The translations under genes were made by a program, and so were the position numbers. A stretch of 64,000 bases of DNA, from contig NZ_LT608327.1 in the NCBI RefSeq assembly GCF_900095705.1, positions 1 through 64,000 on the forward strand, given 5' to 3'. This document shows, one piece after another, positions 1-64,000 of this stretch; position 1 is the first letter of the stretch, and every line of letters begins with the position of its first letter. The notes beneath the pieces were generated by a model, which was not told the origin of the DNA, did no database searches, and worked only from the letters and a program-made list of their open reading frames with translations. Origin of the DNA: Fusobacterium massiliense (GTDB lineage Bacteria > Fusobacteriota > Fusobacteriia > Fusobacteriales > Fusobacteriaceae).

Positions 1-9
1 AATTAAATT

Positions 10-127
10 GCTTGGTGAGAATAGCTATGGGGGTATACCTAGTAACATTCCGAACCTAGAAGTTAAGCCCATATACGCTGATGGTACTTGGCTGGAAGCG
101 GCCTGGGAGAGTATGGATTTGCCAAGC
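10..127 (+). rRNA. rrf: 5S ribosomal RNA
   Basis: The ends GCTTGG (10-15) and CCAAGC (122-127) form the terminal helix of a ~118-nt RNA. The internal CCGAACC and GAAGTTAAGC segments are the conserved loop B/helix III sequences of bacterial 5S rRNA. It is followed five bases later by a tRNA, the usual tail of an rRNA operon; the 16S and 23S genes would lie to the left of the window. End positions are inferred from pairing. Confidence 0.95.
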
Positions 128-132
128 ATTAT

Positions 133-208
133 GCTTCTTTAGCTCAGTCGGTAGAGCATGCGGCTGTTAACCGCAGTGTCGTTGGTTCGAGTCCATCAAG
201 AAGCGCCA
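133..208 (+). tRNA. tRNA-Asn (anticodon GTT)
   Basis: The 76-nt cloverleaf folds by eye: acceptor GCTTCTT/AAGAAGC, D arm GCTC...GAGC, anticodon stem TGCGG/CCGCA around loop CTGTTAA (anticodon GTT), T loop TTCGAGT. The T stem carries one U-U mismatch. Discriminator G and an encoded CCA end at 208. It lies directly behind the 5S gene and is probably cotranscribed with it. Confidence 0.95.
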
Positions 209-220
209 TTTATGAATTTT

Positions 221-246
221 AACACATCTTTTAGATGTGTTTTTTT
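221..246 (+). terminator. intrinsic terminator of the rRNA/tRNA operon
   Basis: Stem ACACATCT / AGATGTGT with a three-base loop, followed by a T run, 12 bases after the tRNA CCA. It closes the 5S-tRNA transcript before the guaA promoter. Confidence 0.9.
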
Positions 247-298
247 GTTTAAATTATATTAGCTATAAAAATTAAATATTTAAAAAACTCTTAAAATA

Positions 299-307
299 TG
301 ATATAAT
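299..307 (+). promoter_or_regulatory. extended -10 promoter of guaA
   Basis: TGATATAAT (TG at 299-300, TATAAT at 302-307) lies 30 bases before guaA. The -35 position holds only a weak TTAAAA, consistent with an extended -10 promoter. The same TGnTATAAT form precedes guaB, gdhA (TGATAGAAT), the FadA-like operon and the structured RNA gene. Confidence 0.7.
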
Positions 308-336
308 ACTTTAATTTAAAAAGTGGAGGTTTTATA

Positions 337-1875
337 ATGAAAAAAAATGGAATTGTAATACTTGACTTCGGTTCTCAATATAATCAACTTATAGCAAGAA
401 GAGTTAGAGAAATGGGAGTATATGCTGAAGTAGTTCCTTTTCATGAAGATATTGAGAAGATTTTGGATAGAAATCCGAAAGGAATTATTCTTTCAGGAGG
501 TCCAGCTTCTGTCTATGCTGAAGGTGCTCCAAGTTTAGATATAAAGTTATTTCAAAAAAATATTCCAATTCTTGGACTTTGCTACGGAATGCAATTAATT
601 ACTCATTTACATGGAGGAAAAGTTGCAAGAGCAGATAAACAAGAGTTTGGTAAAGCTGAATTAGAACTTGATGATAAAAATCATATACTATATAAAAATA
701 TTCCAAATAAAACTACTGTCTGGATGAGTCACGGAGATCATGTTACAGAAATGGCTCCAGATTTTAAAATTATAGCTCATACAGATTCTTCAATAGCTGC
801 TATTGAAAATAGTGATAAAAATATCTATGCATTTCAATATCATCCAGAAGTTACACACTCTCAACATGGTTTTGACATGCTTAAAAACTTTGTTTTTGAA
901 ATAGCAAAAGCAGAAAAAAATTGGTCAATGGAAAACTATATTGAAGCAACTATAAAACAAATAAAAGAAAGAGTTGGAAATAAACAAGTAATACTAGGTC
1001 TATCTGGTGGAGTTGATTCATCTGTTGCAGCTGCTCTTATTAATAAGGCAATAGGGAGACAATTAACTTGTATCTTTGTTGATACAGGTTTACTTAGAAA
1101 AGATGAAGCTAAACAAGTTATGGAAGTTTACGCTAAAAATTTTGATATGAATATAAAATGTGTAAATGCAGAAGAAAGATTTTTAACAAAACTTGCAGGA
1201 GTAACTGATCCTGAAACTAAGAGAAAAATTATAGGAAAAGAATTTGTTGAAGTATTCAATGAAGAAGCTAAGAAGATTGAAGGGGCTGAATTTTTAGCAC
1301 AAGGAACTATTTATCCAGATGTAATTGAATCTGTTTCTGTTAAAGGACCATCTGTTACTATAAAATCTCATCACAATGTTGGAGGTTTACCAGAAGATTT
1401 AAAATTTGAATTACTTGAACCTTTAAGAGAATTATTTAAAGATGAAGTTAGAAAAGTTGGTAGAGAATTAGGTATTCCTGATTATATGGTCGATAGACAT
1501 CCATTCCCAGGACCTGGTTTAGGAATTAGAATTTTAGGAGAAGTTACTAAAGAGAAAGCTGATATTTTAAGAGAAGCTGATGCAATATTTATAGAAGAAT
1601 TGAGAAAGGCTGATTTATATAATAAAGTTAGTCAAGCTTTTGTTGTTTTACTTCCTGTAAAATCTGTTGGAGTTATGGGAGATGAAAGAACTTATGAATA
1701 TACAGCTGTTTTAAGATCTGCTAATACAATAGACTTTATGACTGCTACTTGGTCTCACTTACCTTATGAATTTTTAGAAAAAGTTTCTAATAGAATTTTG
1801 AATGAGGTTAAGGGGGTTAATAGATTGACTTATGATATTTCTTCTAAACCGCCTGCTACTATTGAGTGGGAATAA
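337..1875 (+). CDS. guaA: GMP synthase (glutamine-hydrolysing)
   Basis: Cytosolic enzyme converting XMP to GMP with glutamine and ATP, the last step of guanine nucleotide synthesis. The 512 residues have the usual two-part layout. The N-terminal class I glutamine amidotransferase shows the nucleophile motif GLCYGMQ and the HPE triad motif (YHPEVTH). The ATP-pyrophosphatase domain shows the P-loop [10 protein letters not shown] near residue 225, and the C-terminal dimer domain ends in the typical KPPATIEWE. The start is fixed by GGAGG at 325-329, seven bases ahead of the ATG. It is monocistronic, between a promoter at 299-307 and a terminator at 2003. guaB, the preceding pathway step, is 12 kb away with the same promoter type. 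Confidence 0.98.
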
Positions 1876-2002
1876 TACAAGTATATATAATATTCTATTA
1901 ATATTAATTTTAAAAGAAAGTCTATTTTAATATTTTGTCTTTGGTACTAATTTGGACTTAAAATAGAAATAAGTGTGTAAAATTAGTAAAAAATTATAAT
2001 GT

Positions 2003-2030
2003 AAAAAGCAGGAAATTAATCCTGCTTTTT
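2003..2030 (+). terminator. intrinsic terminator after guaA (bidirectional)
   Basis: Perfect 10-bp stem AAAAAGCAGG / CCTGCTTTTT with an 8-base loop. The A and T flanks make it usable from both directions, which fits its position between the convergent guaA and lactate dehydrogenase genes. Confidence 0.85.
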
Positions 2031-2139
2031 ATTATGTAAATATCTTAAGAAAATATAATTTATCATGTTAAGAAGTTTATTACAATGCTGATTATGATTT
2101 CTTTTTCTTGTATAGTAAAGTATAAAATTAAATAAAAAT

Positions 2140-2214
2140 AGTCTCTGACATCCATATTAGTTAAAGAGACTGTATTTATTGAGCTCGTAGAACTTATATA
2201 ACTGTCAAGAGACT
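2140..2214 (+). repeat. hairpin repeat copy 1
   Basis: Copy of the AGTCTCT...AGAGACT element, plus orientation, class I loop (TTTATTGAGCTCGTAGAACT). The inner CCGTAT/ATACGG helix has decayed (CCATAT/ATATAA) while the outer helix is intact. It lies between the 3' ends of guaA and the lactate dehydrogenase gene, preceded by the conserved A/T-rich lead (AGTAAAGTATAAAATTAAAT). Confidence 0.9.
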
Positions 2215-2257
2215 TTATTTTTTAAATTAAATATTACTTTTTCTGTTTAAAGATTTC

Positions 2258-3265
2258 TTATTTTATATCGTTTTTACAAGCACCAGTATCTAAATATTCT
2301 TTTAAGTTATCAAAAGAAGTTTCTATCATATTTGATGCAGCTTCATCAGTGTAAGAACCAACGTGTGGAGTTACAAGAACTCTTGGATATAAATCAAGTA
2401 ATCTGTTAAATTCAGGGAAGTCTAGTTTGAATTTAGCTTCTTTATCTGAGAAGTTTTTAAAGAAATAATTAACTTCTCCTTCGATAGTATCTATACCAGC
2501 ACCAGCTAAGTGACCACTTTCAAGAGCTTCTATAACAGCAGTTAAATCCATTAATTCTCCTCTTGCAGTATTTACTAATATAGAACCTTTTTTCATTTTA
2601 GCTAAGAATTCTTTAGTAACTATTTTTCCGTTTTCTTTTATAAATGGTGCATGTAATGTTATGATATCACTATTTGCTATTAATTCATCCATAGAAACTT
2701 GAGTAACGATATCTTCAACACCAGTTTTTGGGAACATATCATATCCTAAAACATTAGCTCCTAATCCTTTAAATAATTTAGCAGCTGTAAAACCTATTCT
2801 TCCAAGTCCTACAACCCCAACAGTACAGTTTCTGATTTCTTTTGAGAACATTTGAGCATCAACTGTAAAATCTCTATTTTTGAATTTTTCAGCAGTGTAA
2901 GGTAAAGATCTTAATAAAGACATTGCTAATGATACAGCTAATTCAGCTATTGCATTAGGAGAATAGAAAGGAACATATGCTAATTTTAAACCAATTTCTT
3001 TTGCATATTTTACATCGATATGGTTAGTTCCAACAGTTCTAGTAAATAAATACTTTACTCCATAGCTTTTATACATATCTAAAACTTCTTTAGTTGCAAA
3101 ACAGTTTCCACGTAAAACAACACATTCAAATCCTTTTGCTTTTTCTGCAGTTTCTTTACTGTTTAAGTAGTCTGGAATTAATTCTATTTCATAACCAAAT
3201 TTTTTGTTTAATTCATGAAATAAAGGAACTTCTACATCTCTTACACCATAAAATAAAACTTTCAT
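2258..3265 (-). CDS. D-2-hydroxyacid (D-lactate type) dehydrogenase
   Basis: NAD-dependent cytosolic enzyme that probably reduces pyruvate, or another 2-oxoacid, to the D-2-hydroxyacid while regenerating NAD. 335 residues. The Rossmann motif [13 protein letters not shown] lies near residue 150, and the catalytic Arg (VNTARGEL), Glu (TIEGE) and His (VTPHVGSYT) of the D-isomer-specific 2-hydroxyacid dehydrogenase family are all present. It fits the D-lactate dehydrogenase subgroup; 2-hydroxyglutarate or hydroxyisocaproate cannot be excluded as substrate. AGGAGGT lies just ahead of the ATG. The promoter is overlapped by a 13-bp inverted repeat (3291-3325), so repression linked to redox or metabolite state is plausible. 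It diverges from gdhA. Confidence 0.9.
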
Positions 3266-3290
3266 TTAAAACCTCCTAAAATTTTTTAAT

Positions 3291-3349
3291 TAATTTACTA
3301 AATTTATTAGTCATTTAGTAAATTATAACATAAAAAAAATAAATTGAAA
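3291..3349 (-). promoter_or_regulatory. promoter and inverted-repeat operator of the lactate dehydrogenase gene
   Basis: On the minus strand, -10 TATAAT (3322-3327) is preceded by TGT (extended -10), with TTTCAA as -35 (3344-3349, 16-bp spacer). A perfect 13-bp inverted repeat, TAATTTACTAAAT (3291-3303) and ATTTAGTAAATTA (3313-3325), runs across the start region and into the -10. The half-site centres are 22 bp apart, two helical turns. This is operator-like; the binding protein is unknown. Confidence 0.6.
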
Positions 3350-3535
3350 GGGCAAATCTTAATCAAAAATATAAAAATATTATATTAAAATAGATAACAA
3401 TTAAAAATCTATATTAAAAGGTCAAAATTATATATACAATAAATATAAGAATTAAAAAATATATAAAAAAATAATTCAAATAAAATATTACTAAAATTAA
3501 ACACTTTGAACTTAAAAAAATATGATTTTTTTATA

Positions 3536-3563
3536 TTGACATATAAAAAAAATATGATAGAAT
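3536..3563 (+). promoter_or_regulatory. strong promoter of gdhA
   Basis: Consensus -35 TTGACA (3536-3541), 16-bp spacer, and extended -10 TGATAGAAT (TAGAAT at 3558-3563). The leader to gdhA is about 80 nt with no obvious riboswitch. The rest of 3360-3530 is A/T-rich DNA in which I see nothing further. Confidence 0.75.
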
Positions 3564-3651
3564 ATAAAATATAAATAGATAGTAAATGAATTTAAAAGAT
3601 TTTTGTTAAGTCTGTTTATTTTAATTTTATTTTTTTAAGGAGGAATTATCA

Positions 3652-4929
3652 ATGAGTAAAGAAACTTTAAATCCACTAGAAAGCGGACAAAAACAAGTAA
3701 AGAAGGCATGTGAAGCTTTAGGACTAGATCCAGCTGTGTATGAATTATTAAAGGAACCTCAAAGAATAATTGAAATCACTATACCTGTAAAAATGGATGA
3801 TGGTTCAATAAAAACATTTAAAGGATACAGATCAGCTCATAACGATGCAGTAGGACCTTTCAAAGGAGGAATCAGATTCCATCAAAACGTTAATGCTGAT
3901 GAAGTAAAAGCTCTTTCTCTATGGATGAGTATTAAATGTCAAGTAACTGGAATCCCTTATGGAGGAGGAAAAGGTGGAATTACTGTAGATCCTTCTGAAT
4001 TATCTCAAAGAGAATTAGAACAACTTTCAAGAGGTTGGGTAAGAGGAATGTGGAAATACTTAGGAGAAAAAGTTGACGTTCCTGCTCCAGATGTAAATAC
4101 AAATGGACAAATAATGGCTTGGATGCAAGATGAATATAATAAATTAACTGGAGAACAAACTATAGGAGTTTTCACAGGAAAACCATTAACTTATGGTGGA
4201 TCTCAAGGAAGAAATGAAGCAACTGGATTTGGTGTTGCAGTTACTATGAGAGAAGCATTTAAAGCATTAGGAAAAGACCTTAAAGGAGCAACAGTTGCTG
4301 TTCAAGGTTTTGGAAATGTTGGAAAATACTCTGTTAAAAATATAATGAAATTAGGTGGAAAAGTTGTAGCAGTTGCTGAATTTGAAAAAGCAAAAGGAGC
4401 ATTTGCTATATATAAAGAATCAGGATTTACTTTTGAAGAATTAGAAGCTGCTAAAGCTGCTGGAAGTTTAACAAAAGTTGCTGGTGCAAAAGAATTAACT
4501 ATGGATGAATTCTGGGCTTTAAACGTTGAAGCTATAGCTCCATGTGCACTAGAAAATGCTATTAAAGAACACGAAGCTGAATTAATAAAAGCTGGAATTA
4601 TTTGTGAAGGAGCAAACGGACCAATAACTCCAGAAGCTGATGAAGTTCTTTATAAAAAAGGTGTAGTAGTTACTCCTGACGTTTTAACAAATGCTGGAGG
4701 AGTTACAGTATCTTACTTCGAATGGGTACAAAATATCTATGGATATTATTGGACAGAAAAAGAAGTTGAAGAAAAAGAAGAAAGAGCTATGGTAGATGCT
4801 TTCACACCTATTTGGGCATTAAAGAAAGAATTTGATCAAAAAGGACAACCTATTTCTTTCAGACAAGCTACTTATATGAAATCTATAAAGAGAATAGCAG
4901 AAGCTATGAAAGTTAGAGGATGGTTCTAA
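3652..4929 (+). CDS. gdhA: glutamate dehydrogenase
   Basis: Oxidative deamination of glutamate to 2-oxoglutarate and ammonia, the entry to glutamate fermentation in fusobacteria. 425 residues, the size of hexameric (family I, ~50 kDa) enzymes. The substrate-site stretch PYGGGKGGI, the catalytic PAPDVNTNGQIMAWM region and the NAD-binding motif GFGNVGKYS near residue 215 are clear. Clostridial and fusobacterial homologues of this type are NAD-specific, which suits a catabolic role. AAGGAGG lies nine bases before the ATG. It has its own strong promoter and a 16-bp terminator. The lactate dehydrogenase gene lies divergently upstream, and the glutamate mutase genes 2-5 kb downstream belong to another glutamate route. 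Confidence 0.96.
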   Translation: MSKETLNPLESGQKQVKKACEALGLDPAVYELLKEPQRIIEITIPVKMDDGSIKTFKGYRSAHNDAVGPFKGGIRFHQNVNADEVKALSLWMSIKCQVTGIPYGGGKGGITVDPSELSQRELEQLSRGWVRGMWKYLGEKVDVPAPDVNTNGQIMAWMQDEYNKLTGEQTIGVFTGKPLTYGGSQGRNEATGFGVAVTMREAFKALGKDLKGATVAVQGFGNVGKYSVKNIMKLGGKVVAVAEFEKAKGAFAIYKESGFTFEELEAAKAAGSLTKVAGAKELTMDEFWALNVEAIAPCALENAIKEHEAELIKAGIICEGANGPITPEADEVLYKKGVVVTPDVLTNAGGVTVSYFEWVQNIYGYYWTEKEVEEKEERAMVDAFTPIWALKKEFDQKGQPISFRQATYMKSIKRIAEAMKVRGWF

Positions 4930-4981
4930 TCATCTAATTAAAGTTACATTCTTTAATTACTAATAAAATTTAAAATACAAA

Positions 4982-5024
4982 TAAGGTAAGACTGTTACGT
5001 ATGTAATAGTCTTATCTTTTTTTT
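4982..5024 (+). terminator. intrinsic terminator of gdhA
   Basis: Sixteen-bp stem AAGGTAAGACTGTTAC / GTAATAGTCTTATCTT with two G-U pairs and loop GTAT, followed by eight T. One of the longest terminator stems in the window, fitting a highly expressed gene. Confidence 0.9.
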
Positions 5025-5058
5025 ATTGTATAGGAAAGTATAAGTTTAAATACTTATT

Positions 5059-5090
5059 AGTCTCTGACGTCCGTATTAGTTCGAAGATAG
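5059..5090 (+). repeat. hairpin repeat copy 2 (left half only)
   Basis: Left arm of the dispersed hairpin repeat (class I), running AGTCTCTGACGTCCGTATTAG and TTCGAAGA before the sequence diverges. The right arm is absent, so it cannot fold. The conserved lead ATAGGAAAGTATAA is present just upstream (5030-5043). Confidence 0.85.
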
Positions 5091-5107
5091 TTTATTTATT
5101 TTATTTC

Positions 5108-5136
5108 TTATCAAAAGTATAATTTTATGTTAAAAT
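5108..5136 (+). promoter_or_regulatory. promoter of the YhcC-like gene
   Basis: TTATCA (5108-5113), 17-bp spacer, TAAAAT (5131-5136) preceded by TGT. The predicted start leaves a leader of only ~15 nt before the GTG at 5158, and no ribosome-binding site is visible. Confidence 0.5.
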
Positions 5137-5157
5137 ATAAACAAAAATAAAAGTGAT

Positions 5158-6090
5158 GTGAAAATACTTATGTCGGAAAAAATAAATACGATAAATAACT
5201 ATTTGAAAAATAAATTTGGAGAAAAAATATATAAAGTTTCTTTGGATGGAGGTTTCACTTGTCCTAATAGAGATGGTAAATTATCTAAAGGGGGCTGTAT
5301 TTTTTGTGGTGAAAGTGGAAGTGGAGACTTTACTTCAGGGAGAAATAAAAGTATATATAATCAAATAGAAGACCAAATAAAATTGATTTCAAAAAAATAT
5401 AATGGTAATAAATATATAGCATATTTTCAGAATTTTACAAACACTTATGCAGATGTTGATTATTTAAGAAAAATTTATGAAGAAGCTTTGTCACATCCTG
5501 ATATAGTGGGTTTAGCAATAGCTACAAGACCGGATTGCTTAGAAAATGATATCTTGGAATTATTATCAGAAATTAATAAAAAAACTTTTTTATGGATTGA
5601 GTTAGGTTTACAAACTATAAATGATGAAGTTGCTCATTTTTTTAATAGAGCATACAAGACAGAAATTTATCAAAAAAGCACAGAAAAATTAAAAAAATTA
5701 AATATAAAATTTGTAACTCATATAATAATAGGATTACCTAAAGAAGAAAAAGAAGATTATTTTAAAACTACAATGTTTGCTCAAAAATGTGGAACTTGGG
5801 GGATAAAGTTACACCTTATGTATGTTGAAAAAGGAACGGGATTAGAAAGTTTGTATAACAGTGGGAAATTAAAAGTTAATACAAAAGAAGAATATATTGA
5901 AAAAATAGTAAATATATTAGAAAATATTTCTCCCGATATAATTATCCATAGAATGACAGGAGATGGAAATAGAGATACATTAATAGCTCCTTTGTGGAGT
6001 TTAAAAAAAGTAGATGTACTAAATTCGATACAAAAATTATTGAAAGAAAGAAATAGTTATCAAGGAAAAATGTATAAAAATGCTCTTTAA
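5158..6090 (+). CDS. radical SAM protein, TIGR01212 / YhcC family
   Basis: Cytosolic iron-sulfur protein of the YhcC family; its reaction is not established. 310 residues. The 4Fe-4S ligands show the family's unusual spacing C35-x11-C47-x2-C50 within FTCPNRDGKLSKGGCIFCG instead of CxxxCxxC. SAM-binding strands follow (YFQNFTNTYADVD, IATRPDCL, WIELGLQT). The start is uncertain: GTG at 5158 gives MKILMSEK and ATG at 5170 gives MSEKINT; neither has a good Shine-Dalgarno sequence, and the short leader suggests near-leaderless translation. nagB follows after 31 bases, so the two are probably cotranscribed, without an obvious functional link. Confidence 0.88.
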   Translation: MKILMSEKINTINNYLKNKFGEKIYKVSLDGGFTCPNRDGKLSKGGCIFCGESGSGDFTSGRNKSIYNQIEDQIKLISKKYNGNKYIAYFQNFTNTYADVDYLRKIYEEALSHPDIVGLAIATRPDCLENDILELLSEINKKTFLWIELGLQTINDEVAHFFNRAYKTEIYQKSTEKLKKLNIKFVTHIIIGLPKEEKEDYFKTTMFAQKCGTWGIKLHLMYVEKGTGLESLYNSGKLKVNTKEEYIEKIVNILENISPDIIIHRMTGDGNRDTLIAPLWSLKKVDVLNSIQKLLKERNSYQGKMYKNAL

Positions 6091-6121
6091 ATAAAAAAAT
6101 ATAGGTTTAAAAGGAGGATAA

Positions 6122-6940
6122 ATGAGAGTAATAATAACAGAAGATAATGTAGGAGATTGGGCAGCAGTATATGTTATGAAAAAAATAAGGGAATTTAATC
6201 CAACTAAAGATAGGAAGTTTGTGTTGGGACTTCCAACAGGTAGCACTCCCTTACAAATGTACAAAAGGTTAATAGAATTTTATGAAAAAGGATTAGTAAG
6301 TTTTGAACATGTAGTAACTTTTAACATGGATGAATATGTTGGATTAGAAGCGAATCACCCTCAAAGTTACCATTATTATATGTTTAACAATTTCTTTAAT
6401 CATATAGATATAAAAAAGGAAAATGTTAATATACTTGATGGAATGGCTGAAAACTATGTTGAAGAATGTAAAAATTATGAAAGAAAAATTGTAGAAGCCG
6501 GAGGAATTGATTTATTTTTAGGTGGAGTTGGAGTTGATGGTCATATTGCTTTTAATGAACCAGGTTCATCTTTAAAATCAAGAACAAGAGATAAAGAATT
6601 AACAGAGGATACAATACTTAGCAATTCAAGATTTTTTGATAATGATATGACAAAAGTTCCAAAACTTGCTTTGACAGTTGGAGTAGGAACAATTATGGAT
6701 GCAAGAGAAGTATTGATTATGGTAAATGGATATAATAAAGCAAGAGCTTTGTATCAAGGAGTTGAATGTGGAGTAAATCATTTGTGGACTATATCAGCTC
6801 TTCAACTACATGAAAAAGCTATAATTGTTGCTGATGAAGAAGCATGTTCTGAATTGAAAGTAGCGACATATAGGTATTATAAAGATATTGAAAAGAAAAA
6901 TTTGAAAGTAACTAACTTAATGGAAAATTTATCTATTTAA
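6122..6940 (+). CDS. nagB: glucosamine-6-phosphate deaminase
   Basis: Converts glucosamine-6-phosphate to fructose-6-phosphate and ammonia, feeding host or self-derived amino sugars into glycolysis. 272 residues against 266 in E. coli. The catalytic residues align with a constant offset of two: D70 in [10 protein letters not shown]139 and H141 in GVDGHIAF, and E146 in NEPGSS. The phosphate loop [11 protein letters not shown] is also present. AGGAGG stands just ahead of the ATG. nagA is not in the window, so N-acetylglucosamine-6-phosphate must be deacetylated by a gene elsewhere. Confidence 0.96.
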
Positions 6941-7002
6941 TTTTATACATAATGGGGTATAATAAGGAGATGAAAAGTTTTAGAATTGGAGGATTTTAAA
7001 AA

Positions 7003-7416
7003 ATGCCTAAGAAAAAAGTAGTTATAGGAGTAATTGGCTCAGATTGTCATACTATTGGAAATAAAATTATACATTCAAAATTGGAAGAAAATGATTTTGA
7101 TGTTGTAAATATAGGAGCTTTATCTCCACAAATAGACTTTATAAATGCCGCATTAGAAACAAATTCAGATGCAATAATCGTTTCCTCAATATATGGATAT
7201 GGAGAATTAGATTGTCAAGGAATTAGAGAAAAATGTAAAGAGTATGGTTTAGGAGATATTTTACTGTATATTGGTGGAAATATCGGTTCAAATAATGAAG
7301 AATGGGAAAAAACCGAAAAAAGATTTAAAGAAATGGGATTTGATAGAGCATATAAACCAGGAACACCAATAGAAAAAACTATTGAAGATTTAAAAAAAGA
7401 TCTTGAAGTGGAGTAG
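7003..7416 (+). CDS. mutS: glutamate mutase sigma subunit (cobalamin-binding)
   Basis: Small B12-binding subunit of methylaspartate (glutamate) mutase, which interconverts L-glutamate and (2S,3S)-3-methylaspartate. 137 residues, the normal length. The base-off/His-on cobalamin motif DxHxxG is D14-C-H16-T-I-G19, and the second conserved loops (VSSIYGYGELDC, IGGNIG) line the nucleotide tail. GGAGG precedes the ATG. It is the first of three tightly spaced genes (mutS-mutL-mutE; gap of 6 bases to mutL), an arrangement known from clostridial glutamate mutase loci. This mutS is unrelated to the mismatch-repair gene of the same name. Confidence 0.95.
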   Translation: MPKKKVVIGVIGSDCHTIGNKIIHSKLEENDFDVVNIGALSPQIDFINAALETNSDAIIVSSIYGYGELDCQGIREKCKEYGLGDILLYIGGNIGSNNEEWEKTEKRFKEMGFDRAYKPGTPIEKTIEDLKKDLEVE

Positions 7417-7422
7417 ATATAT

Positions 7423-8829
7423 ATGAAAAAAATATATATGACTATTGATTTTGGAAGTACCTATACTAAACTCACAGCAATAGATATAGATGAAAAAGAA
7501 ATACTAGCCACATCTAGAGCCATGACAACAATAAAAACAGATGTTACATTGGGTTATAAAGAAGCAGAAAAGATTATTTTTAATGACTTAGATAAGAAAA
7601 TTGGAAAAAATAATTATGAAATTATAAAAAGAGTAGCCTGTTCCTCAGCAGCAGGAGGATTAAAAATAGTGGCAATAGGTTTAGTTCCAGAGTTAACGAC
7701 AGAAGCAGCAAAAAAAGCTGCCTTAAGTTCTGGGGCCAGAGTTATGAAAACTTATGGTTTTTTTCTAGACGAAAACAAGATTGAAGAGTTAAGAAAAACA
7801 GACTATGATATTATTTTATTAACAGGTGGAACTAACGGTGGGAATAGAGAATATATTTTAGAAAATGCTTCAATTTTAGCTAAAAGTAATTTAAATAAAC
7901 CTATCGTTGTGGCTGGAAACGAAGAAGCAAAAGGGGAAATAGTAGATATTTTTGAAAAAAATGGAATTGAATACTATTTAACTGAAAATGTTATGCCTGT
8001 TGTAAATAAGATAAACGTTGAGCCCGTTAGAGAAATAATTAGAATGGTTTTTATGAAAAATATTGTAAAAGCCAAAGGAATGGAAAATGTTCAAAAAATA
8101 GTTGGTAATATAATAATGCCAACACCTACTGCAGTATTGAAAGCAGCAGAAGTATTTTTTGAATTTCAAAATGAAGATAAGGACAAAAGTTCTCTATTGG
8201 TTGTAGATATTGGAGGAGCCACTACTGATGTTCATTCTATTGGAAAAGGCTTACCTGATAATAATAGTGTTCAGATAAAGGGTATGGAAGAGCCGTATTC
8301 TAAAAGAACCGTTGAAGGAGACCTTGGCATGAGATATTCAGCTATGGCACTCTATGAAGCAACAACTTTAAATAAAATAAGAACACATTTAGGAACTAAG
8401 GATTCTAAAGTAGATATAAGAGAAAATTTTATATATAGGCAAAACAATCCTCAATTTGTTTCAGAAATTCAAGAAGATGTTGAATTTGATGAGATGATGG
8501 CAAAGATTTGTGTGGAGATAGCAATTAACAGACATGTAGGAATTTTAGAATGTGTATACTCACCTATGGGAACTATATTTGCTCAGAGTGGTAAAGATCT
8601 TAGAAATGCAAAATATGTTGTAGGTACAGGAGGAGCAATAATTAATAGTAGAAATCCAATAAAAATATTGGAACAATCTCTTTTTGAAGAGGATACACTA
8701 ATGCTAAAACCAAAGTATCCTAAATTTTTAGTAGATAAAAAATATATTATGTCATCTATGGGATTATTGGGAAATGACTATAGAGATGTAGCATATGAAA
8801 TTATGAAAAAATATTTGATTGAAGTGTAG
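7423..8829 (+). CDS. mutL: MutL/GlmL, glutamate mutase-associated ATPase
   Basis: Actin/Hsp70-fold (ASKHA) ATPase family encoded between the two mutase subunits, proposed to reactivate or protect the B12 enzyme. 468 residues. Phosphate-binding loops are visible at the N terminus (TIDFGSTYTKLTAIDI) and near residue 265 (VVDIGGATTDVHS); the adenosine-loop region VGTGGAII is near residue 408. It begins 6 bases after mutS and its stop lies 10 bases before the mutE start, so all three should be one transcript. It is not the mismatch-repair MutL. Confidence 0.9.
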   Translation: MKKIYMTIDFGSTYTKLTAIDIDEKEILATSRAMTTIKTDVTLGYKEAEKIIFNDLDKKIGKNNYEIIKRVACSSAAGGLKIVAIGLVPELTTEAAKKAALSSGARVMKTYGFFLDENKIEELRKTDYDIILLTGGTNGGNREYILENASILAKSNLNKPIVVAGNEEAKGEIVDIFEKNGIEYYLTENVMPVVNKINVEPVREIIRMVFMKNIVKAKGMENVQKIVGNIIMPTPTAVLKAAEVFFEFQNEDKDKSSLLVVDIGGATTDVHSIGKGLPDNNSVQIKGMEEPYSKRTVEGDLGMRYSAMALYEATTLNKIRTHLGTKDSKVDIRENFIYRQNNPQFVSEIQEDVEFDEMMAKICVEIAINRHVGILECVYSPMGTIFAQSGKDLRNAKYVVGTGGAIINSRNPIKILEQSLFEEDTLMLKPKYPKFLVDKKYIMSSMGLLGNDYRDVAYEIMKKYLIEV

Positions 8830-8839
8830 GGGGATTTTA

Positions 8840-10291
8840 ATGTCTATTGTATTCAAGCAGATTGAAGAAGACATATTTTTAGAAAATAGAGAAAAATTTT
8901 TAGATAAGCATAAAAATTTTGATAATTTTGATTTAGAAACAGCTATAAGATTTCATAAGTCTTTATCAGAAACAAAAAATTTTTCTCAGAAAATAAAAAA
9001 GATGAAGAAAATAGGTAAAAAATTAATACAGGCCTATACTAAAGAAACATTATTAGAAGATATAATAGAGAATTTGGAAAATTTAAGTAAAGTAGGACAA
9101 GCAGATATTCTTTCAATAATTATTGATTCCCATACAAGAGAGAATAATTATGAAAATGCTAAAAGAGGATTAGAAGACTCTATGAAAGCAAATAAAAGTC
9201 TTTTAAATGGTTTTCCACTTATAACTTATGGAGTAAAATTATGTAGAAAAATAGTGAATGATACAGAGGTTCCTATACAGATAAAACATAGTTCACAAGA
9301 TGCAAGGCTTTTAGCTGAAATGTCTTTTTTGAGTGGATTTTCATCTTTAGATGGGGGAGGAATAAGCCATAATATTCCTTTCAGTAAGTCGGTTCAAGTA
9401 AAAAGTAGTATTGAAAAATGGAGATATGTTGATAGATTAGTAGGTTATTATGAGGAAAGAGGAGTTCATATTAATAGAGAAATATATTCTCCACTTACAG
9501 CCACTTTAATTCCACCTTCTATATCTAATTCAATACAAATATTAGAAACTTTACTTGCTGTTGAGCAAGGAGTAAAGAATATAAGCATAGGAGTTGCTCA
9601 ATATGGAAATATTATTCAAGATATAGCTAGTTTACAAGCACTTAGAGAACAAGTAGCGGAGTATTTAGAAAAATTTTCCTTTAAAGATATAGAAATTAAT
9701 ACTATTTTTAATCAATGGATAGGAGGCTTTCCAAACGATGAAATGAAATCATATTCGTTGATTTCTTATGGAGCTACAGTTGGAGCTTTTTCAAAAGCAG
9801 ATAGAATATTTGTAAAAAATCCAGAAGAATATAATAAAAATTCTCTATCAAATACCATGATAAATTCTTTGTTCTTAACAAGAGCTATTTTGGAAATTGA
9901 AGAATGTCAGGATATAAAATTTAATGAAGAAATACTTTTTGAAAAGGAATTAATAAAAAAAGAAACAAAGAGTATAATTGAAAAAATATTTTCATTATCT
10001 GAAAATTCATCATTGGAAGATGGAATTTCAAGAGCGTTTGAGGAGGGGATAATAGATATTCCTTTTGCTCCATCAAAATATAATTTGGGGAAAGTTATGC
10101 CAGCTAGAGATTTAGAGGGTATGATAAGATATCTTGATATAGGAAATTTACCCTTTGATAATGAAATAAAAAATATTCACTTAGAAAAATTAAAAGCAAG
10201 AGCAGAAAAAGAAAAGAGAGAACTTGATTTTCAGATGACAATAGAAGATATATTTGCTTCTAGTGAGGGGAAATTGTTGAAAAATAAGTAA
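8840..10291 (+). CDS. mutE: glutamate mutase epsilon (catalytic) subunit
   Basis: TIM-barrel catalytic subunit of methylaspartate mutase, which with MutS and adenosylcobalamin performs the carbon-skeleton rearrangement of glutamate. From the chosen ATG it is 483 residues, the family length. Typical stretches include TYGVKLCRKIV, SSLDGGGISHNIPFSKSV and VQGVKNISIGVAQYGNIIQD-type barrel strands, and a C-terminal FAPSKYNLGKVMPARD. A longer frame opens with TTG at 8819, but AGGGGG at 8828-8833 is placed correctly for the ATG at 8840. Methylaspartase and the citramalate enzymes that complete the pathway are not in the window. Confidence 0.94.
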   Translation: MSIVFKQIEEDIFLENREKFLDKHKNFDNFDLETAIRFHKSLSETKNFSQKIKKMKKIGKKLIQAYTKETLLEDIIENLENLSKVGQADILSIIIDSHTRENNYENAKRGLEDSMKANKSLLNGFPLITYGVKLCRKIVNDTEVPIQIKHSSQDARLLAEMSFLSGFSSLDGGGISHNIPFSKSVQVKSSIEKWRYVDRLVGYYEERGVHINREIYSPLTATLIPPSISNSIQILETLLAVEQGVKNISIGVAQYGNIIQDIASLQALREQVAEYLEKFSFKDIEINTIFNQWIGGFPNDEMKSYSLISYGATVGAFSKADRIFVKNPEEYNKNSLSNTMINSLFLTRAILEIEECQDIKFNEEILFEKELIKKETKSIIEKIFSLSENSSLEDGISRAFEEGIIDIPFAPSKYNLGKVMPARDLEGMIRYLDIGNLPFDNEIKNIHLEKLKARAEKEKRELDFQMTIEDIFASSEGKLLKNK

Positions 10292-10296
10292 AAAAT

Positions 10297-10361
10297 AATC
10301 CCTGATATCCATATTAGATAAAAAGTTTTTATATAAAAACTCATATGGATAATTAGGGATT
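10297..10361 (+). repeat. hairpin repeat copy 3 (divergent, re-paired)
   Basis: A 65-bp variant whose arms changed together: outer AATCCCT/AGGGATT in place of AGTCTCT/AGAGACT, inner CCATAT/ATATGG in place of CCGTAT/ATACGG, and a new self-complementary tip AGTTTTTATATAAAAACT. Five bases after the mutE stop, so it could also end that transcript (T-rich 3' side). Confidence 0.85.
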
Positions 10362-10404
10362 TTATTTTCATATAGAAAAAGTATAAATTTAATAATCTAT
10401 AAAT

Positions 10405-10479
10405 AATCTCCAACGTCAGTATTAGTTAGAAGAGCCTATACTTACTAAGCTCGTAAACTTATACGGCTGTCAAGAGACT
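10405..10479 (+). repeat. hairpin repeat copy 4
   Basis: Class I copy in plus orientation with a weakened left arm (AATCTCC) against an intact right arm (AGAGACT). It pairs with copy 3 (start-to-start 108 bp) between the convergent mutE and ilvE genes; the lead ATAGAAAAAGTATAAA lies between them. Confidence 0.85.
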
Positions 10480-10486
10480 TTATTTT

Positions 10487-11401
10487 TTATTTTACATAAG
10501 TTAAATATTTTTTAGATAATTCATGAGTTCCTTGAACTAACTTGAAAAATTCTTTTTGTATAGCTTTAGTAACAGTTTTTGCTCCATTTCCAACATTTAT
10601 ATGGTCAACAGAATAAACAGGTGTAATTTCTGCAGCTGTACCTGTTAAAAATAATTCATCACAAGTATAAAGAAGTTCTCTAGGTATAGATTTTTCAATA
10701 ACTTCATATCCAAGTTCTTTAGCAAGAGTAATTACAGTATCTTTTGTAATTCCACCTAAAGCAGATGAAGAAAGGTTTGGAGTTATTAATTGATTATTGA
10801 TAACAACAAAAAGATTTTCACCACTACCTTCACTGATATTTCCTAAATAATCTAAAGCAATTCCTTCTTCAAAACCATTAGCAAGGGCTTCCATTTTTAT
10901 AAGTTGAGAACTTAAGTAGTTTCCACCAGCTTTAGCTAAAGATGGTAAAGTATTAAGAGCAGGTCTTCTCCAAGAAGATACTTGAACTTTTATACCTTTT
11001 TCAAGAGCTTCTTCTCCTAGATATGCACCCCAACTCCATGCAGCAATAGCAAGGTCAACAGGACATCTAGTAGGGTTAACTCCAAGCTCAAAATATCCAC
11101 GATAAGCAATAGGTCTTATATAACCTTGTTCCAAATTATTAGCTTTTACAGTATCAATAATAGCTTGTTCAACTTCTTCATGTGTATAAGGAATTTCTGT
11201 TCTATAAATTTTTGCAGAATCGAACAATCTTTTAACATGTTCCTTTAATCTAAAAATAGCTGGACCATTTTCAGTTTTATAAAGTCTTATACCTTCAAAA
11301 AATGAGCTCCCATAATGAACAACATGAGATAGCACATGTATGTTTGCTTCATCGTGATTTACTAATTTACCATTCATCCAAACTTTCTTTGTATTAATCA
11401 T
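10487..11401 (-). CDS. ilvE: branched-chain amino acid aminotransferase
   Basis: PLP enzyme of fold type IV that transfers amino groups between Val/Leu/Ile and 2-oxoglutarate. From the chosen start it is 304 residues, the normal length, opening [14 protein letters not shown]. The PLP lysine lies in [22 protein letters not shown] and [11 protein letters not shown] are the conserved phosphate and substrate loops. An open frame continues 24 codons upstream ([14 protein letters not shown]...), but that is translation of hairpin repeat copy 5. AGGAG stands correctly before the ATG at 11401. The repeat therefore lies in the leader or promoter region of this gene. Confidence 0.95.
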
Positions 11402-11430
11402 TCCGATCACTCCTAAAAAATAATAAATAA

Positions 11431-11505
11431 AATCCCTAGACAATTGTATAAGTTTTATGGGCTCAATAAACACAGGCCCTTCAACTAATACAGATGCCAG
11501 GGATT
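11431..11505 (-). repeat. hairpin repeat copy 5, ilvE leader
   Basis: Class I copy in minus orientation with a compensated outer helix (AATCCCT/AGGGATT) and the class I loop CTCAATAAACACAGG. It ends ~30 bases ahead of the ilvE start codon and is open in the ilvE frame. Confidence 0.88.
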
Positions 11506-11635
11506 TAATATAAATAAAATATTGTTTATATCACTTAAAATTATATTTTTATTATGATAACCTATATTTATCAAAAAATCAAGTAAGTAATAAATGAAAT
11601 TAATAAAATTTTACACATTCCTATAAAATAAATGA

Positions 11636-11711
11636 AGTCTCTTGATAGCCATATGAGTTCTACGAGCTCAATAAACACAGGCTCTACGAACTAATACGGA
11701 CATCAGAGACT
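11636..11711 (-). repeat. hairpin repeat copy 6
   Basis: Full class I copy, minus orientation, AGTCTCT...CAGAGACT. First of a tandem pair with copy 7 (period 119 bp), the spacer being the conserved A/T-rich sequence TTTAACTTTATACTTTCTTA and following bases. Between ilvE and the divergent sirtuin gene. Confidence 0.92.
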
Positions 11712-11754
11712 AATTTTACTATTTAACTTTATACTTTCTTAGTATAATAAATGA

Positions 11755-11830
11755 AGTCTCTTGACCACCGTATGAGTTCTACGAGCTCAATAAACACAGG
11801 CTCTACGAACTAATACGGACGTCAGAAACT
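11755..11830 (-). repeat. hairpin repeat copy 7
   Basis: Class I copy, minus orientation, second member of the tandem pair. The loop half is almost identical to copy 6, which suggests a recent duplication; the outer right arm has one change (AGAAACT). Confidence 0.9.
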
Positions 11831-11922
11831 AAAATTTTCTATTTAATTTTATACATTCCTATATAATAAAAAATGTTATATAATTAAAAAATAGCTAATT
11901 AATAAATAAGGAGGCTTATGCT

Positions 11923-12642
11923 GTGGACAAAAAAATAGAAGAATTTGTAGAAATAATAAAAAAATCAAGACATTTAGTATTTTTTACAGGGGCAGGTGCT
12001 TCAACTGACAGTGGATTAAAAAGTTTTAGAGGAAAAGATGGCTTATATAGCACTTTGTATAAAGGAAAGTATAGACCTGAAGAAATATTGAGTTCAAATT
12101 TCTTTTATTCAAATAGAAATATTTTTATGGAATATATTGAAAATGAATTAAATATTAATGGAATAAAACCTAATAAAGGTCATTTAGCTTTAGCAGAATT
12201 AGAAAAAAAGGGTATATTAAAGGCTGTAATAACTCAAAATATAGATGATTTACACCAAATGGCTGGAAATAAAAATGTATTAGAATTACATGGTAGTTTA
12301 AAAAGATGGTATTGTTTATCTTGTAATAAAAAAGATAGTCATAATTTTTCTTGTAATTGTGGAGGAATAGTTAGACCAGAAGTGACTTTATATGGTGAAA
12401 ATTTAGATGAGATAGTTGTTGAAAAGGCAATAAAAGAAATTGAAAAAGCAGATACTTTGGTTATAGCAGGAACTAGCTTAACAGTTTATCCGGCAGCATA
12501 CTACATTAATTATTTTCATGGGGATAATTTGATAATTATTAATAATGAAGAAACTCAATATGATAACAGAGCTAAAATTGCTTTTAGAGAAAATTTTGCT
12601 ACAGTTATGAATGAAGTATTAAAAATTATTAAAAATCATTAA
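11923..12642 (+). CDS. Sir2-family NAD-dependent protein deacylase
   Basis: Cytosolic sirtuin removing acyl groups from lysine with NAD consumption. 239 residues, a typical bacterial single-domain size. NAD-binding GAGAS at 23-27 and the FRG loop (SGLKSFRG), TQNIDDLH at 104-111, catalytic H123 in ELHGS, and four zinc ligands C131-x2-C134 and C144-x-C146 are present. The GTG start is set by AAGGAGG at 11908-11914; a nearby ATG at 11918 is out of frame. It stands alone between hairpin-repeat clusters. Preference for acetyl versus longer acyl groups cannot be told by eye. Confidence 0.94.
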   Translation: MDKKIEEFVEIIKKSRHLVFFTGAGASTDSGLKSFRGKDGLYSTLYKGKYRPEEILSSNFFYSNRNIFMEYIENELNINGIKPNKGHLALAELEKKGILKAVITQNIDDLHQMAGNKNVLELHGSLKRWYCLSCNKKDSHNFSCNCGGIVRPEVTLYGENLDEIVVEKAIKEIEKADTLVIAGTSLTVYPAAYYINYFHGDNLIIINNEETQYDNRAKIAFRENFATVMNEVLKIIKNH

Positions 12643-12691
12643 AAATTATTTTATATTTCTATAGGAAAGTGTAAAATTAAATAAAAAAATT

Positions 12692-12767
12692 AGTCTCTTG
12701 ACAGCCGTATGAGTTCTACGAGCTCAATGAACATAGGCTCTTCGAACTAATACGGACGTCAGAGACT
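12692..12767 (-). repeat. hairpin repeat copy 8
   Basis: Full class I copy, minus orientation, intact outer (AGTCTCT/AGAGACT) and inner (CCGTAT/ATACGG) helices. The A/T-rich lead ATAGGAAAGTGTAAAATTAA is on its left, the opposite side from other minus-oriented copies, as if the core had flipped within its flanks. Confidence 0.92.
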
Positions 12768-12806
12768 TTATTTAACAGAAGTTAGTTTATTCTTTTTTGT
12801 AATTTG

Positions 12807-12835
12807 TTGATAGACTTTAAATTGTGTGCTATAAT
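12807..12835 (+). promoter_or_regulatory. promoter of guaB
   Basis: -35 TTGATA (12807-12812), 17-bp spacer, -10 TATAAT (12830-12835) with upstream TGC (extended -10). The leader is ~55 nt and ends in CAGGAGG. No purine riboswitch core is visible. Confidence 0.75.
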
Positions 12836-12869
12836 ATCAAAAATTATTTAAATTTATTAGGAATTATAA

Positions 12870-14360
<1,491 letters not shown>

Positions 14361-14374
14361 AATCGGGAGAAATA

Positions 14375-15199
14375 ATGAAAAATATAAATAAATTTTTGTT
14401 ATCAATTGCAATTTTATTAAATTTTTCAATAGTTAATGCTGAAGAAATTCAAGAAGTTATGTCACTTGATGATATATCTAGAGAAATTATCGGAGAAAAA
14501 GTACAGGCAAAAAAAACTAGTCCAAATAAAGAAAATAAAATTAATAAAAAAGTTGATGAAAAAATAGAAAAAAAAGATAAAAAAGTTGAGATTGCAAATA
14601 TTAATACTGAAAAAGAAAATAAAAAAGTTGAAGAAGAAGTATATGTTGAAGATGAACCAGAGCAAAAAATTGATAAAGCATCAATAGTTGATATCTATGA
14701 TAAGAAAGTTATAGACAAGATTGCTTATAAAAAAGGTTCAGAATCAACTCCATTTACAGGAACTTTTGGAGTTATTATAGAAGATAATATAGAATACATA
14801 GAGCAATATGAGAATGGACTTTTAAATGGAGAAACTGCATATTTCTCTAAAGATAAAGGAATAAAATTATTATCTGAAATGTACACAAAAGGTAAACTTA
14901 ATGGAAAACAAAGATCGTATTATAATAACGGAAAGTTAAAATCTATTGTCTATTATGTAAATGATAGAGTAAATGGAATAGAAGCCTACGATAAAAATGG
15001 AAAATTGCTACATAAAAGTCTTTTTAAAGATGGGAATGGAGATTGGAAATTTTATTGGAGTAATGGACAAGTTTCAGAAGAAGGTAAGTATAGAAATGGT
15101 AGAAAAGATGGAACTTGGTATAAATATAGAGAAGATGGAAGTATAGATACAGTTATTAAATATGACAATGGTAGATTGTTGAGTGAAAGCTGGAATTAA
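14375..15199 (+). CDS. secreted MORN-repeat protein
   Basis: Function unknown. Residues 1-22 form a signal peptide (FLLSIAILLNFSIVNAEE) with no lipobox cysteine, so the product is periplasmic or surface-located. A long K/E-rich low-complexity linker (about 45-115) follows. The C-terminal half has at least five MORN_2-type repeats of the form NG+hxGxhxxYxxxG (ENGLLNGETAYF, TKGKLNGKQRSYY, VNDRVNGIEAYD, SNGQVSEEGKY, RNGRKDGTWYKY). Such repeats in fusobacteria are often labelled YwqK-like antitoxin; nothing here supports a toxin-antitoxin role. It lies between guaB and the HD-domain gene. Confidence 0.8.
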   Translation: MKNINKFLLSIAILLNFSIVNAEEIQEVMSLDDISREIIGEKVQAKKTSPNKENKINKKVDEKIEKKDKKVEIANINTEKENKKVEEEVYVEDEPEQKIDKASIVDIYDKKVIDKIAYKKGSESTPFTGTFGVIIEDNIEYIEQYENGLLNGETAYFSKDKGIKLLSEMYTKGKLNGKQRSYYNNGKLKSIVYYVNDRVNGIEAYDKNGKLLHKSLFKDGNGDWKFYWSNGQVSEEGKYRNGRKDGTWYKYREDGSIDTVIKYDNGRLLSESWN

Positions 15200-15200
15200 T

Positions 15201-15623
15201 ATGTTTGTTGCTAGAATAAAGCAGGTTTGTTTATATCTTTTTTCCAATTTTAATAATGAGTGGAATAAGGAGATAAGAGAAATTCTATCTCTTGAAGAAT
15301 TTGAGATATTCTCTAAAATGGGAGAATATGACAAAATTCATTCCTATAAATTGTTAAAAAAAGTAGAAAAAAATGAAATTTTATCAAAAGAAAAAATATA
15401 TCTAAAATTGGCTCTTTTACATGATAGTGGAAAAGGAAGAATTGGACTTTTTAGAAGAATAAAAAAAGTTTTAATTGGAGATAAAAAATTAGAAAAACAT
15501 TCTGAAGTAGCTTTTAAAAAAATAAAAAATATTAATTTTGAACTAGCAAATTTATGTTTAAAACATCACAATAAAGTTGTAGATGAAAAAATGAAAATTT
15601 TTCAAAAATTAGATGATGAGTAA
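15201..15623 (+). CDS. small HD-domain protein
   Basis: Probable metal-dependent phosphohydrolase; substrate unknown. The histidines fit the HD pattern: H in DKIHSYKL, the HD pair in LALLHDSGKGR, then H in EKHSEVAF and HH in LKHHNK. About 140 residues, so a stand-alone minimal domain. Two starts are possible: GTG at 15183 overlapping the MORN gene by 17 bases, or ATG at 15201 one base after its stop. I chose the ATG; neither has a strong ribosome-binding site, so translational coupling is likely. A terminator follows directly. Confidence 0.7.
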   Translation: MFVARIKQVCLYLFSNFNNEWNKEIREILSLEEFEIFSKMGEYDKIHSYKLLKKVEKNEILSKEKIYLKLALLHDSGKGRIGLFRRIKKVLIGDKKLEKHSEVAFKKIKNINFELANLCLKHHNKVVDEKMKIFQKLDDE

Positions 15624-15630
15624 AAATAAA

Positions 15631-15669
15631 AACACTAAAATATGATTTTATATTTTAGTGTTTTTTTTT
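15631..15669 (+). terminator. intrinsic terminator before the adhesin operon
   Basis: Twelve-bp stem AACACTAAAATA / TATTTTAGTGTT around TGATTTTA, followed by a T run. It separates guaB-MORN-HD from the FadA-like operon. Confidence 0.88.
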
Positions 15670-15723
15670 ACAATTAAAAAAATAAAATATACAAATAAAA
15701 TAGAAAATTTTTAAATAAAATAA

Positions 15724-15751
15724 TTGAATTTATAAAAAAATATGATAAAAT
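15724..15751 (+). promoter_or_regulatory. promoter of the FadA-like/autotransporter operon
   Basis: -35 TTGAAT (15724-15729), 16-bp spacer, -10 TAAAAT (15746-15751) preceded by TGA. It is the only clear promoter before the six cotranscribed genes. Confidence 0.65.
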
Positions 15752-15782
15752 TTAAGTAATATCGTTTAAGGGAGGTTGCTTA

Positions 15783-16184
15783 ATGAAAGCTAACAAATTT
15801 TTTATAGTTGGAATGTTGTTAATTGGAACATTGGCATATGGAGAAGAAGGGAATATGACAGTGGAACAAGAAATAGCAAACACAGTAAATAGTATAGAAG
15901 CAGAATATCAAGAGTTGCTACAAAAAGAAGCAGAAAAGAAACAAGAGTTTATGGTGGAAAAATCAGAACTAGAAAAAGAAGTAGCAACTTTAAAAGAAAA
16001 ACAAATAGGGAAAGAAGAACTTTATGCAAAATTAAAGAAAGATTCTGAAATAAGATGGCATAGAGATCAATACAAAAAGTTATTAAAGAAATATGATGTA
16101 TACTATGATAAATTAGAAAAAACAATATTAGAAAAAGAACAAAAAATATCTGAATTGACAGGATTGTTAGAAGCATTACAATAA
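15783..16184 (+). CDS. FadA-family adhesin
   Basis: Small secreted helical protein of the FadA family, whose founding member is a filament-forming adhesin of F. nucleatum. A signal peptide ends near LAYG/EEG (residue ~20). The mature part is one long helical hairpin. It aligns with FadA landmarks: SIEAEYQELLQKEAEKKQEF against ALDAEYQNLANQEEARFNEE, and SEIRWHRDQYKKLLKKYDVYYDKLE against ANTRFYKSQYQDLASKYEDALKKLE. It is a paralogue and not FadA itself, as sequence identity is modest and the extension GNMTVEQEIANT differs. It is the first gene of the operon that ends with the giant autotransporter. GGGAGG precedes the ATG. Confidence 0.85.
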   Translation: MKANKFFIVGMLLIGTLAYGEEGNMTVEQEIANTVNSIEAEYQELLQKEAEKKQEFMVEKSELEKEVATLKEKQIGKEELYAKLKKDSEIRWHRDQYKKLLKKYDVYYDKLEKTILEKEQKISELTGLLEALQ

Positions 16185-16217
16185 AAAAATATTAATAAAA
16201 AATAGGTAGGGGGAAAA

Positions 16218-16844
16218 ATGAAAAAGACATTAAAAGTTTTATTGTTTTTACTAGGAATAAGTGTAATAGCACAAGCAGAAACTGTACCAACTGAAATGAA
16301 TGAAGCTGATAAAAAAGAAGCAATGAAAATCTTAGAAAGAATGAGAGACAAGATAGAGAAAGCAGAAAAAGAAAGAGCGAAAGAAGAAGCAAGACTTGCA
16401 AAAGAAAAAGCAGAAGCAGAGAAAAAGGCTCAAGAAGAGGCCGAAAGATTAGCAAGAGAACAAGCAGAAGCAGAAAGACAAGCAATGGAAGCTCAAGCGC
16501 AAGCACAAAAAGTAATGGAAGAAGCTCAAGAAAAAGTTGTTGAGGAACAAGTTAAAGCGGCAGAAACAAGCGAAGTAGTCATTGCAACTCCGGTAGAAGA
16601 AAAAGTAGTAATAGAAGAAATAAAACCTGAAACAGAGGAACAAAGAATAGAAAGAATAAATAAAACAATAGCAGAAAAAAGAAAAGCAGAAAAGAAAGTA
16701 AAACCAAAAACAGCATTTGAAAAACTAGAAAAGACAAAAGAAGAAGCATTAACAAAACTAGATTTTTATGAAAGAGTAGTAAGAAGTGTTGCAAGAGAAG
16801 AGAATGAAATAAAAGGCTACACAGAAATCACTGAAGGTAAATAG
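16218..16844 (+). CDS. secreted A/E/K-rich coiled-coil protein 1
   Basis: No function recognised. A signal peptide (MKKTLKVLLFLLGISVIAQAE) is followed by a nearly uninterrupted charged helix of TolA-like composition (ERAKEEARLAKEKAEAEKKA...), a short V/T/P-containing break near 115-135, and a second helical segment to residue 208. It is predicted to be periplasmic or surface-attached. A 127-bp segment (16371-16497) is repeated at 95% identity in the next gene, so the two genes share a tandem-duplicated module. It is second in the adhesin operon, where helper or anchoring roles for the large autotransporter are plausible but unproven. Confidence 0.75.
   Translation: MKKTLKVLLFLLGISVIAQAETVPTEMNEADKKEAMKILERMRDKIEKAEKERAKEEARLAKEKAEAEKKAQEEAERLAREQAEAERQAMEAQAQAQKVMEEAQEKVVEEQVKAAETSEVVIATPVEEKVVIEEIKPETEEQRIERINKTIAEKRKAEKKVKPKTAFEKLEKTKEEALTKLDFYERVVRSVAREENEIKGYTEITEGK
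16371..16497 (+). repeat. 127-bp direct repeat, copy A (coiled-coil module)
   Basis: Differs from copy B at six of 127 positions; five are silent, and the sixth makes Leu into Val in a 42-residue helical module. The flanks are unrelated. Confidence 0.9.
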
Positions 16845-16853
16845 TAAGGAGAG

Positions 16854-17456
16854 ATGAAAGTGAAAGTAAAAAAAATACTAGGGATAATGTTGGGAGTACT
16901 AATAATAGGACAAGTTTCATTGGGAGCTGAAGATGAAGCGAAAGCCAGATTATTGAAAGAATATGACAAAATAATGAAAGAAAGAGCGAAAGAAGAAGCA
17001 AGGCTAGCCAAAGAAAAAGCAGAAGCAGAGAAAAAGGCTCAAGAAGAGGCCGAAAGAGTAGCAAGAGAACAAGCTGAGGCAGAAAGACAAGCAATGGAAG
17101 CTCAAGAAAAAGTACAAAATGAGCAAATAGAAGCAGAAAAAAGAGTTGAAGAAGAAAGGGTAGCAACTGAAAATGCAGTTGCAGAAGCTCAAGCTAAGGA
17201 AGCTCAAGAGAAGGCAGAAGCAGAAAAGAAAGCTGAAGAAGAAAGAATAAAAGCAGAAAAGAAAGCTCAAAAAGAAAGAGAAAAGAATATGACAGATAGT
17301 GAAAAGATGGATAGAGAAGTAAAAAGAATAAAAGCTGAAATGATGGCTATTACTGATAAGATAGAAAACTATACAAAAACAAATGAAATGTTAAACGAAT
17401 TAGAAGGAAAATTAAATGATCTAGGAAAGAGAAATAGATTAATGGAGGGAAAATAA
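16854..17456 (+). CDS. secreted A/E/K-rich coiled-coil protein 2
   Basis: Partial paralogue of the preceding gene, function unknown. A signal peptide (MKVKVKKILGIMLGVLIIGQVSLGAE) is followed by a continuous charged helix with heptad-like AEAEKKA/EEER units to about residue 160, then a short C-terminal helix (DKIENYTKTNEMLNELEGKL). The start is either ATG 16854 or GTG 16860; AAGGAG at 16846-16851 is better spaced for the GTG, which would trim two residues. Ten bases separate it from the gene before and one from the lipoprotein after it. Confidence 0.75.
   Translation: MKVKVKKILGIMLGVLIIGQVSLGAEDEAKARLLKEYDKIMKERAKEEARLAKEKAEAEKKAQEEAERVAREQAEAERQAMEAQEKVQNEQIEAEKRVEEERVATENAVAEAQAKEAQEKAEAEKKAEEERIKAEKKAQKEREKNMTDSEKMDREVKRIKAEMMAITDKIENYTKTNEMLNELEGKLNDLGKRNRLMEGK
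16980..17106 (+). repeat. 127-bp direct repeat, copy B (coiled-coil module)
   Basis: Second copy of the module at 16371-16497, 609 bp downstream in the same orientation and reading frame. The near-identity in otherwise diverged genes indicates recent duplication or gene conversion. Confidence 0.9.
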
Positions 17457-17457
17457 G

Positions 17458-17715
17458 ATGAAAAAAATGATATTAGTAGCAATGACAGGACTTTTAGCAG
17501 TATCATGCGTAAATAATAAAGTAGTAAAATATAATGAAGAAAGATTAAATGTAATAGAAGATTATTTAGGACAAAATCAATTTGTAAAACCAACAGAAAA
17601 TCTAGATAAATTAAAAGAAGAAGGAAAAGTAGACTATACAAAACAATATATATCATTAGAAAAGGAGGCTGAACAATGGCAAAAAGACAGATTACAACAA
17701 TCAGCACAAAACTAG
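17458..17715 (+). CDS. small lipoprotein
   Basis: An 85-residue precursor with a clear lipobox, LAVSC, cysteine at 17, so the mature ~69-residue product is lipid-anchored, probably to the outer membrane. The mature part is helical and charged (NEERLNVIEDYLGQ...LEKEAEQWQKDRLQQ). GGAGGG lies before the ATG. Its last 40 bases overlap the OmpA-like gene in another frame, implying coupled translation. No family recognised; by position it may anchor or assist the adhesin complex. Confidence 0.78.
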   Translation: MKKMILVAMTGLLAVSCVNNKVVKYNEERLNVIEDYLGQNQFVKPTENLDKLKEEGKVDYTKQYISLEKEAEQWQKDRLQQSAQN

Positions 17716-18215
17716 TATTATTAATGTTAATGATGATAATGTCAGCAGTAACATTTTCAGCACAAAAATTAACAACAACAGCAATGAGAGAAAATAGTAT
17801 AAGAATAAATGCATTGGAAATAAATCAAGTAGATATAACAAATATAGAACAACCAAAAGAAATGACAATAGTGTTAGATGCAAGAGCATTAAATTTTGAT
17901 TTTGATAAGTCAGTCGTAAAGGAACAATATTATCCAATACTAACAAACTTAATAGAATTTATAAAGCATTATAACTATAATGTAACAATAGTAGGACATA
18001 CAGACTCAGTAGGAAGTGATAAATATAATTTAGGATTATCACTAAGAAGAGCAGAATCAGTAAAAGCAAAACTAATAGAACTAGGATTGGAAGCAGATAG
18101 AATTTTAGGAACAGAGGGCTTAGGAGAAACAAATCCAGTAGCAAGTAATGCAGATGCAGAAGGAAGATTCCAAAACAGAAGAGTAGAATTTAAATTAGTT
18201 CAAAGAGAAAATTAA
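17676..18215 (+). CDS. OmpA-family peptidoglycan-binding protein
   Basis: Secreted protein tethering the envelope to peptidoglycan. It has a signal peptide (KLVLLMLMMIMSAVTFSAQ), a ~45-residue linker, and an OmpA C-like domain from about residue 65 to 175. The domain starts ALNFDFDKSVVKEQY and contains GHTDSVGSDKYNLGLSLRRAESVKAKL, with peptidoglycan-contacting Asp and Arg, ending FQNRRVEF. AGGAGG at 17664-17669 selects the ATG, which lies inside the end of the lipoprotein gene. Together with that lipoprotein it may form a cell-wall anchor for the autotransporter encoded 18 bases downstream (inference). Confidence 0.9.
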   Translation: MAKRQITTISTKLVLLMLMMIMSAVTFSAQKLTTTAMRENSIRINALEINQVDITNIEQPKEMTIVLDARALNFDFDKSVVKEQYYPILTNLIEFIKHYNYNVTIVGHTDSVGSDKYNLGLSLRRAESVKAKLIELGLEADRILGTEGLGETNPVASNADAEGRFQNRRVEFKLVQREN

Positions 18216-18233
18216 GACGAGAAGGAGTAAAAG

Positions 18234-21200
18234 ATGAGTAACAATTTGTTAGATGTTGAAAGAAGTTTACGTTATATTGCGAAAAGATACAAGAGTGTAA
18301 AATTTTCAGTAGGCTTAGCGATAATGTTTCTAATGATGGGAGTAGGAGCATTTTCAGCAGATGTATCTGAAATAAAAGCAGAAGCTGCAGCACAAGAAAG
18401 TTTACTTACAAGACCAGAAATAGGTGGTTCAGTAGAAAGTATAAGAGATAAATCAAGACAAATAAGAAAAGAAAATGATAAAGCGTTAAGTGGAGCAAGA
18501 TTAGAATTAGTAAAACTAATGGAACAAGGAAATCAAGTAGTAAAATCACCATGGTCATCATGGCAATTTGGGGCAAATTACTACTATGATCATTGGGGAT
18601 CAACATATAAGGGAAAAGGAGATAAAGCGCAAAAATATCCTTATGAAGGAATATTTGAAAGAAGTACAGATCCATATGAAAGAAATATATCACCGGATAG
18701 CACAAGCTATGCTAAATATACAGCTTTAAAAGAAAAAGAAAGAGCAGAAAAAGGGATAAAGGTAGATCCAACAAGATCAGCAACATCAAGCATAAGAAAA
18801 GCTGGAGGAGTATCGTCAGATAGTTATGGAATAGCAAGTAATACAAAAGTACAAGAACCTATAGCAAGTCTTAATATAGATGCAACAGTAAGACCAAAAG
18901 AAGTTGGAAGAAAACCTGTAAGTGTTGATGAAATAAAAACAAAAGTACCGGCAGAAGTAAATGTTTTATTGAATGTTCCAGAGGTGCCAACACCAGATAA
19001 AATAATACCTAATGAAGTAAAAGTAACAGTAAAAACTCCTCAACCGAGTACAGATCCTTTTATGGATTTTTATACAGATACTAATGAGGGGTATGAAAAA
19101 ATAAATACGGGAATTTATTCAGCATTAAATTCTAATACTGGTGTAGCTAATGATGCTACTAGAGGTAATTTATATACTGAATACAAAGAAAAAAAATATG
19201 TAAATTCTAACGAAAAAACAGATAGTAACTTTAAAAATAAAGTTCTATATTCGGGGCATGATGGAACAAATTATGTTGCAGAGTCGGGAAAAATAGACAA
19301 TAATGGACAAAAGCAAGATATTATTTCTGGTACTAGGAGAAAAGCAATGTTAGTTTATTTAAAAAATCCTTATTTAGTAGGAAATAAAATTCTTGAGAAT
19401 GGAAATTCTGGTGCAAGAATAGACGCATCTGAAGATCAAAAAATTAGTGAAATAGATAATAGAGTTGGTGGATACCTTTATGGTGGTTCAGATAATGATG
19501 CAAACAAAAAAATATTCCATTTAGCTGGAAATGTTGATGCTGCTGGAAAAAGAAATGGTAAAGGAAATGGGGAAGGAGAAGTAGGAATACATTCAGTATG
19601 GAATGGAACTATACAAAATGTAGAAGGAAACTTATATGGAAAAGCAGCTATGTTTTCTATCGAAAGTTGGCATGCTCCTAAAATTGTGTTTAATGATGTA
19701 AAAGTAAATTTACTGGGGGATAAAAATACAATTTTCTATTTTGCTCCAGCAAATGAAGAATTTTTATTGAATGATATAAAGAAAGAATATAATGCTTCTA
19801 TACAAAGAGGAGCTTTCTTAGGAAAAGGGGTAAATGTAGATGCTAAAACTAATGAAAATATAGTATATTCAGTTGTTGGGTCTTCAGGTTCATTTAATTA
19901 TACTAATAATGCAAATATAAATTTTGAAGGTGCAAACAACATATTTTATTCAGGGTTAGGATACTCTCCTAATATGAAAAATTTAATAAATGGAGATACT
20001 ATCCAAGATTTTTACAAAACAGGAATGACTCCACTTATAAATATGAAAAAACCATTAAACTCTTATGGTGATGGAAATACTGTTTTATTATTTGCAGATT
20101 TAATTCAAGATGATACAATAGGAATAGGTATAGATGGAGAAAAACTAAATAAAAAACCGGAAACAACAACAACATGGGGTAATTTAAAAAATGCATGGAG
20201 AAATACTAAAATAGGTATATTCCAAGGAGAAGTAAGAGCAGCTGCTAGAATAGGAGAAAAATTAAATATTGCTGGTGGAGATAGTCAGACTGAGAAGGGT
20301 AATACAGGGGGAACATCAGATAAATGGGTTGAAAACAATGTTGGAATTTTAGCACAATCTGGACAAAGAGAAGGAATTGAGCCAAAAAAAGATTTGTTGA
20401 AAAATGACAATAAATTTGAACATGTAGATAAAGATGCTATTCATCCTTTATATGTAAATGATATAGATGTTACTTTTGGAAAATACTCTAAGAGAAATAT
20501 AATGATAGCTTCTGAAAGAGGAACACAAATAGATGTAGCTAAAAAAACTAATAGTTCAACTGCTGGTGCAGAAAACGGAATAGCTATAAGAACAGAATCT
20601 ATAAAAGATTATAATAGTGAGGCTACAAATACTGATTTTGCAGGTGGTAAATTAGTAAGTTCAACTGATGATAATGCTAATAAAGCTGCAACAGGAACAA
20701 TTTTAGCTTTAGCTAAAGGAACTTGGGGAGATGGTGAAGCTAAACAAAGAAGATTAAATACAAATAACGATTATAAGCATACAAATTATGGAATTAGTGT
20801 AGATACAATAAATGCACTTAAAGATAAACCGTCTGAAATTAATTTCGGAGTACCAGTTGAAATGTCAGCAAAAATGGCTAAAGAAAAAGTTGGAGGTAAA
20901 GATGTTGAATTAAGACCGATAGCATATATGGCTGAAGGTGGAAAAATAACAGTAAGCGGGGAATCTTTATCAGCAGGAAAAGAAAATACAACTAAGGCTT
21001 ATGGATACGGTTCATTAATAGCTTATGCAAATAAATATGAGCATAAATATAAATCAAATCCAGATCTTGCAGAACCTGATAAATCTACTGTAAGTTATGG
21101 AGATATTCATATAGATGGAAATATTGAGGCTGTAGATGAATGGGCAGCAGATGATGCAGCTACTAAACTTGAAAAATATAACAATGTTGGAGCTTATGCA

Positions 21201-24200
21201 TCAGGTAAAGGTGGTTCTGGAAAAGATGGAGCTGAAGCTGTTAAAAATTCTAAAGTAGTTATAACAGGAAATGCTAAAATTAATGGTACTGCAGCTTATG
21301 CTAGTGAAGGTGGAGTTGTAGAAATTCAAGGTAAAAATAGTGAAATTAAAGCTGGAGAAGGAAGTGGATTAGTTGCTACTAAGGGTGGTACTATTAAATT
21401 TGGTGGAGGAACTATAGAAGTTAAAAATAATTTTGATGATCCAACAAAATATGATAAGGTAGCACCAGTTTACGCAGATAAGGATTCTAAAATTGAAATA
21501 ACAGGAACTACAGCTTTTAATATTTATGATGGAGTTATTGATATAGCTAATGTAAATGACTATAATAAAACTGATAGTAAATATCAAGGATTTAAAGAAC
21601 ATGTAACATTGAATATTAAAAAAGATGGTATCAATCTAGGACAAATAGATAATACAGGTTCTACAATGGTATGGAATGGTACTGATGATTATGTGAAAAG
21701 TTTATTAGCTAATCCAGATAATAACGGAGAAAAACAATTATTTAAAGAGGTTGAAGCTAAAAAAGATAATGGACAAGGATATTTTTGGACTAAATCGTAT
21801 ATAAAAGGTGGAACTTTGAATGTAGAACCTAAAGCTCCAGCAACAACTTTAAATATCAGTATAAATGATGAAAATGATGGATATAACCATATTTCATTAA
21901 GAAAAACATTGGTTAATATTAAAGAGGGAGTTACTGTTACAAGAGATGCTAGTAATACAACATTTAAGGCACAAGGCTTGAGTATTCAGTCTGATAAAAA
22001 TGCAAACTCTAATGATGAAACTGGATTTGTAAACAGTGGACTTGTAAAAGTAAAAAATGGTATTTTAACACCAAGTAGTTCTACAGCTGCCATGTCAGTA
22101 AACTATGGAAAAATAGAAAATAAAAATAAAATTGAAATGACTAATGCAGGAGTTGGAATATTTGGAACAAATGGAAGTAAATTAGTAAATGATACAACTG
22201 GAACTATTACTGTAGCAGAAAAAGGTATAGGAATAGCAGCAAATGCTTCATCAAAAGTAAATTCAAGTGATAATGTAACATTTGGAACAGATAAAGCTGG
22301 AGCAACAGGAAATGTTGTAGATATTCTAAATGCAGGTAAAATTGATATTAAAGGAAAAGATTCTATAGGAATATCAGTAAAAAATAACAGTGATAAGGAT
22401 AGAAGTAAAGTACTTGTTAAAAATACTGGCGATATAGTTCTTGGAGATAATGGAGCTGGAATATCAGTTAAATCAACTAATACATCTAATAATGAAGGAG
22501 CAACTATAGAATTAGCTGGAAATATAACAGTGGGAGCAGAAGGAATAGGAACTTATGCTCAAAATTCAGATGTTAAACTTATAGATAATTTAAATGTTAA
22601 TGTTAAAGATTCTGGTGTAGGAATATACTTGAAAGATAATTCAAAAATTACTGCAGAGTCTGGAAAGAAATTAATATTAAATTATAATGGAAGTAATACA
22701 GGTAAGGCTACTGGAGTTATTTTTGATGGAAATAATTTAACTAATAATATTGATGTTGAAATTAATAATACAACAAATACGACAGCTGGATTAACTAACC
22801 TTTTAGCTAGTGGAACAGGAACATTTACTAATAAAGGAAATATAAAAACTGTTGGAGTAAAAGGATATGGAATAGTAGCAAATAAAGATACTTTAACTTC
22901 TGTTGTGAACGAAGGAGATATAGATGTATCTGCTGCAGATAATGATGCTAATCCTAATATAGGAATTTATGCTAAAGAAGCTGCAACAGCTATAACAAAT
23001 AAGAAAAATATAAAAGTTGGAAAAAATTCAATTGGTATATATGGCCATGAAGTTACTTTAGAAACAGCAGCTAATATAGAAACTTCTGATAATGCTGTTG
23101 GAATTTACTCTAATTCAAAAGATGTGACTTTAAAAGCTGGAAGTACTTTAAATGTAGGAACAAATAAAGCTGTTGGAATTTATGCTGCTGGTAGTGGACA
23201 AAATATAAATCTTTTAGGAAACATTTCTATTGGAGACAGTGGATATGGACTTATCAATAACAATGAACAAGCTAATAATACAATAGTTTCAAGAGCAACA
23301 TTAACTAAAGATTTAGGAAGTGACACAGTATTTATATATTCTAAAGATAAATTAGGAAGTGTAGAAAATCGTACTAATTTAAAAGCAACAGGTGATGAAA
23401 ACTATGGAATCTATGGTGCTGGTAAAGTAGATAACTATGGAAATATGGATTTCAAAGCAGGAAAAGCAAATGTTGGTATTTATAGTACATCTGCTGATCC
23501 AACTAAAGTTGCTACTAACCATTTAGGAGCAACTATAGAAGTTGGGGCTTCAGTATATGATAAAATGAAACCTAAAAACGCCAAGTATGCTATAGGTATG
23601 GCTGGAGGATATACTCCTGCAAGAGATGATAAAAATGAAGATGGAAGTCCAAAAACTCCATTCACAGGACATATTGTCAATGAAGGAACAATAAAAGTTA
23701 CAGGAGAACATTCTATAGGTATGTTTGCAACTGAAAAAAATTCTACTTTAGAAAATAGAGGAGATATAATTTTATCAGCAAGCAATACGACAGGAATTTA
23801 TCTTGATAATAAAGCTGTAGGTCATAACTATGGAAGAATTTTATCTGAGGGAGAAGGCTTAGAAAATCTAGTTGGTATAGTTGTAAAAAATGGAGCAACT
23901 ATAGAAAACCATCCAGGTTCTGAAATCAGATTAAGTGCTAAAAATAGTAAAGGAATATATGTAGCAGGAGCAGGAAATAACAAAGGAATAATTAAAAACT
24001 ACGGAGATTTTGTTATAAGTGCTGACAAAAAAGAAGCAAGTCTTGCAGGAGCAAAAATATCTGTACAAGGAGAAGGTTCAAGTGCTTTTGATGAAAATAA
24101 GAGTCAACTTGATAAAGAAGTAGGAGGAGTTAAACTAGATGAAAAAGGAATCTATGATAAGAGACTTCCTCAAGAAAAACCAATTAAAAAACCTAATTTA

Positions 24201-25739
24201 GTAACTGTAGATCCTAAAACTATAGAAAAATTAGAAAAAGAAAATGTAGTAAATCCAAGTGCAACTGCTAAAACAGTAAGCTCTTTTGGAATGTATATAG
24301 ATACTTCTAATATTAACTTTACTAAACCTATAGAAGGAATTGAAAATTTAGAAACATTAACAGAAGTAGATTTTATAGTTGGAAATGAAGCTGCTAAGTA
24401 TACTAATAGTAAATATATAGAAGTAGATCCTAAAATTTATGAAGGGAAAAATGGAGGATCAAAATCATATAATGATTTAATTATTGATAATCCTCAAATT
24501 GCAAAATGGAATATTTACTCAGGATCTTTAACTTGGATGTCAACTATAAAACAAGATGAAGATACTGGAGCTATAAAACATATATATTTAGCAAAAATCC
24601 CTTACACAGAATGGGCAGGAAATGAAGATACACCAGTAGATAAAAAAGATACATATAATTTCTTAGATGGATTAGAACAAAGATATGGTGTTGAATCTAG
24701 ATATTCAAGAGAAAGAAGAGTATTTGATAAATTGAATAGCATTGGAAATAATGAAGAAATTCTATTATACCAAGCAACAGATGAAATGATGGGACATCAA
24801 TATGCAAATATTCAACAAAGAGTACATTCAACAGGAACTATCTTAGATAAAGAATTTAATTATTTAAGAAAAGAATGGCAAACATTCTCAAAAGATTCAA
24901 ATAAAGTAAAAGTATTTGGAATGAGAGGAGAATACAAGACAGATACTGCAGGAGTAATAGATTATAGAAATCATGCAGAAGGTGTAGCTTATGTTCATGA
25001 AGATGAAGATGTAAAATTGGGAAGAACTCTAGGTTGGTACACAGGATTGGTACATAATGAATTTAAATTTAGAGATATTGGAAATTCAAGAGAAAGAATG
25101 ACTAAAGGAAAATTAGGAGTATTCAAATCAATCCCATTTGATGATAATAATTCATTTAATGTAACAGTATCAGGAGAAATTTTTGGTGGATACAACAGAA
25201 TGAAGAGAAGATACTTAGTAGTAGATGAAGTATTTGGAGCAAGAGGAAGATATTATGACTACGGAATAGCAGCAAAAGCAGAAGTAGGAAAAGAATTCAG
25301 ATTAAGTGAAGACTTCAAATTGAGACCATATACATCTATAAAACCAGAATATGGAAGAATAACAAAAGTAAGAGAAAAATCAGGAGAAATTAAGTTAGAA
25401 GTAAAATCAAATGATTATATTTCATTAAAACCAGAAATAGGAGCAGAATTAGAATTTAAACACTTGCTAGAAAATAGAAAAACATTTACAGCAAGACTAG
25501 GCGTATCATATGATAACGAATTAGGAAGAGTAGCAAATGGAAGAAACAAAGCAAGAGTAGCAGAAACAAATGCAGACTGGTTTAATATCAGAGGAGAAAA
25601 AGAAGATAGAAGAGGAAATGTAAAGACAGATTTGAACTTAGGACTTGATAACTCAAGATTAGGAATAACAGCTAATATTGGATACGACACAAAAGGAAGC
25701 AATATTAGAGGAGGAGTAGGACTAAGAGTAATATACTAA
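18234..25739 (+). CDS. giant type V autotransporter adhesin
   Basis: 2501-residue surface protein. The N terminus has the fusobacterial autotransporter region: an extended signal sequence (NLLDVERSLRYIAKRYKSVKFSVG, hydrophobic core to FSAD near 43), then a conserved helical segment and WSSWQFGANYYYDHW. The passenger (about 250-2150) is rich in G-I-G-I-Y / G-V-G-I type turns with N/T/K between them, strongest around residues 1350-1950, as in right-handed beta-helices. The last ~300 residues form the beta-barrel, starting near FSRERRVFDKLN and ending GGVGLRVIY with the terminal aromatic residue. This architecture is shared with Fap2, RadD and CmpA; I cannot tell which, if any, is the orthologue. 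Last gene of its operon, followed by a terminator. Confidence 0.93.
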   Translation: MSNNLLDVERSLRYIAKRYKSVKFSVGLAIMFLMMGVGAFSADVSEIKAEAAAQESLLTRPEIGGSVESIRDKSRQIRKENDKALSGARLELVKLMEQGNQVVKSPWSSWQFGANYYYDHWGSTYKGKGDKAQKYPYEGIFERSTDPYERNISPDSTSYAKYTALKEKERAEKGIKVDPTRSATSSIRKAGGVSSDSYGIASNTKVQEPIASLNIDATVRPKEVGRKPVSVDEIKTKVPAEVNVLLNVPEVPTPDKIIPNEVKVTVKTPQPSTDPFMDFYTDTNEGYEKINTGIYSALNSNTGVANDATRGNLYTEYKEKKYVNSNEKTDSNFKNKVLYSGHDGTNYVAESGKIDNNGQKQDIISGTRRKAMLVYLKNPYLVGNKILENGNSGARIDASEDQKISEIDNRVGGYLYGGSDNDANKKIFHLAGNVDAAGKRNGKGNGEGEVGIHSVWNGTIQNVEGNLYGKAAMFSIESWHAPKIVFNDVKVNLLGDKNTIFYFAPANEEFLLNDIKKEYNASIQRGAFLGKGVNVDAKTNENIVYSVVGSSGSFNYTNNANINFEGANNIFYSGLGYSPNMKNLINGDTIQDFYKTGMTPLINMKKPLNSYGDGNTVLLFADLIQDDTIGIGIDGEKLNKKPETTTTWGNLKNAWRNTKIGIFQGEVRAAARIGEKLNIAGGDSQTEKGNTGGTSDKWVENNVGILAQSGQREGIEPKKDLLKNDNKFEHVDKDAIHPLYVNDIDVTFGKYSKRNIMIASERGTQIDVAKKTNSSTAGAENGIAIRTESIKDYNSEATNTDFAGGKLVSSTDDNANKAATGTILALAKGTWGDGEAKQRRLNTNNDYKHTNYGISVDTINALKDKPSEINFGVPVEMSAKMAKEKVGGKDVELRPIAYMAEGGKITVSGESLSAGKENTTKAYGYGSLIAYANKYEHKYKSNPDLAEPDKSTVSYGDIHIDGNIEAVDEWAADDAATKLEKYNNVGAYASGKGGSGKDGAEAVKNSKVVITGNAKINGTAAYASEGGVVEIQGKNSEIKAGEGSGLVATKGGTIKFGGGTIEVKNNFDDPTKYDKVAPVYADKDSKIEITGTTAFNIYDGVIDIANVNDYNKTDSKYQGFKEHVTLNIKKDGINLGQIDNTGSTMVWNGTDDYVKSLLANPDNNGEKQLFKEVEAKKDNGQGYFWTKSYIKGGTLNVEPKAPATTLNISINDENDGYNHISLRKTLVNIKEGVTVTRDASNTTFKAQGLSIQSDKNANSNDETGFVNSGLVKVKNGILTPSSSTAAMSVNYGKIENKNKIEMTNAGVGIFGTNGSKLVNDTTGTITVAEKGIGIAANASSKVNSSDNVTFGTDKAGATGNVVDILNAGKIDIKGKDSIGISVKNNSDKDRSKVLVKNTGDIVLGDNGAGISVKSTNTSNNEGATIELAGNITVGAEGIGTYAQNSDVKLIDNLNVNVKDSGVGIYLKDNSKITAESGKKLILNYNGSNTGKATGVIFDGNNLTNNIDVEINNTTNTTAGLTNLLASGTGTFTNKGNIKTVGVKGYGIVANKDTLTSVVNEGDIDVSAADNDANPNIGIYAKEAATAITNKKNIKVGKNSIGIYGHEVTLETAANIETSDNAVGIYSNSKDVTLKAGSTLNVGTNKAVGIYAAGSGQNINLLGNISIGDSGYGLINNNEQANNTIVSRATLTKDLGSDTVFIYSKDKLGSVENRTNLKATGDENYGIYGAGKVDNYGNMDFKAGKANVGIYSTSADPTKVATNHLGATIEVGASVYDKMKPKNAKYAIGMAGGYTPARDDKNEDGSPKTPFTGHIVNEGTIKVTGEHSIGMFATEKNSTLENRGDIILSASNTTGIYLDNKAVGHNYGRILSEGEGLENLVGIVVKNGATIENHPGSEIRLSAKNSKGIYVAGAGNNKGIIKNYGDFVISADKKEASLAGAKISVQGEGSSAFDENKSQLDKEVGGVKLDEKGIYDKRLPQEKPIKKPNLVTVDPKTIEKLEKENVVNPSATAKTVSSFGMYIDTSNINFTKPIEGIENLETLTEVDFIVGNEAAKYTNSKYIEVDPKIYEGKNGGSKSYNDLIIDNPQIAKWNIYSGSLTWMSTIKQDEDTGAIKHIYLAKIPYTEWAGNEDTPVDKKDTYNFLDGLEQRYGVESRYSRERRVFDKLNSIGNNEEILLYQATDEMMGHQYANIQQRVHSTGTILDKEFNYLRKEWQTFSKDSNKVKVFGMRGEYKTDTAGVIDYRNHAEGVAYVHEDEDVKLGRTLGWYTGLVHNEFKFRDIGNSRERMTKGKLGVFKSIPFDDNNSFNVTVSGEIFGGYNRMKRRYLVVDEVFGARGRYYDYGIAAKAEVGKEFRLSEDFKLRPYTSIKPEYGRITKVREKSGEIKLEVKSNDYISLKPEIGAELEFKHLLENRKTFTARLGVSYDNELGRVANGRNKARVAETNADWFNIRGEKEDRRGNVKTDLNLGLDNSRLGITANIGYDTKGSNIRGGVGLRVIY

Positions 25740-25770
25740 TATAGAAGTTCTATAAGAACAAAAAGTTATT

Positions 25771-25850
25771 ATCAAATAGTGTCTATGACTTAGTACAATT
25801 AAGAGAATTTTTGAGAATAAAAACTTGAAAATTCTCTTTTTTTATTATAT
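25771..25850 (+). repeat. dispersed repeat family 2, copy i
   Basis: ATCAAATAGTGT ... TATGACTTAGTACAATTAAG plus the terminator hairpin matches the reverse complement of 31622-31739, but lacks an 18-base internal segment (TGATGAAAAAGTTTAGAC) present there. It contains the autotransporter terminator. Confidence 0.75.
25802..25843 (+). terminator. intrinsic terminator after the autotransporter
   Basis: Ten-bp stem AGAGAATTTT / AAAATTCTCT with a 16-base loop and seven T. The hairpin and loop are nearly identical to the terminator of the GntP operon at 31622-31664. Confidence 0.88.
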
Positions 25851-25880
25851 AGGAAGGTATAAAATCAAATAATGAAATTT

Positions 25881-25953
25881 AGTCTCCGACGTCCGTATTA
25901 CTCTGTAGAGCATTTCGGTGAGCTCGGAAGAGTCATACGGCTGTCAGGAGACT
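25881..25953 (+). repeat. hairpin repeat copy 9 (class II)
   Basis: Class II form: outer AGTCTCC/GGAGACT, inner CCGTAT/ATACGG, third helix ACTCT/AGAGT (class I has AGTTC/GAACT), tip GCATTTCGGTGAGCTC. Both arms changed together relative to class I. It lies ahead of ung and is open in the ung frame. Confidence 0.92.
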
Positions 25954-26033
25954 CTATTATATCTACTTGCTTTTTAGCTAATAATATTATATTATTAAGT
26001 AATAAACTAAAAAAGAAAGTGAGGGGAAAGTTT

Positions 26034-26708
26034 GTGTCAAAAATTAATAATGATTGGAAAGAAATTTTAGAAGAAGAATTTAAAAAAGATTATTTTCAAA
26101 ATATAAAAAAATTTCTTGAAGAAGAATATGATAAATATACAGTCTATCCTTTAAAAAAAGATATATTAAATGCTTTTCTGTTGACATCTTATTCAGAAAC
26201 AAAAGTTGTAATCTTAGGTCAAGACCCCTATCATCAAAAAGGTCAAGCTCATGGATTATCTTTTTCAGTAAATTATGGAATAAAGACGCCTCCATCACTT
26301 TTAAACATGTATAAAGAGTTACAAGATGACTTAGGTTTATACATACCGAATAATGGCTTTTTAGAAAAATGGGCAAAACAGGGAGTTTTACTTTTAAATA
26401 CAAGTTTGACTGTTAGAGAAGGAGAAGCAAACTCACATTCTAAAATAGGTTGGCAAACTTTTACTGATAATGTAATAAAGAAATTAAATGAAAGAGAAAA
26501 ACCTATAATATTTGTATTATGGGGAAATAATGCAAAAGCTAAGGAAAAATTTATAGATAGTAGTAGGCATTATATATTAAAAGGAGTACACCCAAGTCCC
26601 CTTTCAGCAAGTAGAGGATTTTTCGGTTGTAAGCATTTTAGTAAAATTAATGAAATTTTAAGAAATTTAAGTGAAACTGAAATAGATTGGCAAATAGAAA
26701 ATAATTAA
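26034..26708 (+). CDS. ung: uracil-DNA glycosylase
   Basis: Family 1 UDG that removes uracil from DNA. From the GTG at 26034 it is 224 residues, the normal length ([12 protein letters not shown]...). The water-activating Asp is D64 in VILGQDPYH; the C-terminal [17 protein letters not shown] is the leucine-loop/His motif. The open frame extends 54 codons further upstream through hairpin repeat copy 9, which is not coding; GAGGGG at 26021-26026 marks the GTG. murE follows 15 bases downstream, so ung-murE-kdsA is probably one transcript. Confidence 0.96.
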
Positions 26709-26723
26709 GAGTAGGAGAGAACG

Positions 26724-28181
26724 ATGGATATATTTTCAGGAATTGAGCATAGAATTTTAAAAGAAGTAGACTTGAATAGGGAATATTCTGGTATAGAATA
26801 TGATTCAAGAAAAATAAAAAAAGATTATATTTTTGTTGCTTTAGACGGTGCAAATGTTGATGGACATAATTTTATTGATAGTGCCGTAGAAAATGGAGCA
26901 ACTTGTATTATAGTGAGTAAAGAAGTAGAGTTGAAGCATAATGTTAGCTATGTTTTAGTTGAAAATTTAAGACAAAAATTAGGTTACATAGCATCAAACT
27001 TTTTTGATTGGCCACAAAGAAAATTAAAAATTGTTGGAGTTACAGGAACTAATGGAAAAACTTCATCAACATATATGATAGAAAAATTAATGGGAGATAC
27101 TCCTCTTACTCGTATTGGAACTATTGAATATAAGATTGGAAATGAAGTTTTTGAGGCTGTGAATACAACCCCTGAATCATTAGATTTAATAAAAATATTT
27201 TATAAATCAGTTAAAAAGAATATAGAGTATGTAATTATGGAAGTTAGTTCACACTCTCTTGAAATGGGAAGAGTAGAAGTGATTGATTTTGACTTTGCTT
27301 CATTTACAAATTTAACTCAAGACCATTTAGATTACCATTTGAATATGGAAAATTATTTTCAAGCAAAAAGAAAATTATTTTTAAAACTAAAAGATATAAA
27401 TAATTCTGTAATAAATATTGAAGATAAATATGGGAAAAGATTATACGATGAATTTATAAATGATGGTTCAAAAATACTCTCTTATGGATTAGAAAATGGT
27501 GATTTGAAAGGAGAATATTTAGATAATGGCTATATTTCTATAAAATATAAAAATAAAGAAGAAAAAGTAGAATATCATTTATTAGGAGATTTTAATTTGT
27601 ATAATACTTTAGGAGCTATTGGTATTGCTTTAAAAATAGGAATATCTTTTGAGGAAATTGTTAAAAGAATCAAGAATATAAAAGCAGCCCCAGGAAGATT
27701 TGAAGCATTGAATTGTGGACAGGATTATAAGGTTATTGTAGATTATGCTCACACACCAGATGCCTTAGTAAATGTTATAGTTGCAGCAAGAAATATAAAA
27801 GGTGGAAATAGAATAATAACAATTTTTGGTTGCGGTGGAGATAGAGATAGAACAAAAAGACCTATAATGGCTAAAGCAGCTGAAGATTTAAGTGATGTAA
27901 TAATATTAACTGAAGATAATCCTCGTACAGAAAATCCTGAGCAAATATTTAATGATGTAAAAAAAGGATTCTTAAAACAAGATGATTATTTGTTTGAGCC
28001 AGATAGAGAAAAAGCAATAAAAAAAGCTATTACTTTAGCTGAAAAAAATGATATAATACTTATAACAGGTAAGGGACATGAAACTTACCATATTGTTGGA
28101 ACAAAAAAATGGCATTTTGATGATAAAGAAATTGCAAGAAGAGAAATAGTTAGAAGAAAGATGGTGGAAAATGTTAATTAA
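26724..28181 (+). CDS. murE: UDP-MurNAc-tripeptide synthetase
   Basis: Mur ligase adding the third amino acid to UDP-MurNAc-Ala-Glu in the cytosol. 485 residues. The ATP loop TGTNGKTSSTYMI lies near residue 108, central-domain motifs VSSHSLEMGRV and DFASFTNLTQDHLDYH follow, and the C-terminal domain shows the acceptor motif DNPR (TEDNPRTENP). DNPR is typical of diamino-diacid-adding enzymes. F. nucleatum cell walls contain meso-lanthionine in place of diaminopimelate, so lanthionine is the likely substrate (established knowledge of the genus, not visible in the sequence). Its end overlaps kdsA by 11 bases. Confidence 0.95.
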   Translation: MDIFSGIEHRILKEVDLNREYSGIEYDSRKIKKDYIFVALDGANVDGHNFIDSAVENGATCIIVSKEVELKHNVSYVLVENLRQKLGYIASNFFDWPQRKLKIVGVTGTNGKTSSTYMIEKLMGDTPLTRIGTIEYKIGNEVFEAVNTTPESLDLIKIFYKSVKKNIEYVIMEVSSHSLEMGRVEVIDFDFASFTNLTQDHLDYHLNMENYFQAKRKLFLKLKDINNSVINIEDKYGKRLYDEFINDGSKILSYGLENGDLKGEYLDNGYISIKYKNKEEKVEYHLLGDFNLYNTLGAIGIALKIGISFEEIVKRIKNIKAAPGRFEALNCGQDYKVIVDYAHTPDALVNVIVAARNIKGGNRIITIFGCGGDRDRTKRPIMAKAAEDLSDVIILTEDNPRTENPEQIFNDVKKGFLKQDDYLFEPDREKAIKKAITLAEKNDIILITGKGHETYHIVGTKKWHFDDKEIARREIVRRKMVENVN

Positions 28182-29007
28182 CGACGTAAATAAAGTTAAA
28201 GTTGGAAATATTGAAATTGGTGGAAAGAAAAGATTTGTTTTGATTGCTGGACCTTGTGTTATGGAGTCTCAAGAAATTATGGACGAAGTAGCTGGAGGGA
28301 TTAAAGAAATTTGTGATAGATTAGGAATAGAATATATTTTTAAAGCTTCTTTTGATAAGGCAAATAGATCTTCTATTTATTCATATAGAGGACCTGGACT
28401 AGAAGAAGGAATGAAAATGCTTGCAAAAACTAAAGAAAAATTTAATGTTCCTGTAATTACAGATATTCATGAAGTGTGGCAATGTAAAGAGGTTGCTAAG
28501 GTTGCAGATGTTTTACAAATACCAGCTTTTCTATGCAGACAAACAGATTTATTAATTGCTGCAGCAGAAACAGGAAAAGCTATTAACATAAAAAAAGGAC
28601 AATTTTTAGCTCCTTGGGATATGAAAAATATAGTTGTAAAAATGGAAGAATCTGGAAACAAAAATATAATGTTATGTGAAAGAGGAAGTACATTTGGATA
28701 CAATAATATGGTAGTTGATATGAGAGGTTTACTTGAAATGAGAAAATTCAACTATCCAGTAGTTTTTGATGCAACACATTCAGTTCAAAAGCCAGGAGGA
28801 CTAGGAACTGCAACTTCAGGAGACAGAGAATATGTTTATCCATTGTTAAGAGCAGCATTAGCTGTTGGTGTAGATGCAATATTTGCAGAAGTTCATCCTA
28901 ATCCGGTGGAAGCTAAATCTGATGGACCAAATATGTTGTATTTAAAAGATTTAGAAGAAGTGTTAAAGACTGCTATTGAAATTGATAAGATAGTTAAAGG
29001 AGTTTAA
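28171..29007 (+). CDS. kdsA: 3-deoxy-8-phosphooctulonate synthase
   Basis: Condenses arabinose-5-phosphate with phosphoenolpyruvate to Kdo-8-phosphate for lipopolysaccharide. 278 residues, standard length. Signature stretches are LIAGPCVMES, FKASFDKANRSS, DATHSVQKPGG and DGPNMLYLKDLEEVL. The sequence reads AGPCVME, with the Cys seen in metal-dependent KdsA enzymes, but assignment to the metal class needs alignment. kdsD, which makes its substrate, is 10 kb away on the other strand. Translation is probably coupled to murE (11-base overlap). Hairpin repeat copy 10 lies 30 bases after its stop and may terminate it. Confidence 0.95.
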   Translation: MLINDVNKVKVGNIEIGGKKRFVLIAGPCVMESQEIMDEVAGGIKEICDRLGIEYIFKASFDKANRSSIYSYRGPGLEEGMKMLAKTKEKFNVPVITDIHEVWQCKEVAKVADVLQIPAFLCRQTDLLIAAAETGKAINIKKGQFLAPWDMKNIVVKMEESGNKNIMLCERGSTFGYNNMVVDMRGLLEMRKFNYPVVFDATHSVQKPGGLGTATSGDREYVYPLLRAALAVGVDAIFAEVHPNPVEAKSDGPNMLYLKDLEEVLKTAIEIDKIVKGV

Positions 29008-29037
29008 TTTTATTATAAAATTAAATAGGAAAAAATT

Positions 29038-29110
29038 AGTCTCTGATGTCCGTATTACTCTGGAGAGCATTTCGGTGAGCTCGGAAGAGTCATACGGCTG
29101 TCAGGAGACT
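29038..29110 (+). repeat. hairpin repeat copy 10 (class II), kdsA terminator-like
   Basis: Class II copy with third helix ACTCT/AGAGT. Outer helix AGTCTCT/GGAGACT has one U-G pair, intermediate between classes I and II. Followed by seven T, so in this orientation it has the form of an intrinsic terminator. Confidence 0.9.
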
Positions 29111-29137
29111 TTTTTTAATATATAATTAAACTTTCAT

Positions 29138-29165
29138 TTGAATTTTAAAGAAATTATGATATAAT
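29138..29165 (+). promoter_or_regulatory. promoter of the structured RNA gene
   Basis: -35 TTGAAT (29138-29143), 16-bp spacer, -10 TATAAT (29160-29165) with TGA in front. Predicted start is near 29172. It matches the guaA-type extended -10 exactly. Confidence 0.75.
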
Positions 29166-29172
29166 TAATTAT

Positions 29173-29367
29173 AAATTTCTGGCCTTACCGCTATTTCCAG
29201 GAGGTTTTGGGTCTAATGTCGTCATGGGGTTGGCTCTGTTTTTAGTAAATCAGGAACATCACGAATATTTTATAATATTACGGATGCTGTATGCTTTTAA
29301 TATCTGACTACTCACTTATTAACTTTGGCGACTAAAACCATAATGAGGCGATAGGCTGGATTTTTTT
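29173..29367 (+). ncRNA. free-standing ~190-nt structured RNA, 6S RNA candidate
   Basis: No reading frame; noticeably richer in G+C than its flanks. It has its own promoter and ends in seven T. The transcript folds end to end as one long interrupted rod: CTGGCCT (29179-85) with AGGCTGG (29353-59), GGTTTT (29203-08) with AAAACC (29334-39), GTCGTC (29218-23) with GGCGAC (29327-32), a large central bubble, AGTA/TACT and TCAG/CTGA, and an apical hairpin AATATT-TTAT-AATATT (29264-79). Length, end pairing and central bubble are those of 6S RNA, the RNA polymerase regulator. SRP RNA, tmRNA and RNase P motifs are absent. Identity as 6S is inference. Confidence 0.6.
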
Positions 29368-29401
29368 ATTATATGAAAATATAATTTAAATAGCGAAAAA
29401 T

Positions 29402-29477
29402 AGTCTCTGATGTCAATATTAGTTTGAAGAGTCTATTTTTATTGAGTTTGTAGAATTTATAGAGCTGTCAAGAGACT
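29402..29477 (+). repeat. hairpin repeat copy 11
   Basis: Class I copy with decayed inner helix (TCAATAT/TTTATAGAG) but intact outer helix. Start-to-start distance to copy 12 is exactly 119 bp, the same as copies 6 and 7; the spacer is the A/T-rich lead ATGAAAATATAAAATTAAAT. Confidence 0.88.
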
Positions 29478-29520
29478 TTATTTATTCTATATGAAAATAT
29501 AAAATTAAATAATGAAAAAT

Positions 29521-29596
29521 AGTCTCTGACGTCCGTATTAGTTCGAAGAGCCTGTGTTTATTGAGCTTGTAGAACTCATACGGCTGTCAAGAGACT
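29521..29596 (+). repeat. hairpin repeat copy 12, argS leader (reference copy)
   Basis: Intact 76-bp class I copy: AGTCTCT/AGAGACT, GAC/GTC, CCGTAT/ATACGG, AGTTC/GAACT and GAGC/GCTC helices around a CTGTGTTTATTGA loop. It ends 31 bases before the argS start codon, so it is probably in its leader RNA. Confidence 0.93.
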
Positions 29597-29627
29597 CAAT
29601 AATAAATTATTAGAAAAGGAGTTTTTT

Positions 29628-31334
29628 ATGAAAATAGTTAGTAGAGAATTAACTGATATTTTTCAAGATCTTGTAGCTAAACTTTATCCAAATGTTGAAT
29701 TAAAACCTGTTGAAATAACTATTGCAACAAATGAAAAATTTGGAGATTATCAATGTAATTTTGCAATGATTAATTCAAAGATTATTGGAGATAATCCAAG
29801 GAATATAGCTGAAAATATTAAGAATAATTTTCCTTATGGAGCTGTTGTTGAAAAATTAGAAGTTGCTGGACCAGGATTTATAAATATATTCCTATCTAAT
29901 AAATTTTTATCAGAAACTATAAATAAAATAGGAGAAAAATATGATTTTTCTTTTTTAAATACAAAGGGAGATGTTGTTATAGATTTCTCTTCGCCAAATA
30001 TTGCAAAGAGAATGCATATAGGACACTTAAGATCTACAATAATAGGGGAGTCTATAAGTAGAATTTATAAATATTTAGGTTATAATGTTGTAGCAGATAA
30101 TCATATTGGAGATTGGGGAACTCAATTTGGAAAACTTATAGTAGGATATAGAAAATGGTTGAATCAAGAGGCTTATAAAACTAATCCGATAGAAGAGCTT
30201 GAAAGAGTTTATGTAAAGTTTTCTGATGAAGCTGATGAAAATCCAGCTTTAGAAGATGAGGCAAGAGCTGAGTTAAAAAAATTACAAGATGGAGAAGAAG
30301 AAAATACAAAACTTTGGAAAGAATTTATAGAAGCTTCTCTTCAAGAATACAATAAACTTTATAAAAGATTAGATATACATTTTGATACATATTATGGTGA
30401 ATCTTTTTACAATGATATGATGGGAGATGTTCTTAAAGAACTTATAGATAAAAATATTGCAAAAGATGATCAAGGAGCTAAGGTAGTATTTTTTAATGAA
30501 GAAGATAATCTTTATCCTTGTATAGTTCAAAAGAAAGATGGAGCTTATTTATATTCAACATCTGATATAGCAACAATAAAATTTAGGAAAAATACTTATG
30601 ATGTTAATAAGTTAGTATATTTAACTGACTCAAGACAACAAGATCACTTTAAACAAGTTTTCAAAATAACTGATATGCTTGATTGGAATATAGAAAAACA
30701 TCATATATGGTTTGGAATTATTAGATTTGCAGACGCTATATTATCTACTCGTAAAGGAAATATTATAAAATTAGAAGAGCTTTTAGATGAAGCTCATACT
30801 AGAGCATATAATATTGTTAATGAGAAAAACTCTTCTTTATCTGAAGAAGAAAAACAAAATATTGCTGAAATTGTTGGAACAAGTTCAGTAAAATATGCTG
30901 ATTTATCTCAAAATAAACAAAGTGATATTATGTTTGAATGGGATAAAATATTGAGTTTTGAAGGAAATACAGCACCTTATCTACTATATACTTATGCTAG
31001 AATACAATCTATATTAAGAAAAGTGGAAGAACAAGGTTTTGATTTAAAAGATATTGAATTAAATTTAACAAATAATTTTGAAAGAAATTTAGCTAATCAT
31101 CTATTAAATTTACCAATTTCAGTATTAAAATCAGCTGAAACTTTTAAACCTAATTTAATTGCTGATTATTTGTATGAATTATCTAAAAAATTAAATACTT
31201 TCTATAATAATTGCCCTATCTTAAATCAAGAGGAAAATATTTTGAAAACAAGAGCATTACTTATAAAGAAAACAGGAGAAGTTTTAAAAGAAGGTTTAGC
31301 ATTGTTAGGTATTAGTGTATTAAATAAGATGTAA
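29628..31334 (+). CDS. argS: arginyl-tRNA synthetase
   Basis: Class I aminoacyl-tRNA synthetase charging tRNA-Arg. 568 residues with the N-terminal tRNA-D-loop-binding domain (Add-1, residues 1-85), the HIGH motif in SPNIAKRMHIGHLRST near residue 130, a KMSKS equivalent in STRKGNIIKLEEL, and the C-terminal helical anticodon-binding DALR domain (TAPYLLYTYARIQSILRK). AAAAGGAG precedes the ATG. Two hairpin repeats stand in front of it; no T-box stem or T-box sequence is seen. A terminator follows its stop. Confidence 0.97.
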   Translation: MKIVSRELTDIFQDLVAKLYPNVELKPVEITIATNEKFGDYQCNFAMINSKIIGDNPRNIAENIKNNFPYGAVVEKLEVAGPGFINIFLSNKFLSETINKIGEKYDFSFLNTKGDVVIDFSSPNIAKRMHIGHLRSTIIGESISRIYKYLGYNVVADNHIGDWGTQFGKLIVGYRKWLNQEAYKTNPIEELERVYVKFSDEADENPALEDEARAELKKLQDGEEENTKLWKEFIEASLQEYNKLYKRLDIHFDTYYGESFYNDMMGDVLKELIDKNIAKDDQGAKVVFFNEEDNLYPCIVQKKDGAYLYSTSDIATIKFRKNTYDVNKLVYLTDSRQQDHFKQVFKITDMLDWNIEKHHIWFGIIRFADAILSTRKGNIIKLEELLDEAHTRAYNIVNEKNSSLSEEEKQNIAEIVGTSSVKYADLSQNKQSDIMFEWDKILSFEGNTAPYLLYTYARIQSILRKVEEQGFDLKDIELNLTNNFERNLANHLLNLPISVLKSAETFKPNLIADYLYELSKKLNTFYNNCPILNQEENILKTRALLIKKTGEVLKEGLALLGISVLNKM

Positions 31335-31346
31335 TAATATAATATT

Positions 31347-31392
31347 AAATAGTGTTGATGAACTATTAAAAGTTCTAATACACTATTTTTTC
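31347..31392 (+). terminator. intrinsic terminator of argS
   Basis: AAATAGTGT (31347-31355) pairs with ACACTATTT, with an inner GAACT/AGTTC stem, then T run. It lies 12 bases after the argS stop. Confidence 0.8.
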
Positions 31393-31426
31393 ATTTATAA
31401 GGGAAGTATAAAAATAAATAAAAAAT

Positions 31427-31500
31427 AGTCTCTGACGTCCGTATTAGTTAAGAGCCTATGGTTATTGAGCTCATAAAACTCATACGGTTGTCAAGAGACT
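31427..31500 (+). repeat. hairpin repeat copy 13
   Basis: Class I copy in plus orientation, intact outer and inner helices (one G-U: CCGTAT/ATACGG then TTGTCA), preceded by the lead AAGGGAAGTATAAAAATAAA. Between the convergent argS and gntP-family genes. Confidence 0.92.
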
Positions 31501-31621
31501 TTACTTATTAGAAAGATATAAAATTAAATAGTAAAAAAAGATTGTATTGATAGAAAAATATTCAAAATTCAGTAATTTCAAAAGTATATATTAATTCAGG
31601 AACGGATTATTTATATAATAA

Positions 31622-31664
31622 TAAAAAAAGAGAATTTTCAAGTTTTTATTTTCAAAAATTCTCT
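31622..31664 (-). terminator. intrinsic terminator of the GntP operon
   Basis: On the minus strand AGAGAATTTT / AAAATTCTCT followed by seven T, 75 bases beyond the permease stop. Almost the same sequence as the autotransporter terminator. Confidence 0.85.
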
Positions 31665-31739
31665 TAATTATACTAATTCATAGTCTAAACTTTTTCATCA
31701 ACACTATTTGACAAATAGGCATTTTTTTTAAATGATAAA
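31622..31739 (-). repeat. dispersed repeat family 2, copy ii
   Basis: Longest copy. Its reverse complement reads from a CAAATAGTGTTGATGAAAAAG segment through ACTATGAATTAGTATAATTA into the terminator hairpin. It shares the left part with copy iii (36643-36716) and the right part with copy i (25771-25850). Confidence 0.75.
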
Positions 31740-33098
31740 TTATTTAATAAAAATATTAAGTATTAATAAAACAATAATTCCTACTGCCCAAGCAATTGTA
31801 CTTGCGATAGAATAAAGTTTTAATTGTTCTTTTCCTTCTGTAATTCCTATTGAACGATTGACAACCCAAAAGAAACTATCATTAAAATATGAGAAGAAAA
31901 GTGAACCTACACAGGCTGCAAGTGCAGCAAGAACAGGATTAACATTTAATTTAGTAATAATTGGAGCAGTTATAGACGCTGCTGTAATCATAGCAACAGT
32001 ACCACTTCCTTGTATAAAACGAATTAAAGTTGCAATTATAAAAGGTAATAAAATAGGTGGTAATGCTGTATCAATTAATGATTTAGCAATAACATCTCCT
32101 ACACCACTATCTCTAATTAACATTCCAAAAGCTCCACCAGCACCAGTAATTAAAATAATTGTTCCAGCTGACTTTATTCCAATTTCAACTTCATCTAAAA
32201 CTCTTTGTTTATCTAAACTTCTAGTTAAACCATAGATAGTAATAAGTAAACCAATTCCTACTGCTAATACAGGGGTTCCTATAAATTGAATAATAGATAC
32301 AAATTTTCCTTCAAGTTTCATAGCACTAGTAACAGTTCCTAATAAAATTAAAATAATAGGAACTATAATTGGAGCAAAAGATAGAAATGCAGAAGGTAAA
32401 TTAGTTTCATCATAAACACTTGAAGTTTTTAAATCATCTACATAATTTTTATCTCTTGTCCATTTTCCATCACTGGTAGGAATTTGCCAAATTCTATTTC
32501 CTGCATATTTTGCAAACACTAAACAAGCTAATACCATTGGAATTGAAATTATAATTCCATATAAAATTATACTTGAAACACTAACACCAAATATTCCAGC
32601 AACTCCAACTGGTCCAGGAGTAGGTGGGACAAGAGAGTGAGTGATTACTAATCCTGATGCAAGAGCTAGTCCTAAAGATACAATTGATTTTTTAGTTTCC
32701 TTAGAAATAGCTTTTATTAATGGAGTTAAAATAACAAAACCTGAGTCACAAAATATAGGAATAGAAACTAAAAAACCTGTTATAGCCATTGCTAGTTCTT
32801 CTTTACCTTTTCCAAAAATTTTTAAGAAACATAGAGCCATTTTTTTTGCAGCTCCAGAAACTTCAAAAAGTTGTCCCATCATAACTCCAAAACCTATTAT
32901 GATTCCAATGCTTCCTAAAGTTCCACCAAAACCTTTTGTAATACTACCAATAATTTGAGGATATTCCATTCCTCCAACAATTCCAACTATGATAGTTGCA
33001 ACTATTAAAGCTAAAAATGTATGAATTTTAGTTTTTATAATCATAAAAATTAAACAAACAATACCAACTAATAAACCAATTAAAATTTGTTGTTCCAT
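31740..33098 (-). CDS. GntP-family sugar-acid permease
   Basis: Inner-membrane proton-coupled transporter of the gluconate permease family; about 12-14 hydrophobic segments over 452 residues. Family hallmarks are the start LIGLLVGIVCLIFMIIKTKIH, IFCDSGFVILTPLIKA, and the loop SLVPPTPGPVGVAGIFG. The frame begins three codons earlier with GTG, but AAGGAAG is placed for the ATG at 33098. Last gene of a minus-strand operon with PdxA2 and a DUF1537 kinase, so the cargo is probably a four-carbon sugar acid such as threonate or erythronate, not gluconate (inference from neighbours). Confidence 0.9.
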   Translation of the reverse strand: MEQQILIGLLVGIVCLIFMIIKTKIHTFLALIVATIIVGIVGGMEYPQIIGSITKGFGGTLGSIGIIIGFGVMMGQLFEVSGAAKKMALCFLKIFGKGKEELAMAITGFLVSIPIFCDSGFVILTPLIKAISKETKKSIVSLGLALASGLVITHSLVPPTPGPVGVAGIFGVSVSSIILYGIIISIPMVLACLVFAKYAGNRIWQIPTSDGKWTRDKNYVDDLKTSSVYDETNLPSAFLSFAPIIVPIILILLGTVTSAMKLEGKFVSIIQFIGTPVLAVGIGLLITIYGLTRSLDKQRVLDEVEIGIKSAGTIILITGAGGAFGMLIRDSGVGDVIAKSLIDTALPPILLPFIIATLIRFIQGSGTVAMITAASITAPIITKLNVNPVLAALAACVGSLFFSYFNDSFFWVVNRSIGITEGKEQLKLYSIASTIAWAVGIIVLLILNIFIK

Positions 33099-33114
33099 AG
33101 TATCCACTTCCTTT

Positions 33115-34113
33115 TTATTTTATATTCTTAAAGTTTGGTGCATATTTTGCAGCTAATTTCACGGCTTCTATCATACTAACAGCACTTACAATTCCTTTTC
33201 CTGCTATATCAAAAGCAGTTCCATGGTCAACTGAAGTTCTTAAAAATGGCATATCTAATGTTATAGCAATTGTTCTTTCAAAATCATAAGTTTTTGTAGC
33301 AATATGTCCTTGATCATGATATAGAGATAGAACAGCAACGTATCTTCCTTGTAGAGCTTGATGGAAAACTGAATCTGCTCCAACAGGTCCAACTACATCA
33401 TAACCTAATTTTTGAGCTTCCTCTATTGCAGGAGTTATTTCTTTAACTTCTTCATCTCCAAAAAGTCCATGTTCACCAGAGTGTGGATTTAATCCAGCTA
33501 CTGCCATTTTTCCACTTACTCCTAATTGTTTTAAAGCCTTTGTACATCTTTCTATATATTCCAAAACTCTTTCTTTTGTAATAGCATCACAAGCTCTTCT
33601 TAATGACATATGACGAGTTAAGAAGAAAACTCTCATATTATCAACTTCAAACATTGTTAAAGGATCTCTAGAATTTGATAAATCTCCTAATATTTCAGTA
33701 TGTCCTATGTAGTTAACATTTCCTGCTTTTAAAGATTCTTTATTAATTGGAGTTGTTGCGATAGCATCAACTTTATGTTCTATTGCTAATTCAACACATT
33801 TTTTTATATATTCAAAGGCAGCCCTTCCACACATTCCTTGTATTTTTCCATATTCTAAAGTGTTAATATCTACATTTTCTAAATCAATTACATTTAGAAT
33901 ACCTTTTTCATATTTTCCTTCTTCAACATTTTTTATAGTGTGAATTTTTAAGTTAACTTGACAAATTTCTGTAGCTTTTTCAAGAACTTTTTTATCTCCA
34001 ATCACTACTAAATCACATAAATCTAAAATTTCTTTTGAAACGGCTGTTTTTACAACGATTTCAGGTCCAACACCAGCAGGATCTCCCATAGGGATAGCTA
34101 TTTTTGTTTTCAT
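33115..34113 (-). CDS. pdxA2: 4-phospho-threonate/erythronate dehydrogenase, PdxA2 type
   Basis: NAD-dependent metal enzyme of the PdxA family. PdxA2 members paired with DUF1537 kinases oxidise 4-phospho-D-threonate or -erythronate, releasing CO2 and dihydroxyacetone phosphate. 332 residues. Opening [14 protein letters not shown], metal/substrate motifs [41 protein letters not shown] and [14 protein letters not shown] are all present. AGGAGG precedes the ATG. Sequence alone does not separate it from the vitamin B6 enzyme PdxA, but no other B6 genes are here, and the kinase and permease neighbours argue for sugar-acid catabolism. Confidence 0.88.
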
Positions 34114-34137
34114 ACATTCCTCCTAATTTTACAACTT

Positions 34138-35415
34138 TTAAATATCGTTTTTTATTTTATGTAAACATAATTTTATTGTTTTTTCATCACCTACCATACC
34201 TCCTTTACTTACTAATTTTAAATCAGGAAAATCTCCACCTATGATTCTTCCATAAGCTGCTAAAGGTATGACTTCTTCACGAATTTCTACTCCAATTGCT
34301 TTTAATTTTTCTAAAAGAGCTATAGTAATATCACCACCAGAACTATAAATACCTTCAAATTTTTCAGTTTCTTTTAAAATTTTTACAACAGTTTCAGTTA
34401 AAGTATTGGCTATAATTTTAGAAATTTCTTCAACAGTTGTATTTAAATTTTTAGCCAGTTTTTGTAAGTCAGCTTTTTCCTCATCACCAATTGGGCTTGT
34501 TGTAACTAAAAATAGATTATAATTTGAAATACCTTTCTTTATAAATGAAATAACTCTTTCAATTTCTTTTGAGCAACTTTCTTTTTCAAAAAAATCTTCA
34601 ATTTTCATTTTTACAAGAAAAATATCTTCTTCTTGTAAAATATATTCAATTTGTTTTTTAGTAGTTGGGGTAACACTACCAATTACCATTAATATTTTTT
34701 TCTCCAAATGATTTTTCTTTTGAAGTTCTCTACTATAATATAGAGTAAAAGGACCTGGATCAACAGTTACAATATTTATTTCACTTTGAATTACAGCTTT
34801 TGATATCTTTATAATATCCTCATTATTGACTGCATCAAAAATAAGAATTCTAGATTTTTTTATAGCTTCTTGAATTTTTTTAGCTATTTCTTCAATAGGT
34901 TGCACAATATCAGATAGTGTAAAATATGTTGATGAATATTTAATATCTTTCTGTACTAAGTTTTCAACACAAGATGTTTTTATAGGAGTTTTAGGATCTT
35001 TACCAGCATCTGAATTTTCTAACAAAACTCCATTTACTAACATAGTTTTATTAACTACTATCCTTCCTGAATCAGGGTAAGCTGGGACAACAACAGCTAT
35101 TCTATCATTTTCTAAATTATCTAACATAGCGTTAATTTCTACACCTATATTTCCTCTTAAAGTTGAATCAATTCTTTTGTTGTAGACTAATATATCTTGG
35201 CTTTTTAATATTTTAATTGCTTCCGAGACTTTTTTATAAGCTTCTTCTTTGTCAAGACCTCTACTAGCAGTGGAATAAGAGATAACATCAACATCATAAT
35301 TTCTGTCACTTTGTAATTTTAAAATACTAGCTGCTCTTAGTCCAATTTTTTTGAATAATGAGCAAGTGGCATTAGAACCAGTTAAATCATCAGCTATTAC
35401 AATATATTTTTGCAT
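34138..35415 (-). CDS. four-carbon sugar-acid kinase (DUF1537, OtnK/DtnK type)
   Basis: ATP-dependent kinase that phosphorylates D-threonate, D-erythronate or a similar acid at C4. 425 residues from the chosen ATG, with the N-terminal substrate domain opening IVIADDLTGSNATCSLF (DDxTGxxD-like family signature, here with N-A-T after the glycine) and C-terminal ATP motif GIYSSGGDITIALLEKL plus GGDFPDLKLVSKGGMVGD. The frame opens three codons earlier with GTG; AAGGTG lies correctly for ATG 35415. It sits between the DeoR regulator and pdxA2 in the same transcript. Exact substrate is not determinable by eye. Confidence 0.88.
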   Translation of the reverse strand: MQKYIVIADDLTGSNATCSLFKKIGLRAASILKLQSDRNYDVDVISYSTASRGLDKEEAYKKVSEAIKILKSQDILVYNKRIDSTLRGNIGVEINAMLDNLENDRIAVVVPAYPDSGRIVVNKTMLVNGVLLENSDAGKDPKTPIKTSCVENLVQKDIKYSSTYFTLSDIVQPIEEIAKKIQEAIKKSRILIFDAVNNEDIIKISKAVIQSEINIVTVDPGPFTLYYSRELQKKNHLEKKILMVIGSVTPTTKKQIEYILQEEDIFLVKMKIEDFFEKESCSKEIERVISFIKKGISNYNLFLVTTSPIGDEEKADLQKLAKNLNTTVEEISKIIANTLTETVVKILKETEKFEGIYSSGGDITIALLEKLKAIGVEIREEVIPLAAYGRIIGGDFPDLKLVSKGGMVGDEKTIKLCLHKIKNDI

Positions 35416-35430
35416 TTTTCTCACCTTTTT

Positions 35431-36198
35431 TTATTTAATAGTTATTATCTTTTTTTTGAGATAATATTTTTCTATTTCTTCTTTTGAAAAATTATAATCT
35501 GTAACGATATAATCAAAGTTTTTTATATTTGCAAATTTGTATAATTTTTTCTTTTGAAATTTACTGCTATCAACTAATAGGATACTTTCTTTACTAATTT
35601 TCATCATTGCTCTTTTTAAAAAAGCTTTTATTTCTGTTGGAACAGTCAAATCAAATAATTCTGAAATTGAAGACACTCCTAAAAAAGCTATGTCAGCATT
35701 ATATTCTTCAATTTGTTGTAGTGAAAATACGGTAGCAGTGGACCCAGTTTCAGAAGAAACTTCTCCTCCTAATAAAATTACTTTAATGTTTTCTTTTTGA
35801 TATAGTTCTAAAGCAATATATAAATCAGTAGTTATTACACAGATATTTTTTAGAGATGAATTAGCTAAAAGAGTTGCTAATTCATAAGTAGTTGTACCAG
35901 CATCTAAAATAATAGTCATATTAGATTGAATTTTTTGAAAAATACTTTTAGCAATTTTTCTTTTAATTTCTGTGTGTTCTTCTTTCTTTCTTTCATATTT
36001 TTTTTCATCCATTAAAAATCCAGGGAGAGTAGCTCCACCATGTGTTTGAATTAACAAACCTTTTTCTTCGAGCTTTTTAAAATCTCTACCAATTGTCATA
36101 ATTGTTACATTTAAAAGTTTAGCTAATTCCTTACGAGTAGAATTTCCATTTTCTTCTAAGTAACGAAGAATATACCGATGACGTTCCATTGACAGCAT
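35431..36198 (-). CDS. DeoR-family transcriptional regulator
   Basis: Predicted repressor of the sugar-acid operon that it heads. 255 residues: N-terminal winged helix (MERHRYILRYLEENGNSTRKELAKLLNVTIMTIGRDFKKLEEKG), the family hinge LIQTHGGATLPG, then a DeoRC sugar-phosphate sensor domain with DAGTTTYELA, IALELY and FLGVSSISELFDLTVPTEIKAFLKRAMM. The start is ATG 36198, spaced ten bases from AAGG; GTG 36207 and ATG 36189 are alternatives. The effector is probably the phosphorylated sugar acid. Three TGTTATA boxes upstream (36221-36257) are candidate operators. Confidence 0.92.
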   Translation of the reverse strand: MLSMERHRYILRYLEENGNSTRKELAKLLNVTIMTIGRDFKKLEEKGLLIQTHGGATLPGFLMDEKKYERKKEEHTEIKRKIAKSIFQKIQSNMTIILDAGTTTYELATLLANSSLKNICVITTDLYIALELYQKENIKVILLGGEVSSETGSTATVFSLQQIEEYNADIAFLGVSSISELFDLTVPTEIKAFLKRAMMKISKESILLVDSSKFQKKKLYKFANIKNFDYIVTDYNFSKEEIEKYYLKKKIITIK

Positions 36199-36218
36199 AT
36201 TTATCACACCTTTTTAAA

Positions 36219-36258
36219 TTTGTTATAATATATTATTTTTTGTTATAATATGTTATAG
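36219..36258 (-). promoter_or_regulatory. TGTTATA direct repeats upstream of the DeoR operon
   Basis: TGTTATA occurs at 36221, 36241 and 36251, that is 20 and 10 bp apart, all on one face of the helix. They overlap the A/T-rich region where the minus-strand promoter must lie (TATTATAACA segments). Candidate operator for autoregulation by the DeoR protein; the same TTTGTTATAATATA also occurs once at 38336, upstream of the rclA-like gene, which weakens specificity. Confidence 0.5.
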
Positions 36259-36296
36259 ATTTAAATATACAATATTTTAAAAAAAAAGTCAAATAA

Positions 36297-36477
36297 AAAA
36301 AAGCCAATTTATCCAAATTAAAGAAACTAGCTAAAAGACTCAAAATAGATTATGGATTAAGAAAAAAATTATCAAATTTTTAGTAATAAATTAGATGGAT
36401 TGATTTTAAAGTTAGGATATCCAGAAATAAAAGAATGTATAAAATTATCAAAAATATTAGAAAATAATAAAAAATAA
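36297..36477 (+). pseudogene. possible gene remnant, frameshifted
   Basis: Two adjacent protein-like stretches in different frames: ANLSKLKKLAKRLKIDYGL... ending at a TAG at 36381, then SNKLDGLILKLGYPEIKECIK... ending at TAA 36475. The composition is gene-like in a non-coding gap, but I do not recognise a family and cannot exclude chance. Between the DeoR gene and the rclA-like gene. Confidence 0.3.
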
Positions 36478-36583
36478 GAAATATAATATAAATAATCGAT
36501 TTGTTGAAGGACAAAATAACAAAAAAAAATCGTTAAAAAGAGTCTCGTATTGAGCTAAAATAGTTAAAAATCTAAAAAAATAA

Positions 36584-36659
36584 TATAACTTAGAGTTTGC
36601 GGGCATTTAAATGAATTTTTACTCTGCATAGCTGACAAAGAAAATTATACTAAGTTATA
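36584..36659. repeat. imperfect inverted repeat
   Basis: TATAACTTAG (36584-36593) and CTAAGTTATA (36650-36659) are perfect inverted 10-mers with an inner AGAGT/ACTCT pair. It abuts repeat family 2 copy iii and could be a remnant mobile-element end. No transposase is visible. Confidence 0.45.
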
Positions 36660-36716
36660 GTATAAACTTTTTTATCAACAGCATTTGATATAAATAAGCA
36701 ATTTAAATGATAAAAA
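36643..36716 (-). repeat. dispersed repeat family 2, copy iii
   Basis: Matches copy ii over ATTATACTAAGTTATAGT, then ATAAACTTTTT.ATCAACA and the AAATGATAAA end, with several substitutions. The terminator hairpin of copies i and ii is missing. Confidence 0.65.
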
Positions 36717-36718
36717 AT

Positions 36719-36793
36719 AATCTATGATATCCGTATTAGTTTGAAGAGACTATCTTCATTAAGCTCATAGAACTTATACGGCTGTTAAGAGAC
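36719..36793 (+). repeat. hairpin repeat copy 14
   Basis: Class I copy, outer helix partly decayed (AATCTAT/AGAGAC), inner CCGTAT/ATACGG intact; the loop variant CTTCATTAAGCTCATAG is shared with copy 15, so these two duplicated from each other (94-bp spacing). Confidence 0.88.
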
Positions 36794-36812
36794 ATAAAAT
36801 TAAATAAAAAAT

Positions 36813-36888
36813 AGTCTCTGACGTCCGTATTAGTTTGAAGAGATTATCTTCATTAAGCTCATAAAACTCATACGGTTGTCAAGAGACT
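36813..36888 (+). repeat. hairpin repeat copy 15
   Basis: Class I copy with intact outer and inner helices and the same CTTCATTAAGCTCATA loop as copy 14. It ends 22 bases before the rclA-like stop codon (minus strand), so it is downstream of that gene but in opposite orientation. Confidence 0.9.
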
Positions 36889-36909
36889 TTGTAGAAAGTT
36901 TAAGTATAA

Positions 36910-38289
36910 TTAAGCTAATATATCATTAAAACTTTCAGTTATAATAGGGTGAGTATAAATAAAATTCTTTAAAACTTCTACTTTAATTTTTTGGTTAATA
37001 GCTAATGCTAAAAAGTTAATTATTTCATGAGATTCATAATTAAATACACTAGCACCTATAATTTCATCATTTTCATTTATTAAAATCTTAGTAAATCCTT
37101 CAGTTTCATCTATAACATGAGCTTTAGGTATAGTCATTGTTAAAGCAAATTTCTTAGTATATTTTATACGTAATCTTTGAGCTTCTTTTTCATTTAATCC
37201 AACTCTTGAATAAGGAGGATCGATAAAAGTAGAAGTAGGAATCATTACTCTATCTGATACATGTCTTTTTACTTTATCTTCTAAGATTTGAGGTAAAATT
37301 ATACGGAAATCATCTAATGAAACATATGTAAATTGAGGTCCACCTTTTACATCTCCAGCAGCCCATATATTTTGAGCATCTGTTTTTAATTCGTCATTAA
37401 CAACTATTTCTCCGAATTTTCCAACTTTTACATCTGTATTTTCAAGACCTAGATTATCGATATCAGGTCTTCTTCCAACGGCAACTAGTACCTTATTGAA
37501 AACTTCTTCAGAATCGTTACCTTCTCTTGTATAAACAACTTTAACTTCATCTTCTCCATTTGCAACAATTTTTTTAGTAGCTGTATTAAATAAGAATTTT
37601 ATACCTTTCTTTTCCAAAGTTTCTTTTACTATTTTAGATTCATCTTCGTCTTCTCTTGGTAGGAAACTATCATCAAATTGGAATACAGTTACTTCTGTAC
37701 CAAAGTTAGCAAAATAAGAAGCAAATTCTAAACCAATGTATCCAGCTCCGATAATTAATAATTTTTTAGGAAGAGCAGTTAAATCTAAAATACCTTCACT
37801 TGTAAGAACATTTTTATTGTCTGCACCTTCTATATTTAAAGTTCTTGAAACAGAACCAGTGTTGATAACTATTTTTTCAGCTTTTAAAACAACTTCTCCA
37901 TCAGTTTTTTTTACTTTTACTTCATTATTTGATACAAAGCTAGCTTTACCTAAAAAAATATCTACATTTTCTGCATTTTCTAATAATAGGTAGTTTTTGT
38001 TTCTTAATTTCTTTGTCATTTCATTTTTCTTTTCCATAGATTTAACAAAGTAATCATTTTTAAAATTGTAATCTCCATCAATACCGTATTTTTTAACTTG
38101 AGATAAAATTTTAGCACTATGTACAAGAGATTTAGTAGGTAAACATCCTACATTGATACAAGTTCCACCATACATATTAGGATTTTCTTCTATAATAGCA
38201 ACTTTTTTTCCACTTGCTGATACTTTAGCAGCTAAAGTTTTTCCAGCTTTTCCCCATCCGATAACCAATAAATCATATTTTTTTTCCAT
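36910..38289 (-). CDS. rclA: RclA-like FAD/NAD(P) disulfide oxidoreductase
   Basis: Flavoprotein of the pyridine nucleotide-disulfide family. The closest characterised relative by eye is E. coli RclA, a copper reductase linked to survival of hypochlorous acid. FAD motif VIGWGKAGKTLA at 9-20; redox pair C44-x4-C49 in YGGTCINVGCLPTK (RclA C43/C48); NAD(P) motif IIGAGYIGLEFASYFANFG; AAGDVKGGPQFTYVSLDDFRI; and C-terminal YTHPIITESFNDIL, a match to RclA FTHPSMSESLNDLF. ATG 38289 is chosen because GGAG lies nine bases ahead; the frame opens five codons earlier. It diverges from an HxlR regulator, so redox control is likely. The oxidant has not been identified. Confidence 0.88.
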   Translation of the reverse strand: MEKKYDLLVIGWGKAGKTLAAKVSASGKKVAIIEENPNMYGGTCINVGCLPTKSLVHSAKILSQVKKYGIDGDYNFKNDYFVKSMEKKNEMTKKLRNKNYLLLENAENVDIFLGKASFVSNNEVKVKKTDGEVVLKAEKIVINTGSVSRTLNIEGADNKNVLTSEGILDLTALPKKLLIIGAGYIGLEFASYFANFGTEVTVFQFDDSFLPREDEDESKIVKETLEKKGIKFLFNTATKKIVANGEDEVKVVYTREGNDSEEVFNKVLVAVGRRPDIDNLGLENTDVKVGKFGEIVVNDELKTDAQNIWAAGDVKGGPQFTYVSLDDFRIILPQILEDKVKRHVSDRVMIPTSTFIDPPYSRVGLNEKEAQRLRIKYTKKFALTMTIPKAHVIDETEGFTKILINENDEIIGASVFNYESHEIINFLALAINQKIKVEVLKNFIYTHPIITESFNDILA

Positions 38290-38398
38290 TTTCTTCATCT
38301 CCATTATTTAAAAAAATTTTTTATAATCTAATTAATTTGTTATAATATAAATATACCACTAAATTTTATAAAAAAAAAGTACATTCAAAAAAAATATA

Positions 38399-38418
38399 TA
38401 GTATCTTTTTTGATACTA
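38399..38418 (+). promoter_or_regulatory. operator-like inverted repeat before the hxlR gene
   Basis: Perfect TAGTATC-TTTTTT-GATACTA (38399-38418), 24 bases before the hxlR start codon and within the intergenic region shared with rclA. Dyads of this size are typical HxlR/MarR-fold sites. On the transcript it would form only a short hairpin without a T tail, so an operator is more likely than a terminator. Confidence 0.6.
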
Positions 38419-38442
38419 ATGCTAAGCTAAAGGAGGGTTCAT

Positions 38443-38775
38443 ATGTCAAAATCTATCATAATTTCTAAGAATACTTGTCCAATGAATTTAGGAATAAATA
38501 TTTTATCAGGAAAATGGAAATTACAAATTATATGGAATATTCAAAAAAATAAAGTTGTTCGTTTTAATGAATTGCAAAGAATGTTAGGAGATATAACTAC
38601 AAAAACTCTAACTAGTCAATTAAGAGAGCTTGAAGAAAATCAGATTATAAAAAGAACAGTATTTCCAGAAGTGCCACCAAGAGTTGAATATAGTTTAACA
38701 GAAATAGGAGAAAGCATTGAACCAATTTTAAATAGTCTTTGTGATTGGGGTAAAGCATATTTAGGAAAGAAATAA
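38443..38775 (+). CDS. HxlR-family regulator, probable redox sensor
   Basis: 110-residue winged-helix protein with the full HxlR domain: CPMNLGINILSGKWKLQIIWNI, RFNELQRMLGDITTKTLTSQLRELEENQII and wing KRTVFPEVPPRVEYSLTEIG. A single cysteine, C12, sits in the N-terminal position used for thiol sensing in YodB (C6) and HypR (C14) of B. subtilis, so oxidant sensing is plausible. AGGAGG precedes the ATG. It is divergent from the rclA-like gene, which is its most likely target, with a dyad operator between them. Confidence 0.92.
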   Translation: MSKSIIISKNTCPMNLGINILSGKWKLQIIWNIQKNKVVRFNELQRMLGDITTKTLTSQLRELEENQIIKRTVFPEVPPRVEYSLTEIGESIEPILNSLCDWGKAYLGKK

Positions 38776-38783
38776 TATAATAA

Positions 38784-38856
38784 AGTCTCCTGACAGCTGT
38801 ATGACTCTTCCGAGCTCACCAAAATGTTCTCCAGAGTAATACGGACATCGGAGACT
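38784..38856 (-). repeat. hairpin repeat copy 16 (class II)
   Basis: Class II, minus orientation: AGTCTCC/GGAGACT outer helix, third helix ACTCT/AGAGT. Tandem with class I copy 17 (113 bp period); a class I + class II pair also occurs at 53797-53987. Confidence 0.92.
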
Positions 38857-38896
38857 AATTTTATATTAAATTTATACTTTTCTATATAATAAAAAG

Positions 38897-38972
38897 AGTC
38901 TCTTGACAGCCGTATGAGTTCTACGAGCTCAATAAACATAGGCTCTTCGAACTAATACGGACATCAGAGACT
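38897..38972 (-). repeat. hairpin repeat copy 17
   Basis: Full class I copy, minus orientation, 12 bases beyond the kdsD stop codon. Read on the minus strand its right arm is followed by CTTTTTATT, so it can serve as terminator of the kdsD operon. Confidence 0.92.
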
Positions 38973-38984
38973 AACCTTGTTATT

Positions 38985-39956
38985 TTATCTTACTTTTAGT
39001 AAGTCATGTATTCTTATAACACCTACAAAATTTTCTCCATCAAAAACGGGCAAAACATTGATTTGAGTAGGTCTATCTTCCATAATAGAAAGAGCTTGAG
39101 TTGCCATTTGGTCTTTTTGTACTTTTGTATAGTTAATTGTCATAATATCTTGAGCTTTTAATTTGAAAAATTCTTCTTTATGTTTTAATGCTCTTCTGAT
39201 ATCTCCTTCAGTAATAATTCCATCAAGTATTGTATTATCATCATTCATAACACATACAACACCAAGTTTTTTTTCACTCAATAGAATAACAATTTCTTCC
39301 ATACTGGAATCTTTTTTACAAAGAGCAAGAGCTGTTCCAGATTGCATAAGATTTCCAACTTTAGTAAGAAGTTTTCTTCCCAAACTACCACCGGGATGAT
39401 ACATTGCAAAATTTTGAGGGGTGAAATTTCTAAGTTTCATCAAGCAACCTGCAAGAGCATCTCCCATAACTAAAGCATTTGTTGTAGAAGACATTGGAGC
39501 TAAATTTAATGGACAGCCTTCTTCTTCAACATGAGTATTAAGATATAAATCAGAAGCTTTAGCAAGTCTTGAATTTATGTTTCCAGTCATTGCTATAATA
39601 TATGCACCAATATTTTTGATTGCAGGCATAATAGAAATAATTTCGTCGCTTTCACCACTATTAGAAATTGCAATTACAATATCTTCTTTATTTAGAGTAC
39701 CTAAATCTCCATGTAAACCTTCAGTAGAGTTCATAAAAGTGCTCGTAGTCCCTGTAGAAGCTAAAGTGGCTGATATTTTTTTACCAATAATTCCAGTTTT
39801 TCCTATACCAGTAACAACAACTTTTCCTTTGCACTCTAATATTTTTCTAGTGGCCTCAACAAAATATTTGTCTAGATTGTTCATTCTAACCTCTAAACTT
39901 TTAATTTCAATATCGTAGATATTTTTGGCAATATCTAAAATTTCTTTATCTGACAT
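38985..39956 (-). CDS. kdsD: arabinose-5-phosphate isomerase
   Basis: Isomerises ribulose-5-phosphate to arabinose-5-phosphate, the first step of Kdo synthesis; kdsA in this window uses the product. 323 residues: SIS domain (about 25-170) with GKVVVTGIGKTGIIGKKISATLASTGTTSTF, HGDLGTL and HPGGSLGRKL, then two CBS motifs (about 205-320). Full-length SIS+CBS architecture argues for KdsD/KpsF rather than the single-domain forms. AGGAGG precedes the ATG. Last gene of a five-gene minus-strand operon with folate, glycosylase-like, MBL and SDR genes. Confidence 0.94.
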   Translation of the reverse strand: MSDKEILDIAKNIYDIEIKSLEVRMNNLDKYFVEATRKILECKGKVVVTGIGKTGIIGKKISATLASTGTTSTFMNSTEGLHGDLGTLNKEDIVIAISNSGESDEIISIMPAIKNIGAYIIAMTGNINSRLAKASDLYLNTHVEEEGCPLNLAPMSSTTNALVMGDALAGCLMKLRNFTPQNFAMYHPGGSLGRKLLTKVGNLMQSGTALALCKKDSSMEEIVILLSEKKLGVVCVMNDDNTILDGIITEGDIRRALKHKEEFFKLKAQDIMTINYTKVQKDQMATQALSIMEDRPTQINVLPVFDGENFVGVIRIHDLLKVR

Positions 39957-39966
39957 AATAAACCTC

Positions 39967-40506
39967 CTAATATATTTTAGTTTCAGTAATTAATTTGTCT
40001 ACTTTTTTATCGTAGATATCTGTTTCAATCTCATCTTCAAAAATTTGAATATCAAAAGCAATAGCAATTTTTATTGCTTCTTTGTGAATTTCAAAAAATC
40101 TATCATAGTATCCTCTACCAAATCCCACTCTATTTTTAAGTTTATCAAAAGCAACACCCGGAGTAATAATAAGATCTATTCTTCCAGTATATTCCTCTCC
40201 ATCTGGCTCAAAATTTCCAAATTTACTTTGAGTATATTTTCCTTTATCTTCAATAACTATCATTTTATCTGAACTTATAACTTTAGGTAGTACAAGAATT
40301 TTATTTTGATTTTTAATAAAATTATTTATTTTATCAGTCATAACTTCATTTTTAAAATCAAGATAGCTCATAATAATTTTGGCATTTTTAAAATTTTCAT
40401 CTTCTGATAGAGCTTGAAATATTATATCACTAGCTTTTTCAATATATTCTTTTGATAGATTTTCTCGTCTTTCTCGGATAATTTTTCTAACTTCTTTTTT
40501 ATTCAT
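39967..40506 (-). CDS. 5-formyltetrahydrofolate cyclo-ligase
   Basis: ATP-dependent conversion of 5-formyl-THF to 5,10-methenyl-THF. 179 residues, usual size. The N-terminal basic helix (KKEVRKIIRERRENLS) and the conserved C-terminal signature DLIITPGVAFDKLKNRVGFGRGYYDRF are clear; LPKVISSDKMIV and FGNFEPDG lie between. The start overlaps the end of the upstream uracil-glycosylase-like gene by 8 bases, so translation is probably coupled. Confidence 0.94.
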   Translation of the reverse strand: MNKKEVRKIIRERRENLSKEYIEKASDIIFQALSEDENFKNAKIIMSYLDFKNEVMTDKINNFIKNQNKILVLPKVISSDKMIVIEDKGKYTQSKFGNFEPDGEEYTGRIDLIITPGVAFDKLKNRVGFGRGYYDRFFEIHKEAIKIAIAFDIQIFEDEIETDIYDKKVDKLITETKIY

Positions 40507-41086
40507 CCTTCATCAACTCAGCTTTTATATTTTTAATATCAGTCCAAAAATTAGTTGCTTTAACAGATTTTTTACCACTATCAGCTCTTGCCTTAATAAT
40601 TTCTTCAACTTCATAAGTTAAAAGAACTTTTGTATTCCCTCTCCAATGAATAAAATTTCCTCTTTCTTCTTCAAAGTTAATTTCCCTATTTTCAACTATT
40701 TGAGCAATATCTAAGCCTAGAAAAACAACTATTTTTGGATCTATAAGAGCTATTTGCATAAATAGTAAATCAATTAATTTTTTTCTATCATCTTCATTAA
40801 AGATTTTTACTTTTAAATCTCTTTTAGTAAGAGTTGTAATATAATACATATCTGATGTAATTTCTGCTATATCAAGTAATTTAACTAAAAATTCACCACT
40901 TGAACCAACAGCAACTCTAAAATTTTCATCTTCGTATAGATTAGGATCATTTCCTATGAAAAGAATAGGGGCATTTTTATTACCCATTCCAATTTTTACT
41001 TCTCTTTTATTTTCAGGAATTAACTCTCTTCCTATATGTTCTACTTCAAATCTTATATCCTCTAAAATCTCATCAAATTTTTCCAT
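40499..41086 (-). CDS. degenerate uracil-DNA-glycosylase-superfamily protein
   Basis: 195 residues resembling family 4 (UdgA-type) glycosylases: ILFIGNDPNLYED in place of GEAPGxxED, GSSGEFLVKLLDIA in place of GxAGxLL, YYITTLTKRDLK in place of YITNxVKCRP, and IVVFLGLDIAQIV. It has no cysteine at all, so it lacks the four 4Fe-4S ligands of family 4. The HPS-type motif near the C terminus reads VLLTYEVEEI, without His. Glycosylase activity is therefore doubtful; it may bind DNA or a nucleotide only. Third gene of the operon, 8 bases from the MBL gene and overlapping the folate gene. Confidence 0.7.
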   Translation of the reverse strand: MEKFDEILEDIRFEVEHIGRELIPENKREVKIGMGNKNAPILFIGNDPNLYEDENFRVAVGSSGEFLVKLLDIAEITSDMYYITTLTKRDLKVKIFNEDDRKKLIDLLFMQIALIDPKIVVFLGLDIAQIVENREINFEEERGNFIHWRGNTKVLLTYEVEEIIKARADSGKKSVKATNFWTDIKNIKAELMKDE

Positions 41087-41094
41087 AAACTCAC

Positions 41095-41877
41095 CTACTC
41101 ATTAATATCAAATAATTTTGTTACATCATCTTGGTTAGTTATTTCATAATTAAATCTATTTGTTGTTTTTAGAAATTCATCATTTAAAGTTTCTCTTATG
41201 ATATTTGGATTATTGCTATCCTTACTAATATGAGCAAGATAAACTTTTTTTAATTTATCAGTGTACATCTCTTTTATAAATCTAGCACAATCATTATTAG
41301 ATAAATGACCATTTCTACTTTTTACTCTTGCTTTTAAATTCCATGGATAAGAACAATTCATAAGCATATTATAATCATAATTGCTTTCTATAACCATGGC
41401 ATCAACATCTTTAAAGTGTTCCCTAACAATATTATCTATATAACCGACATCAGTAGAAACTGCTATTTTCTGATTACTTTGATTTTCTAACCTAAATCCG
41501 ACAGTTCTTACTGCATCGTGCATAACATCAAAAGGAGTAATTTTTACTTTATTATCCAATATAAAATCTCCGTCAATAAAGTTTACTAAGTTTTTATTTA
41601 ACTGTCCTAATTTTAAAAGTCCAGCTTCATAACTTTCAGGAGTAATAAATAAAGGTATATCATATTTTCTAGCTATTATGCCAGCACCATTTATATGGTC
41701 ACTGTGTTCATGAGTTAATAAAATAGCAGATATATCTGAAAGTTTTTTACCAATTTGTTCTAATTTTTCTTCTGTTTTTTTACAACTAAATCCAGCATCT
41801 ATTAATAATTTATAGCCATCAATTTCAATAAAAGTTGAATTTCCAGCACTACCACTACCTAATACAGAAATTTTCAT
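41095..41877 (-). CDS. MBL-fold metallohydrolase, YycJ/WalJ type
   Basis: Predicted metal-dependent phosphodiesterase or nuclease in the cytosol. 260 residues with VLGSGSAGNSTFIEIDGYKLLIDAGFSC at the N terminus, the metal motif LTHEHSDHINGA near residue 55, D in SHDVGYID-like STDVGYIDNIV, and late metal ligands in NGHLSNNDCARFI and YLAHISKDSNN. This matches the YycJ group encoded beside WalRK in Firmicutes, but no walRK genes are here. Its ATG overlaps the SDR stop by four bases (ATGA). Confidence 0.88.
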   Translation of the reverse strand: MKISVLGSGSAGNSTFIEIDGYKLLIDAGFSCKKTEEKLEQIGKKLSDISAILLTHEHSDHINGAGIIARKYDIPLFITPESYEAGLLKLGQLNKNLVNFIDGDFILDNKVKITPFDVMHDAVRTVGFRLENQSNQKIAVSTDVGYIDNIVREHFKDVDAMVIESNYDYNMLMNCSYPWNLKARVKSRNGHLSNNDCARFIKEMYTDKLKKVYLAHISKDSNNPNIIRETLNDEFLKTTNRFNYEITNQDDVTKLFDINE

Positions 41878-42593
41878 TTTAAAATTTGTCCTTTCTTTTT
41901 AACCTTGTGTCTTTGTGGCTTTATTGTAACATTGCTAAAAACTATTTTGTCAATATTTTTTAGTATAAATTCTACTGTGTTTGCAATATCTTTAGGCTCA
42001 ATATAAGATTTTTCATCATCATCGTACTCAAAATAAGTATTATTTTCATAAAAGTTTGTTTTAGTTATATCAGGCTGAATATTTATAACTTTAACATCAT
42101 ACTTTCTAACTTCTTCAAATAAATTTTTAGAAAATTGACTAAGTCCTGCTTTTGTTGCAGAATAAACTGAAGCTAGTGGACTTTCTTTAACAGCTGTAAC
42201 AGAGGAAATATTAATGATAGTACCTTTTACTTCTTTCAAATTTCTTAAAAAATATTGAGAAATAATAAGAGGTGCTTGTAGATTAACACTTATCATATTC
42301 TTAATTTTTGATATATTCATTTCTTCGTGCAGACCAAAATATCCAATTCCAGCTGAATTTACAATAAGTGAAAAATTTATTTTTTTAAGTTGATGTAAAG
42401 TTTTTTCAAGTTGGTCTAACTTTACTAAATCTACTTCAACAGGAATAAAATTTTCATAATTTTCAAAAATTCTTTTTTTATTTTTTATAAAAGTTCTACC
42501 AAAGCCATATACAGTATAGTTCATTTCTAATAATTTTTTAGCTATTTCATAGCCTATACCCGATGTAGCTCCTGTAACTAAAGCAATATTCAT
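41874..42593 (-). CDS. short-chain dehydrogenase/reductase
   Basis: NAD(P)-dependent oxidoreductase of unknown substrate. 239 residues from ATG 42593: cofactor motif TGATSGIGYEIAK at the N terminus, NSAGIGYFG (NxAG), and catalytic Ser and YSATKAG (YxxxK) near residue 145. The frame opens 13 codons upstream inside a decayed hairpin repeat, but GGAG six bases before ATG 42593 and the motif position fix the start. First gene of the operon ending in kdsD. Confidence 0.9.
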   Translation of the reverse strand: MNIALVTGATSGIGYEIAKKLLEMNYTVYGFGRTFIKNKKRIFENYENFIPVEVDLVKLDQLEKTLHQLKKINFSLIVNSAGIGYFGLHEEMNISKIKNMISVNLQAPLIISQYFLRNLKEVKGTIINISSVTAVKESPLASVYSATKAGLSQFSKNLFEEVRKYDVKVINIQPDITKTNFYENNTYFEYDDDEKSYIEPKDIANTVEFILKNIDKIVFSNVTIKPQRHKVKKKGQILK

Positions 42594-42618
42594 AATACTC
42601 CAATCTTTTACTCTATTA

Positions 42619-42691
42619 ATTTCTGATGTCAATATAAGTTCAAAGAATTTATATTTCTTAAACTTATAAATTATATGATTTTCAAGAGATT
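42619..42691 (+). repeat. hairpin repeat copy 18 (decayed)
   Basis: Recognisable from AATTTCTGATGTCAATAT ... TTTCAAGAGATT, with the outer helix nearly kept and the inner helix lost. Between the SDR and the radical SAM fusion gene, in plus orientation. Confidence 0.65.
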
Positions 42692-42694
42692 TTA

Positions 42695-44575
42695 TTACAT
42701 AAAAATTTTATTTTCATCTATATATTTTAAAAGTTCATCTTTTACGAATTTTAGCATATCATTTTTTTGATTATCTGAATAAGTGTAAACACCATTCACA
42801 CATTCAAAAGGATAATATAAAATCTCTGAGTCATTATTTTGACTTCGCATTTTTTTTAGATAATCTTTCGATGTTCTAAAGACTCCAATACTTATGTCAA
42901 TTATTTTATTTCTATCTATGTTATAAAATAAATATTCTATCAATTCCGAATAATTTTTTTCAAACTCATTGTAATAAATAATAGGGTCAATACAAATTCT
43001 AACACTCCAACCTTTACCTTGAAGTTTTTTAATAGCTTCAACTCTACTTTTTAAACTACCAGTATTCTTCTCACTTTGTTGAACAATATCTTTAGGTGAT
43101 AAAGTAAAGGCTAGTATAAAATTATCAACAGGTTCTAATTCTAAAAAGCTATCAATATTTCCTGACTTTGTTCTCATCTCTATTTTTAAATTTTGTTTAT
43201 CTTTAATGAAATGGTACCATTTTTTAGAAAAATTACAAATATTTTCTATTGCTAGTAAGTCTGTGTCATATGAAACACAAAGATAAAGAGAACCTAATTT
43301 TTCATACAAGCTAGTAACCTGCTCAAAAACATTTTCTATATCCACAAAAATAACTATATTTGCAGATGGGTAAACTCCTTGTAAATAGCAATACTCACAG
43401 TCATAAATACAGTTTATAATAGACGAAGTATAATAAAAGTTATCATTATCAAAATTTTCACAGACCTTAGCTCCGGCATAAATCATATTGTCTTTATTTG
43501 AGGCTAATATTAAATTTTGACTTAGTTTTTGTAAACAGAAATCTTGATTATTACTAGAAAAAACTTCCTTATAATTTTCTATAACTATTATTTTAGCATT
43601 TTCAAACTTACTTAGTATATCCTTAGTATTTTTATGTGACAATACTTTTCTTTCAACATAGATATGAGAAAATCTTCCCTGTAAAAATAATGTATTTTTA
43701 TTATTTTCTAATTCTGTTATTGATTCTTTTTTCTCAATATTATTATTTGTTTTAGCTAAACTTTTAATTTCTTCAAAGAATAACTTACCATCTTTTTTTG
43801 ATTTTACTTCAACTTTTGAGTATTTTTCTAAAAAATTTATATGATTATATTTTATCTTAAAATATTTTAAAATATTCAAAAGTTCATAAGTCATTGTATC
43901 ACTTAATTTCAAATTTTCTAATATTTTTTTTATCAAATCTTGTTCATCATTAGAAAAATTATTTTTATTTTCAAGTTGATAATTTAAAATTTTTAATAAA
44001 AAGTTATAAATATTACTATAAATTTTATTAAGTGAATTGTCATCTTCAAAATTTAAAATTTTTCTGTCTTTTGATAGTTCTTTTAATATATCAGAAACAA
44101 TTTTTAATGTTAGAATTTTATTTTTTTTAAAAAAAATGGAAGCAGTTTGGAAAAAACCATAGGCTTCCATATCTATGTATTCTACATTCTCAATACTTTT
44201 TTCAATAACTTTATCAAAAGTACTTATACTTCCCTCTATAAAGTTATGTTTGTAAGCTATTTCAGGATAATAATTTATTTCTGAATAAGCATTTTTAATT
44301 TTATTAGCAAGAATAATATCTCCTAGATTAGATTTTTCACTACAACTAGCAACAAAACCTATATTAACTACAAAATCTTTTTCTTCAATATTTAGATTAG
44401 ATACTAAATAAGTTAGAGCAACTGAAGATTTAATTCTCCCAGTTCCACTTATAATAAGTTTTACCTTATCATTTGAAAAAACTTGAAATTTAGTGTATTT
44501 ATTATCTTTTTTTAAATCAAATAATAATATTAAAGGCTTAGCTTCAATATATAATGCTGTTACTATATATAACAT
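42695..44575 (-). CDS. nucleosidase / spore-photoproduct-lyase-like radical SAM fusion
   Basis: 626 residues in two parts. Residues 1-165 form a purine-nucleoside phosphorylase/MTAN-type domain with the catalytic residues in place: E11 (ALYIEAKPL), E137 in the substrate motif DMEAYGF and D162 (IVSDIL); compare MTAN E12, MEAT and SD. A low-complexity helical linker (165-310) follows. The rest resembles spore photoproduct lyase: radical SAM cluster C389-x3-C393-x2-C396 in INCIYDCEYCYLQGVYPSANIVIFV, and barrel strands YLCVSYDTDLLAIE, IEMRTKSGNI, FILAFTLSP and VRICIDPIIYYNEF. A UV-lesion repair role is inferred for a non-sporulating host; the nucleosidase might remove 5'-deoxyadenosine or methylthioadenosine. 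Monocistronic by context. Confidence 0.82.
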   Translation of the reverse strand: MLYIVTALYIEAKPLILLFDLKKDNKYTKFQVFSNDKVKLIISGTGRIKSSVALTYLVSNLNIEEKDFVVNIGFVASCSEKSNLGDIILANKIKNAYSEINYYPEIAYKHNFIEGSISTFDKVIEKSIENVEYIDMEAYGFFQTASIFFKKNKILTLKIVSDILKELSKDRKILNFEDDNSLNKIYSNIYNFLLKILNYQLENKNNFSNDEQDLIKKILENLKLSDTMTYELLNILKYFKIKYNHINFLEKYSKVEVKSKKDGKLFFEEIKSLAKTNNNIEKKESITELENNKNTLFLQGRFSHIYVERKVLSHKNTKDILSKFENAKIIVIENYKEVFSSNNQDFCLQKLSQNLILASNKDNMIYAGAKVCENFDNDNFYYTSSIINCIYDCEYCYLQGVYPSANIVIFVDIENVFEQVTSLYEKLGSLYLCVSYDTDLLAIENICNFSKKWYHFIKDKQNLKIEMRTKSGNIDSFLELEPVDNFILAFTLSPKDIVQQSEKNTGSLKSRVEAIKKLQGKGWSVRICIDPIIYYNEFEKNYSELIEYLFYNIDRNKIIDISIGVFRTSKDYLKKMRSQNNDSEILYYPFECVNGVYTYSDNQKNDMLKFVKDELLKYIDENKIFM

Positions 44576-44636
44576 ATTTTACCTCAATCATATTTTTTAT
44601 TTTATTAGAAAAGTCTAAAATTAAATATCAAAAATT

Positions 44637-44687
44637 AGTCTCTGATGTTTATTGAGCTCGTAGAACTCATACGGCTATCAAGAGACT
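44637..44687 (+). repeat. hairpin repeat copy 19 (internal deletion)
   Basis: AGTCTCTGATGT joined to TTTATTGAGCTCGTAG and the full right arm; about 25 bases between two TGT triplets are missing, removing the inner left arm. Outer helix still pairs. Confidence 0.85.
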
Positions 44688-44767
44688 TTATTTTATAACA
44701 ATTATATAACAATAGTGATTTCTTAGCAATATTAAGAATAAAAATACAAAATAAAAATTTATTTTTA

Positions 44768-44831
44768 TTGACAAAAAATAAAACTACTGCTATTATAATA
44801 AGTGACTACTCGGTCATTGACTGGCTGGTCA
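44768..44831 (+). promoter_or_regulatory. tetR-RND promoter with two palindromic operators
   Basis: -35 TTGACA (44768-44773), 17-bp spacer, -10 TATTAT (44791-44796) with TGC upstream. Immediately downstream are two palindromes of the form TGAC-N6-GTCA, TGACTACTCGGTCA (44803-44816) and TGACTGGCTGGTCA (44818-44831), 15 bp apart and covering the start point. Placement is that of TetR autorepression. Confidence 0.75.
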
Positions 44832-44850
44832 TAGTTGTGTAGTGAAAATT

Positions 44851-44926
44851 AGTCTCTGATGTCCGTATTAGTTCGAAGAGCCTGTGTTTACTGAGCTTGT
44901 AAAACTCATACGGCTATCAAGAGACT
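44851..44926 (+). repeat. hairpin repeat copy 20, tetR leader
   Basis: Full class I copy between the operators and the tetR gene, so it must be transcribed in the 5' leader of the efflux operon. It is open in the tetR frame and yields the false start MFTELVKLIRLSRDS. Confidence 0.92.
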
Positions 44927-44931
44927 CCATT

Positions 44932-45609
44932 ATGTTATATATAGAAAGGAGTTGCATTACAATAAATAAGAATATTGATAAGAAACATTTAATTTTAGAA
45001 AAAGCAAAAGATATGATAATTTCCGATGGTTATGGAAATATTTCAATTAATAAATTAACAACGGAGCTTGGTATATCAAAAGGAAGTTTTTATACTTATT
45101 TTATTTCTAAAGATGAAATGTTAAACGAAATATTAGAAGAGTATAAAAGAGAAACTATAAAATTTATAGAATATGTGAATGAGAAAACTAACTCTATACA
45201 AGAATTTATTGAAAATTCTCTTTCCTATAGTTCTTTATTTCTAGCAGAAGAAAATACTTTAAAGTTAGAAATAGTAATGCTAAATTTAAAAAGAAATTAT
45301 GAAATTTTAAATGAAGAAACTTTTAAAAAAATGAAAGAAATAGTTCACTCAATAATGGATAATATAAGAGCTAACTTATTGAAGTATATCAATGAAATAA
45401 AAATAAAAAGAGAGGATATAGAAAGATGTACAAAGCTATTATTCAGTATGATGGAATTTTATCTAGCGATGGAAAATATAGACTTTAATCAAAATAAATT
45501 TTCTGTTAAAAGTTTGGAAGAGATAAAAAAATCTTATCAAAGTAAAGAAATGAAAGATAATATAGAATTTATCAAAAACAGAATAATAGAAATTTTAATT
45601 AAAAAATAA
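44932..45609 (+). CDS. TetR/AcrR-family repressor of the RND operon
   Basis: DNA-binding regulator; helix-turn-helix region IDKKHLILEKAKDMIISDGYGNISINKLTTELGISKGSFYTYFISKDEMLNEIL, followed by an all-helical ligand domain to ~225 residues. The start is uncertain. ATG 44932 is the first ATG after the repeat but has no ribosome-binding site ahead, while AAAGGAG at 44945-44951 points to a start near 44956-44964, where the frame reads ATT ACA ATA AAT AAG; an ATA at 44962 would give the family-like (M)NKNIDKK. The longer frame from 44884 is the hairpin repeat. The gene lies 19 bases upstream of the tolC-like gene in the same direction, and two operators precede it. Confidence 0.88.
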   Translation: MLYIERSCITINKNIDKKHLILEKAKDMIISDGYGNISINKLTTELGISKGSFYTYFISKDEMLNEILEEYKRETIKFIEYVNEKTNSIQEFIENSLSYSSLFLAEENTLKLEIVMLNLKRNYEILNEETFKKMKEIVHSIMDNIRANLLKYINEIKIKREDIERCTKLLFSMMEFYLAMENIDFNQNKFSVKSLEEIKKSYQSKEMKDNIEFIKNRIIEILIKK

Positions 45610-45628
45610 AAAAATATTAGGAGGAAAA

Positions 45629-46903
45629 ATGAAAAAAATAGTGGTAACTTGTTTGTTGTTAGTAAATTTTATATCTTTTTCTAAAGAAATAACTTTAGAA
45701 CAGGCTATAGATTTATCACTTAATAATAGTAAAGAAGTTAAAATTTCGGAGAAAAATTTAGAAATCTCAAATATAAATGTAAGTAAAGCATTAAAAAATG
45801 CCTTACCATCATTAAATTATAGTGGGAGATATTCCATTGGTGAGCATGAAAGAAAAATATTACCTAAGAGTGAATCTATGTATTTAGATAGAAAAAGGGG
45901 TTATACTCAAAGTATAAGGATAGCTCAACCACTATTTGCTGGTGGAAGTATAATATCAACAATTAAAGGAGCTAAAGCTTATGAAAATATAGCTAGTTAT
46001 ACCTATTTAAAAAGCAAAATTCAAAATAGACTTGATACGATAAAAATATATTCCAATATAATAAATGCTGAAAAAAACATGGAAGCTTTAAAAAAATCTG
46101 AAAATATTTTAGAAAAAAGATATAAAAAACAAGAAGAACAATTAAAATTAAGATTAATAACAAAAACTGACTTATTAAGAACAGACTATTCATTAAAACA
46201 AATTCAATCACAAATAATAAGTAACCAAAATATGATAGACTCAAATAAAGAAAGATTGTATGTCAGAACAGGAATTGATAAAAATGAAAATCTTATCTTA
46301 AAAGATTTTGATATACCTGAAACATTAACATCACAAATAAGTTTAGACAGAGATTTAAAACAGGCAGTTGAAGAAAGTTTAACATCTAAAATAGCTTCAG
46401 AACAACATAAAGTAGCTCTTGCAACTAAAAATGCTGCTATAGGAGATATGTTACCTCAAGTTAGTGCTTTTGCTGGATATTCTACAACAGAAAGAACAAC
46501 TTTTAATAGAAGTTCTAAAGATGGAGAATGGCTAGGTGGAGTAGAAGTATCTTGGAAAGTTTTTTCTTTTGGAAAAGATTTTGATAATTATAGAGTAGCT
46601 AAATTAGAAGCAGAAAAGCAAGCTTTAAATGAAAACTCAGTAAAAGAAAATGTTGAGATTGAAGTAAAAAGTGCTTATTTAGACTTGTTGAGTCTTGAAA
46701 AACAAAAAGATTCTCAAGAAAAAGCATTGGCAGCAGCAAAACTTACATTTGAACAAGATCAAGAAAGATACGATGCAGGATTGTTATCAATAATAGATTA
46801 TTTAGATTCTGAAAATAAATATAGACAAGCAAGTATAAACTACAATAAAACTTTATTGGATTATTATTATGCTTTTGAAAAATACAGATCGTTGTTAATA
46901 TAA
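45629..46903 (+). CDS. TolC-family outer membrane efflux protein
   Basis: Outer membrane channel of a tripartite pump. A signal peptide (MKKIVVTCLLLVNFISFSKE, cleavage near residue 18) is followed by two homologous helical/strand halves characteristic of OEP domains (ITLEQAIDLSLNNSKEVKISEKNLEISNINVSKALKNALPSLNYSGRYS; then LKQAVEESLTSKIASEQHKVALATKNAAIGDMLPQVSAFAGYS). The conserved ending DQERYDAGLLSIIDYLDSENKYRQASINYNKTLLDYYYAFEKYRSL is typical. 424 residues, TAGGAGG before the ATG. Its partners are the next two genes. Confidence 0.94.
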   Translation: MKKIVVTCLLLVNFISFSKEITLEQAIDLSLNNSKEVKISEKNLEISNINVSKALKNALPSLNYSGRYSIGEHERKILPKSESMYLDRKRGYTQSIRIAQPLFAGGSIISTIKGAKAYENIASYTYLKSKIQNRLDTIKIYSNIINAEKNMEALKKSENILEKRYKKQEEQLKLRLITKTDLLRTDYSLKQIQSQIISNQNMIDSNKERLYVRTGIDKNENLILKDFDIPETLTSQISLDRDLKQAVEESLTSKIASEQHKVALATKNAAIGDMLPQVSAFAGYSTTERTTFNRSSKDGEWLGGVEVSWKVFSFGKDFDNYRVAKLEAEKQALNENSVKENVEIEVKSAYLDLLSLEKQKDSQEKALAAAKLTFEQDQERYDAGLLSIIDYLDSENKYRQASINYNKTLLDYYYAFEKYRSLLI

Positions 46904-46931
46904 ATGTAATTGATTTGAAAGGAAGGAAAAA

Positions 46932-47999
46932 ATGAAAAAAATATTGGGACTAATTCTAGCTATGAGTATATTTATAGTTGGTTGTGGAGATAAAAAAGAA
47001 AATCCTGTTGAAGAAAAAAAGATTGTAAAAAATGTAGAAGTGAATACTGTGCAAACAAGAGAAATGTCAAAACTTTTTGATTCAAGCTCTGTATGGGAAC
47101 CTTTAAATAAAATAGATTTCTCAACTAATAAAGGTGGAACAGTAGAAAAAATATATAAAAGAAATGGTGAAACAGTAAAGAAAGGAGAACTTATAGTAAA
47201 ACTATCAGATGCTCAAACTGAAGCTGACTTCTTACAAGCTAAAGCTAATTATCAAGCTGCAAGTTCTAATTATAATATAGCTAGAAATAATTATCAAAAA
47301 TTTAAAACTTTATATGACAAGCAATTAATTTCATACTTAGAGTTTGCAAATTATGAAAGTTCCTATACAAGTGCACAAGGTAGCTTAGAAGTTGCTAAAG
47401 CTACTTATATGAATGCTCAAAACAATTATTCAAAACTTGTTGCAAGAGCTGAAATTGATGGGGTAGTTGGTAACCTATTTATAAAAGAAGGAAACGATAT
47501 AGGAGCTAAACAAACTTTATTTACAATATTGAATGATAGTAAAATGCAATCTTATGTTGGAGTTACACCTGAAGCTATATCTAAAGTAAAACTAGGTGAT
47601 GAAATAAAAGTAAGAATAGATGCTCTAGGTAAAGATTATGTAGCAAAAGTTGCAGAAGTAAATCCTATTGCAGATGCAACAACTAAGAATTTTAGTGTAA
47701 AATTAAGTCTTGATAATCCAAATGGAGAAATAAAAGATGGTATGTTTGGAAAAGTTATAATTCCAGTAGGTCAATCTCAAGTGTTAAGTATAGAAGATGA
47801 GGCAGTAGTTACAAGAGATTTGTTAAATTATGTCTACAAATTAGAAAATGGAAAAGCAAAATTAATACAAGTTACTGTAGGAGCAACAAATTTACCATAT
47901 ACAGAAATTTCTTCTCCTGAAATAAAAGAAGGAGATCAAATAATTGTTAAGGGATTATTTGGGCTTCAAGATAATGATGAAGTTGAGGTGAAAAAATAA
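46932..47999 (+). CDS. RND efflux periplasmic adaptor lipoprotein
   Basis: Membrane fusion protein linking the RND pump to the TolC-like channel. 355 residues. Lipobox IFIVGC with the cysteine at 18; the lipoyl half-motifs GGTVEKIYKRNGETVKKGELIVKL and RAEIDGVVGNLFIKEGNDIG flank a ~70-residue helical hairpin (ADFLQAKANYQAASSNYNIARNNYQKFKTLYDKQ), then beta-barrel and membrane-proximal domains. The stop and the start of the pump gene share a base (TAATG), so translation is coupled. Confidence 0.94.
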   Translation: MKKILGLILAMSIFIVGCGDKKENPVEEKKIVKNVEVNTVQTREMSKLFDSSSVWEPLNKIDFSTNKGGTVEKIYKRNGETVKKGELIVKLSDAQTEADFLQAKANYQAASSNYNIARNNYQKFKTLYDKQLISYLEFANYESSYTSAQGSLEVAKATYMNAQNNYSKLVARAEIDGVVGNLFIKEGNDIGAKQTLFTILNDSKMQSYVGVTPEAISKVKLGDEIKVRIDALGKDYVAKVAEVNPIADATTKNFSVKLSLDNPNGEIKDGMFGKVIIPVGQSQVLSIEDEAVVTRDLLNYVYKLENGKAKLIQVTVGATNLPYTEISSPEIKEGDQIIVKGLFGLQDNDEVEVKK

Positions 48000-50900
48000 T
48001 GTCATTAGCTGGAATTTCGATACGTAGACCAGTTGCAACAACAATGGTAATGATATCATTTATTTTCATTGGTCTACTTTCGATGTTTTCAATGAAAAAA
48101 GAGTTAATACCAGATATAAAAGTTCCAGTTGTTACAATTTCTACAGTTTGGACTGGAGCAGTTAGTGAAGATGTGGAAACACAAATCACAAAAAAAGTAA
48201 AAGATAGTCTTTCAAATGTTGAAGCTGTTGATAAGATACAAACTGTATCTTCTTATGGAGTTTCTTCGGTTATTGTAAATTTTGATTATGGAGTTAATAC
48301 TGATGAAAAAGTTACTCAAATTCAAAGAGAAGTTTCAAAGATAGCAAACAGTTTGCCTAAAGATGCTAATACACCACTGGTTAGAAAAGTTGAAGCTGCT
48401 AGTGGTAATATGACAGCAATTATAGCATTTAATGCAAATAGTAAGACAGCTCTTACAACTTTTATTAAAGAACAATTAAAACCTAGACTTGAAAGTTTAC
48501 CTGGGGTTGGGCAAGTTGATATTTTTGGAAACCCAGAAAAGCAACTACAAATACAAGTAGATAGTGATAAATTAGCTTCATATAATTTATCTCCTATGGA
48601 ATTATATAATGTTGTAAGGACATCAGTTGCAACCTATCCTATTGGGAAATTATCAACTGGAAATAAAAATATGATAATTAGATTTATGGGAGACTTAGAT
48701 TATATAGAACAATATGAAAATATATTGATTAGTTCTAATGGAAATACTTTAAGATTAAAAGATGTAGCTAATATAGTATTAACAACAGAAGACCCTGATA
48801 ATTTAGGTTATCTTAATGGAAAAGAATCGGTTGTTGTTATGTTACAAAAATCTTCTGATGGAGATACTATAACTTTAAATAATGCAGCTTTTAAAGCTAT
48901 TGAAGAAATGAAACCATATATGCCAGCTGGGACAGAATATAGTATAGAAATGGATTCTTCTGAAAATATAAATAATTCAATTTCAAATGTTTCAAGTTCA
49001 GCTCTTCAAGGTTTAGTGTTAGCAACTATAGTACTTTTTATTTTCTTAAAAAGTTTTAGAACAACTGTATTGATATCATTAGCTCTTCCTGTTGCAATAG
49101 TATTTACATTTGCTTTCTTAGCAATGAGAGGAACAACTCTTAACTTGATTTCACTTATGGGACTTTCAATAGGTGTTGGTATGCTTACTGATAACTCCGT
49201 TGTTGTTGTGGATAATATATATCGACATATAACAGAATTAAATTCTCCTGTTATGGAAGCTGCTGAGAATGGAACGGAAGAGGTTACTTTTTCTGTTATA
49301 GCTTCTGCATTAACGACTATAGTAGTTTTTCTTCCGATATTATTTATTCCTGGACTTGCAAGAGAATTTTTTAGGGATATGTCTTATGCAATCATATTTT
49401 CAAATCTTGCTGCAATAATAGTTGCAATAACTATGATACCTATGTTGGCAAGTAGATTTTTGAATAGAAAATCTATGAAATCTGAAGATGGAAAAATATT
49501 AAAAAAAGTTAAAGAAAAATATTTGAAAATTATTAATTGGGCTTATGCACATAAGGCTAAGACAATACTTATTATGGTATTTTTATTCTTTTTCAGTATT
49601 TTAACAGGACCTAAATTATTAAAATTTGAGTTTATGCCTAAACAAGATGAAGGAAAGTACTCATTAACAGCTGAATTACAAAAAGGAACAGACTTAGAAA
49701 AGGCTCAAAGAATAGGGAAAGAATTAGAAGAAATTGTAAAAAATGATCCTCATACTCAAAGTTATATGATGTTAGTAAGTACATCGAATATTTCTGTAAA
49801 TGCTAATGTTGGAAAGAAAAATACAAGAAAAGATAGTGTATTTACAATTATGGATAATGTCAGAGAAAAAGCTTCTAAGATTTTAGATGCAAGAATATCT
49901 CTAGGTAATAGTTTTTCTGGAGGACAATCAAGAAAAGATGTTGAATTTTTATTACAAGGTTCAAATCAAGATGAAATTAAACAAGTGGGGAAAGAACTTT
50001 TACAAAAACTTCAAAGTTATAATGGAATGGTTGATATATCTTCAACTCTTGATCCGGGAATAGTTGAATTAAGAATAAATATAGATAGGGATAAAATAAG
50101 AAGTTATGGAATAAATCCGGCTGTAGTTGCTCAAACGATTAGTTACTATATGCTTGGAGGAGATAAAGCTAATCCTGCAACTTTAAAAACGGATAGTGAA
50201 GAGATAGATGTTTATATAAGATTACCTAAAGAAAAAAGAACAGATGTGAATGTTCTTGAATCTTTAAATATAAAAATTGGAGATAATAAATTTATTAAAT
50301 TATCAGATGTTGCAAGTTTACAGTATGCTGAAGGAACTTCTGAAATAAGAAAGAAAAATGGTATTTACACTGTTACTATTTCTGGAAATGATGGTGGAGT
50401 TGGTTTAAGAGCTATACAATCAAAAATAATTGAAGAATTTAAAAGTTTGAATCCTTCGTCAAGTATTTCATATAGTTGGGGAGGACAAACAGAAAATATG
50501 CAAAAAACAATGGGGCAATTATCGTTTGCATTGTCAATTTCAATTTTCTTAATATATGCTTTACTTGCAGCACAATTTGAAAGTTTCTTACTACCATTTA
50601 TAATAATAGGTTCTATTCCATTAGCGTTAATAGGAGTTATTTGGGGTCTTGTTATTTTGAGACAACCAATAGATATAATGGTAATGATAGGAGTTATTTT
50701 ACTTGCAGGAGTTGTTGTAAATAATGCTATTGTTCTTATAGATTTCATTAAAACAATGAGAATAAGAGGTTATGATAAAGAGTACTCAGTAATTTACTCT
50801 TGTGAAACAAGATTAAGACCTATACTTATGACAACAATGACAACAGTGTTAGGGATGTTACCTATGGCATTAGGACTTGGAGAAGGTTCAGAATTTTATA

Positions 50901-51070
50901 GAGGTATGGCTATAACCGTTATATTTGGATTGTCATTTTCAACAATATTAACATTGGTATTAATTCCAATACTTTATTCAGTAGTTGATGATTTTACTCA
51001 AAAGATATTAGAAAAATTTAGAAAAAAAGATAAGAAAAAAATTAAGGAAAAGGAGAAAATTGATGGATAA
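47999..51070 (+). CDS. RND-family efflux pump (HAE1/AcrB type)
   Basis: Inner-membrane proton-driven exporter, 1023 residues, standard for hydrophobe/amphiphile efflux RND proteins. TM1 (TMVMISFIFIGLLSMFSM), two large periplasmic loops, and the proton-relay segment in TM4, ISLMGLSIGVGMLTDNSVVVVDNIYRHI, with one Asp in the usual position. The second half repeats the pattern (GVILLAGVVVNNAIVLIDFI, RLRPILMTTMTTVLGMLPMALGLGEG). The C-terminal tail is highly basic (FRKKDKKKIKEKEK). Substrates are unknown; antibiotics, bile or dyes are usual for the class. The GAGGTG ahead of its ATG lies inside the adaptor gene. Confidence 0.95.
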   Translation: MSLAGISIRRPVATTMVMISFIFIGLLSMFSMKKELIPDIKVPVVTISTVWTGAVSEDVETQITKKVKDSLSNVEAVDKIQTVSSYGVSSVIVNFDYGVNTDEKVTQIQREVSKIANSLPKDANTPLVRKVEAASGNMTAIIAFNANSKTALTTFIKEQLKPRLESLPGVGQVDIFGNPEKQLQIQVDSDKLASYNLSPMELYNVVRTSVATYPIGKLSTGNKNMIIRFMGDLDYIEQYENILISSNGNTLRLKDVANIVLTTEDPDNLGYLNGKESVVVMLQKSSDGDTITLNNAAFKAIEEMKPYMPAGTEYSIEMDSSENINNSISNVSSSALQGLVLATIVLFIFLKSFRTTVLISLALPVAIVFTFAFLAMRGTTLNLISLMGLSIGVGMLTDNSVVVVDNIYRHITELNSPVMEAAENGTEEVTFSVIASALTTIVVFLPILFIPGLAREFFRDMSYAIIFSNLAAIIVAITMIPMLASRFLNRKSMKSEDGKILKKVKEKYLKIINWAYAHKAKTILIMVFLFFFSILTGPKLLKFEFMPKQDEGKYSLTAELQKGTDLEKAQRIGKELEEIVKNDPHTQSYMMLVSTSNISVNANVGKKNTRKDSVFTIMDNVREKASKILDARISLGNSFSGGQSRKDVEFLLQGSNQDEIKQVGKELLQKLQSYNGMVDISSTLDPGIVELRINIDRDKIRSYGINPAVVAQTISYYMLGGDKANPATLKTDSEEIDVYIRLPKEKRTDVNVLESLNIKIGDNKFIKLSDVASLQYAEGTSEIRKKNGIYTVTISGNDGGVGLRAIQSKIIEEFKSLNPSSSISYSWGGQTENMQKTMGQLSFALSISIFLIYALLAAQFESFLLPFIIIGSIPLALIGVIWGLVILRQPIDIMVMIGVILLAGVVVNNAIVLIDFIKTMRIRGYDKEYSVIYSCETRLRPILMTTMTTVLGMLPMALGLGEGSEFYRGMAITVIFGLSFSTILTLVLIPILYSVVDDFTQKILEKFRKKDKKKIKEKEKIDG

Positions 51071-51470
51071 TGTAAGAAATATGAATGATACAGAAAGTAC
51101 AAGTTATAAGCTGATTATGTTACATATAAATGATAGTCAAGTAAGAATGTTGGAAGATTTTTTTGCTATGATAGATATTTATTACTATACAATTGAAAGT
51201 AATGTAAAAAGAGCAATAGAAAAGAATATAAAACATCAACAAACTAAAGTTTGGCCTGGTTCAGACGCTCTTATAACTTTTCCAATAGGAGATAAAAAAT
51301 TAGATGAGCTTTTGATAAAATTAAAAACATTTAGAATGGCATTACCTAAAGGAATAGTAATGTCAGTAGCTATAATTCCATTTGAAAGAGTTATAAAAAG
51401 TTTATATAATGCAGATATTCCTATTGATAACGAACTTTTTAATGAAATTCAAGACAAATATAATGTTTAA
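51063..51470 (+). CDS. small cytosolic protein at the end of the RND operon (PII-like?)
   Basis: No firm family. 135 residues, no signal peptide or membrane segment. The order of predicted strands and helices (YKLIMLHI, helix RMLEDFFAMID, YYYTIES, ...DALITFPIGD, helix KKLDELLIKLKTF, GIVMSVAIIPFERVI) and the closing IPFERVI resemble PII/CutA-type ferredoxin-like folds that form trimers. Start ATG 51063 is chosen over TTG 51060 because AGGAG at 51051-51055 is correctly spaced. It overlaps the end of the pump gene by 8 bases, so expression is tied to the pump and a regulatory role is possible (inference). Confidence 0.65.
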   Translation: MDNVRNMNDTESTSYKLIMLHINDSQVRMLEDFFAMIDIYYYTIESNVKRAIEKNIKHQQTKVWPGSDALITFPIGDKKLDELLIKLKTFRMALPKGIVMSVAIIPFERVIKSLYNADIPIDNELFNEIQDKYNV

Positions 51471-51488
51471 AATTTTAATTTATTAATT

Positions 51489-51652
51489 AAAAATAGTTCG
51501 TTATAACCAGATTTCTTAACGATTAAAAATCAAGAGTTCGCTACAAATTTGGCAAAACTCGCTAACAAGTTAGCTCAGACACGCCAAGATTTGTTCGGCT
51601 CACTCTATTTGATTTTTAATCTAAAATCTGGAAAAATAACTCACTTATTTTT
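51489..51652. repeat. 164-bp imperfect palindrome, distinct family
   Basis: Nested arms pair over almost the full length: AAAAATA/TATTTTT ends, CCAGATTT (51507) with AAATCTGG (51624), GATTAAAAATCAA with TTGATTTTTAATC, and GAGTTCGCTACAAATTTGGC with GCCAAGATTTGTTCGGCTCA, leaving a ~30-base tip that contains GCTAAC/GTTAGC. It is unrelated to the 75-bp hairpin repeat, which follows 16 bases later. Between the RND operon and the convergent debranching-enzyme gene. Confidence 0.8.
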
Positions 51653-51668
51653 AAATTATCCAAAAGAT

Positions 51669-51742
51669 AGCCCCGATGTCCGTATTAGTTCGAAGAGCCT
51701 GTGTTTATTGAGCTCGTAGAACTCATACGGCTATCAGGGGCT
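51669..51742 (+). repeat. hairpin repeat copy 21 (re-paired outer helix)
   Basis: Class I body with outer helix AGCCCC/GGGGCT instead of AGTCTCT/AGAGACT: both strands changed to C/G together. Inner helix CCGTAT/ATACGG intact. Between convergent genes. Confidence 0.92.
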
Positions 51743-51774
51743 TATAATATAGTTTTAAAAAGATAAAAATTTAA

Positions 51775-53709
51775 TTATTTAGCTATCATTATAATAGAAG
51801 ACCTAGGAGCTAAATTATAATGAGAGTTATTAAACTCTTTTTCTAAAAAATTATCTTTATTTGTCTTTGAAGTATCTGTCAATAAAAACCATTTTTTATT
51901 TTCAAGTTTAGGCAATTCAAAGTTTAAGCCATCAGTATAAGAGTTTAACGCAATATAAAATTCTTTATCTTCATCTAAATCTTTTATTTGAAAAGCAATA
52001 GAAAGTGAATAGTAGCTTAAATCAGGTTGATTTAAGTTTACTCCATGCAAAAACAATTCCTTATTAAATTCCCAAGGTCGATCTTTTCTAAAGGTAGAAT
52101 ATTTTTTTCTAAAATTTATCATATTTTTAGTAAAAGAGAAAATATCTTCAAAATCTTTTTTTCTATTCCAATCGAACCAAGTTGTAATATTATCTTGACA
52201 ATAAGCATTATTATTTCCATTTTGTGTTCTGGCAATTTCATCTCCCATAAGTATCATTGGTATACCTTGAGAAATAAAAAGAATCAATAACATATTTTTT
52301 AATTGTTGTTTTCTTATACTTAATATTTCAAGATTATTTGTTTTACCTTCAAAACCATAATTATATGAGTTGTTATTATTTTCTCCATCTCGATTATTTT
52401 CACCGTTTTCAAGATTATGTTTTTCATTATAACTAAGTAAATCCCACATAGTGAAACCATCATGACAAGTTATAAAATTAATACTTGAAGAAGTGCTTTT
52501 AGAATTTCTAAAAACATCTAAACTTCCAGTTAATCTCCTTGTTAAATCTTCAACTTGACCAAATTCACCTTTGATAAATTTCCTAATAGTATCTCTATAA
52601 ATACCATTCCATTCACTCCAAGAATTTGGAAATTTTCCAACAAAGTAGCCACCAATATCCCAACTTTCAGATATTAGTCTAGCTTGGGATAATATAGGGT
52701 GTTCAGCAAGTTCTTTAAGAATAGAGTTTTCAATCCAGTGCCCTTTATCATCTCTACCTAAAATAGAAGCTAAATCAAATCTAAAACCATCAACATTTAA
52801 ATCTAGATAACAATAAAGTAAAGAATCTATAATCATATCTTTTGCAATTTTATGATTACAATTTAATGTATTTCCACAACCAGATAAATTTAAATAATCA
52901 GCTTTTTCATTTTTAGAGTAAAAAACATCATCGGCTAAAATTTTAAAATTATATTCCGGCATATTAAGACCAGATTCTGCTGTATGGTTATAAACAAGGT
53001 CTAAAATTACTTCGATTCCATTTTTATGAAGCTCGGAAACTAAATTTTTAAATTCTTTAATTTCATTAAAAGAATTCAAATTTTTATCAGAAGAATATTT
53101 CTTAGATAAAGCAAAAAAATTGATTGGATTGTATCCCCAAACATTTCTTAAAGTATCTCCATTTGGAGTTTTATTTTTTACTAAATCATCAAATTCAAAA
53201 ACTGGTAAAAATTCAATACAATTTACTCCAAGATTTTTTAAATAAGGTATTTTTTCTATAAATCCAGAGTAAGTTCCTCTATTATTGATATTAGAATTTT
53301 TATTTTTTGTAAAAAGTCCTATATGAGTTTCATAAATAATTAAATCTTTTTTGTTTTTTAAGTTTTTTTTCAAAGGAAAATTTTCTTCACTTTTTATAAC
53401 GATAGCTTTTTTGTCTAAGATATTTGAATTTCCAGTAAAAGCTAAAGCATAAGGGTCAAGTACAATTTTATTATCAATATTCCAATTGTATAAAGTTCCC
53501 TCCTTGATATTATCTATGCTAATGCTCCAAATATTTCCAAATTTATTTTCATTTTCAGATAATTTATATACTTTTTTAGGTAAATTATCTTCAACATTTT
53601 CATAAAGATAAAGAAAAATATCGTCTTTTTTTTCAGAATAATAATATATAGAAAAAGTACAAACATTATCTTTTAAATAAGCACCTAGTTTTAAATCATA
53701 TTTACTCAT
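51775..53709 (-). CDS. glycogen debranching enzyme, GlgX/isoamylase type (GH13)
   Basis: Hydrolyses alpha-1,6 branches of glycogen or maltodextrin. 644 residues: N-terminal beta-sandwich (CBM48-like, KLGAYLKDNVCTFSIYYYS...LYNWNI), then the GH13 barrel with region I VILDLVYNHTAE, region II DGFRFDLASILG (nucleophile Asp), region III LISESWD (acid/base Glu) and region IV FITCHDGFTMWDLL, plus the GlgX loop NEKHNLENGENNRDGENNNNSYNYG. A late beta-domain ends APRSSIIMIAK. No other glycogen genes are in the window. Its minus-strand -10 is at 53748-53753. Whether it acts on glycogen or imported dextrin is not visible. Confidence 0.92.
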   Translation of the reverse strand: MSKYDLKLGAYLKDNVCTFSIYYYSEKKDDIFLYLYENVEDNLPKKVYKLSENENKFGNIWSISIDNIKEGTLYNWNIDNKIVLDPYALAFTGNSNILDKKAIVIKSEENFPLKKNLKNKKDLIIYETHIGLFTKNKNSNINNRGTYSGFIEKIPYLKNLGVNCIEFLPVFEFDDLVKNKTPNGDTLRNVWGYNPINFFALSKKYSSDKNLNSFNEIKEFKNLVSELHKNGIEVILDLVYNHTAESGLNMPEYNFKILADDVFYSKNEKADYLNLSGCGNTLNCNHKIAKDMIIDSLLYCYLDLNVDGFRFDLASILGRDDKGHWIENSILKELAEHPILSQARLISESWDIGGYFVGKFPNSWSEWNGIYRDTIRKFIKGEFGQVEDLTRRLTGSLDVFRNSKSTSSSINFITCHDGFTMWDLLSYNEKHNLENGENNRDGENNNNSYNYGFEGKTNNLEILSIRKQQLKNMLLILFISQGIPMILMGDEIARTQNGNNNAYCQDNITTWFDWNRKKDFEDIFSFTKNMINFRKKYSTFRKDRPWEFNKELFLHGVNLNQPDLSYYSLSIAFQIKDLDEDKEFYIALNSYTDGLNFELPKLENKKWFLLTDTSKTNKDNFLEKEFNNSHYNLAPRSSIIMIAK

Positions 53710-53747
53710 AATATTTCCTTATATTTCCTTTTAAAATTTTTATTTTA

Positions 53748-53756
53748 ATTATATCA
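53748..53756 (-). promoter_or_regulatory. extended -10 of the debranching-enzyme gene
   Basis: On the minus strand TGATATAAT, 39 bases before the start codon; the same nine bases as the guaA and structured-RNA promoters. No clear -35. Confidence 0.6.
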
Positions 53757-53796
53757 TAAAGTAGGATAGAATTTTGACTAAATAATAAATAAATAA

Positions 53797-53872
53797 AGTC
53801 TCTTGATAGCCGTATGAGTTCTACGAGCTCAATAAACACAGGCTCTACGAACTAATATGGACATCAGAGACT
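53797..53872 (-). repeat. hairpin repeat copy 22
   Basis: Class I, minus orientation, outer helix intact, one G-U in the inner helix (CCGTAT/ATATGG). Tandem with class II copy 23 (118 bp period). Confidence 0.92.
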
Positions 53873-53914
53873 AATTTTACTATTTAATTTTAAACTTTCT
53901 TATAGAATAAAAAA

Positions 53915-53987
53915 AGTCTCCTGACAGCCGTATGACTCTTCCGAGCTCACTAAAATGCTCTCCAGAGTAATACGGACGTCGGAGACT
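53915..53987 (-). repeat. hairpin repeat copy 23 (class II)
   Basis: Class II, minus orientation, AGTCTCC/GGAGACT and ACTCT/AGAGT helices intact; tip GCTCACTAAAATGCTC. Followed by the lead complement TAAATTTATACTTTCCTATA. Confidence 0.92.
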
Positions 53988-54041
53988 AATTTTTATATTA
54001 AATTTATACTTTCCTATAAAATAATAAAATTACTTAATTTC

Positions 54042-54070
54042 TTGAAAACTTAAGTCATATATGATACTAT
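54042..54070 (+). promoter_or_regulatory. promoter of the membrane-protein/maf/mreB operon
   Basis: -35 TTGAAA (54042-54047), 17-bp spacer, -10 TACTAT (54065-54070) preceded by TGA. It would drive the run of genes from 54118 through gatB. Confidence 0.6.
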
Positions 54071-54117
54071 TTAATATGATGTTTGAAGTGTAATAAATAT
54101 TTATTAGAGGTGTTATT

Positions 54118-54924
54118 TTGATAAGAAAAAAAATAATATTTCTTTATTTTTTCATTCTTTTTTTGTTAATTTTTGGATACTTTGTAAACAGTCCTTTAAA
54201 AAAAATAGGATTTTATGAAAATGTAAAGGAATATATGGGGATAATGATAATTCCAGTACTAATATTTTTTGTTTTGTATGGTATTATTTTTTCAATAAAA
54301 GAGAAAAAGAAAAAAATATTTTTAGAAATAAAATTATACTTGTCTTTGATATTTATATTTTTAGGAGTATATTTACTTATACTTTATTCCTTAGGAATAT
54401 CTTTTAATACAATAAATGGATTACAATTAGATAATTCTTTCTTTAAAAGATTGATAGATGTATCTTTGTTTGAATATTATATAGGGTATTTCCCAACTTA
54501 TGTTTTATATGAATTGATGAAGGCAAATATATATTTTCCATACCCTTTATCATACTATTACTATTTATTAATTGGTACGGAAGTAGTATTACTTTTTTTA
54601 ATAGCTTTTAATCCAACAAGGTTATATATAAAAAATAGTAATAGAAATCGTCGTGAAAGAAAAGAAAGAAAAAGAATTGAAGAGGAATTGGAAGAACAAA
54701 TTAGAATAAAAGAAGAAATAGAGAGAAAAGAAAAAATAAAGTTTGAAGAAGATAAACTTAAGGAAGAACAACTTATAAAAGAAAAAATAGAAAAGTACAA
54801 GAGTGAGAAAAAAAAGAAAAATAAGAAAAAAAAGATTAAAGGGGTTAGTACTAAAGAGAAATTTGAAAGTAAAATGGCTAATGTCTCTTTAAGAAAAACA
54901 GTTACAATTAAGGAAGATGATTAG
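54118..54924 (+). CDS. membrane protein with charged C-terminal coiled coil
   Basis: No family recognised. 268 residues with four hydrophobic segments (about 4-22, 41-60, 72-91 and 147-164), then from ~175 a strongly charged E/K/R-rich helix (RRERKERKRIEEELEEQIRIKEEIERKEKIKFEE...) and a lysine cluster KKKKNKKKKIK near the end. Probably an inner-membrane protein with a cytosolic coiled coil. The TTG start is supported by AGAGG at 54106-54110. It heads an operon with maf, mreB and scpB, so a link to cell shape or division is possible but only by position. Confidence 0.75.
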   Translation: MIRKKIIFLYFFILFLLIFGYFVNSPLKKIGFYENVKEYMGIMIIPVLIFFVLYGIIFSIKEKKKKIFLEIKLYLSLIFIFLGVYLLILYSLGISFNTINGLQLDNSFFKRLIDVSLFEYYIGYFPTYVLYELMKANIYFPYPLSYYYYLLIGTEVVLLFLIAFNPTRLYIKNSNRNRRERKERKRIEEELEEQIRIKEEIERKEKIKFEEDKLKEEQLIKEKIEKYKSEKKKKNKKKKIKGVSTKEKFESKMANVSLRKTVTIKEDD

Positions 54925-54925
54925 T

Positions 54926-55504
54926 ATGATTTTAGCATCCGGTTCTCCTAGAAGGCAGGAAATTTTAAAGGAAGTTGGATTTAATTTTAAGGTAGTAGTA
55001 CCTGAAATAGAAGAAGTTAGTAAAGAAGAAGAACCTGTAAAAAAGATATTGGATATCTCTAGAAAAAAAGCAACTAGTGTTGCAGAAAAATGTACGAATG
55101 AGTATGTATTATCAGCTGATACAGTTGTAGTTGTAGATAATAAAATTTTAGGAAAACCTAAAAATGTTGAAGAAGCAAGAGAATATTTATCTTTATTATC
55201 GGGAAGAGAGCATGAAGTTATAACAGCCTATACTTTTATGAGTATAGAAAAAAATATTTTTCTTAGTGATTATTCTGTTAGTAAAGTTAAATTTTATAAA
55301 CTTGATGAAGAAACAATAAATTGGTACATAGAAACAGAAGAATACAAAGATAAGGCAGGAGCCTATGGAATACAGGGAAAAGGTAGACTTTTGGTTGAGA
55401 ATATAAATGGAGATTTTTTCTCAATTATGGGATTTCCTGTAGCTAGTTTTGTAAATAAATTAAAAGAAATTGGTGTAGATATAAACGAAATAAATAAATT
55501 ATAA
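54926..55504 (+). CDS. maf: Maf-family nucleotide pyrophosphatase
   Basis: Hydrolyses non-canonical or modified nucleoside triphosphates to monophosphates; linked to septum arrest in B. subtilis. From ATG 54926 it is 192 residues: MILASGSPRRQEILKEVGFNFKVVVPEIEE, VLSADTVVVVDNKILGKPKN, GREHEVITAYTF and YKDKAGAYGIQGKG, all standard Maf motifs. An earlier in-frame ATG at 54917 abuts AAGGAAG with no spacing, so the second ATG is preferred. mreB follows 20 bases downstream, the order maf-mreB also found in Firmicutes. Confidence 0.94.
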   Translation: MILASGSPRRQEILKEVGFNFKVVVPEIEEVSKEEEPVKKILDISRKKATSVAEKCTNEYVLSADTVVVVDNKILGKPKNVEEAREYLSLLSGREHEVITAYTFMSIEKNIFLSDYSVSKVKFYKLDEETINWYIETEEYKDKAGAYGIQGKGRLLVENINGDFFSIMGFPVASFVNKLKEIGVDINEINKL

Positions 55505-55524
55505 TAATTGATGAGGTGTAATAA

Positions 55525-56580
55525 ATGAAAAAAATTATAAGTAAACTTTTTGGAGTATTTTCAGATGACTTGGGAATAGATTTAGGGACTTCGAATACTC
55601 TAATTTGTATGCAAAATAAAGGTGTAGTTTTAAATGAACCATCTGTTGTAACAGTATATAGCAGAGGGAAAAAAATGTATGATGTGGGGGAAAATGCAAA
55701 AAAAATGCTTGGAAGAACTCCAGCAAATTTTGAAACAATAAGACCTTTAAGAAATGGAGTTATAGCAGATTATGAAGTTACAGCAGATATGTTAAGAGCA
55801 TTCTATAAAAGAGTTAGTTCAAATAGGCTTTTTCATAGTCCAAGAGTTATAATCTGTGTTCCAGCTGGTATAACTCAAGTAGAAAAAAGAGCAGTTATGG
55901 AAGTTACAAGAGAGGCAGGAGCTAGAGAAGCTTATCTAATAGAAGAACCTATGGCAGCAGCTATTGGAGTTGGAATAAATATATTTGAGCCAGAAGGAAA
56001 TATGATAGTTGATATTGGTGGTGGAACATCAGAACTTGCAATAATTTCTTTGGGAGGAGTTGTTAATAAGTCTTCTTTCAGAACAGCTGGAGATAGATTC
56101 GATACTGCAATAATAGATTATGTTAGACAAAAACATAATTTATTAATTGGTGAGAAAACGGCTGAAGAAATAAAAATACAAATAGGAAGAGTTGTAGCTT
56201 TAGAAGAGGGAGAAGAAGATAGCAGCATAGAAGTAAGTGGTAAAAACCTTTTAAATGGCTTACCTAAAGATATTACTCTAGTGTCTAGTGAGCTTATAGA
56301 AACTTTATCATCTTTAGTTCAAGAAATAATAGAAGAAATAAAAGTTGTATTTGAAAAAACTCCACCAGAATTAGCTGCAGATATTAGAAGAAGAGGTATA
56401 TATGTTACAGGTGGAGGAGCTCTTTTAAGAGGTATAGATAAAAAGATATCAGCTGGTTTAAACTTAAAAGTAACTATTGCAGAAGAGCCATTAAATGCAG
56501 TAATTAATGGAATAAATGTGCTACTTAATAATTTCTCTACATATAGCAAAGTGTTGATATCTACAGAAACAGATTATTAA
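55525..56580 (+). CDS. mreB: rod shape-determining protein MreB
   Basis: Actin-like filament protein guiding lateral wall synthesis. 351 residues: DLGIDLGTSNTLICMQNKGVVLNEPSVV (phosphate 1), DIGGGTSELAIISLGG (phosphate 2) near residue 160, TGGGALLRGIDKKIS (adenosine) near residue 295. The N terminus MKKIISKLFGVFSDD may be membrane-binding. mreC and mreD do not follow; scpB does. GAGGTG lies ahead of the ATG. Confidence 0.96.
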   Translation: MKKIISKLFGVFSDDLGIDLGTSNTLICMQNKGVVLNEPSVVTVYSRGKKMYDVGENAKKMLGRTPANFETIRPLRNGVIADYEVTADMLRAFYKRVSSNRLFHSPRVIICVPAGITQVEKRAVMEVTREAGAREAYLIEEPMAAAIGVGINIFEPEGNMIVDIGGGTSELAIISLGGVVNKSSFRTAGDRFDTAIIDYVRQKHNLLIGEKTAEEIKIQIGRVVALEEGEEDSSIEVSGKNLLNGLPKDITLVSSELIETLSSLVQEIIEEIKVVFEKTPPELAADIRRRGIYVTGGGALLRGIDKKISAGLNLKVTIAEEPLNAVINGINVLLNNFSTYSKVLISTETDY

Positions 56581-56597
56581 TTGGTTGGTAGGTTAAG

Positions 56598-57143
56598 ATG
56601 AGTATAAAAAATGAGCTAGAAGCTATAATATTTTTAGGTGGCGATGAAAATAAGATAAAAGATTTAGCTAAATTTTTTAAGATTTCTGTTGAAGATATGT
56701 TAAAAATTATTAATGAGCTGAAAGATGATAGAAAAGATAGCGGAATAAATATAGAAGTATCAGCTGATTTAGTTTATTTAGCAACCAATCCATTGTACGG
56801 AGAAGTTATAAATAATTATTTTGAACAGGAAACCAAACCTAAAAAATTATCTTCTGCTTCAATAGAAACTTTATCAATAATAGCATACAAACAGCCTGTT
56901 ACTAAAAGTGAAATTGAAAGTATAAGGGGAGTTTCTGTTGACAGGATTATAGCTACTCTTGAAGAAAGAAATTTTGTTAGAAATTGTGGAAGACAGGAAA
57001 ATGGAAGAAGAGCTAATTTATATGAAGTTACAGAAAAATTTTTAGCTTATTTGGGAGTTAAAAAAATAACTGAATTGCCTGATTACGAAGAGCTACAAGA
57101 AAAAATAAAAAGAGTAGGGAAGTCTGATAATAATGAGAATTAA
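56598..57143 (+). CDS. scpB: segregation and condensation protein B
   Basis: Winged-helix subunit of the Smc-ScpA-ScpB condensin. 181 residues with two winged-helix halves; signature KLSSASIETLSIIAYKQPVTKSEIESIRGVSVDRIIATLEERNFVRNCGRQENGRRANLYEVTEKFLAYLGV. scpA is not in the window. Its last 11 bases overlap the pseudouridine synthase gene, an scpB-rluB pairing seen in many bacteria. Confidence 0.95.
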   Translation: MSIKNELEAIIFLGGDENKIKDLAKFFKISVEDMLKIINELKDDRKDSGINIEVSADLVYLATNPLYGEVINNYFEQETKPKKLSSASIETLSIIAYKQPVTKSEIESIRGVSVDRIIATLEERNFVRNCGRQENGRRANLYEVTEKFLAYLGVKKITELPDYEELQEKIKRVGKSDNNEN

Positions 57144-57837
57144 TAAATTTTTATCCACTTTAGGAATAGCCTCAAGAAGAAGTATAGATAAGTACATAGA
57201 AGATGGTTTGATAGAAGTAAATGGAGAAAAAGCTACACCGGGTATGGACGTATCTGAAAAAGATGAGATTTTTATTAAAGGGGAAAAAATAAAAACTAAA
57301 ATCGAAACAGAAAAAGTTTATTTTATGTTGCACAAGCCATTAGAAGTTCTGTCTAGTGTTAGTGATGATAGGGGAAGGAAAACAGTTGTTGATTTAATAA
57401 AAACGGACAAAAGGATTTTTCCCATAGGTAGACTTGATTACATGACAACAGGTCTTATTATATTAACTAATGATGGAGATTTATTCAATAGATTAGTTCA
57501 TCCTAAATCAGAAATTTATAAAAAATATTATGTGAAAATTTGGGGTGAAATGAAAAAATCTGAAATTGAAGAACTAAAAAAAGGAGTGTTGTTAGATGAT
57601 GGTAAAACACTTCCAGCAAAAATTTCGGGGATAAAATATGATAAAAATAAGACTACTATGTATATTTCAATAAGAGAAGGTAGAAATAGACAGGTCAGAA
57701 GAATGATAGAAAAATTTGGATATAGAGTTCTTATGTTGAGAAGAGAAAAAATTGGAGAATTATCTTTAAATGATTTACCAGAAGGTAAATATAGAGAATT
57801 GACAATTGAAGAAATAGAGTATTTATATTCTGTGTAG
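57133..57837 (+). CDS. RsuA/RluB-family pseudouridine synthase
   Basis: Makes pseudouridine in rRNA, most likely 23S (RluB-like). 234 residues: S4 RNA-binding domain (MRINKFLSTLGIASRRSIDKYIEDGLIEVNGEKATPGM), then the catalytic domain with the nucleophile Asp in GRLDYMTTGLIILTNDGD and ISIREGRNRQVRRMIEKFGY. In the RsuA/RluB/RluE/RluF group the first is typically GRLDxxTxGLLLLTNDG, matching here. Target site is inferred from the scpB neighbour, not shown by sequence. Confidence 0.92.
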   Translation: MRINKFLSTLGIASRRSIDKYIEDGLIEVNGEKATPGMDVSEKDEIFIKGEKIKTKIETEKVYFMLHKPLEVLSSVSDDRGRKTVVDLIKTDKRIFPIGRLDYMTTGLIILTNDGDLFNRLVHPKSEIYKKYYVKIWGEMKKSEIEELKKGVLLDDGKTLPAKISGIKYDKNKTTMYISIREGRNRQVRRMIEKFGYRVLMLRREKIGELSLNDLPEGKYRELTIEEIEYLYSV

Positions 57838-57846
57838 GAGGTTAAA

Positions 57847-58137
57847 ATGGCATTAACAAAAGAAGAAGTTTTAAAAATTGCAAAGTTATCAAAATTAAGT
57901 TTTAAAGAAGAAGAAATTGAAAAATTCCAGATAGAATTAAATGATATTCTAGGATACGTTGATATGTTAAATGAAGTAGATACTTCTCAAGTAGAGCCAC
58001 TAATCTACATTAATGATGTTGTAAATAATTTTAGACAAATAGAAGAAAAAGAATCTTTACCATTAGAAAAAGTACTAGCTAATGCACCGGAAAGTGCTGA
58101 AAATGCAATAGTAGTTCCTAAAGTTGTTGGAGAATAG
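57847..58137 (+). CDS. gatC: Asp/Glu-tRNA amidotransferase subunit C
   Basis: Small wrapper subunit stabilising GatA in the tRNA-dependent transamidation of Glu-tRNA-Gln or Asp-tRNA-Asn. 96 residues: VLKIAKLSKLSFKEEEIEKFQIELNDILGYVDMLNEVDTSQVEPL and a late NFRQIEEKESLPLEKVLANAPES. AGGAGG before the ATG; eight bases separate it from gatA. Confidence 0.95.
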   Translation: MALTKEEVLKIAKLSKLSFKEEEIEKFQIELNDILGYVDMLNEVDTSQVEPLIYINDVVNNFRQIEEKESLPLEKVLANAPESAENAIVVPKVVGE

Positions 58138-58145
58138 GGGGAGAA

Positions 58146-59606
58146 ATGGAAAATAATATTTATGAATTATCAGCTAGACAGCTTAATGAAAAATTTTTAG
58201 CAGGTGAATTAAAGGCTGTTGATATTGTTAAATCTTGTTATGATAGAATAGAAAAAGTTGAAAGTAAAGTAAATAGTTTTGTTTCTCTGAGAAAAGATTT
58301 AGCAATTGAAGAAGCTAAAAAATTAGATTTAAAAAGAGAAAATGGAGAAAAATTAGGAAGTTTAGCAGGAGTTCCTATTGCCATAAAAGATAACATCTTA
58401 ATGGAAGGACAAAAAGCAAGCTCATGCTCTAAAATTTTAGAAAATTTTACAAGTATATATGATTCTACTGTTGTAAAAAAATTGAAAGAACAAGATGCAG
58501 TAATTATTGGAGTAACTAACATGGATGAATTTGCTATGGGGTCTACAACAAAGACTTCATATTATCATAAAACTTTTAATCCATGGGATTTAGAAAGAGT
58601 ACCAGGAGGAAGTAGTGGAGGAGCAGCAGCTTCAGTTTCTGCTCAAGAAGTTCCTTTAGCATTAGGTTCAGATACTGGAGGAAGTATAAGACAACCAGCT
58701 TCTTTTTGTGGAATAGTAGGATTAAAACCAACTTATGGAAGAGTTTCAAGATATGGACTTATGGCATTTGGTTCATCTTTTGACCAAGTAGGACCATTAG
58801 CAAAAACTGTTGAAGATCTTGCTATTTGTATGAATGTTATAGCTGGGGAAGATGATTATGATGCAACAGTTAGTAAAAAAGAAGTTCCTGATTATACAAA
58901 AGTTTTAGGACAAGATATAAAAGGACTTAGAATAGGCTTGCCTAAAGAATATTTTATAAAAGAATTAAATCAAGAAATAAAAGAAGTTATTGATAAGAGT
59001 GTTGAAAAATTAAAAGAGTTAGGAGCAGAAATTGTAGAAGTTTCATTACCGCATACAAAGTATGCCGTACCAACTTACTATGTTTTAGCACCAGCTGAAG
59101 CAAGTTCTAACTTAGCTAGATTTGATGGAATAAGATATGGATATAGAGCAAAAGATTATTCTAACTTAGAAGAGTTATATGTTAAAACAAGAACTGAAGG
59201 ATTTGGAGCAGAAGTAAAAAGAAGAATAATGATGGGAACTTATGTTCTAAGTGCTGGTTTCTATGATGCTTATTTCAAAAAGGCTCAAAAAGTTAGAACA
59301 CTTATAAAAGATGATTTTATAAAAGTATTTAAAGATGTTGATGTAATTCTAACTCCGACAGCACCAACTGTTGCATTTAAACTAACAGATGTAAAAACAC
59401 CTATTGAATTATATATGGAAGACATATTTACAATATCAGCAAACTTAGCAGGTATACCTGGTTTATCTATGCCAGCAGGTCTTGTTGAAGGAATGCCGGT
59501 AGGAGTTCAATTTATGGCAAAGCCATTTGATGAAGAAACATTAATTAAAGTTGCTGATGCACTAGAAAGAAAAATCGGAAGATTAACTTTACCTAATTTA
59601 GATTAA
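58146..59606 (+). CDS. gatA: Asp/Glu-tRNA amidotransferase subunit A
   Basis: Amidase subunit releasing ammonia from glutamine for the GatCAB complex. 486 residues. The Ser-cisSer-Lys triad is K81 (IAIKDNI), S156 in GGSSGG and S180 in DTGGSIRQP, a constant +2 offset from the S. aureus numbering. Conserved KPTYGRVSRYGLMAFGSSFDQVGPL follows. GGGGAG lies before the ATG, and gatB starts 14 bases after the stop. Confidence 0.97.
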   Translation: MENNIYELSARQLNEKFLAGELKAVDIVKSCYDRIEKVESKVNSFVSLRKDLAIEEAKKLDLKRENGEKLGSLAGVPIAIKDNILMEGQKASSCSKILENFTSIYDSTVVKKLKEQDAVIIGVTNMDEFAMGSTTKTSYYHKTFNPWDLERVPGGSSGGAAASVSAQEVPLALGSDTGGSIRQPASFCGIVGLKPTYGRVSRYGLMAFGSSFDQVGPLAKTVEDLAICMNVIAGEDDYDATVSKKEVPDYTKVLGQDIKGLRIGLPKEYFIKELNQEIKEVIDKSVEKLKELGAEIVEVSLPHTKYAVPTYYVLAPAEASSNLARFDGIRYGYRAKDYSNLEELYVKTRTEGFGAEVKRRIMMGTYVLSAGFYDAYFKKAQKVRTLIKDDFIKVFKDVDVILTPTAPTVAFKLTDVKTPIELYMEDIFTISANLAGIPGLSMPAGLVEGMPVGVQFMAKPFDEETLIKVADALERKIGRLTLPNLD

Positions 59607-59620
59607 TAAGGAGTATGAAA

Positions 59621-61066
59621 ATGATAAAAGAATGGGAGTCAGTTATAGGACTAGAAGTTCATTTACAATTAAAGACAGGAACTAAAGTATGGTGTGGTTG
59701 CAAATCTGACTACGATGAAAATGGAATAAATGCTCATACATGTCCAATATGTTTGGGGCACCCTGGAGCTCTTCCAAAATTAAATAAAAAAGTGGTAGAT
59801 TATGCTTTGAAAGCTGCATTAGCTCTTAATTGTAAAATAAATAATGAAAGTGGATTTGATAGAAAAAACTATTTTTATCCAGATGCACCGAAGAATTATC
59901 AAATAACACAATTTGAAAAATCGTATGCTGAAAAAGGATATATAGAATTTAAATTAAACTCTGGTAGAGAAGTGAAGGTTGGAATTACTAAAGTTCAAAT
60001 AGAAGAAGATACTGCAAAAGCTATCCATGGTAAAAATGAATCTTATTTAAATTTTAACAGAGCTTCAATACCTTTGATAGAAATTATTTCTGAACCAGAT
60101 ATGAGAAATTCAGAAGAAGCTTATGAATATTTAAACACACTAAAAAATATTATAAAATATACTAAAGTTAGTGATGTTTCTATGGAAAAAGGTTCTTTGA
60201 GATGTGATGCAAATATTTCTGTTATGGAAAAAGGCTCAAAAGTTTTTGGGACAAGAGTTGAAGTTAAAAACCTAAACTCTTTCAAAGCTGTTGCAAGAGC
60301 AATAGATTATGAAATTGGTAGACAAATTGAGCTTATTCAAAATGGTGGAAAAGTAGACCAAGAAACAAGACTTTGGGATGAAGAAAATCAAATAACAAGA
60401 GTTATGAGATCCAAAGAAGAAGCAATGGATTATAGATATTTCAATGAAGCAGATTTATTAAAACTTGTTATTACTGACGAAGAAATAGAAAATATTAAAA
60501 AAGATATGCCTGAAACAAGATTAGCAAAAATTGAAAGATTTAAAAAAGATTATGCAATAGATGAAAAGGAAGCACTTATTTTAACTGAAGAAGCAGAACT
60601 TTCAGATTATTTTGAAGAAGTAGTAAAATATTCTAATAATCCTAGATCTTCTTCGAATTGGATTTTGACAGAAGTTTTAAGAGTGTTGAAAACTAAAAAT
60701 ATTAGCATAGAAGAATTTTCTTTAACAAGTGAAAATCTTGCAAAAATAATTAAATTAATAGATAAAAATATTATCTCATCTAAGATTGCAAAAGAAGTTT
60801 TTGAAATAATTTTAGAAGACAATAAAGATCCTGAAATAGTTGTAAAAGAAAAAGGATTGATTCAATTATCAGATACAAATGAGATAGAAAATATGGTAGA
60901 TGAAGTTTTAGCTAATAACCAAAAAATGGTTGATGATTATCATGCAGCTGATGAAGGAAGAAAACCTAGAGTTTTAAAAGGAATAGTTGGGCAAGTAATG
61001 AAATTATCTAAGGGAAAAGCAAATCCTGAAATAGTAAATGAGTTATTAATGAAAAAATTAAGTTAA
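59621..61066 (+). CDS. gatB: Asp/Glu-tRNA amidotransferase subunit B
   Basis: Kinase/transamidase subunit that phosphorylates and amidates the mischarged tRNA. 481 residues from ATG 59621; an ATG at 59615 is too close to AAGGAG. GLEVHLQLKTGTKVWCGC with CPICLGHPGALP supplies the four zinc cysteines; SLRCDANISV and NLNSFKAVARAIDYEI are family signatures. The C-terminal YqeY-like tail (residues ~330-481) binds tRNA. Asn- and/or Gln-tRNA in this organism are therefore probably made by transamidation. Confidence 0.97.
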   Translation: MIKEWESVIGLEVHLQLKTGTKVWCGCKSDYDENGINAHTCPICLGHPGALPKLNKKVVDYALKAALALNCKINNESGFDRKNYFYPDAPKNYQITQFEKSYAEKGYIEFKLNSGREVKVGITKVQIEEDTAKAIHGKNESYLNFNRASIPLIEIISEPDMRNSEEAYEYLNTLKNIIKYTKVSDVSMEKGSLRCDANISVMEKGSKVFGTRVEVKNLNSFKAVARAIDYEIGRQIELIQNGGKVDQETRLWDEENQITRVMRSKEEAMDYRYFNEADLLKLVITDEEIENIKKDMPETRLAKIERFKKDYAIDEKEALILTEEAELSDYFEEVVKYSNNPRSSSNWILTEVLRVLKTKNISIEEFSLTSENLAKIIKLIDKNIISSKIAKEVFEIILEDNKDPEIVVKEKGLIQLSDTNEIENMVDEVLANNQKMVDDYHAADEGRKPRVLKGIVGQVMKLSKGKANPEIVNELLMKKLS

Positions 61067-61079
61067 AAAAATATTTTAT

Positions 61080-61126
61080 AAAGTAAAAATAGAGAGTCTA
61101 TTAAAGATAAACTATTTTTACTTTTT
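61080..61126 (+). terminator. intrinsic terminator after gatB
   Basis: Perfect 13-bp stem AAAGTAAAAATAG / CTATTTTTACTTT with a 19-base loop and T run; end of the gatCAB transcript. Confidence 0.82.
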
Positions 61127-61175
61127 CTATTTTTTATTTATTTTATAAAAAAGGATAAAATTAAATAAGAAAATT

Positions 61176-61218
61176 AGTCTCTGATGTTCATATTAGTTTG
61201 AAGGGCTTATATTTATTC
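61176..61218 (+). repeat. hairpin repeat copy 24 (left half)
   Basis: AGTCTCTGATGTTCATATTAG ... TATATTTATT, then replaced directly by the lead (CTATAGGAAAGTATAAATTT) of copy 25. The right arm is missing. Confidence 0.82.
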
Positions 61219-61251
61219 TATAGGAAAGTATAAATTTAAATAATAAAAGTT

Positions 61252-61327
61252 AGTCTCTGACGTCCGTATTAGTTCGAAGAGCCTATGTTCATTGAGCTCG
61301 TAGAACTCATACGGCTGTCAAGAGACT
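61252..61327 (+). repeat. hairpin repeat copy 25
   Basis: Full class I copy with intact helices, plus orientation, 66 bases before the peptidase start. Confidence 0.93.
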
Positions 61328-61340
61328 TTATTTAATGACT

Positions 61341-61368
61341 TCTAAGTTCATAGGGGTATCAAGAGACT
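61341..61368 (+). repeat. hairpin repeat copy 26 (right end only)
   Basis: TCTAAGTTCATAGGGGTATC plus AAGAGACT: the right arm of the element fused directly behind copy 25, including the trailing TTTATTTAATAA. Confidence 0.75.
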
Positions 61369-61393
61369 TTATTTAATAAAGATGGAGATTAAG

Positions 61394-62353
61394 ATGAAAG
61401 AATATAATTTTTATCCTCCGATAGAGCCTTTTAAAAGTTATTTATTACCTGTTGGAGATATTCATAAAATATATGTTGAAGAATGTGGAAATCCAAATGG
61501 AGAGCCAATAATATTTTTACATGGTGGACCAGGCTCTGGGGTTGGGAAAAAAGCTAGAAGATTTTTTGATCCTGAATATTATCATATTATACTTTTTGAT
61601 CAAAGAGCTTGTGGAAGAAGTATTCCTTTTGTTGAAACAAAAGAAAATAATATATTTTATTCTATGGAAGATATTGAAAGTATTAGGAAACATATAGGGA
61701 TAGATAAAATTAATATATTTGCCGGAAGTTTTGGAACAACTCTTGCTTTAACTTATGCTATAAACTATCCTCAAAATGTAAAAAAAATGATATTGCAAGG
61801 AATATTTTTAGCTAGAGAAAAAGATTTAGATTGGTATTTTAAAGATGGTTTATCTGAAATATATCCAGATGAATTTAAAATGTTAAAAGACTATATAAAG
61901 AAAGAAGAGCAAGATGATTTGTTAAAAGCATATCATAGAATATTTACTTCAGATGACAAAATAAAAATAGAAGAAGCAGCAAAAATTTGGAGTGAATTTC
62001 AATTAAGAATTATGGAATCTGAAAATAAAATGTCATTGGATAGAGAAGTTTATCCTGCTGATATTTCTTTATCAATTTTAGAAACTCATTATTTTTACAA
62101 TAAAATGTTCTGGAATGATGAGAACTATATTTTAAATAGAGTTGATAAAATAAAAGATATTCCAATAAAAATTGCTCATGGACGTTTTGATGTAAATACA
62201 AGAGTTGGAGCAGCCTATGAACTGGCAAATAAGTTAAATAATTGTGAATTTAAAATAGTTGAAAATACAGGACATTCACCATTTACTGAAAAAATGAGTA
62301 AGGTTCTTTTAAAATTCTTAGAAGATATAAAAGAGGAAAATAATGGAAAATAA
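61394..62353 (+). CDS. prolyl aminopeptidase (proline iminopeptidase) family hydrolase
   Basis: Alpha/beta hydrolase that probably removes N-terminal proline from peptides, useful for an amino-acid fermenter. 319 residues from ATG 61394, fixed by GGAG at 61384-61387 (the frame opens four codons earlier). Oxyanion motif HGGPGSGVG, family motif DQRACGRS, nucleophile serine in FAGSFGTTLAL, late Asp in HGRFDVNTR and His in NTGHSPF. Length and DQRxxGRS motif match the bacterial PIP group (S33). Its end overlaps ansA by 11 bases. Confidence 0.9.
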   Translation: MKEYNFYPPIEPFKSYLLPVGDIHKIYVEECGNPNGEPIIFLHGGPGSGVGKKARRFFDPEYYHIILFDQRACGRSIPFVETKENNIFYSMEDIESIRKHIGIDKINIFAGSFGTTLALTYAINYPQNVKKMILQGIFLAREKDLDWYFKDGLSEIYPDEFKMLKDYIKKEEQDDLLKAYHRIFTSDDKIKIEEAAKIWSEFQLRIMESENKMSLDREVYPADISLSILETHYFYNKMFWNDENYILNRVDKIKDIPIKIAHGRFDVNTRVGAAYELANKLNNCEFKIVENTGHSPFTEKMSKVLLKFLEDIKEENNGK

Positions 62354-63353
62354 AGTTTTAATTATAAATACAGGTGGAACTATTGGAATGGTAGGAAAAC
62401 CTTTAAGACCTGCTACAAATTGGTTGGAAATAGCTAAGGAACATCCTGTACTGGAAAAATTTCCAACGGATTATTATCAATTTGAGCATTTGATAGATTC
62501 ATCTGATGCTACTCCGGAATTTTGGATAAAATTAGTTGAAGTCATAGAAGAAAATTATGATAAATATTTAGGTTTCGTCATATTACATGGAACAGATACT
62601 ATGGCTTATACAGGTTCTCTTTTATCATTTTTATTGAAAAATCTAGCTAAACCTGTTGTGCTTACAGGAGCTCAAACGCCTATGATTTTTCCAAGAAGTG
62701 ATGGTTTACAAAATTTAATAAATTCTATTTATATTGCTGGTAATAAACTATATGATATTCCAGTTGTCCCTGAGGTTTGTATTTGTTTTAGAGATTGCTT
62801 ATTAAGAGCAAACAGGAGTAAAAAAACAGATAGTAATAATTACTACGGTTTTTCTTCTCCGAATTATAATCCTTTAGCAGAAATTGGGGCAGATATTAAA
62901 ATTATTAAAGATAGAATTTTACCAATACCAACAGAAAAATTTTATGTTGAAAAAATAATAAATCCTAATGTGTTGCTTATAGAATTGTTTCCTGGATTAA
63001 ATCCAAATTACATAAGAGATTTTGTAATTAACAATCCTGAGATTAAAGCACTCATATTAAAAACTTATGGAAGTGGAAATACTCCAACTAGTGTTGAATT
63101 TATAGATATGTTAAAAGAAATTTCAAATAAAAATATACCAATACTAGACATAACACAATGTGTATCTGGGAGTGTAAAAATGCCACTTTATGAATCAACA
63201 GATAAACTTGTTAAATTAGGAATAATAAACGGAAGTGACATAACTTCAGAGGCTGGAATAACTAAAATGATGTATCTTTTAGGAAAAGGCTATGATATAG
63301 AAAGAATTAGAAAAGAATTTTCTGTTTCAATATCTGGAGAACAATTTGCTTAA
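62343..63353 (+). CDS. ansA: L-asparaginase, type I
   Basis: Hydrolyses asparagine to aspartate and ammonia in the cytosol; no signal peptide, so the type I (AnsA) form. 336 residues. First catalytic Thr in INTGGTIGMVG, second in ILHGTDTMAYTGSLLSF, followed by KPVVLTGAQTPM. Overlaps the upstream peptidase gene by 11 bases, suggesting one peptide/amino-acid scavenging unit. Confidence 0.95.
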   Translation: MENKVLIINTGGTIGMVGKPLRPATNWLEIAKEHPVLEKFPTDYYQFEHLIDSSDATPEFWIKLVEVIEENYDKYLGFVILHGTDTMAYTGSLLSFLLKNLAKPVVLTGAQTPMIFPRSDGLQNLINSIYIAGNKLYDIPVVPEVCICFRDCLLRANRSKKTDSNNYYGFSSPNYNPLAEIGADIKIIKDRILPIPTEKFYVEKIINPNVLLIELFPGLNPNYIRDFVINNPEIKALILKTYGSGNTPTSVEFIDMLKEISNKNIPILDITQCVSGSVKMPLYESTDKLVKLGIINGSDITSEAGITKMMYLLGKGYDIERIRKEFSVSISGEQFA

Positions 63354-63365
63354 ACAGAGGTTAAT

Positions 63366-64000
63366 ATGAAAAGAAAAATGATATTTATTATTGCAATATT
63401 TGTGTTTATTGTCGTTGGCCTTTTAAATTCTTGTCGACATAAAGATAAAATTGTTATTAATGTGTATGCTGAAGATGAAATAGAACTTTTGGTAGAAAAA
63501 TATGCAAAAAGATATGAAAAAACTTTTGATAAATATAAGGTAGAAGTAAATAAATTAGATAACTTTAAAGATTATAATATTATTATTACTAATGAAGAGA
63601 ATAAAGTAAAGACTTTAAATAAGAATGTAAAAACAAGAGTATTTTTTGAAGATAAACTTGTTATAATAGGAAGAAAGAAAATAAATGATTTAGAAGAATT
63701 AGAAAATTTTTCTTTAGCTATGCCAGAATTAGATACAAATATTGGTAAAATTGGATTATCACTCTTATCTGATTTGAAATCTCAAAAAAAGGTGTTAGAG
63801 AGTACAGCCTACAAAGATAATGTTATTAGCTCATTACAAAGTGTTGATTTATATGAAGTCGATTTTGCACTTGTGACTAGGTCAATTTTATATCTTGCAA
63901 AAAATTCTTCTGTATGTTATACATTTTCTGGAGATAGTAGAAATAAAGTTTTATATAAATCTTATTTAGTTACAAGAAAAAGTAAAGATGCAAAAAAGTT
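63366..64000 (+). CDS. substrate-binding lipoprotein (ModA-like), truncated by window end
   Basis: N-terminal ~211 residues only; the frame is still open at base 64000. Lipobox VGLLNSC, cysteine near residue 23, after a long hydrophobic signal. The mature part starts IVINVYAEDEIELLVEKYAKRYEKTF and contains ALVTRSILYLAKN, the pattern of ModA-type periplasmic binding proteins (solute-binding family, molybdate/tungstate-like). Ligand uncertain. AGAGG precedes the ATG and only 12 bases separate it from ansA. Transporter genes, if present, would be to the right. Confidence 0.75.
   Translation, partial: MKRKMIFIIAIFVFIVVGLLNSCRHKDKIVINVYAEDEIELLVEKYAKRYEKTFDKYKVEVNKLDNFKDYNIIITNEENKVKTLNKNVKTRVFFEDKLVIIGRKKINDLEELENFSLAMPELDTNIGKIGLSLLSDLKSQKKVLESTAYKDNVISSLQSVDLYEVDFALVTRSILYLAKNSSVCYTFSGDSRNKVLYKSYLVTRKSKDAKK

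Follow-up and report, generated by a model that had tools for sequence, protein, structure and literature searches.

Related systems

Several known systems share one or more features with the repeat family described here, a hairpin (H) usually preceded by a constant left flank (F), which together form what we call the F-H unit. In the part of the source available to us, ISFv1 of Fusobacterium varium Fv113-g1 is described as an IS91-like element of 1.44 kb with 47 chromosomal insertions (PMC5720691). It is similar to the present system in its PF04986-type transposase, its left end, and its terminal hairpin followed by a T-run, but it encodes the transposase and is about 10 times longer than F-H; the word "terminator" is absent from the main text of that paper (PMC5720691). 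In Pseudomonas syringae, one-ended miniature derivatives of IS801 keep an intact origin end, carry a substitute other end, and depend on a transposase acting in trans, as far as the available part of that article goes (PMC3189936). They resemble F-H in being short pieces with one origin end and a substitute second end that are moved in trans, but they are 229- to 679-nt stretches of the IS that terminate at a tetranucleotide, with GAAC, GGAC, CAAG, and CGAC listed as target tetranucleotides beside the origin end. Within the same part of the article, the authors saw no palindrome at the new ends, terminator targeting is not mentioned, and "terminator" occurs 0 times (PMC3189936).

Among the Helitrons, a hairpin near one end of Helraiser serves as the termination signal, and its bypass leads to new ends, according to the available part of the source (PMC4778049). 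A hairpin end acting as the termination signal is what they would have in common with F-H, although Helitrons are eukaryotic RepHel elements. We know of no terminator targets of Helitrons. Group IIC introns insert behind intrinsic terminators, but they are retroelements, and a search of the Fusobacterium massiliense genome for reverse transcriptase domains (PF00078) gave no match. Finally, REP/BIME sequences with their RAYT enzymes are, like H, dispersed intergenic palindromes; they differ in end structure, and the F. massiliense genome lacks a complete RAYT-type domain.

Copy number and distribution of the hairpin

Within the window, that is, the whole stretch of 64,000 nt that was analyzed, there are 33 instances of the outer-arm word AGTCTCT against 9.5 expected (maximum of 18 across 100 shuffles). 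A single-sequence nhmmer search with H gave 21 places at E of ≤2e-7 plus weaker partial matches, while a profile search with covariance model extras raised the number to 25, 3 of which are clearly partial (5059, 44645, and 61176). The earlier note had counted about 26 copies, a figure that is reached if a weak half-copy near 61362 (nhmmer E of 5.7) is included. On a larger scale, 864 kb of sequence (48% of the 1.81-Mb genome) contains this 76-bp hairpin at 199 places, and its description as a dispersed, MITE-like element is borne out. An Rfam search of the window at the gathering score matched only 5S rRNA and tRNA and left H unmatched, and literature searches for REP or MITE in Fusobacterium listed no relevant title.

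The family was not found in any of 60 other Fusobacteriaceae genomes. There were 0 matches to H in 400 kb of the sister genome G015 plus one locus of G016, and the same 400 kb contained no 16-mer with at least 6 copies in a search for shared repeats; these congeners are distant, with a median protein identity to G015 of 56% over 82 matches. Searches of viral contigs, plasmids, phages, and genome contigs by exact word, exact 18-mer, or blastn, collections from which very near genomes may be absent, returned no relatives either.

H is almost wholly intergenic: with simple gene calls over 464 kb, 89 of 93 copies show no gene overlap of >10 nt. The window contains three of the other 4 (11431, 25881, and 44851), each at a called gene start that may have been set too early. 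Convergent gaps hold 28 of the 93 copies and divergent gaps 13, with 33 gaps of each kind.

Fold and compensatory changes

The H consensus folds at -34.9 kcal/mol, and 93.8% of stem cells are paired in 84 distinct copies from 464 kb. Two-sided changes affect 16 of the 26 stem pairs, compared with a shuffled mean of 10.1, and 16 was reached in 0 of 500 shuffles. The excess of compensated pairs is found chiefly among older copies: those with at least 6 stem changes have 48 compensated pairs versus about 21 expected, while those with 1 to 5 stem changes have 116 broken pairs versus about 121 expected by chance. The compensatory changes in H are real and occur mainly between lineages. Selection or copying as the force maintaining the fold, the interpretation originally given to the covariation, is supported at that level but not for most recent copies. 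As recent copies lose pairing at a nearly neutral rate, the fold seems to be a requirement for spreading rather than for function at each individual site.

A different interpretation is that H is a regulatory or terminator hairpin kept by host selection, with the copies exapted as bidirectional terminators and mobility only secondary. The preference for 3' ends seen in the convergent gaps and the compensated pairs of the older copies agree with it, as do some very diverged copies that keep or rebuild the stem (for instance, one of -25.4 kcal/mol at 25% G+C, followed by TTTTTTT). However, we regard it as unlikely, given the near-neutral loss of pairs in copies with few stem changes and the absence of the family from 60 related genomes. 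Besides, about half of the units already have a terminator in front of F (see below), so that H would there be a second terminator.

The unit around the hairpin

H had been taken for the whole repeat, but it usually belongs to a larger unit made up of a constant left flank F of about 34 nt (CTATAGGAAAGTATAAA...), then H, and then a T-rich tail (Table 1). F is located no more than 80 nt from H at 121 of the 199 places, and in 107 of these 121 F-H units the distance from the start of F to the start of H is 30 to 36 nt. No F is recognizable at the other 78 places, part of which are inside copies of another element, C, of about 306 nt, which carries H and has 12-bp terminal inverted repeats. Irrespective of the direction of H, the T-rich tail is found on the side away from F (6 or more T in 9 in 86/109, compared with 28/109 on the F-proximal side), and 17 of the 121 units stand in tandem behind another H. 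By eye, the outer borders of F-H (F versus the H tail) are unlike and lack the terminal inverted repeats of a classical DDE MITE. T-runs flank F-H on both sides and are indistinguishable from a target-site duplication without empty F-H sites, none of which was found in the congeners compared, which are distant. A shared G015 sequence behind F was matched with at most 1 mismatch at 3 places, all behind F; with 2 mismatches, it occurs at 6 more places, none in an F setting, and shuffled words gave 0 to 6.

It could also be proposed that F is a common landing sequence and that H itself moves, either by gene conversion or by recombination of hairpins or cruciforms. H does occur in two surroundings (F and element C), 21 of the 121 units have H in inverted orientation with respect to F, and two relatives of element C without H exist. 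Nevertheless, F seldom occurs without H (a 24-nt F with up to 3 mismatches is seen alone at 5 places in 864 kb, of which two are IS ends), it forms the end of an insertion sequence, and it is found behind terminators in a fixed orientation, all of which makes this origin of the family quite improbable.

Table 1. Copies of H and associated features in the window (window coordinates; folding energies in kcal/mol)
Feature	Position	Strand	Remarks
H copy	2140..2214	+	F core motif (IS91-like end) at 2110-2126
Partial H copy	5059..5099	+	behind F at 5028-5044
F core motif	5028..5044	+	directly behind strong terminator-like hairpin (-19.1)
Old AT-rich H relative	10297..10361	+	re-paired stem AATCCCT/AGGGATT
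H copy	10405..10479	+	
Old H copy	11431..11505	-	outer helix AATCCCT/AGGGATT, 4 compensated pairs
H copy	11636..11711	-	tandem with 11755-11830; F at 11728-11744
H copy	11755..11830	-	tandem unit of 119 nt; F at 11848-11864
H copy	12692..12767	-	F assigned on + strand side, 12659-12675, scored as flipped; second F-like match on other side
H copy, subfamily B (ACTCT/AGAGT tip)	25881..25953	+	F at 25847-25863
F core motif	25847..25863	+	directly behind terminator-like hairpin (-13.2)
H copy, subfamily B	29038..29110	+	
H copy, first of tandem pair	29402..29477	+	F at 29369-29385
H copy, second of tandem pair (period 119)	29521..29596	+	F at 29487-29503
H copy	31427..31500	+	
H copy	36719..36794	+	
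H copy	36813..36888	+	
H copy, subfamily B	38784..38856	-	tandem with 38897-38972; F at 38871-38887
H copy	38897..38972	-	
Very AT-rich diverged H copy (18% G+C)	42618..42691	+	
Partial H copy, internal deletion	44637..44687	+	
H copy	44851..44926	+	
H copy, subfamily C (TAGCCCC/GGGGCT outer helix)	51668..51743	+	
Element C (~306 nt) carrying 51668 H copy	51470..51772	+	other copies carry a 12-bp terminal inverted repeat
H copy, tandem	53797..53872	-	F at 53889-53905
H copy, subfamily B	53915..53987	-	F at 54003-54019
Partial H copy	61176..61217	+	F at 61143-61159
H copy, tandem behind 61176 copy	61252..61327	+	F at 61218-61234

A probable IS91-like partner

The repeat had been described as lacking a visible transposase, but following the left flank led to a partner that shares the terminal sequence: an IS91-like insertion sequence, a relative of ISFv1, is also present in the F. 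massiliense genome, and F is its end. Two IS copies (520890 and 537275) and a further left end (106356) start with CTATAGGAAAGTATAAATTTAAAGAG, the copy at 238452 starts with TATAAGGAAAG..., and 10 IS left ends of genome G037, picked by this motif, start with TATAGGAAAGTATAAATTTAAAGAG. Comparison of the F consensus CTATAGGAAAGTATAAAATTAAAT with the IS of the same genome, CTATAGGAAAGTATAAATTTAAAG, indicates an origin-type end common to both, although the shared stretch is short (17 to 23 nt). The first part of the IS protein matches Zn_Tnp_IS91 (PF14319; 1.5e-23) and Y2_Tnp (PF04986; 1.2e-7), while its tail part, searched separately, gave no domain match. PF04986 is found at 5 places in the genome. 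All three longer transposase copies have an in-frame TGA, with about 300 nt missing as well from that at 537275, and the remaining two matches are at contig ends, so an intact transposase was not seen.

In G037, G027, and G025, the ends of the IS copies are, by eye, unlike and without terminal inverted repeats, and the orientation behind the target is always the same. At the right end, full-length copies have a terminator-like hairpin (-22 to -26 kcal/mol) followed by the T-run TTTTTTTAT. The motif-defined ends are 1,436 to 1,437 nt apart in 18 copies (G027 and G025), and the six PF04986 places of G037 form runs of 4 and 2 with a spacing of 1,442 nt. Compared with the terminal hairpin of the IS, H is longer and more bulged, and no sequence likeness was seen. 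The usual IS91/IS801 target tetranucleotide is missing at the IS junctions, which have instead the T-run of a terminator plus ATT, ATTA, or ATTTC, so the partner is termed IS91-like here rather than a typical IS91 member.

A REP-type element moved by a RAYT/TnpA-REP (Y1 HUH) transposase, as suspected in the earlier note, would match the high copy number of short, dispersed, imperfect intergenic palindromes, but it is a most improbable origin, since the sole PF01797 trace in the whole genome spans 38 of 121 positions and the shared end is that of an IS91-like element. A reverse transcriptase was rejected as the mover after 0 matches to PF00078 in the genome; a mover could be located elsewhere.

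Location behind intrinsic terminators

Terminators were scored by a folding test with controls, which replaced a stricter first finder (23/121). IS left ends are located directly behind a hairpin and T-run in 28 of 30 cases tested. One IS copy of F. massiliense (238452) has no obvious terminator in front, and another (C6:537275) begins directly behind an H copy. At the insertion site of an IS in G025, the terminator is present in G024 without the IS, which identifies it as a native host terminator; this empty-site evidence is one-sided and concerns the IS only, not F-H.

Among nontandem F-H units, 49 of 104 are behind a terminator. The controls gave 5/121 on the far side, 2/104 for the reversed strand, and, over 20 shuffles, 7.4 of 104 on average (maximum of 13) (Fisher P = 7e-15 for the comparison). 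A terminator was detected for 8 of the 17 tandem units. About half of the F-H units have no terminator detectable by the script. The location of copies at transcription unit boundaries, already pointed out in the earlier note, is explained for about half of the units by the terminator directly upstream. F-H and the IS share their target, unlike ends, and tandem stacking. We found no printed report of terminators as the target choice of IS91-like elements.

Proposed mechanism

The end shared with the IS, the terminator target, the right end made of a hairpin and T-run, the tandem arrays, the unlike ends, and the fixed orientation were all established here. F-H is most probably a nonautonomous IS91-like rolling-circle element of about 119 nt in which the H end stops transfer. 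From these sequences, we infer the movement itself, the strand transfer chemistry, the mobilization in trans, and the role of H as the termination end. F would be the origin-type left end, common to the autonomous-type ISFv1-like element of the same genome, and H with its short T-rich tail would be the termination-type right end. An IS91-type HUH transposase would nick F in trans and drive the transfer of a single strand as far as the hairpin and T-run, and the transferred strand would be joined behind an intrinsic terminator, that is, another hairpin with a T-run. As H and its tail resemble the target, units could stack in tandem and the IS could land behind H; landing behind terminators would also place H between genes and make the fold matter for spreading. 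The fold would be kept since only hairpin-forming copies spread, while most landed copies would decay, with a few perhaps surviving as functional transcription terminators.

A nameless, genome-wide hairpin repeat gains in this way an identifiable transposase partner and a candidate mechanism. Genes are spared when elements land behind terminators, and such landing would allow one-ended transposition of the IS91 type to acquire new ends widely. More tentatively, there may be a branch of rolling-circle transposons in which the intrinsic terminator has three roles, those of target, transposon end, and landing pad for the next copy. If so, any downstream host terminator could become a new transposon end, genes could be shed until the minimal mobile unit is an origin end plus the next terminator hairpin, and terminators would be spread through the genome. 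With so many naturally occurring hairpins, both intact and decayed, the family offers a testbed for how a hairpin stops rolling-circle transposition. The inversion of H relative to F in some units is not required by the model.

Abundance and placement of the hairpin

The window (G000:C6:1-64000) belongs to a genome of 1.81 Mb in six contigs, and the 76-nt dispersed hairpin (H) occurs in it far above chance frequency. In a sample of 864 kb, consisting of the window and 40 further stretches (48% of the genome), we counted 199 places, four of them recovered only by the covariance model and the others by a profile search, and the full 76-nt consensus is present unchanged at 12 places genome-wide. 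The longest interval free of H in this sample covers 32 kb (G000 C6:88064-120524). Placement was analyzed over 464 kb with our own simple gene calls; 93 copies are spread over 78 different gaps (the region has 179 gaps of 40 nt or longer), with 28 copies in convergent gaps and 13 in divergent gaps, 33 gaps of each kind being present, and 4 of the 93 extend more than 10 nt into a called gene. By sequence search H is absent from all 60 other genomes of the family, and the covariance-model search beyond the host that the earlier note had proposed gave no match in these 60 genomes among the capped numbers of candidates scored.

Anatomy of the F-H unit

Upstream of H lies a constant flank, F (consensus CTATAGGAAAGTATAAAATTAAATAA), at a spacing of 30 to 36 nt in 107 of 121 units. 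A T-rich tail is found on the far side of H irrespective of the direction of the hairpin, which is reversed relative to F in 21 of the 121; the commonest tail is TTATTTATT (19 of 90 normal units). F is also found without H. Behind such an F at C6:644035 and 492543 lie a second shared sequence (..GATACTTACTATT..) and a stretch resembling a promoter.

A probable IS91-like partner

Allowing at most one mismatch, F has 212 matches in its own genome, 19 in the sister species (G015), 11 in G037, and 4 in G016, while the remaining family genomes are mostly near control level (the highest is G044, with 9 versus 3 in the control). In contrast to H, F is present in relatives. Ten of the 11 matches in G037 are the left ends of one insertion sequence (IS), of which 8 copies are alike across about 1.46 kb, and for copies L085 and L091 the common part is the left 475 or 713 nt only. 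The genome of the window contains the same kind of element (see table), whose protein combines an IS91 zinc-binding domain with a Y2_Tnp domain and is the probable mover of F-H. PF04986 was detected in 22 of 61 family genomes (G027, 45 places or more; G037, 26; G025, 15; G015 and G016, none). The longer transposase copies in the own genome are broken by in-frame TGA codons, one is short by about 300 nt, and two further matches at contig ends have open frames of 183 and 210 amino acids (aa).

Two IS91-like transposase frames (L047:16410-17621, plus strand, and L083:1632-2831, minus strand) contain one in-frame TGA each, and both sites are Trp in the related copy (own AGQ*KYHV versus AKQWRFLV in G037; GRDLK*NPHIHAL in G037 versus own GRDLKWNPHIHAL), which could be either nonsense decay or recoding. 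At three sites of G015 (166031, 260001, and 275112 of the joined stretches L021-L040), F precedes a different shared sequence (..CATAGAACTCTAA.. or a near match); these are possibly relics of a parallel mini-element, although this genome has no PF04986. The frame at G000 C6:364131-365389 adjoins a Y1 transposase trace over 38 of 121 positions and is presumably similar to tnpB of IS605.

Intrinsic terminators as the target

Terminators were scored with a folding script as a T-run behind a hairpin with a folding energy of -5 kcal/mol or lower, located directly upstream. Such a structure stands directly before 28 of 30 IS left ends (10 from G027, 8 from G025, and 12 from G037, taken from at least 86 PF04986 places there), and by eye a terminator is present at both misses, L127 and L090; a terminator-like hairpin precedes each of 10 left ends in G037. 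Among non-tandem F-H units, 49 of 104 lie directly behind a terminator, versus 5 of 121 when the far side was scored, 2 of 104 for the reverse strand, and a mean of 7.4 (maximum, 13) of 104 in 20 shuffles (control counts were compared by Fisher tests). A caveat is that about half of the units show no terminator by this method. The fraction is nearly constant with age (30/61 units with 0 to 2 stem changes, 8/20 with 3 to 5, and 7/14 with more) and lower for flipped units (5/17 versus 40/78). By eye, the own IS at 537275 lies directly behind an H copy, AT-rich stems resembling terminators precede those at 520890 and 106356, and that at 238452 has no obvious terminator in front. One IS site of G025 has a counterpart in G024 where the native terminator is present and the IS absent; this empty site is one-sided, its right flank being located elsewhere in G024.

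The full-length IS copies that were compared end in a terminal hairpin plus TTTTTTTAT. The end reads GAGAGCC(A/G)ATTGC...GCAAT(T/C)GGCTTTTTTTAT in the own genome and G037, with a GATAGCC variant at 520890, and GAGAGCTGAGTAAAAC...GTTACTCAGCTTTTTTTAT in the ISFv1 type, while F-H units end in H plus the T-rich tail. The target, the IS end, and the F-H end are thus the same kind of structure, which explains the tandem stacking both of F-H (17/121 units, with a period of 119 nt) and of the IS (1,442-nt spacing).

Relation to known systems

According to PMC3189936, IS91 and IS801 begin transposition from the terminus that lies downstream of their transposase gene and finish at the opposite terminus or at a sequence that replaces it, producing short one-ended derivatives, and PMC4778049 describes the Helitron stop signal as a hairpin whose bypass generates new ends. 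As F is located downstream of the IS transposase gene, we infer from this anatomy that F would act as the origin-type end of F-H and H as its stop-type end. We conclude that F-H is most likely a miniature, terminator-targeting IS91-like element that would work like the IS91 family; the usual IS91 target tetranucleotide was not found, so we do not classify it as a typical member. ISFv1 itself has been published (PMC5720691), and the literature searched contained no report of terminator targeting by it or other IS91-like elements; PMC9208149, in its pertinent parts, deals with regulatory motifs, including terminators, in or near IS and not with such targeting.

Pairing and decay of H

Over 84 distinct copies, the structure is paired in 93.8% of cells, 16 of 26 pairs have changes on both sides, and the covariation score is 0.201 versus 0.135 for shuffled and about 0.05 for slid alignments, a large share of the signal being carried by subfamilies. 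For decay, 161 of the 199 copies were each compared with the nearest subfamily reference, leaving out 38 that span fewer than 71 model positions. Broken pairs numbered 50 (51.4 expected) in copies with 1 or 2 stem changes, 66 (69.9) with 3 to 5, 80 (95.5) with 6 to 9, and 35 (50.1) with 10 to 15. Compensated pairs slightly exceeded expectation at 3 to 5 changes (7 versus 2.8) and reached 22 (10.0) at 6 to 9 and 21 (9.6) at 10 to 15; one copy with 16 changes has 3 broken (7.9) and 5 compensated (1.7). Old copies with good pairing are easier to find, and four entered the set via the structure model; without these, the compensated pairs are 20 versus about 9.7 (6 to 9 changes) and 12 versus about 5.8 (10 to 15). 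Recent copies thus lose pairing almost without constraint, and it is between old lineages that paired differences are seen. The covariation claimed in the earlier note holds above the shuffled level, but the nearly free decay of recent copies speaks against part of that claim.

A very diverged copy at L052:17820-17895 (25% G+C), with an outer helix that is now AGACTCT/AGAGTCT, has long pairing with TTTTTTT behind it and was perhaps taken over as a terminator.

Element C and other features

Element C is bounded by 12-bp inverted repeats (AAATTTTAATTT) and carries H along with a large internal palindrome; at least 11 copies are near full length, and two relatives lack H. The presence of H in this unrelated element, together with its inversion in F-H, shows that H has some further way of changing its partner or its direction, for which recombination between the arms is one possibility.

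Repeat variants and mobile elements in the genome of the window
Feature	Location	Description
H subfamily A		
H subfamily B		tip ACTCT/AGAGT
H subfamily C		outer helix TAGCCCC/GGGGCT
H variant		C-G/U-A switch, pair 10-66
IS of the same kind as in G037	C6:238452, 520890, 537275	
IS left end	106356	
Element C	window 51470-51772; 10 more near-full places	about 306 nt
Relatives of element C	C5:126097, C5:353971	without H

The window also contains an open frame of 2,501 aa (18234-25739), which may encode a large protein of the surface or autotransporter type, and a 143-nt direct repeat (16368-16510 and 16977-17119; 93%) inside two neighboring open frames.

Follow-up and report, generated by a model that had tools for sequence, protein, structure and literature searches.

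Fusobacterium massiliense carries, in the window analysed here (the whole stretch of 64,000 nucleotides), a gene in which a nucleosidase-like half is fused to a radical SAM half resembling spore photoproduct lyase (SPL). In other genomes the two halves are mostly encoded by neighbouring genes, called the N and C genes below. Their association is near certain to be real and functional, because it combines adjacency in 80 of 80 loci with fusion in about five lineages. We propose, tentatively and with a little less than an even chance that the statement holds as a whole, that the protein represents, in fused form, a conserved radical SAM enzyme of two components, one of them a dedicated partner that hydrolyses 5'-deoxyadenosine. 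The gene, its parts and its downstream neighbour are located as follows.

42695..44575, minus strand: fused gene, 626 aa (nucleosidase-like half, helical domain, linker, SPL-like radical SAM half)
44066..44575, minus strand: MTAN/PNP-fold nucleosidase domain, residues 1-170 (E11, D135, E137, S161, D162), from AlphaFold2, Foldseek and conservation
43742..44053, minus strand: helical domain, residues about 175-278, a proposed docking domain
43673..43750, minus strand: linker region, residues 276-301, where most of the sequence lies that the congeners' separate genes do not have
42698..43672, minus strand: SPL-fold radical SAM domain, residues 302-626
43388..43411, minus strand: CxxxCxxC cluster motif C389/C393/C396 (conserved in 81/81), with Y395 and Y397
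43460..43462, minus strand: C372, a nearly invariant Cys (80/81) and candidate hydrogen donor
43268..43270, minus strand: Y436, aligned with the hydrogen-donor Cys of SPL (C141 Bs, C140 Gt)
41874..42593, minus strand: short-chain dehydrogenase encoded downstream, the module's third gene (67/81 loci)

The open reading frame of the fused gene is uninterrupted over its 626 codons. As read from the translation, it has no in-frame ATG between codons 228 and 365, and codon 365 falls inside the radical SAM domain. AlphaFold2 models were made for each half separately, from alignments of 60 (N) and 56 (C) sequences. In Foldseek, the N model (residues 1-280; pLDDT 94.4) had MTANs as its best solved-structure matches (best E 8e-12, probability 1.00), and the C model (pLDDT 94.3) matched Geobacillus SPL structures best (TM 0.84, E 8e-22; next match at E 1e-5). 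The open frame, motifs and folds confirm the original prediction of a nucleosidase and an SPL-like radical SAM protein in one 626-residue chain. The residues that it named are all present (E11, M136-E137-A138, S161-D162 and C389-x3-C393-x2-C396), leaving both catalytic motif sets intact in one protein of a non-spore-forming lineage. Its domain limits, residues 1-165 and 310-626, captured the two enzyme domains but omitted the third, helical one, for which no known family was found. Its author knew of no characterised protein with this domain order, and our search of literature available without subscription found neither such a fusion nor such an operon described. A dispersed intergenic repeat with the core GATAGCCGTATGAGTTCTACGAGCTCAATAAACAT occurs at 44637-44687, 38891-38974 and 44849-44927 of the window, one copy sitting just upstream of the fused gene; the genome holds 35 copies at three or fewer mismatches, and the reversed control gave none.

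Searching genome contigs with the full-length fused protein alone returned no match, and an alignment of the SPL-like half was needed. Scanning GTDB contigs with that alignment gave 422 confirmed matches; the conservation figures reported here come from the best 80 of these loci and describe the core of the family. The 80 loci belong mostly to Clostridiaceae and Lachnospiraceae, with a few from Fusobacteriaceae and others; the paired genes occur in dozens of anaerobes from the gut and the environment. The N gene lies immediately upstream of the C gene throughout, save in F. mortiferum (L038), where it is found one gene upstream, and the two genes usually overlap or abut; at L070 the contig ends within the N gene, and at L074 the two genes are fused. 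Next downstream comes a short-chain dehydrogenase gene in 66 of the 80 loci, and with the window in 67 of 81. In a sample of 391 Clostridia, the C half was present in 53, and an N partner was detected in 51 of these (E ≤ 1e-8); the remaining two carry degenerate N genes. It was this class-wide sample that brought the degenerate partners to light. Counting strong matches, 19 of 98 Fusobacteriota carry the C half.

The weaker matches in Fusobacteriota belong to a second SPL-like radical SAM family (L029-L034, e.g. L029:7575-8585, whose protein scored 78 bits against Pfam SPL), which is encoded immediately 5' of a gene for DNA polymerase III delta (holA-like), has no nucleosidase partner and is also devoid of the SPL donor Cys (motif GIVNDSL). 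Between the nucleosidase and SPL-like genes of the F. mortiferum group stands a gene with a SUFU (Suppressor of fused) domain of the bacterial kind (L024:9398-10054; Pfam PF05076, 100.6 bits). A stand-alone nucleosidase-like protein of 207 aa akin to the N half (L160:2281-2901; E 9e-22) has no helical extension, and its genome (G143) gave no SPL-like partner when searched for one. At three loci (L143 in G060, L150 in G128, and L069, one of the 80) an intact SPL-like gene stands beside an N gene split into two or three frames, several in L069; these are pseudogenes or sequencing errors.

The N terminus of the window protein scored 13.7 bits against Pfam PNP_UDP_1 (cut-off 25.1), and its orthologues scored 31-48 bits. 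Scores for the N half were far below the cut-offs of the MTAN equivalog NF004079 (21 bits against 169) and of futalosine hydrolase TIGR03664 (20.9 bits against 124.7). MTAN-type sites comprise a catalytic Glu, a ribose-binding Glu in the MEx motif and a catalytic Asp in the SD motif, and we take the catalytic residues of the fused protein to correspond to E12, E174 and D197 of E. coli MTAN. E11, D135 and E137 are invariant in 79 of 79 main-set sequences and D162 is found in 76, so nucleosidase catalysis appears to be under selection.

We propose that the SPL-fold half would cleave SAM to a 5'-deoxyadenosyl radical, that this radical would abstract hydrogen from a substrate, probably nucleoside- or nucleic-acid-like, and that hydrogen would be re-donated via C372 (or Y436) in place of the SPL Cys. 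The helical domain would dock the N half to the radical SAM half, the MTAN-fold domain would hydrolyse the inhibitory 5'-deoxyadenosine freed at turnover, and the adjacent short-chain dehydrogenase probably handles the product or a precursor. It has been reported that 5'-deoxyadenosine inhibits radical SAM enzymes and that a nucleosidase removes it (PMC6079011). Clearance of 5'-deoxyadenosine at its source had already been suggested for this protein, and we regard it as the most economical role; it goes further than the association and the intact motifs, which are what our data support. Several points count against clearance. Regeneration of part of the SAM is reported for SPL itself (PMC3742179), and the Tyr residues of this regeneration relay (Y395, Y397) are conserved in the fused protein. 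A housekeeping MTAN is already present, so that a dedicated nucleosidase is not obviously needed. Moreover, the stretch from the conserved GD strand to the MEG motif is shorter in the N domain than in MTAN, and the substrate of the N domain may therefore differ.

Five genomes from three lineages (G012/G071 of the Fusobacteriaceae; G200; G317/G496 of the Clostridia) have kept an N gene that lost E11, DME and SD. These genes retain the YPD loop, and the helical domain is clear in four of them, with a weak remnant in L158. The radical SAM half of the same genomes keeps CxxxCxxC, C372, Y436 and K470, and one of the five (L157) still has the dehydrogenase. Loss of either active site in orthologues had been named in advance as evidence against a joint function; the nucleosidase site, though not the radical site, was indeed lost in these three lineages. 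The five genomes thus suggest that the nucleosidase is usual but dispensable and that the radical reaction can go on without it. A housekeeping MTAN was found in the F. massiliense genome and in 93 of 98 Fusobacteriota, a count to which the three clostridial site-less genomes are external. If this enzyme can take over, loss of the site would be expected of a nucleosidase that clears a by-product, and less expected of an obligate biosynthetic step. Site loss therefore speaks more for local clearance of 5'-deoxyadenosine (or for docking) than for an obligate step in a pathway.

Such a step is nevertheless a serious alternative, though we consider it unlikely. The nucleosidase would hydrolyse a modified nucleoside, either the substrate or the product of the SPL-like enzyme, and a third step would fall to the dehydrogenase, as with futalosine hydrolase and MqnE/MqnC or QueK and QueL, in salvage or biosynthesis. 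A conserved dehydrogenase as third gene, futalosine hydrolase as the best score for some orthologues and a nucleosidase domain that is unlike MTAN around the conserved YPD loop are all consistent with this alternative; the three lineages that lost the nucleosidase site while keeping the radical enzyme, at L157 together with the dehydrogenase, argue against it.

The site-less lineages also bear on the possibility, which we regard as improbable, that the N half serves its partner chiefly through structure or substrate binding, with nucleosidase activity secondary or absent. Retention of the YPD loop and helical domain without catalytic residues suggests that the partner has a second, structural role, and loss of the site with the rest of N kept would also fit a purely structural partner, a further point against clearance. 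However, selection on catalysis, as judged from the three residues invariant in the main set, is at odds with a partner of this kind. These lineages are natural mutants for the role of each half.

Residues 304-566 scored 68.7 bits against Pfam SPL (PF20903; cut-off 27), and the fused protein scored 82.1 bits against the SPL equivalog TIGR04070, the cut-off of which is 400. True SPLs in the same hosts score 448-549 bits; they are present in 8 of 16 host genomes tested, and seven of the eight were extracted for alignment. The CxxxCxxC motif and Y395 are invariant (81/81), and Y397 is found in 77 of 81 sequences, with Phe in the rest. In all aligned members, about 10 residues of the C-terminal GQFGYG/GPYG segment, which contacts the DNA lesion in SPL, are missing. 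The hydrogen donor of SPL is C141 (Bs) or C140 (Gt) (PMC3742179), and in clostridial SPL it is another Cys, C74 of C. acetobutylicum (PMC5368176). A check for the donor Cys, as the original prediction had advised, revealed Tyr at the C141/C140 position (Y436; Tyr in 80 of 81, Phe in one). No Cys lies exactly at the C74 position; C372, conserved in 80 of 81, is two residues away and plausibly represents a relocated hydrogen donor. In the canonical SPLs found here, C74 presumably corresponds to the Cys within FQSCKPSA or variants of this motif. The canonical clostridial SPLs (L116-L123) mostly have FQSCKPSA, with Ala at the C141 position, a pattern that fits the C74 donor being general in that group.

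By the tests available, the radical half of the fused protein appears not to be a spore photoproduct lyase, given its score, the replacement of the donor Cys by Tyr, the missing C-terminal segment and the true SPL in half of the hosts tested. The designation 'SPL-like' holds for the fold and chemistry class and, with Tyr in place of the donor Cys, fails for spore photoproduct repair: the family is similar enough to receive the SPL label, but the evidence says that the label is wrong. It is very improbable that the protein is a divergent SPL, or a related enzyme that repairs DNA photoproducts, to which a nucleosidase has been added as an accessory. The SPL fold, the conserved Tyr relay residues and the vicinity of C372 to the clostridial donor would agree with such an enzyme; besides the four points just given, its occurrence in non-spore-formers and the upstream regions disagree. 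In 78 of these regions no exact LexA-type box (GAACNNNNGTTC) was found, and one-mismatch sites were fewer than in shuffles, on which grounds SOS-regulated DNA repair was rejected. Phage defence was rejected as well, as PADLOC returned no match.

The two halves are encoded separately in two congeners (F. gastrosuis and a MAG), as they are in other Fusobacteriaceae. In the two congeners the N and C genes overlap by about 30 nt; relative to these overlapping genes, F. massiliense has about 68 nt extra, which supply the linker and unite the frames. Because of this added sequence, one miscalled base cannot yield the fusion. Fused ORFs of 617-675 aa are also present in L074, L144, L145, L146, L147 and L148; all keep the catalytic residues of both halves, except that some are without S161 and one is without C528. 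On a maximum-likelihood tree built from the C half, five changes are needed to explain the fused state, four of them forced by well-supported branches, with the deep placement of L144-L148 uncertain owing to long branches. We conclude that the fusion is real and secondary to separate genes, and the tree suggests that it arose independently in about five lineages. The original prediction had foreseen that the halves might be separate in most relatives with a sequencing error here; the former is the case, and there is no sign of the latter. That two ordinary genes were joined by a fault of assembly or sequencing, as the separate genes of both congeners and most relatives might suggest, is hardly credible and was rejected in view of the 68 nt or so of added linker, which is not one indel, the independent fusions in other genomes and a genome of 6 contigs that is 99.99% complete.

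Radical SAM enzymes in general face inhibition by 5'-deoxyadenosine; if our proposal is true, a nucleosidase fusion that evolved repeatedly would be nature's answer to it and could serve as a tool. The evidence against the SPL label points to a substrate common to gut Clostridia and Fusobacteria. Nucleosidase, SPL-fold radical SAM enzyme and dehydrogenase may together form a new three-gene system of anaerobic bacteria that subjects a nucleoside or nucleic acid to a radical reaction of a new kind, a candidate that we put somewhat below an even chance when it includes a new helical domain, a relocated Cys donor and in-cis removal of 5'-deoxyadenosine in the fused enzyme.

In QueK-QueL queuosine salvage of C. 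difficile, a nucleosidase gene likewise stands next to a radical SAM gene in an anaerobe. However, QueK belongs to another nucleosidase family (IPR023186), whereas the N half is PNP_UDP_1-like, and no queuine lyase was among the sequence or fold matches. The C. difficile operon also has a QrtT transporter gene and a preQ1 riboswitch, neither of which recurs at the loci studied here: no transporter (ECF) was a recurrent neighbour, and no riboswitch, preQ1 or other, was found in 13 Fusobacteriota loci and the window or in 13 other loci. Riboswitch control was rejected on this basis. QueK-QueL salvage was rejected for its different nucleosidase family, for the outcome of the sequence and fold searches and for the gene neighbourhood.

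With MTAN (Pfs) and futalosine hydrolase of the PNP_UDP_1 superfamily, the N half has its fold and catalytic residues in common. It differs in its equivalog scores, the additional C-terminal helical domain, the surroundings of the YPD loop, its constant position beside or fused to an SPL-like enzyme in the loci examined, and the loss of its catalytic site in some lineages. The C half and SPL (SplB; 4FHC/4FHG of Geobacillus) are alike in fold, in the CxxxCxxC motif with the YCY relay tyrosines and in the Lys at the K174 (Gt) position. Identity, in contrast, is 17%, and the C half has Tyr for the donor Cys, has another Cys (C372) that is nearly invariant, is without the C-terminal segment, is obligately paired with a nucleosidase-fold protein and coexists with true SPL. 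The folds and the chemistry class are known and the helical domain is unassigned to a family; the nearly obligate combination is new.
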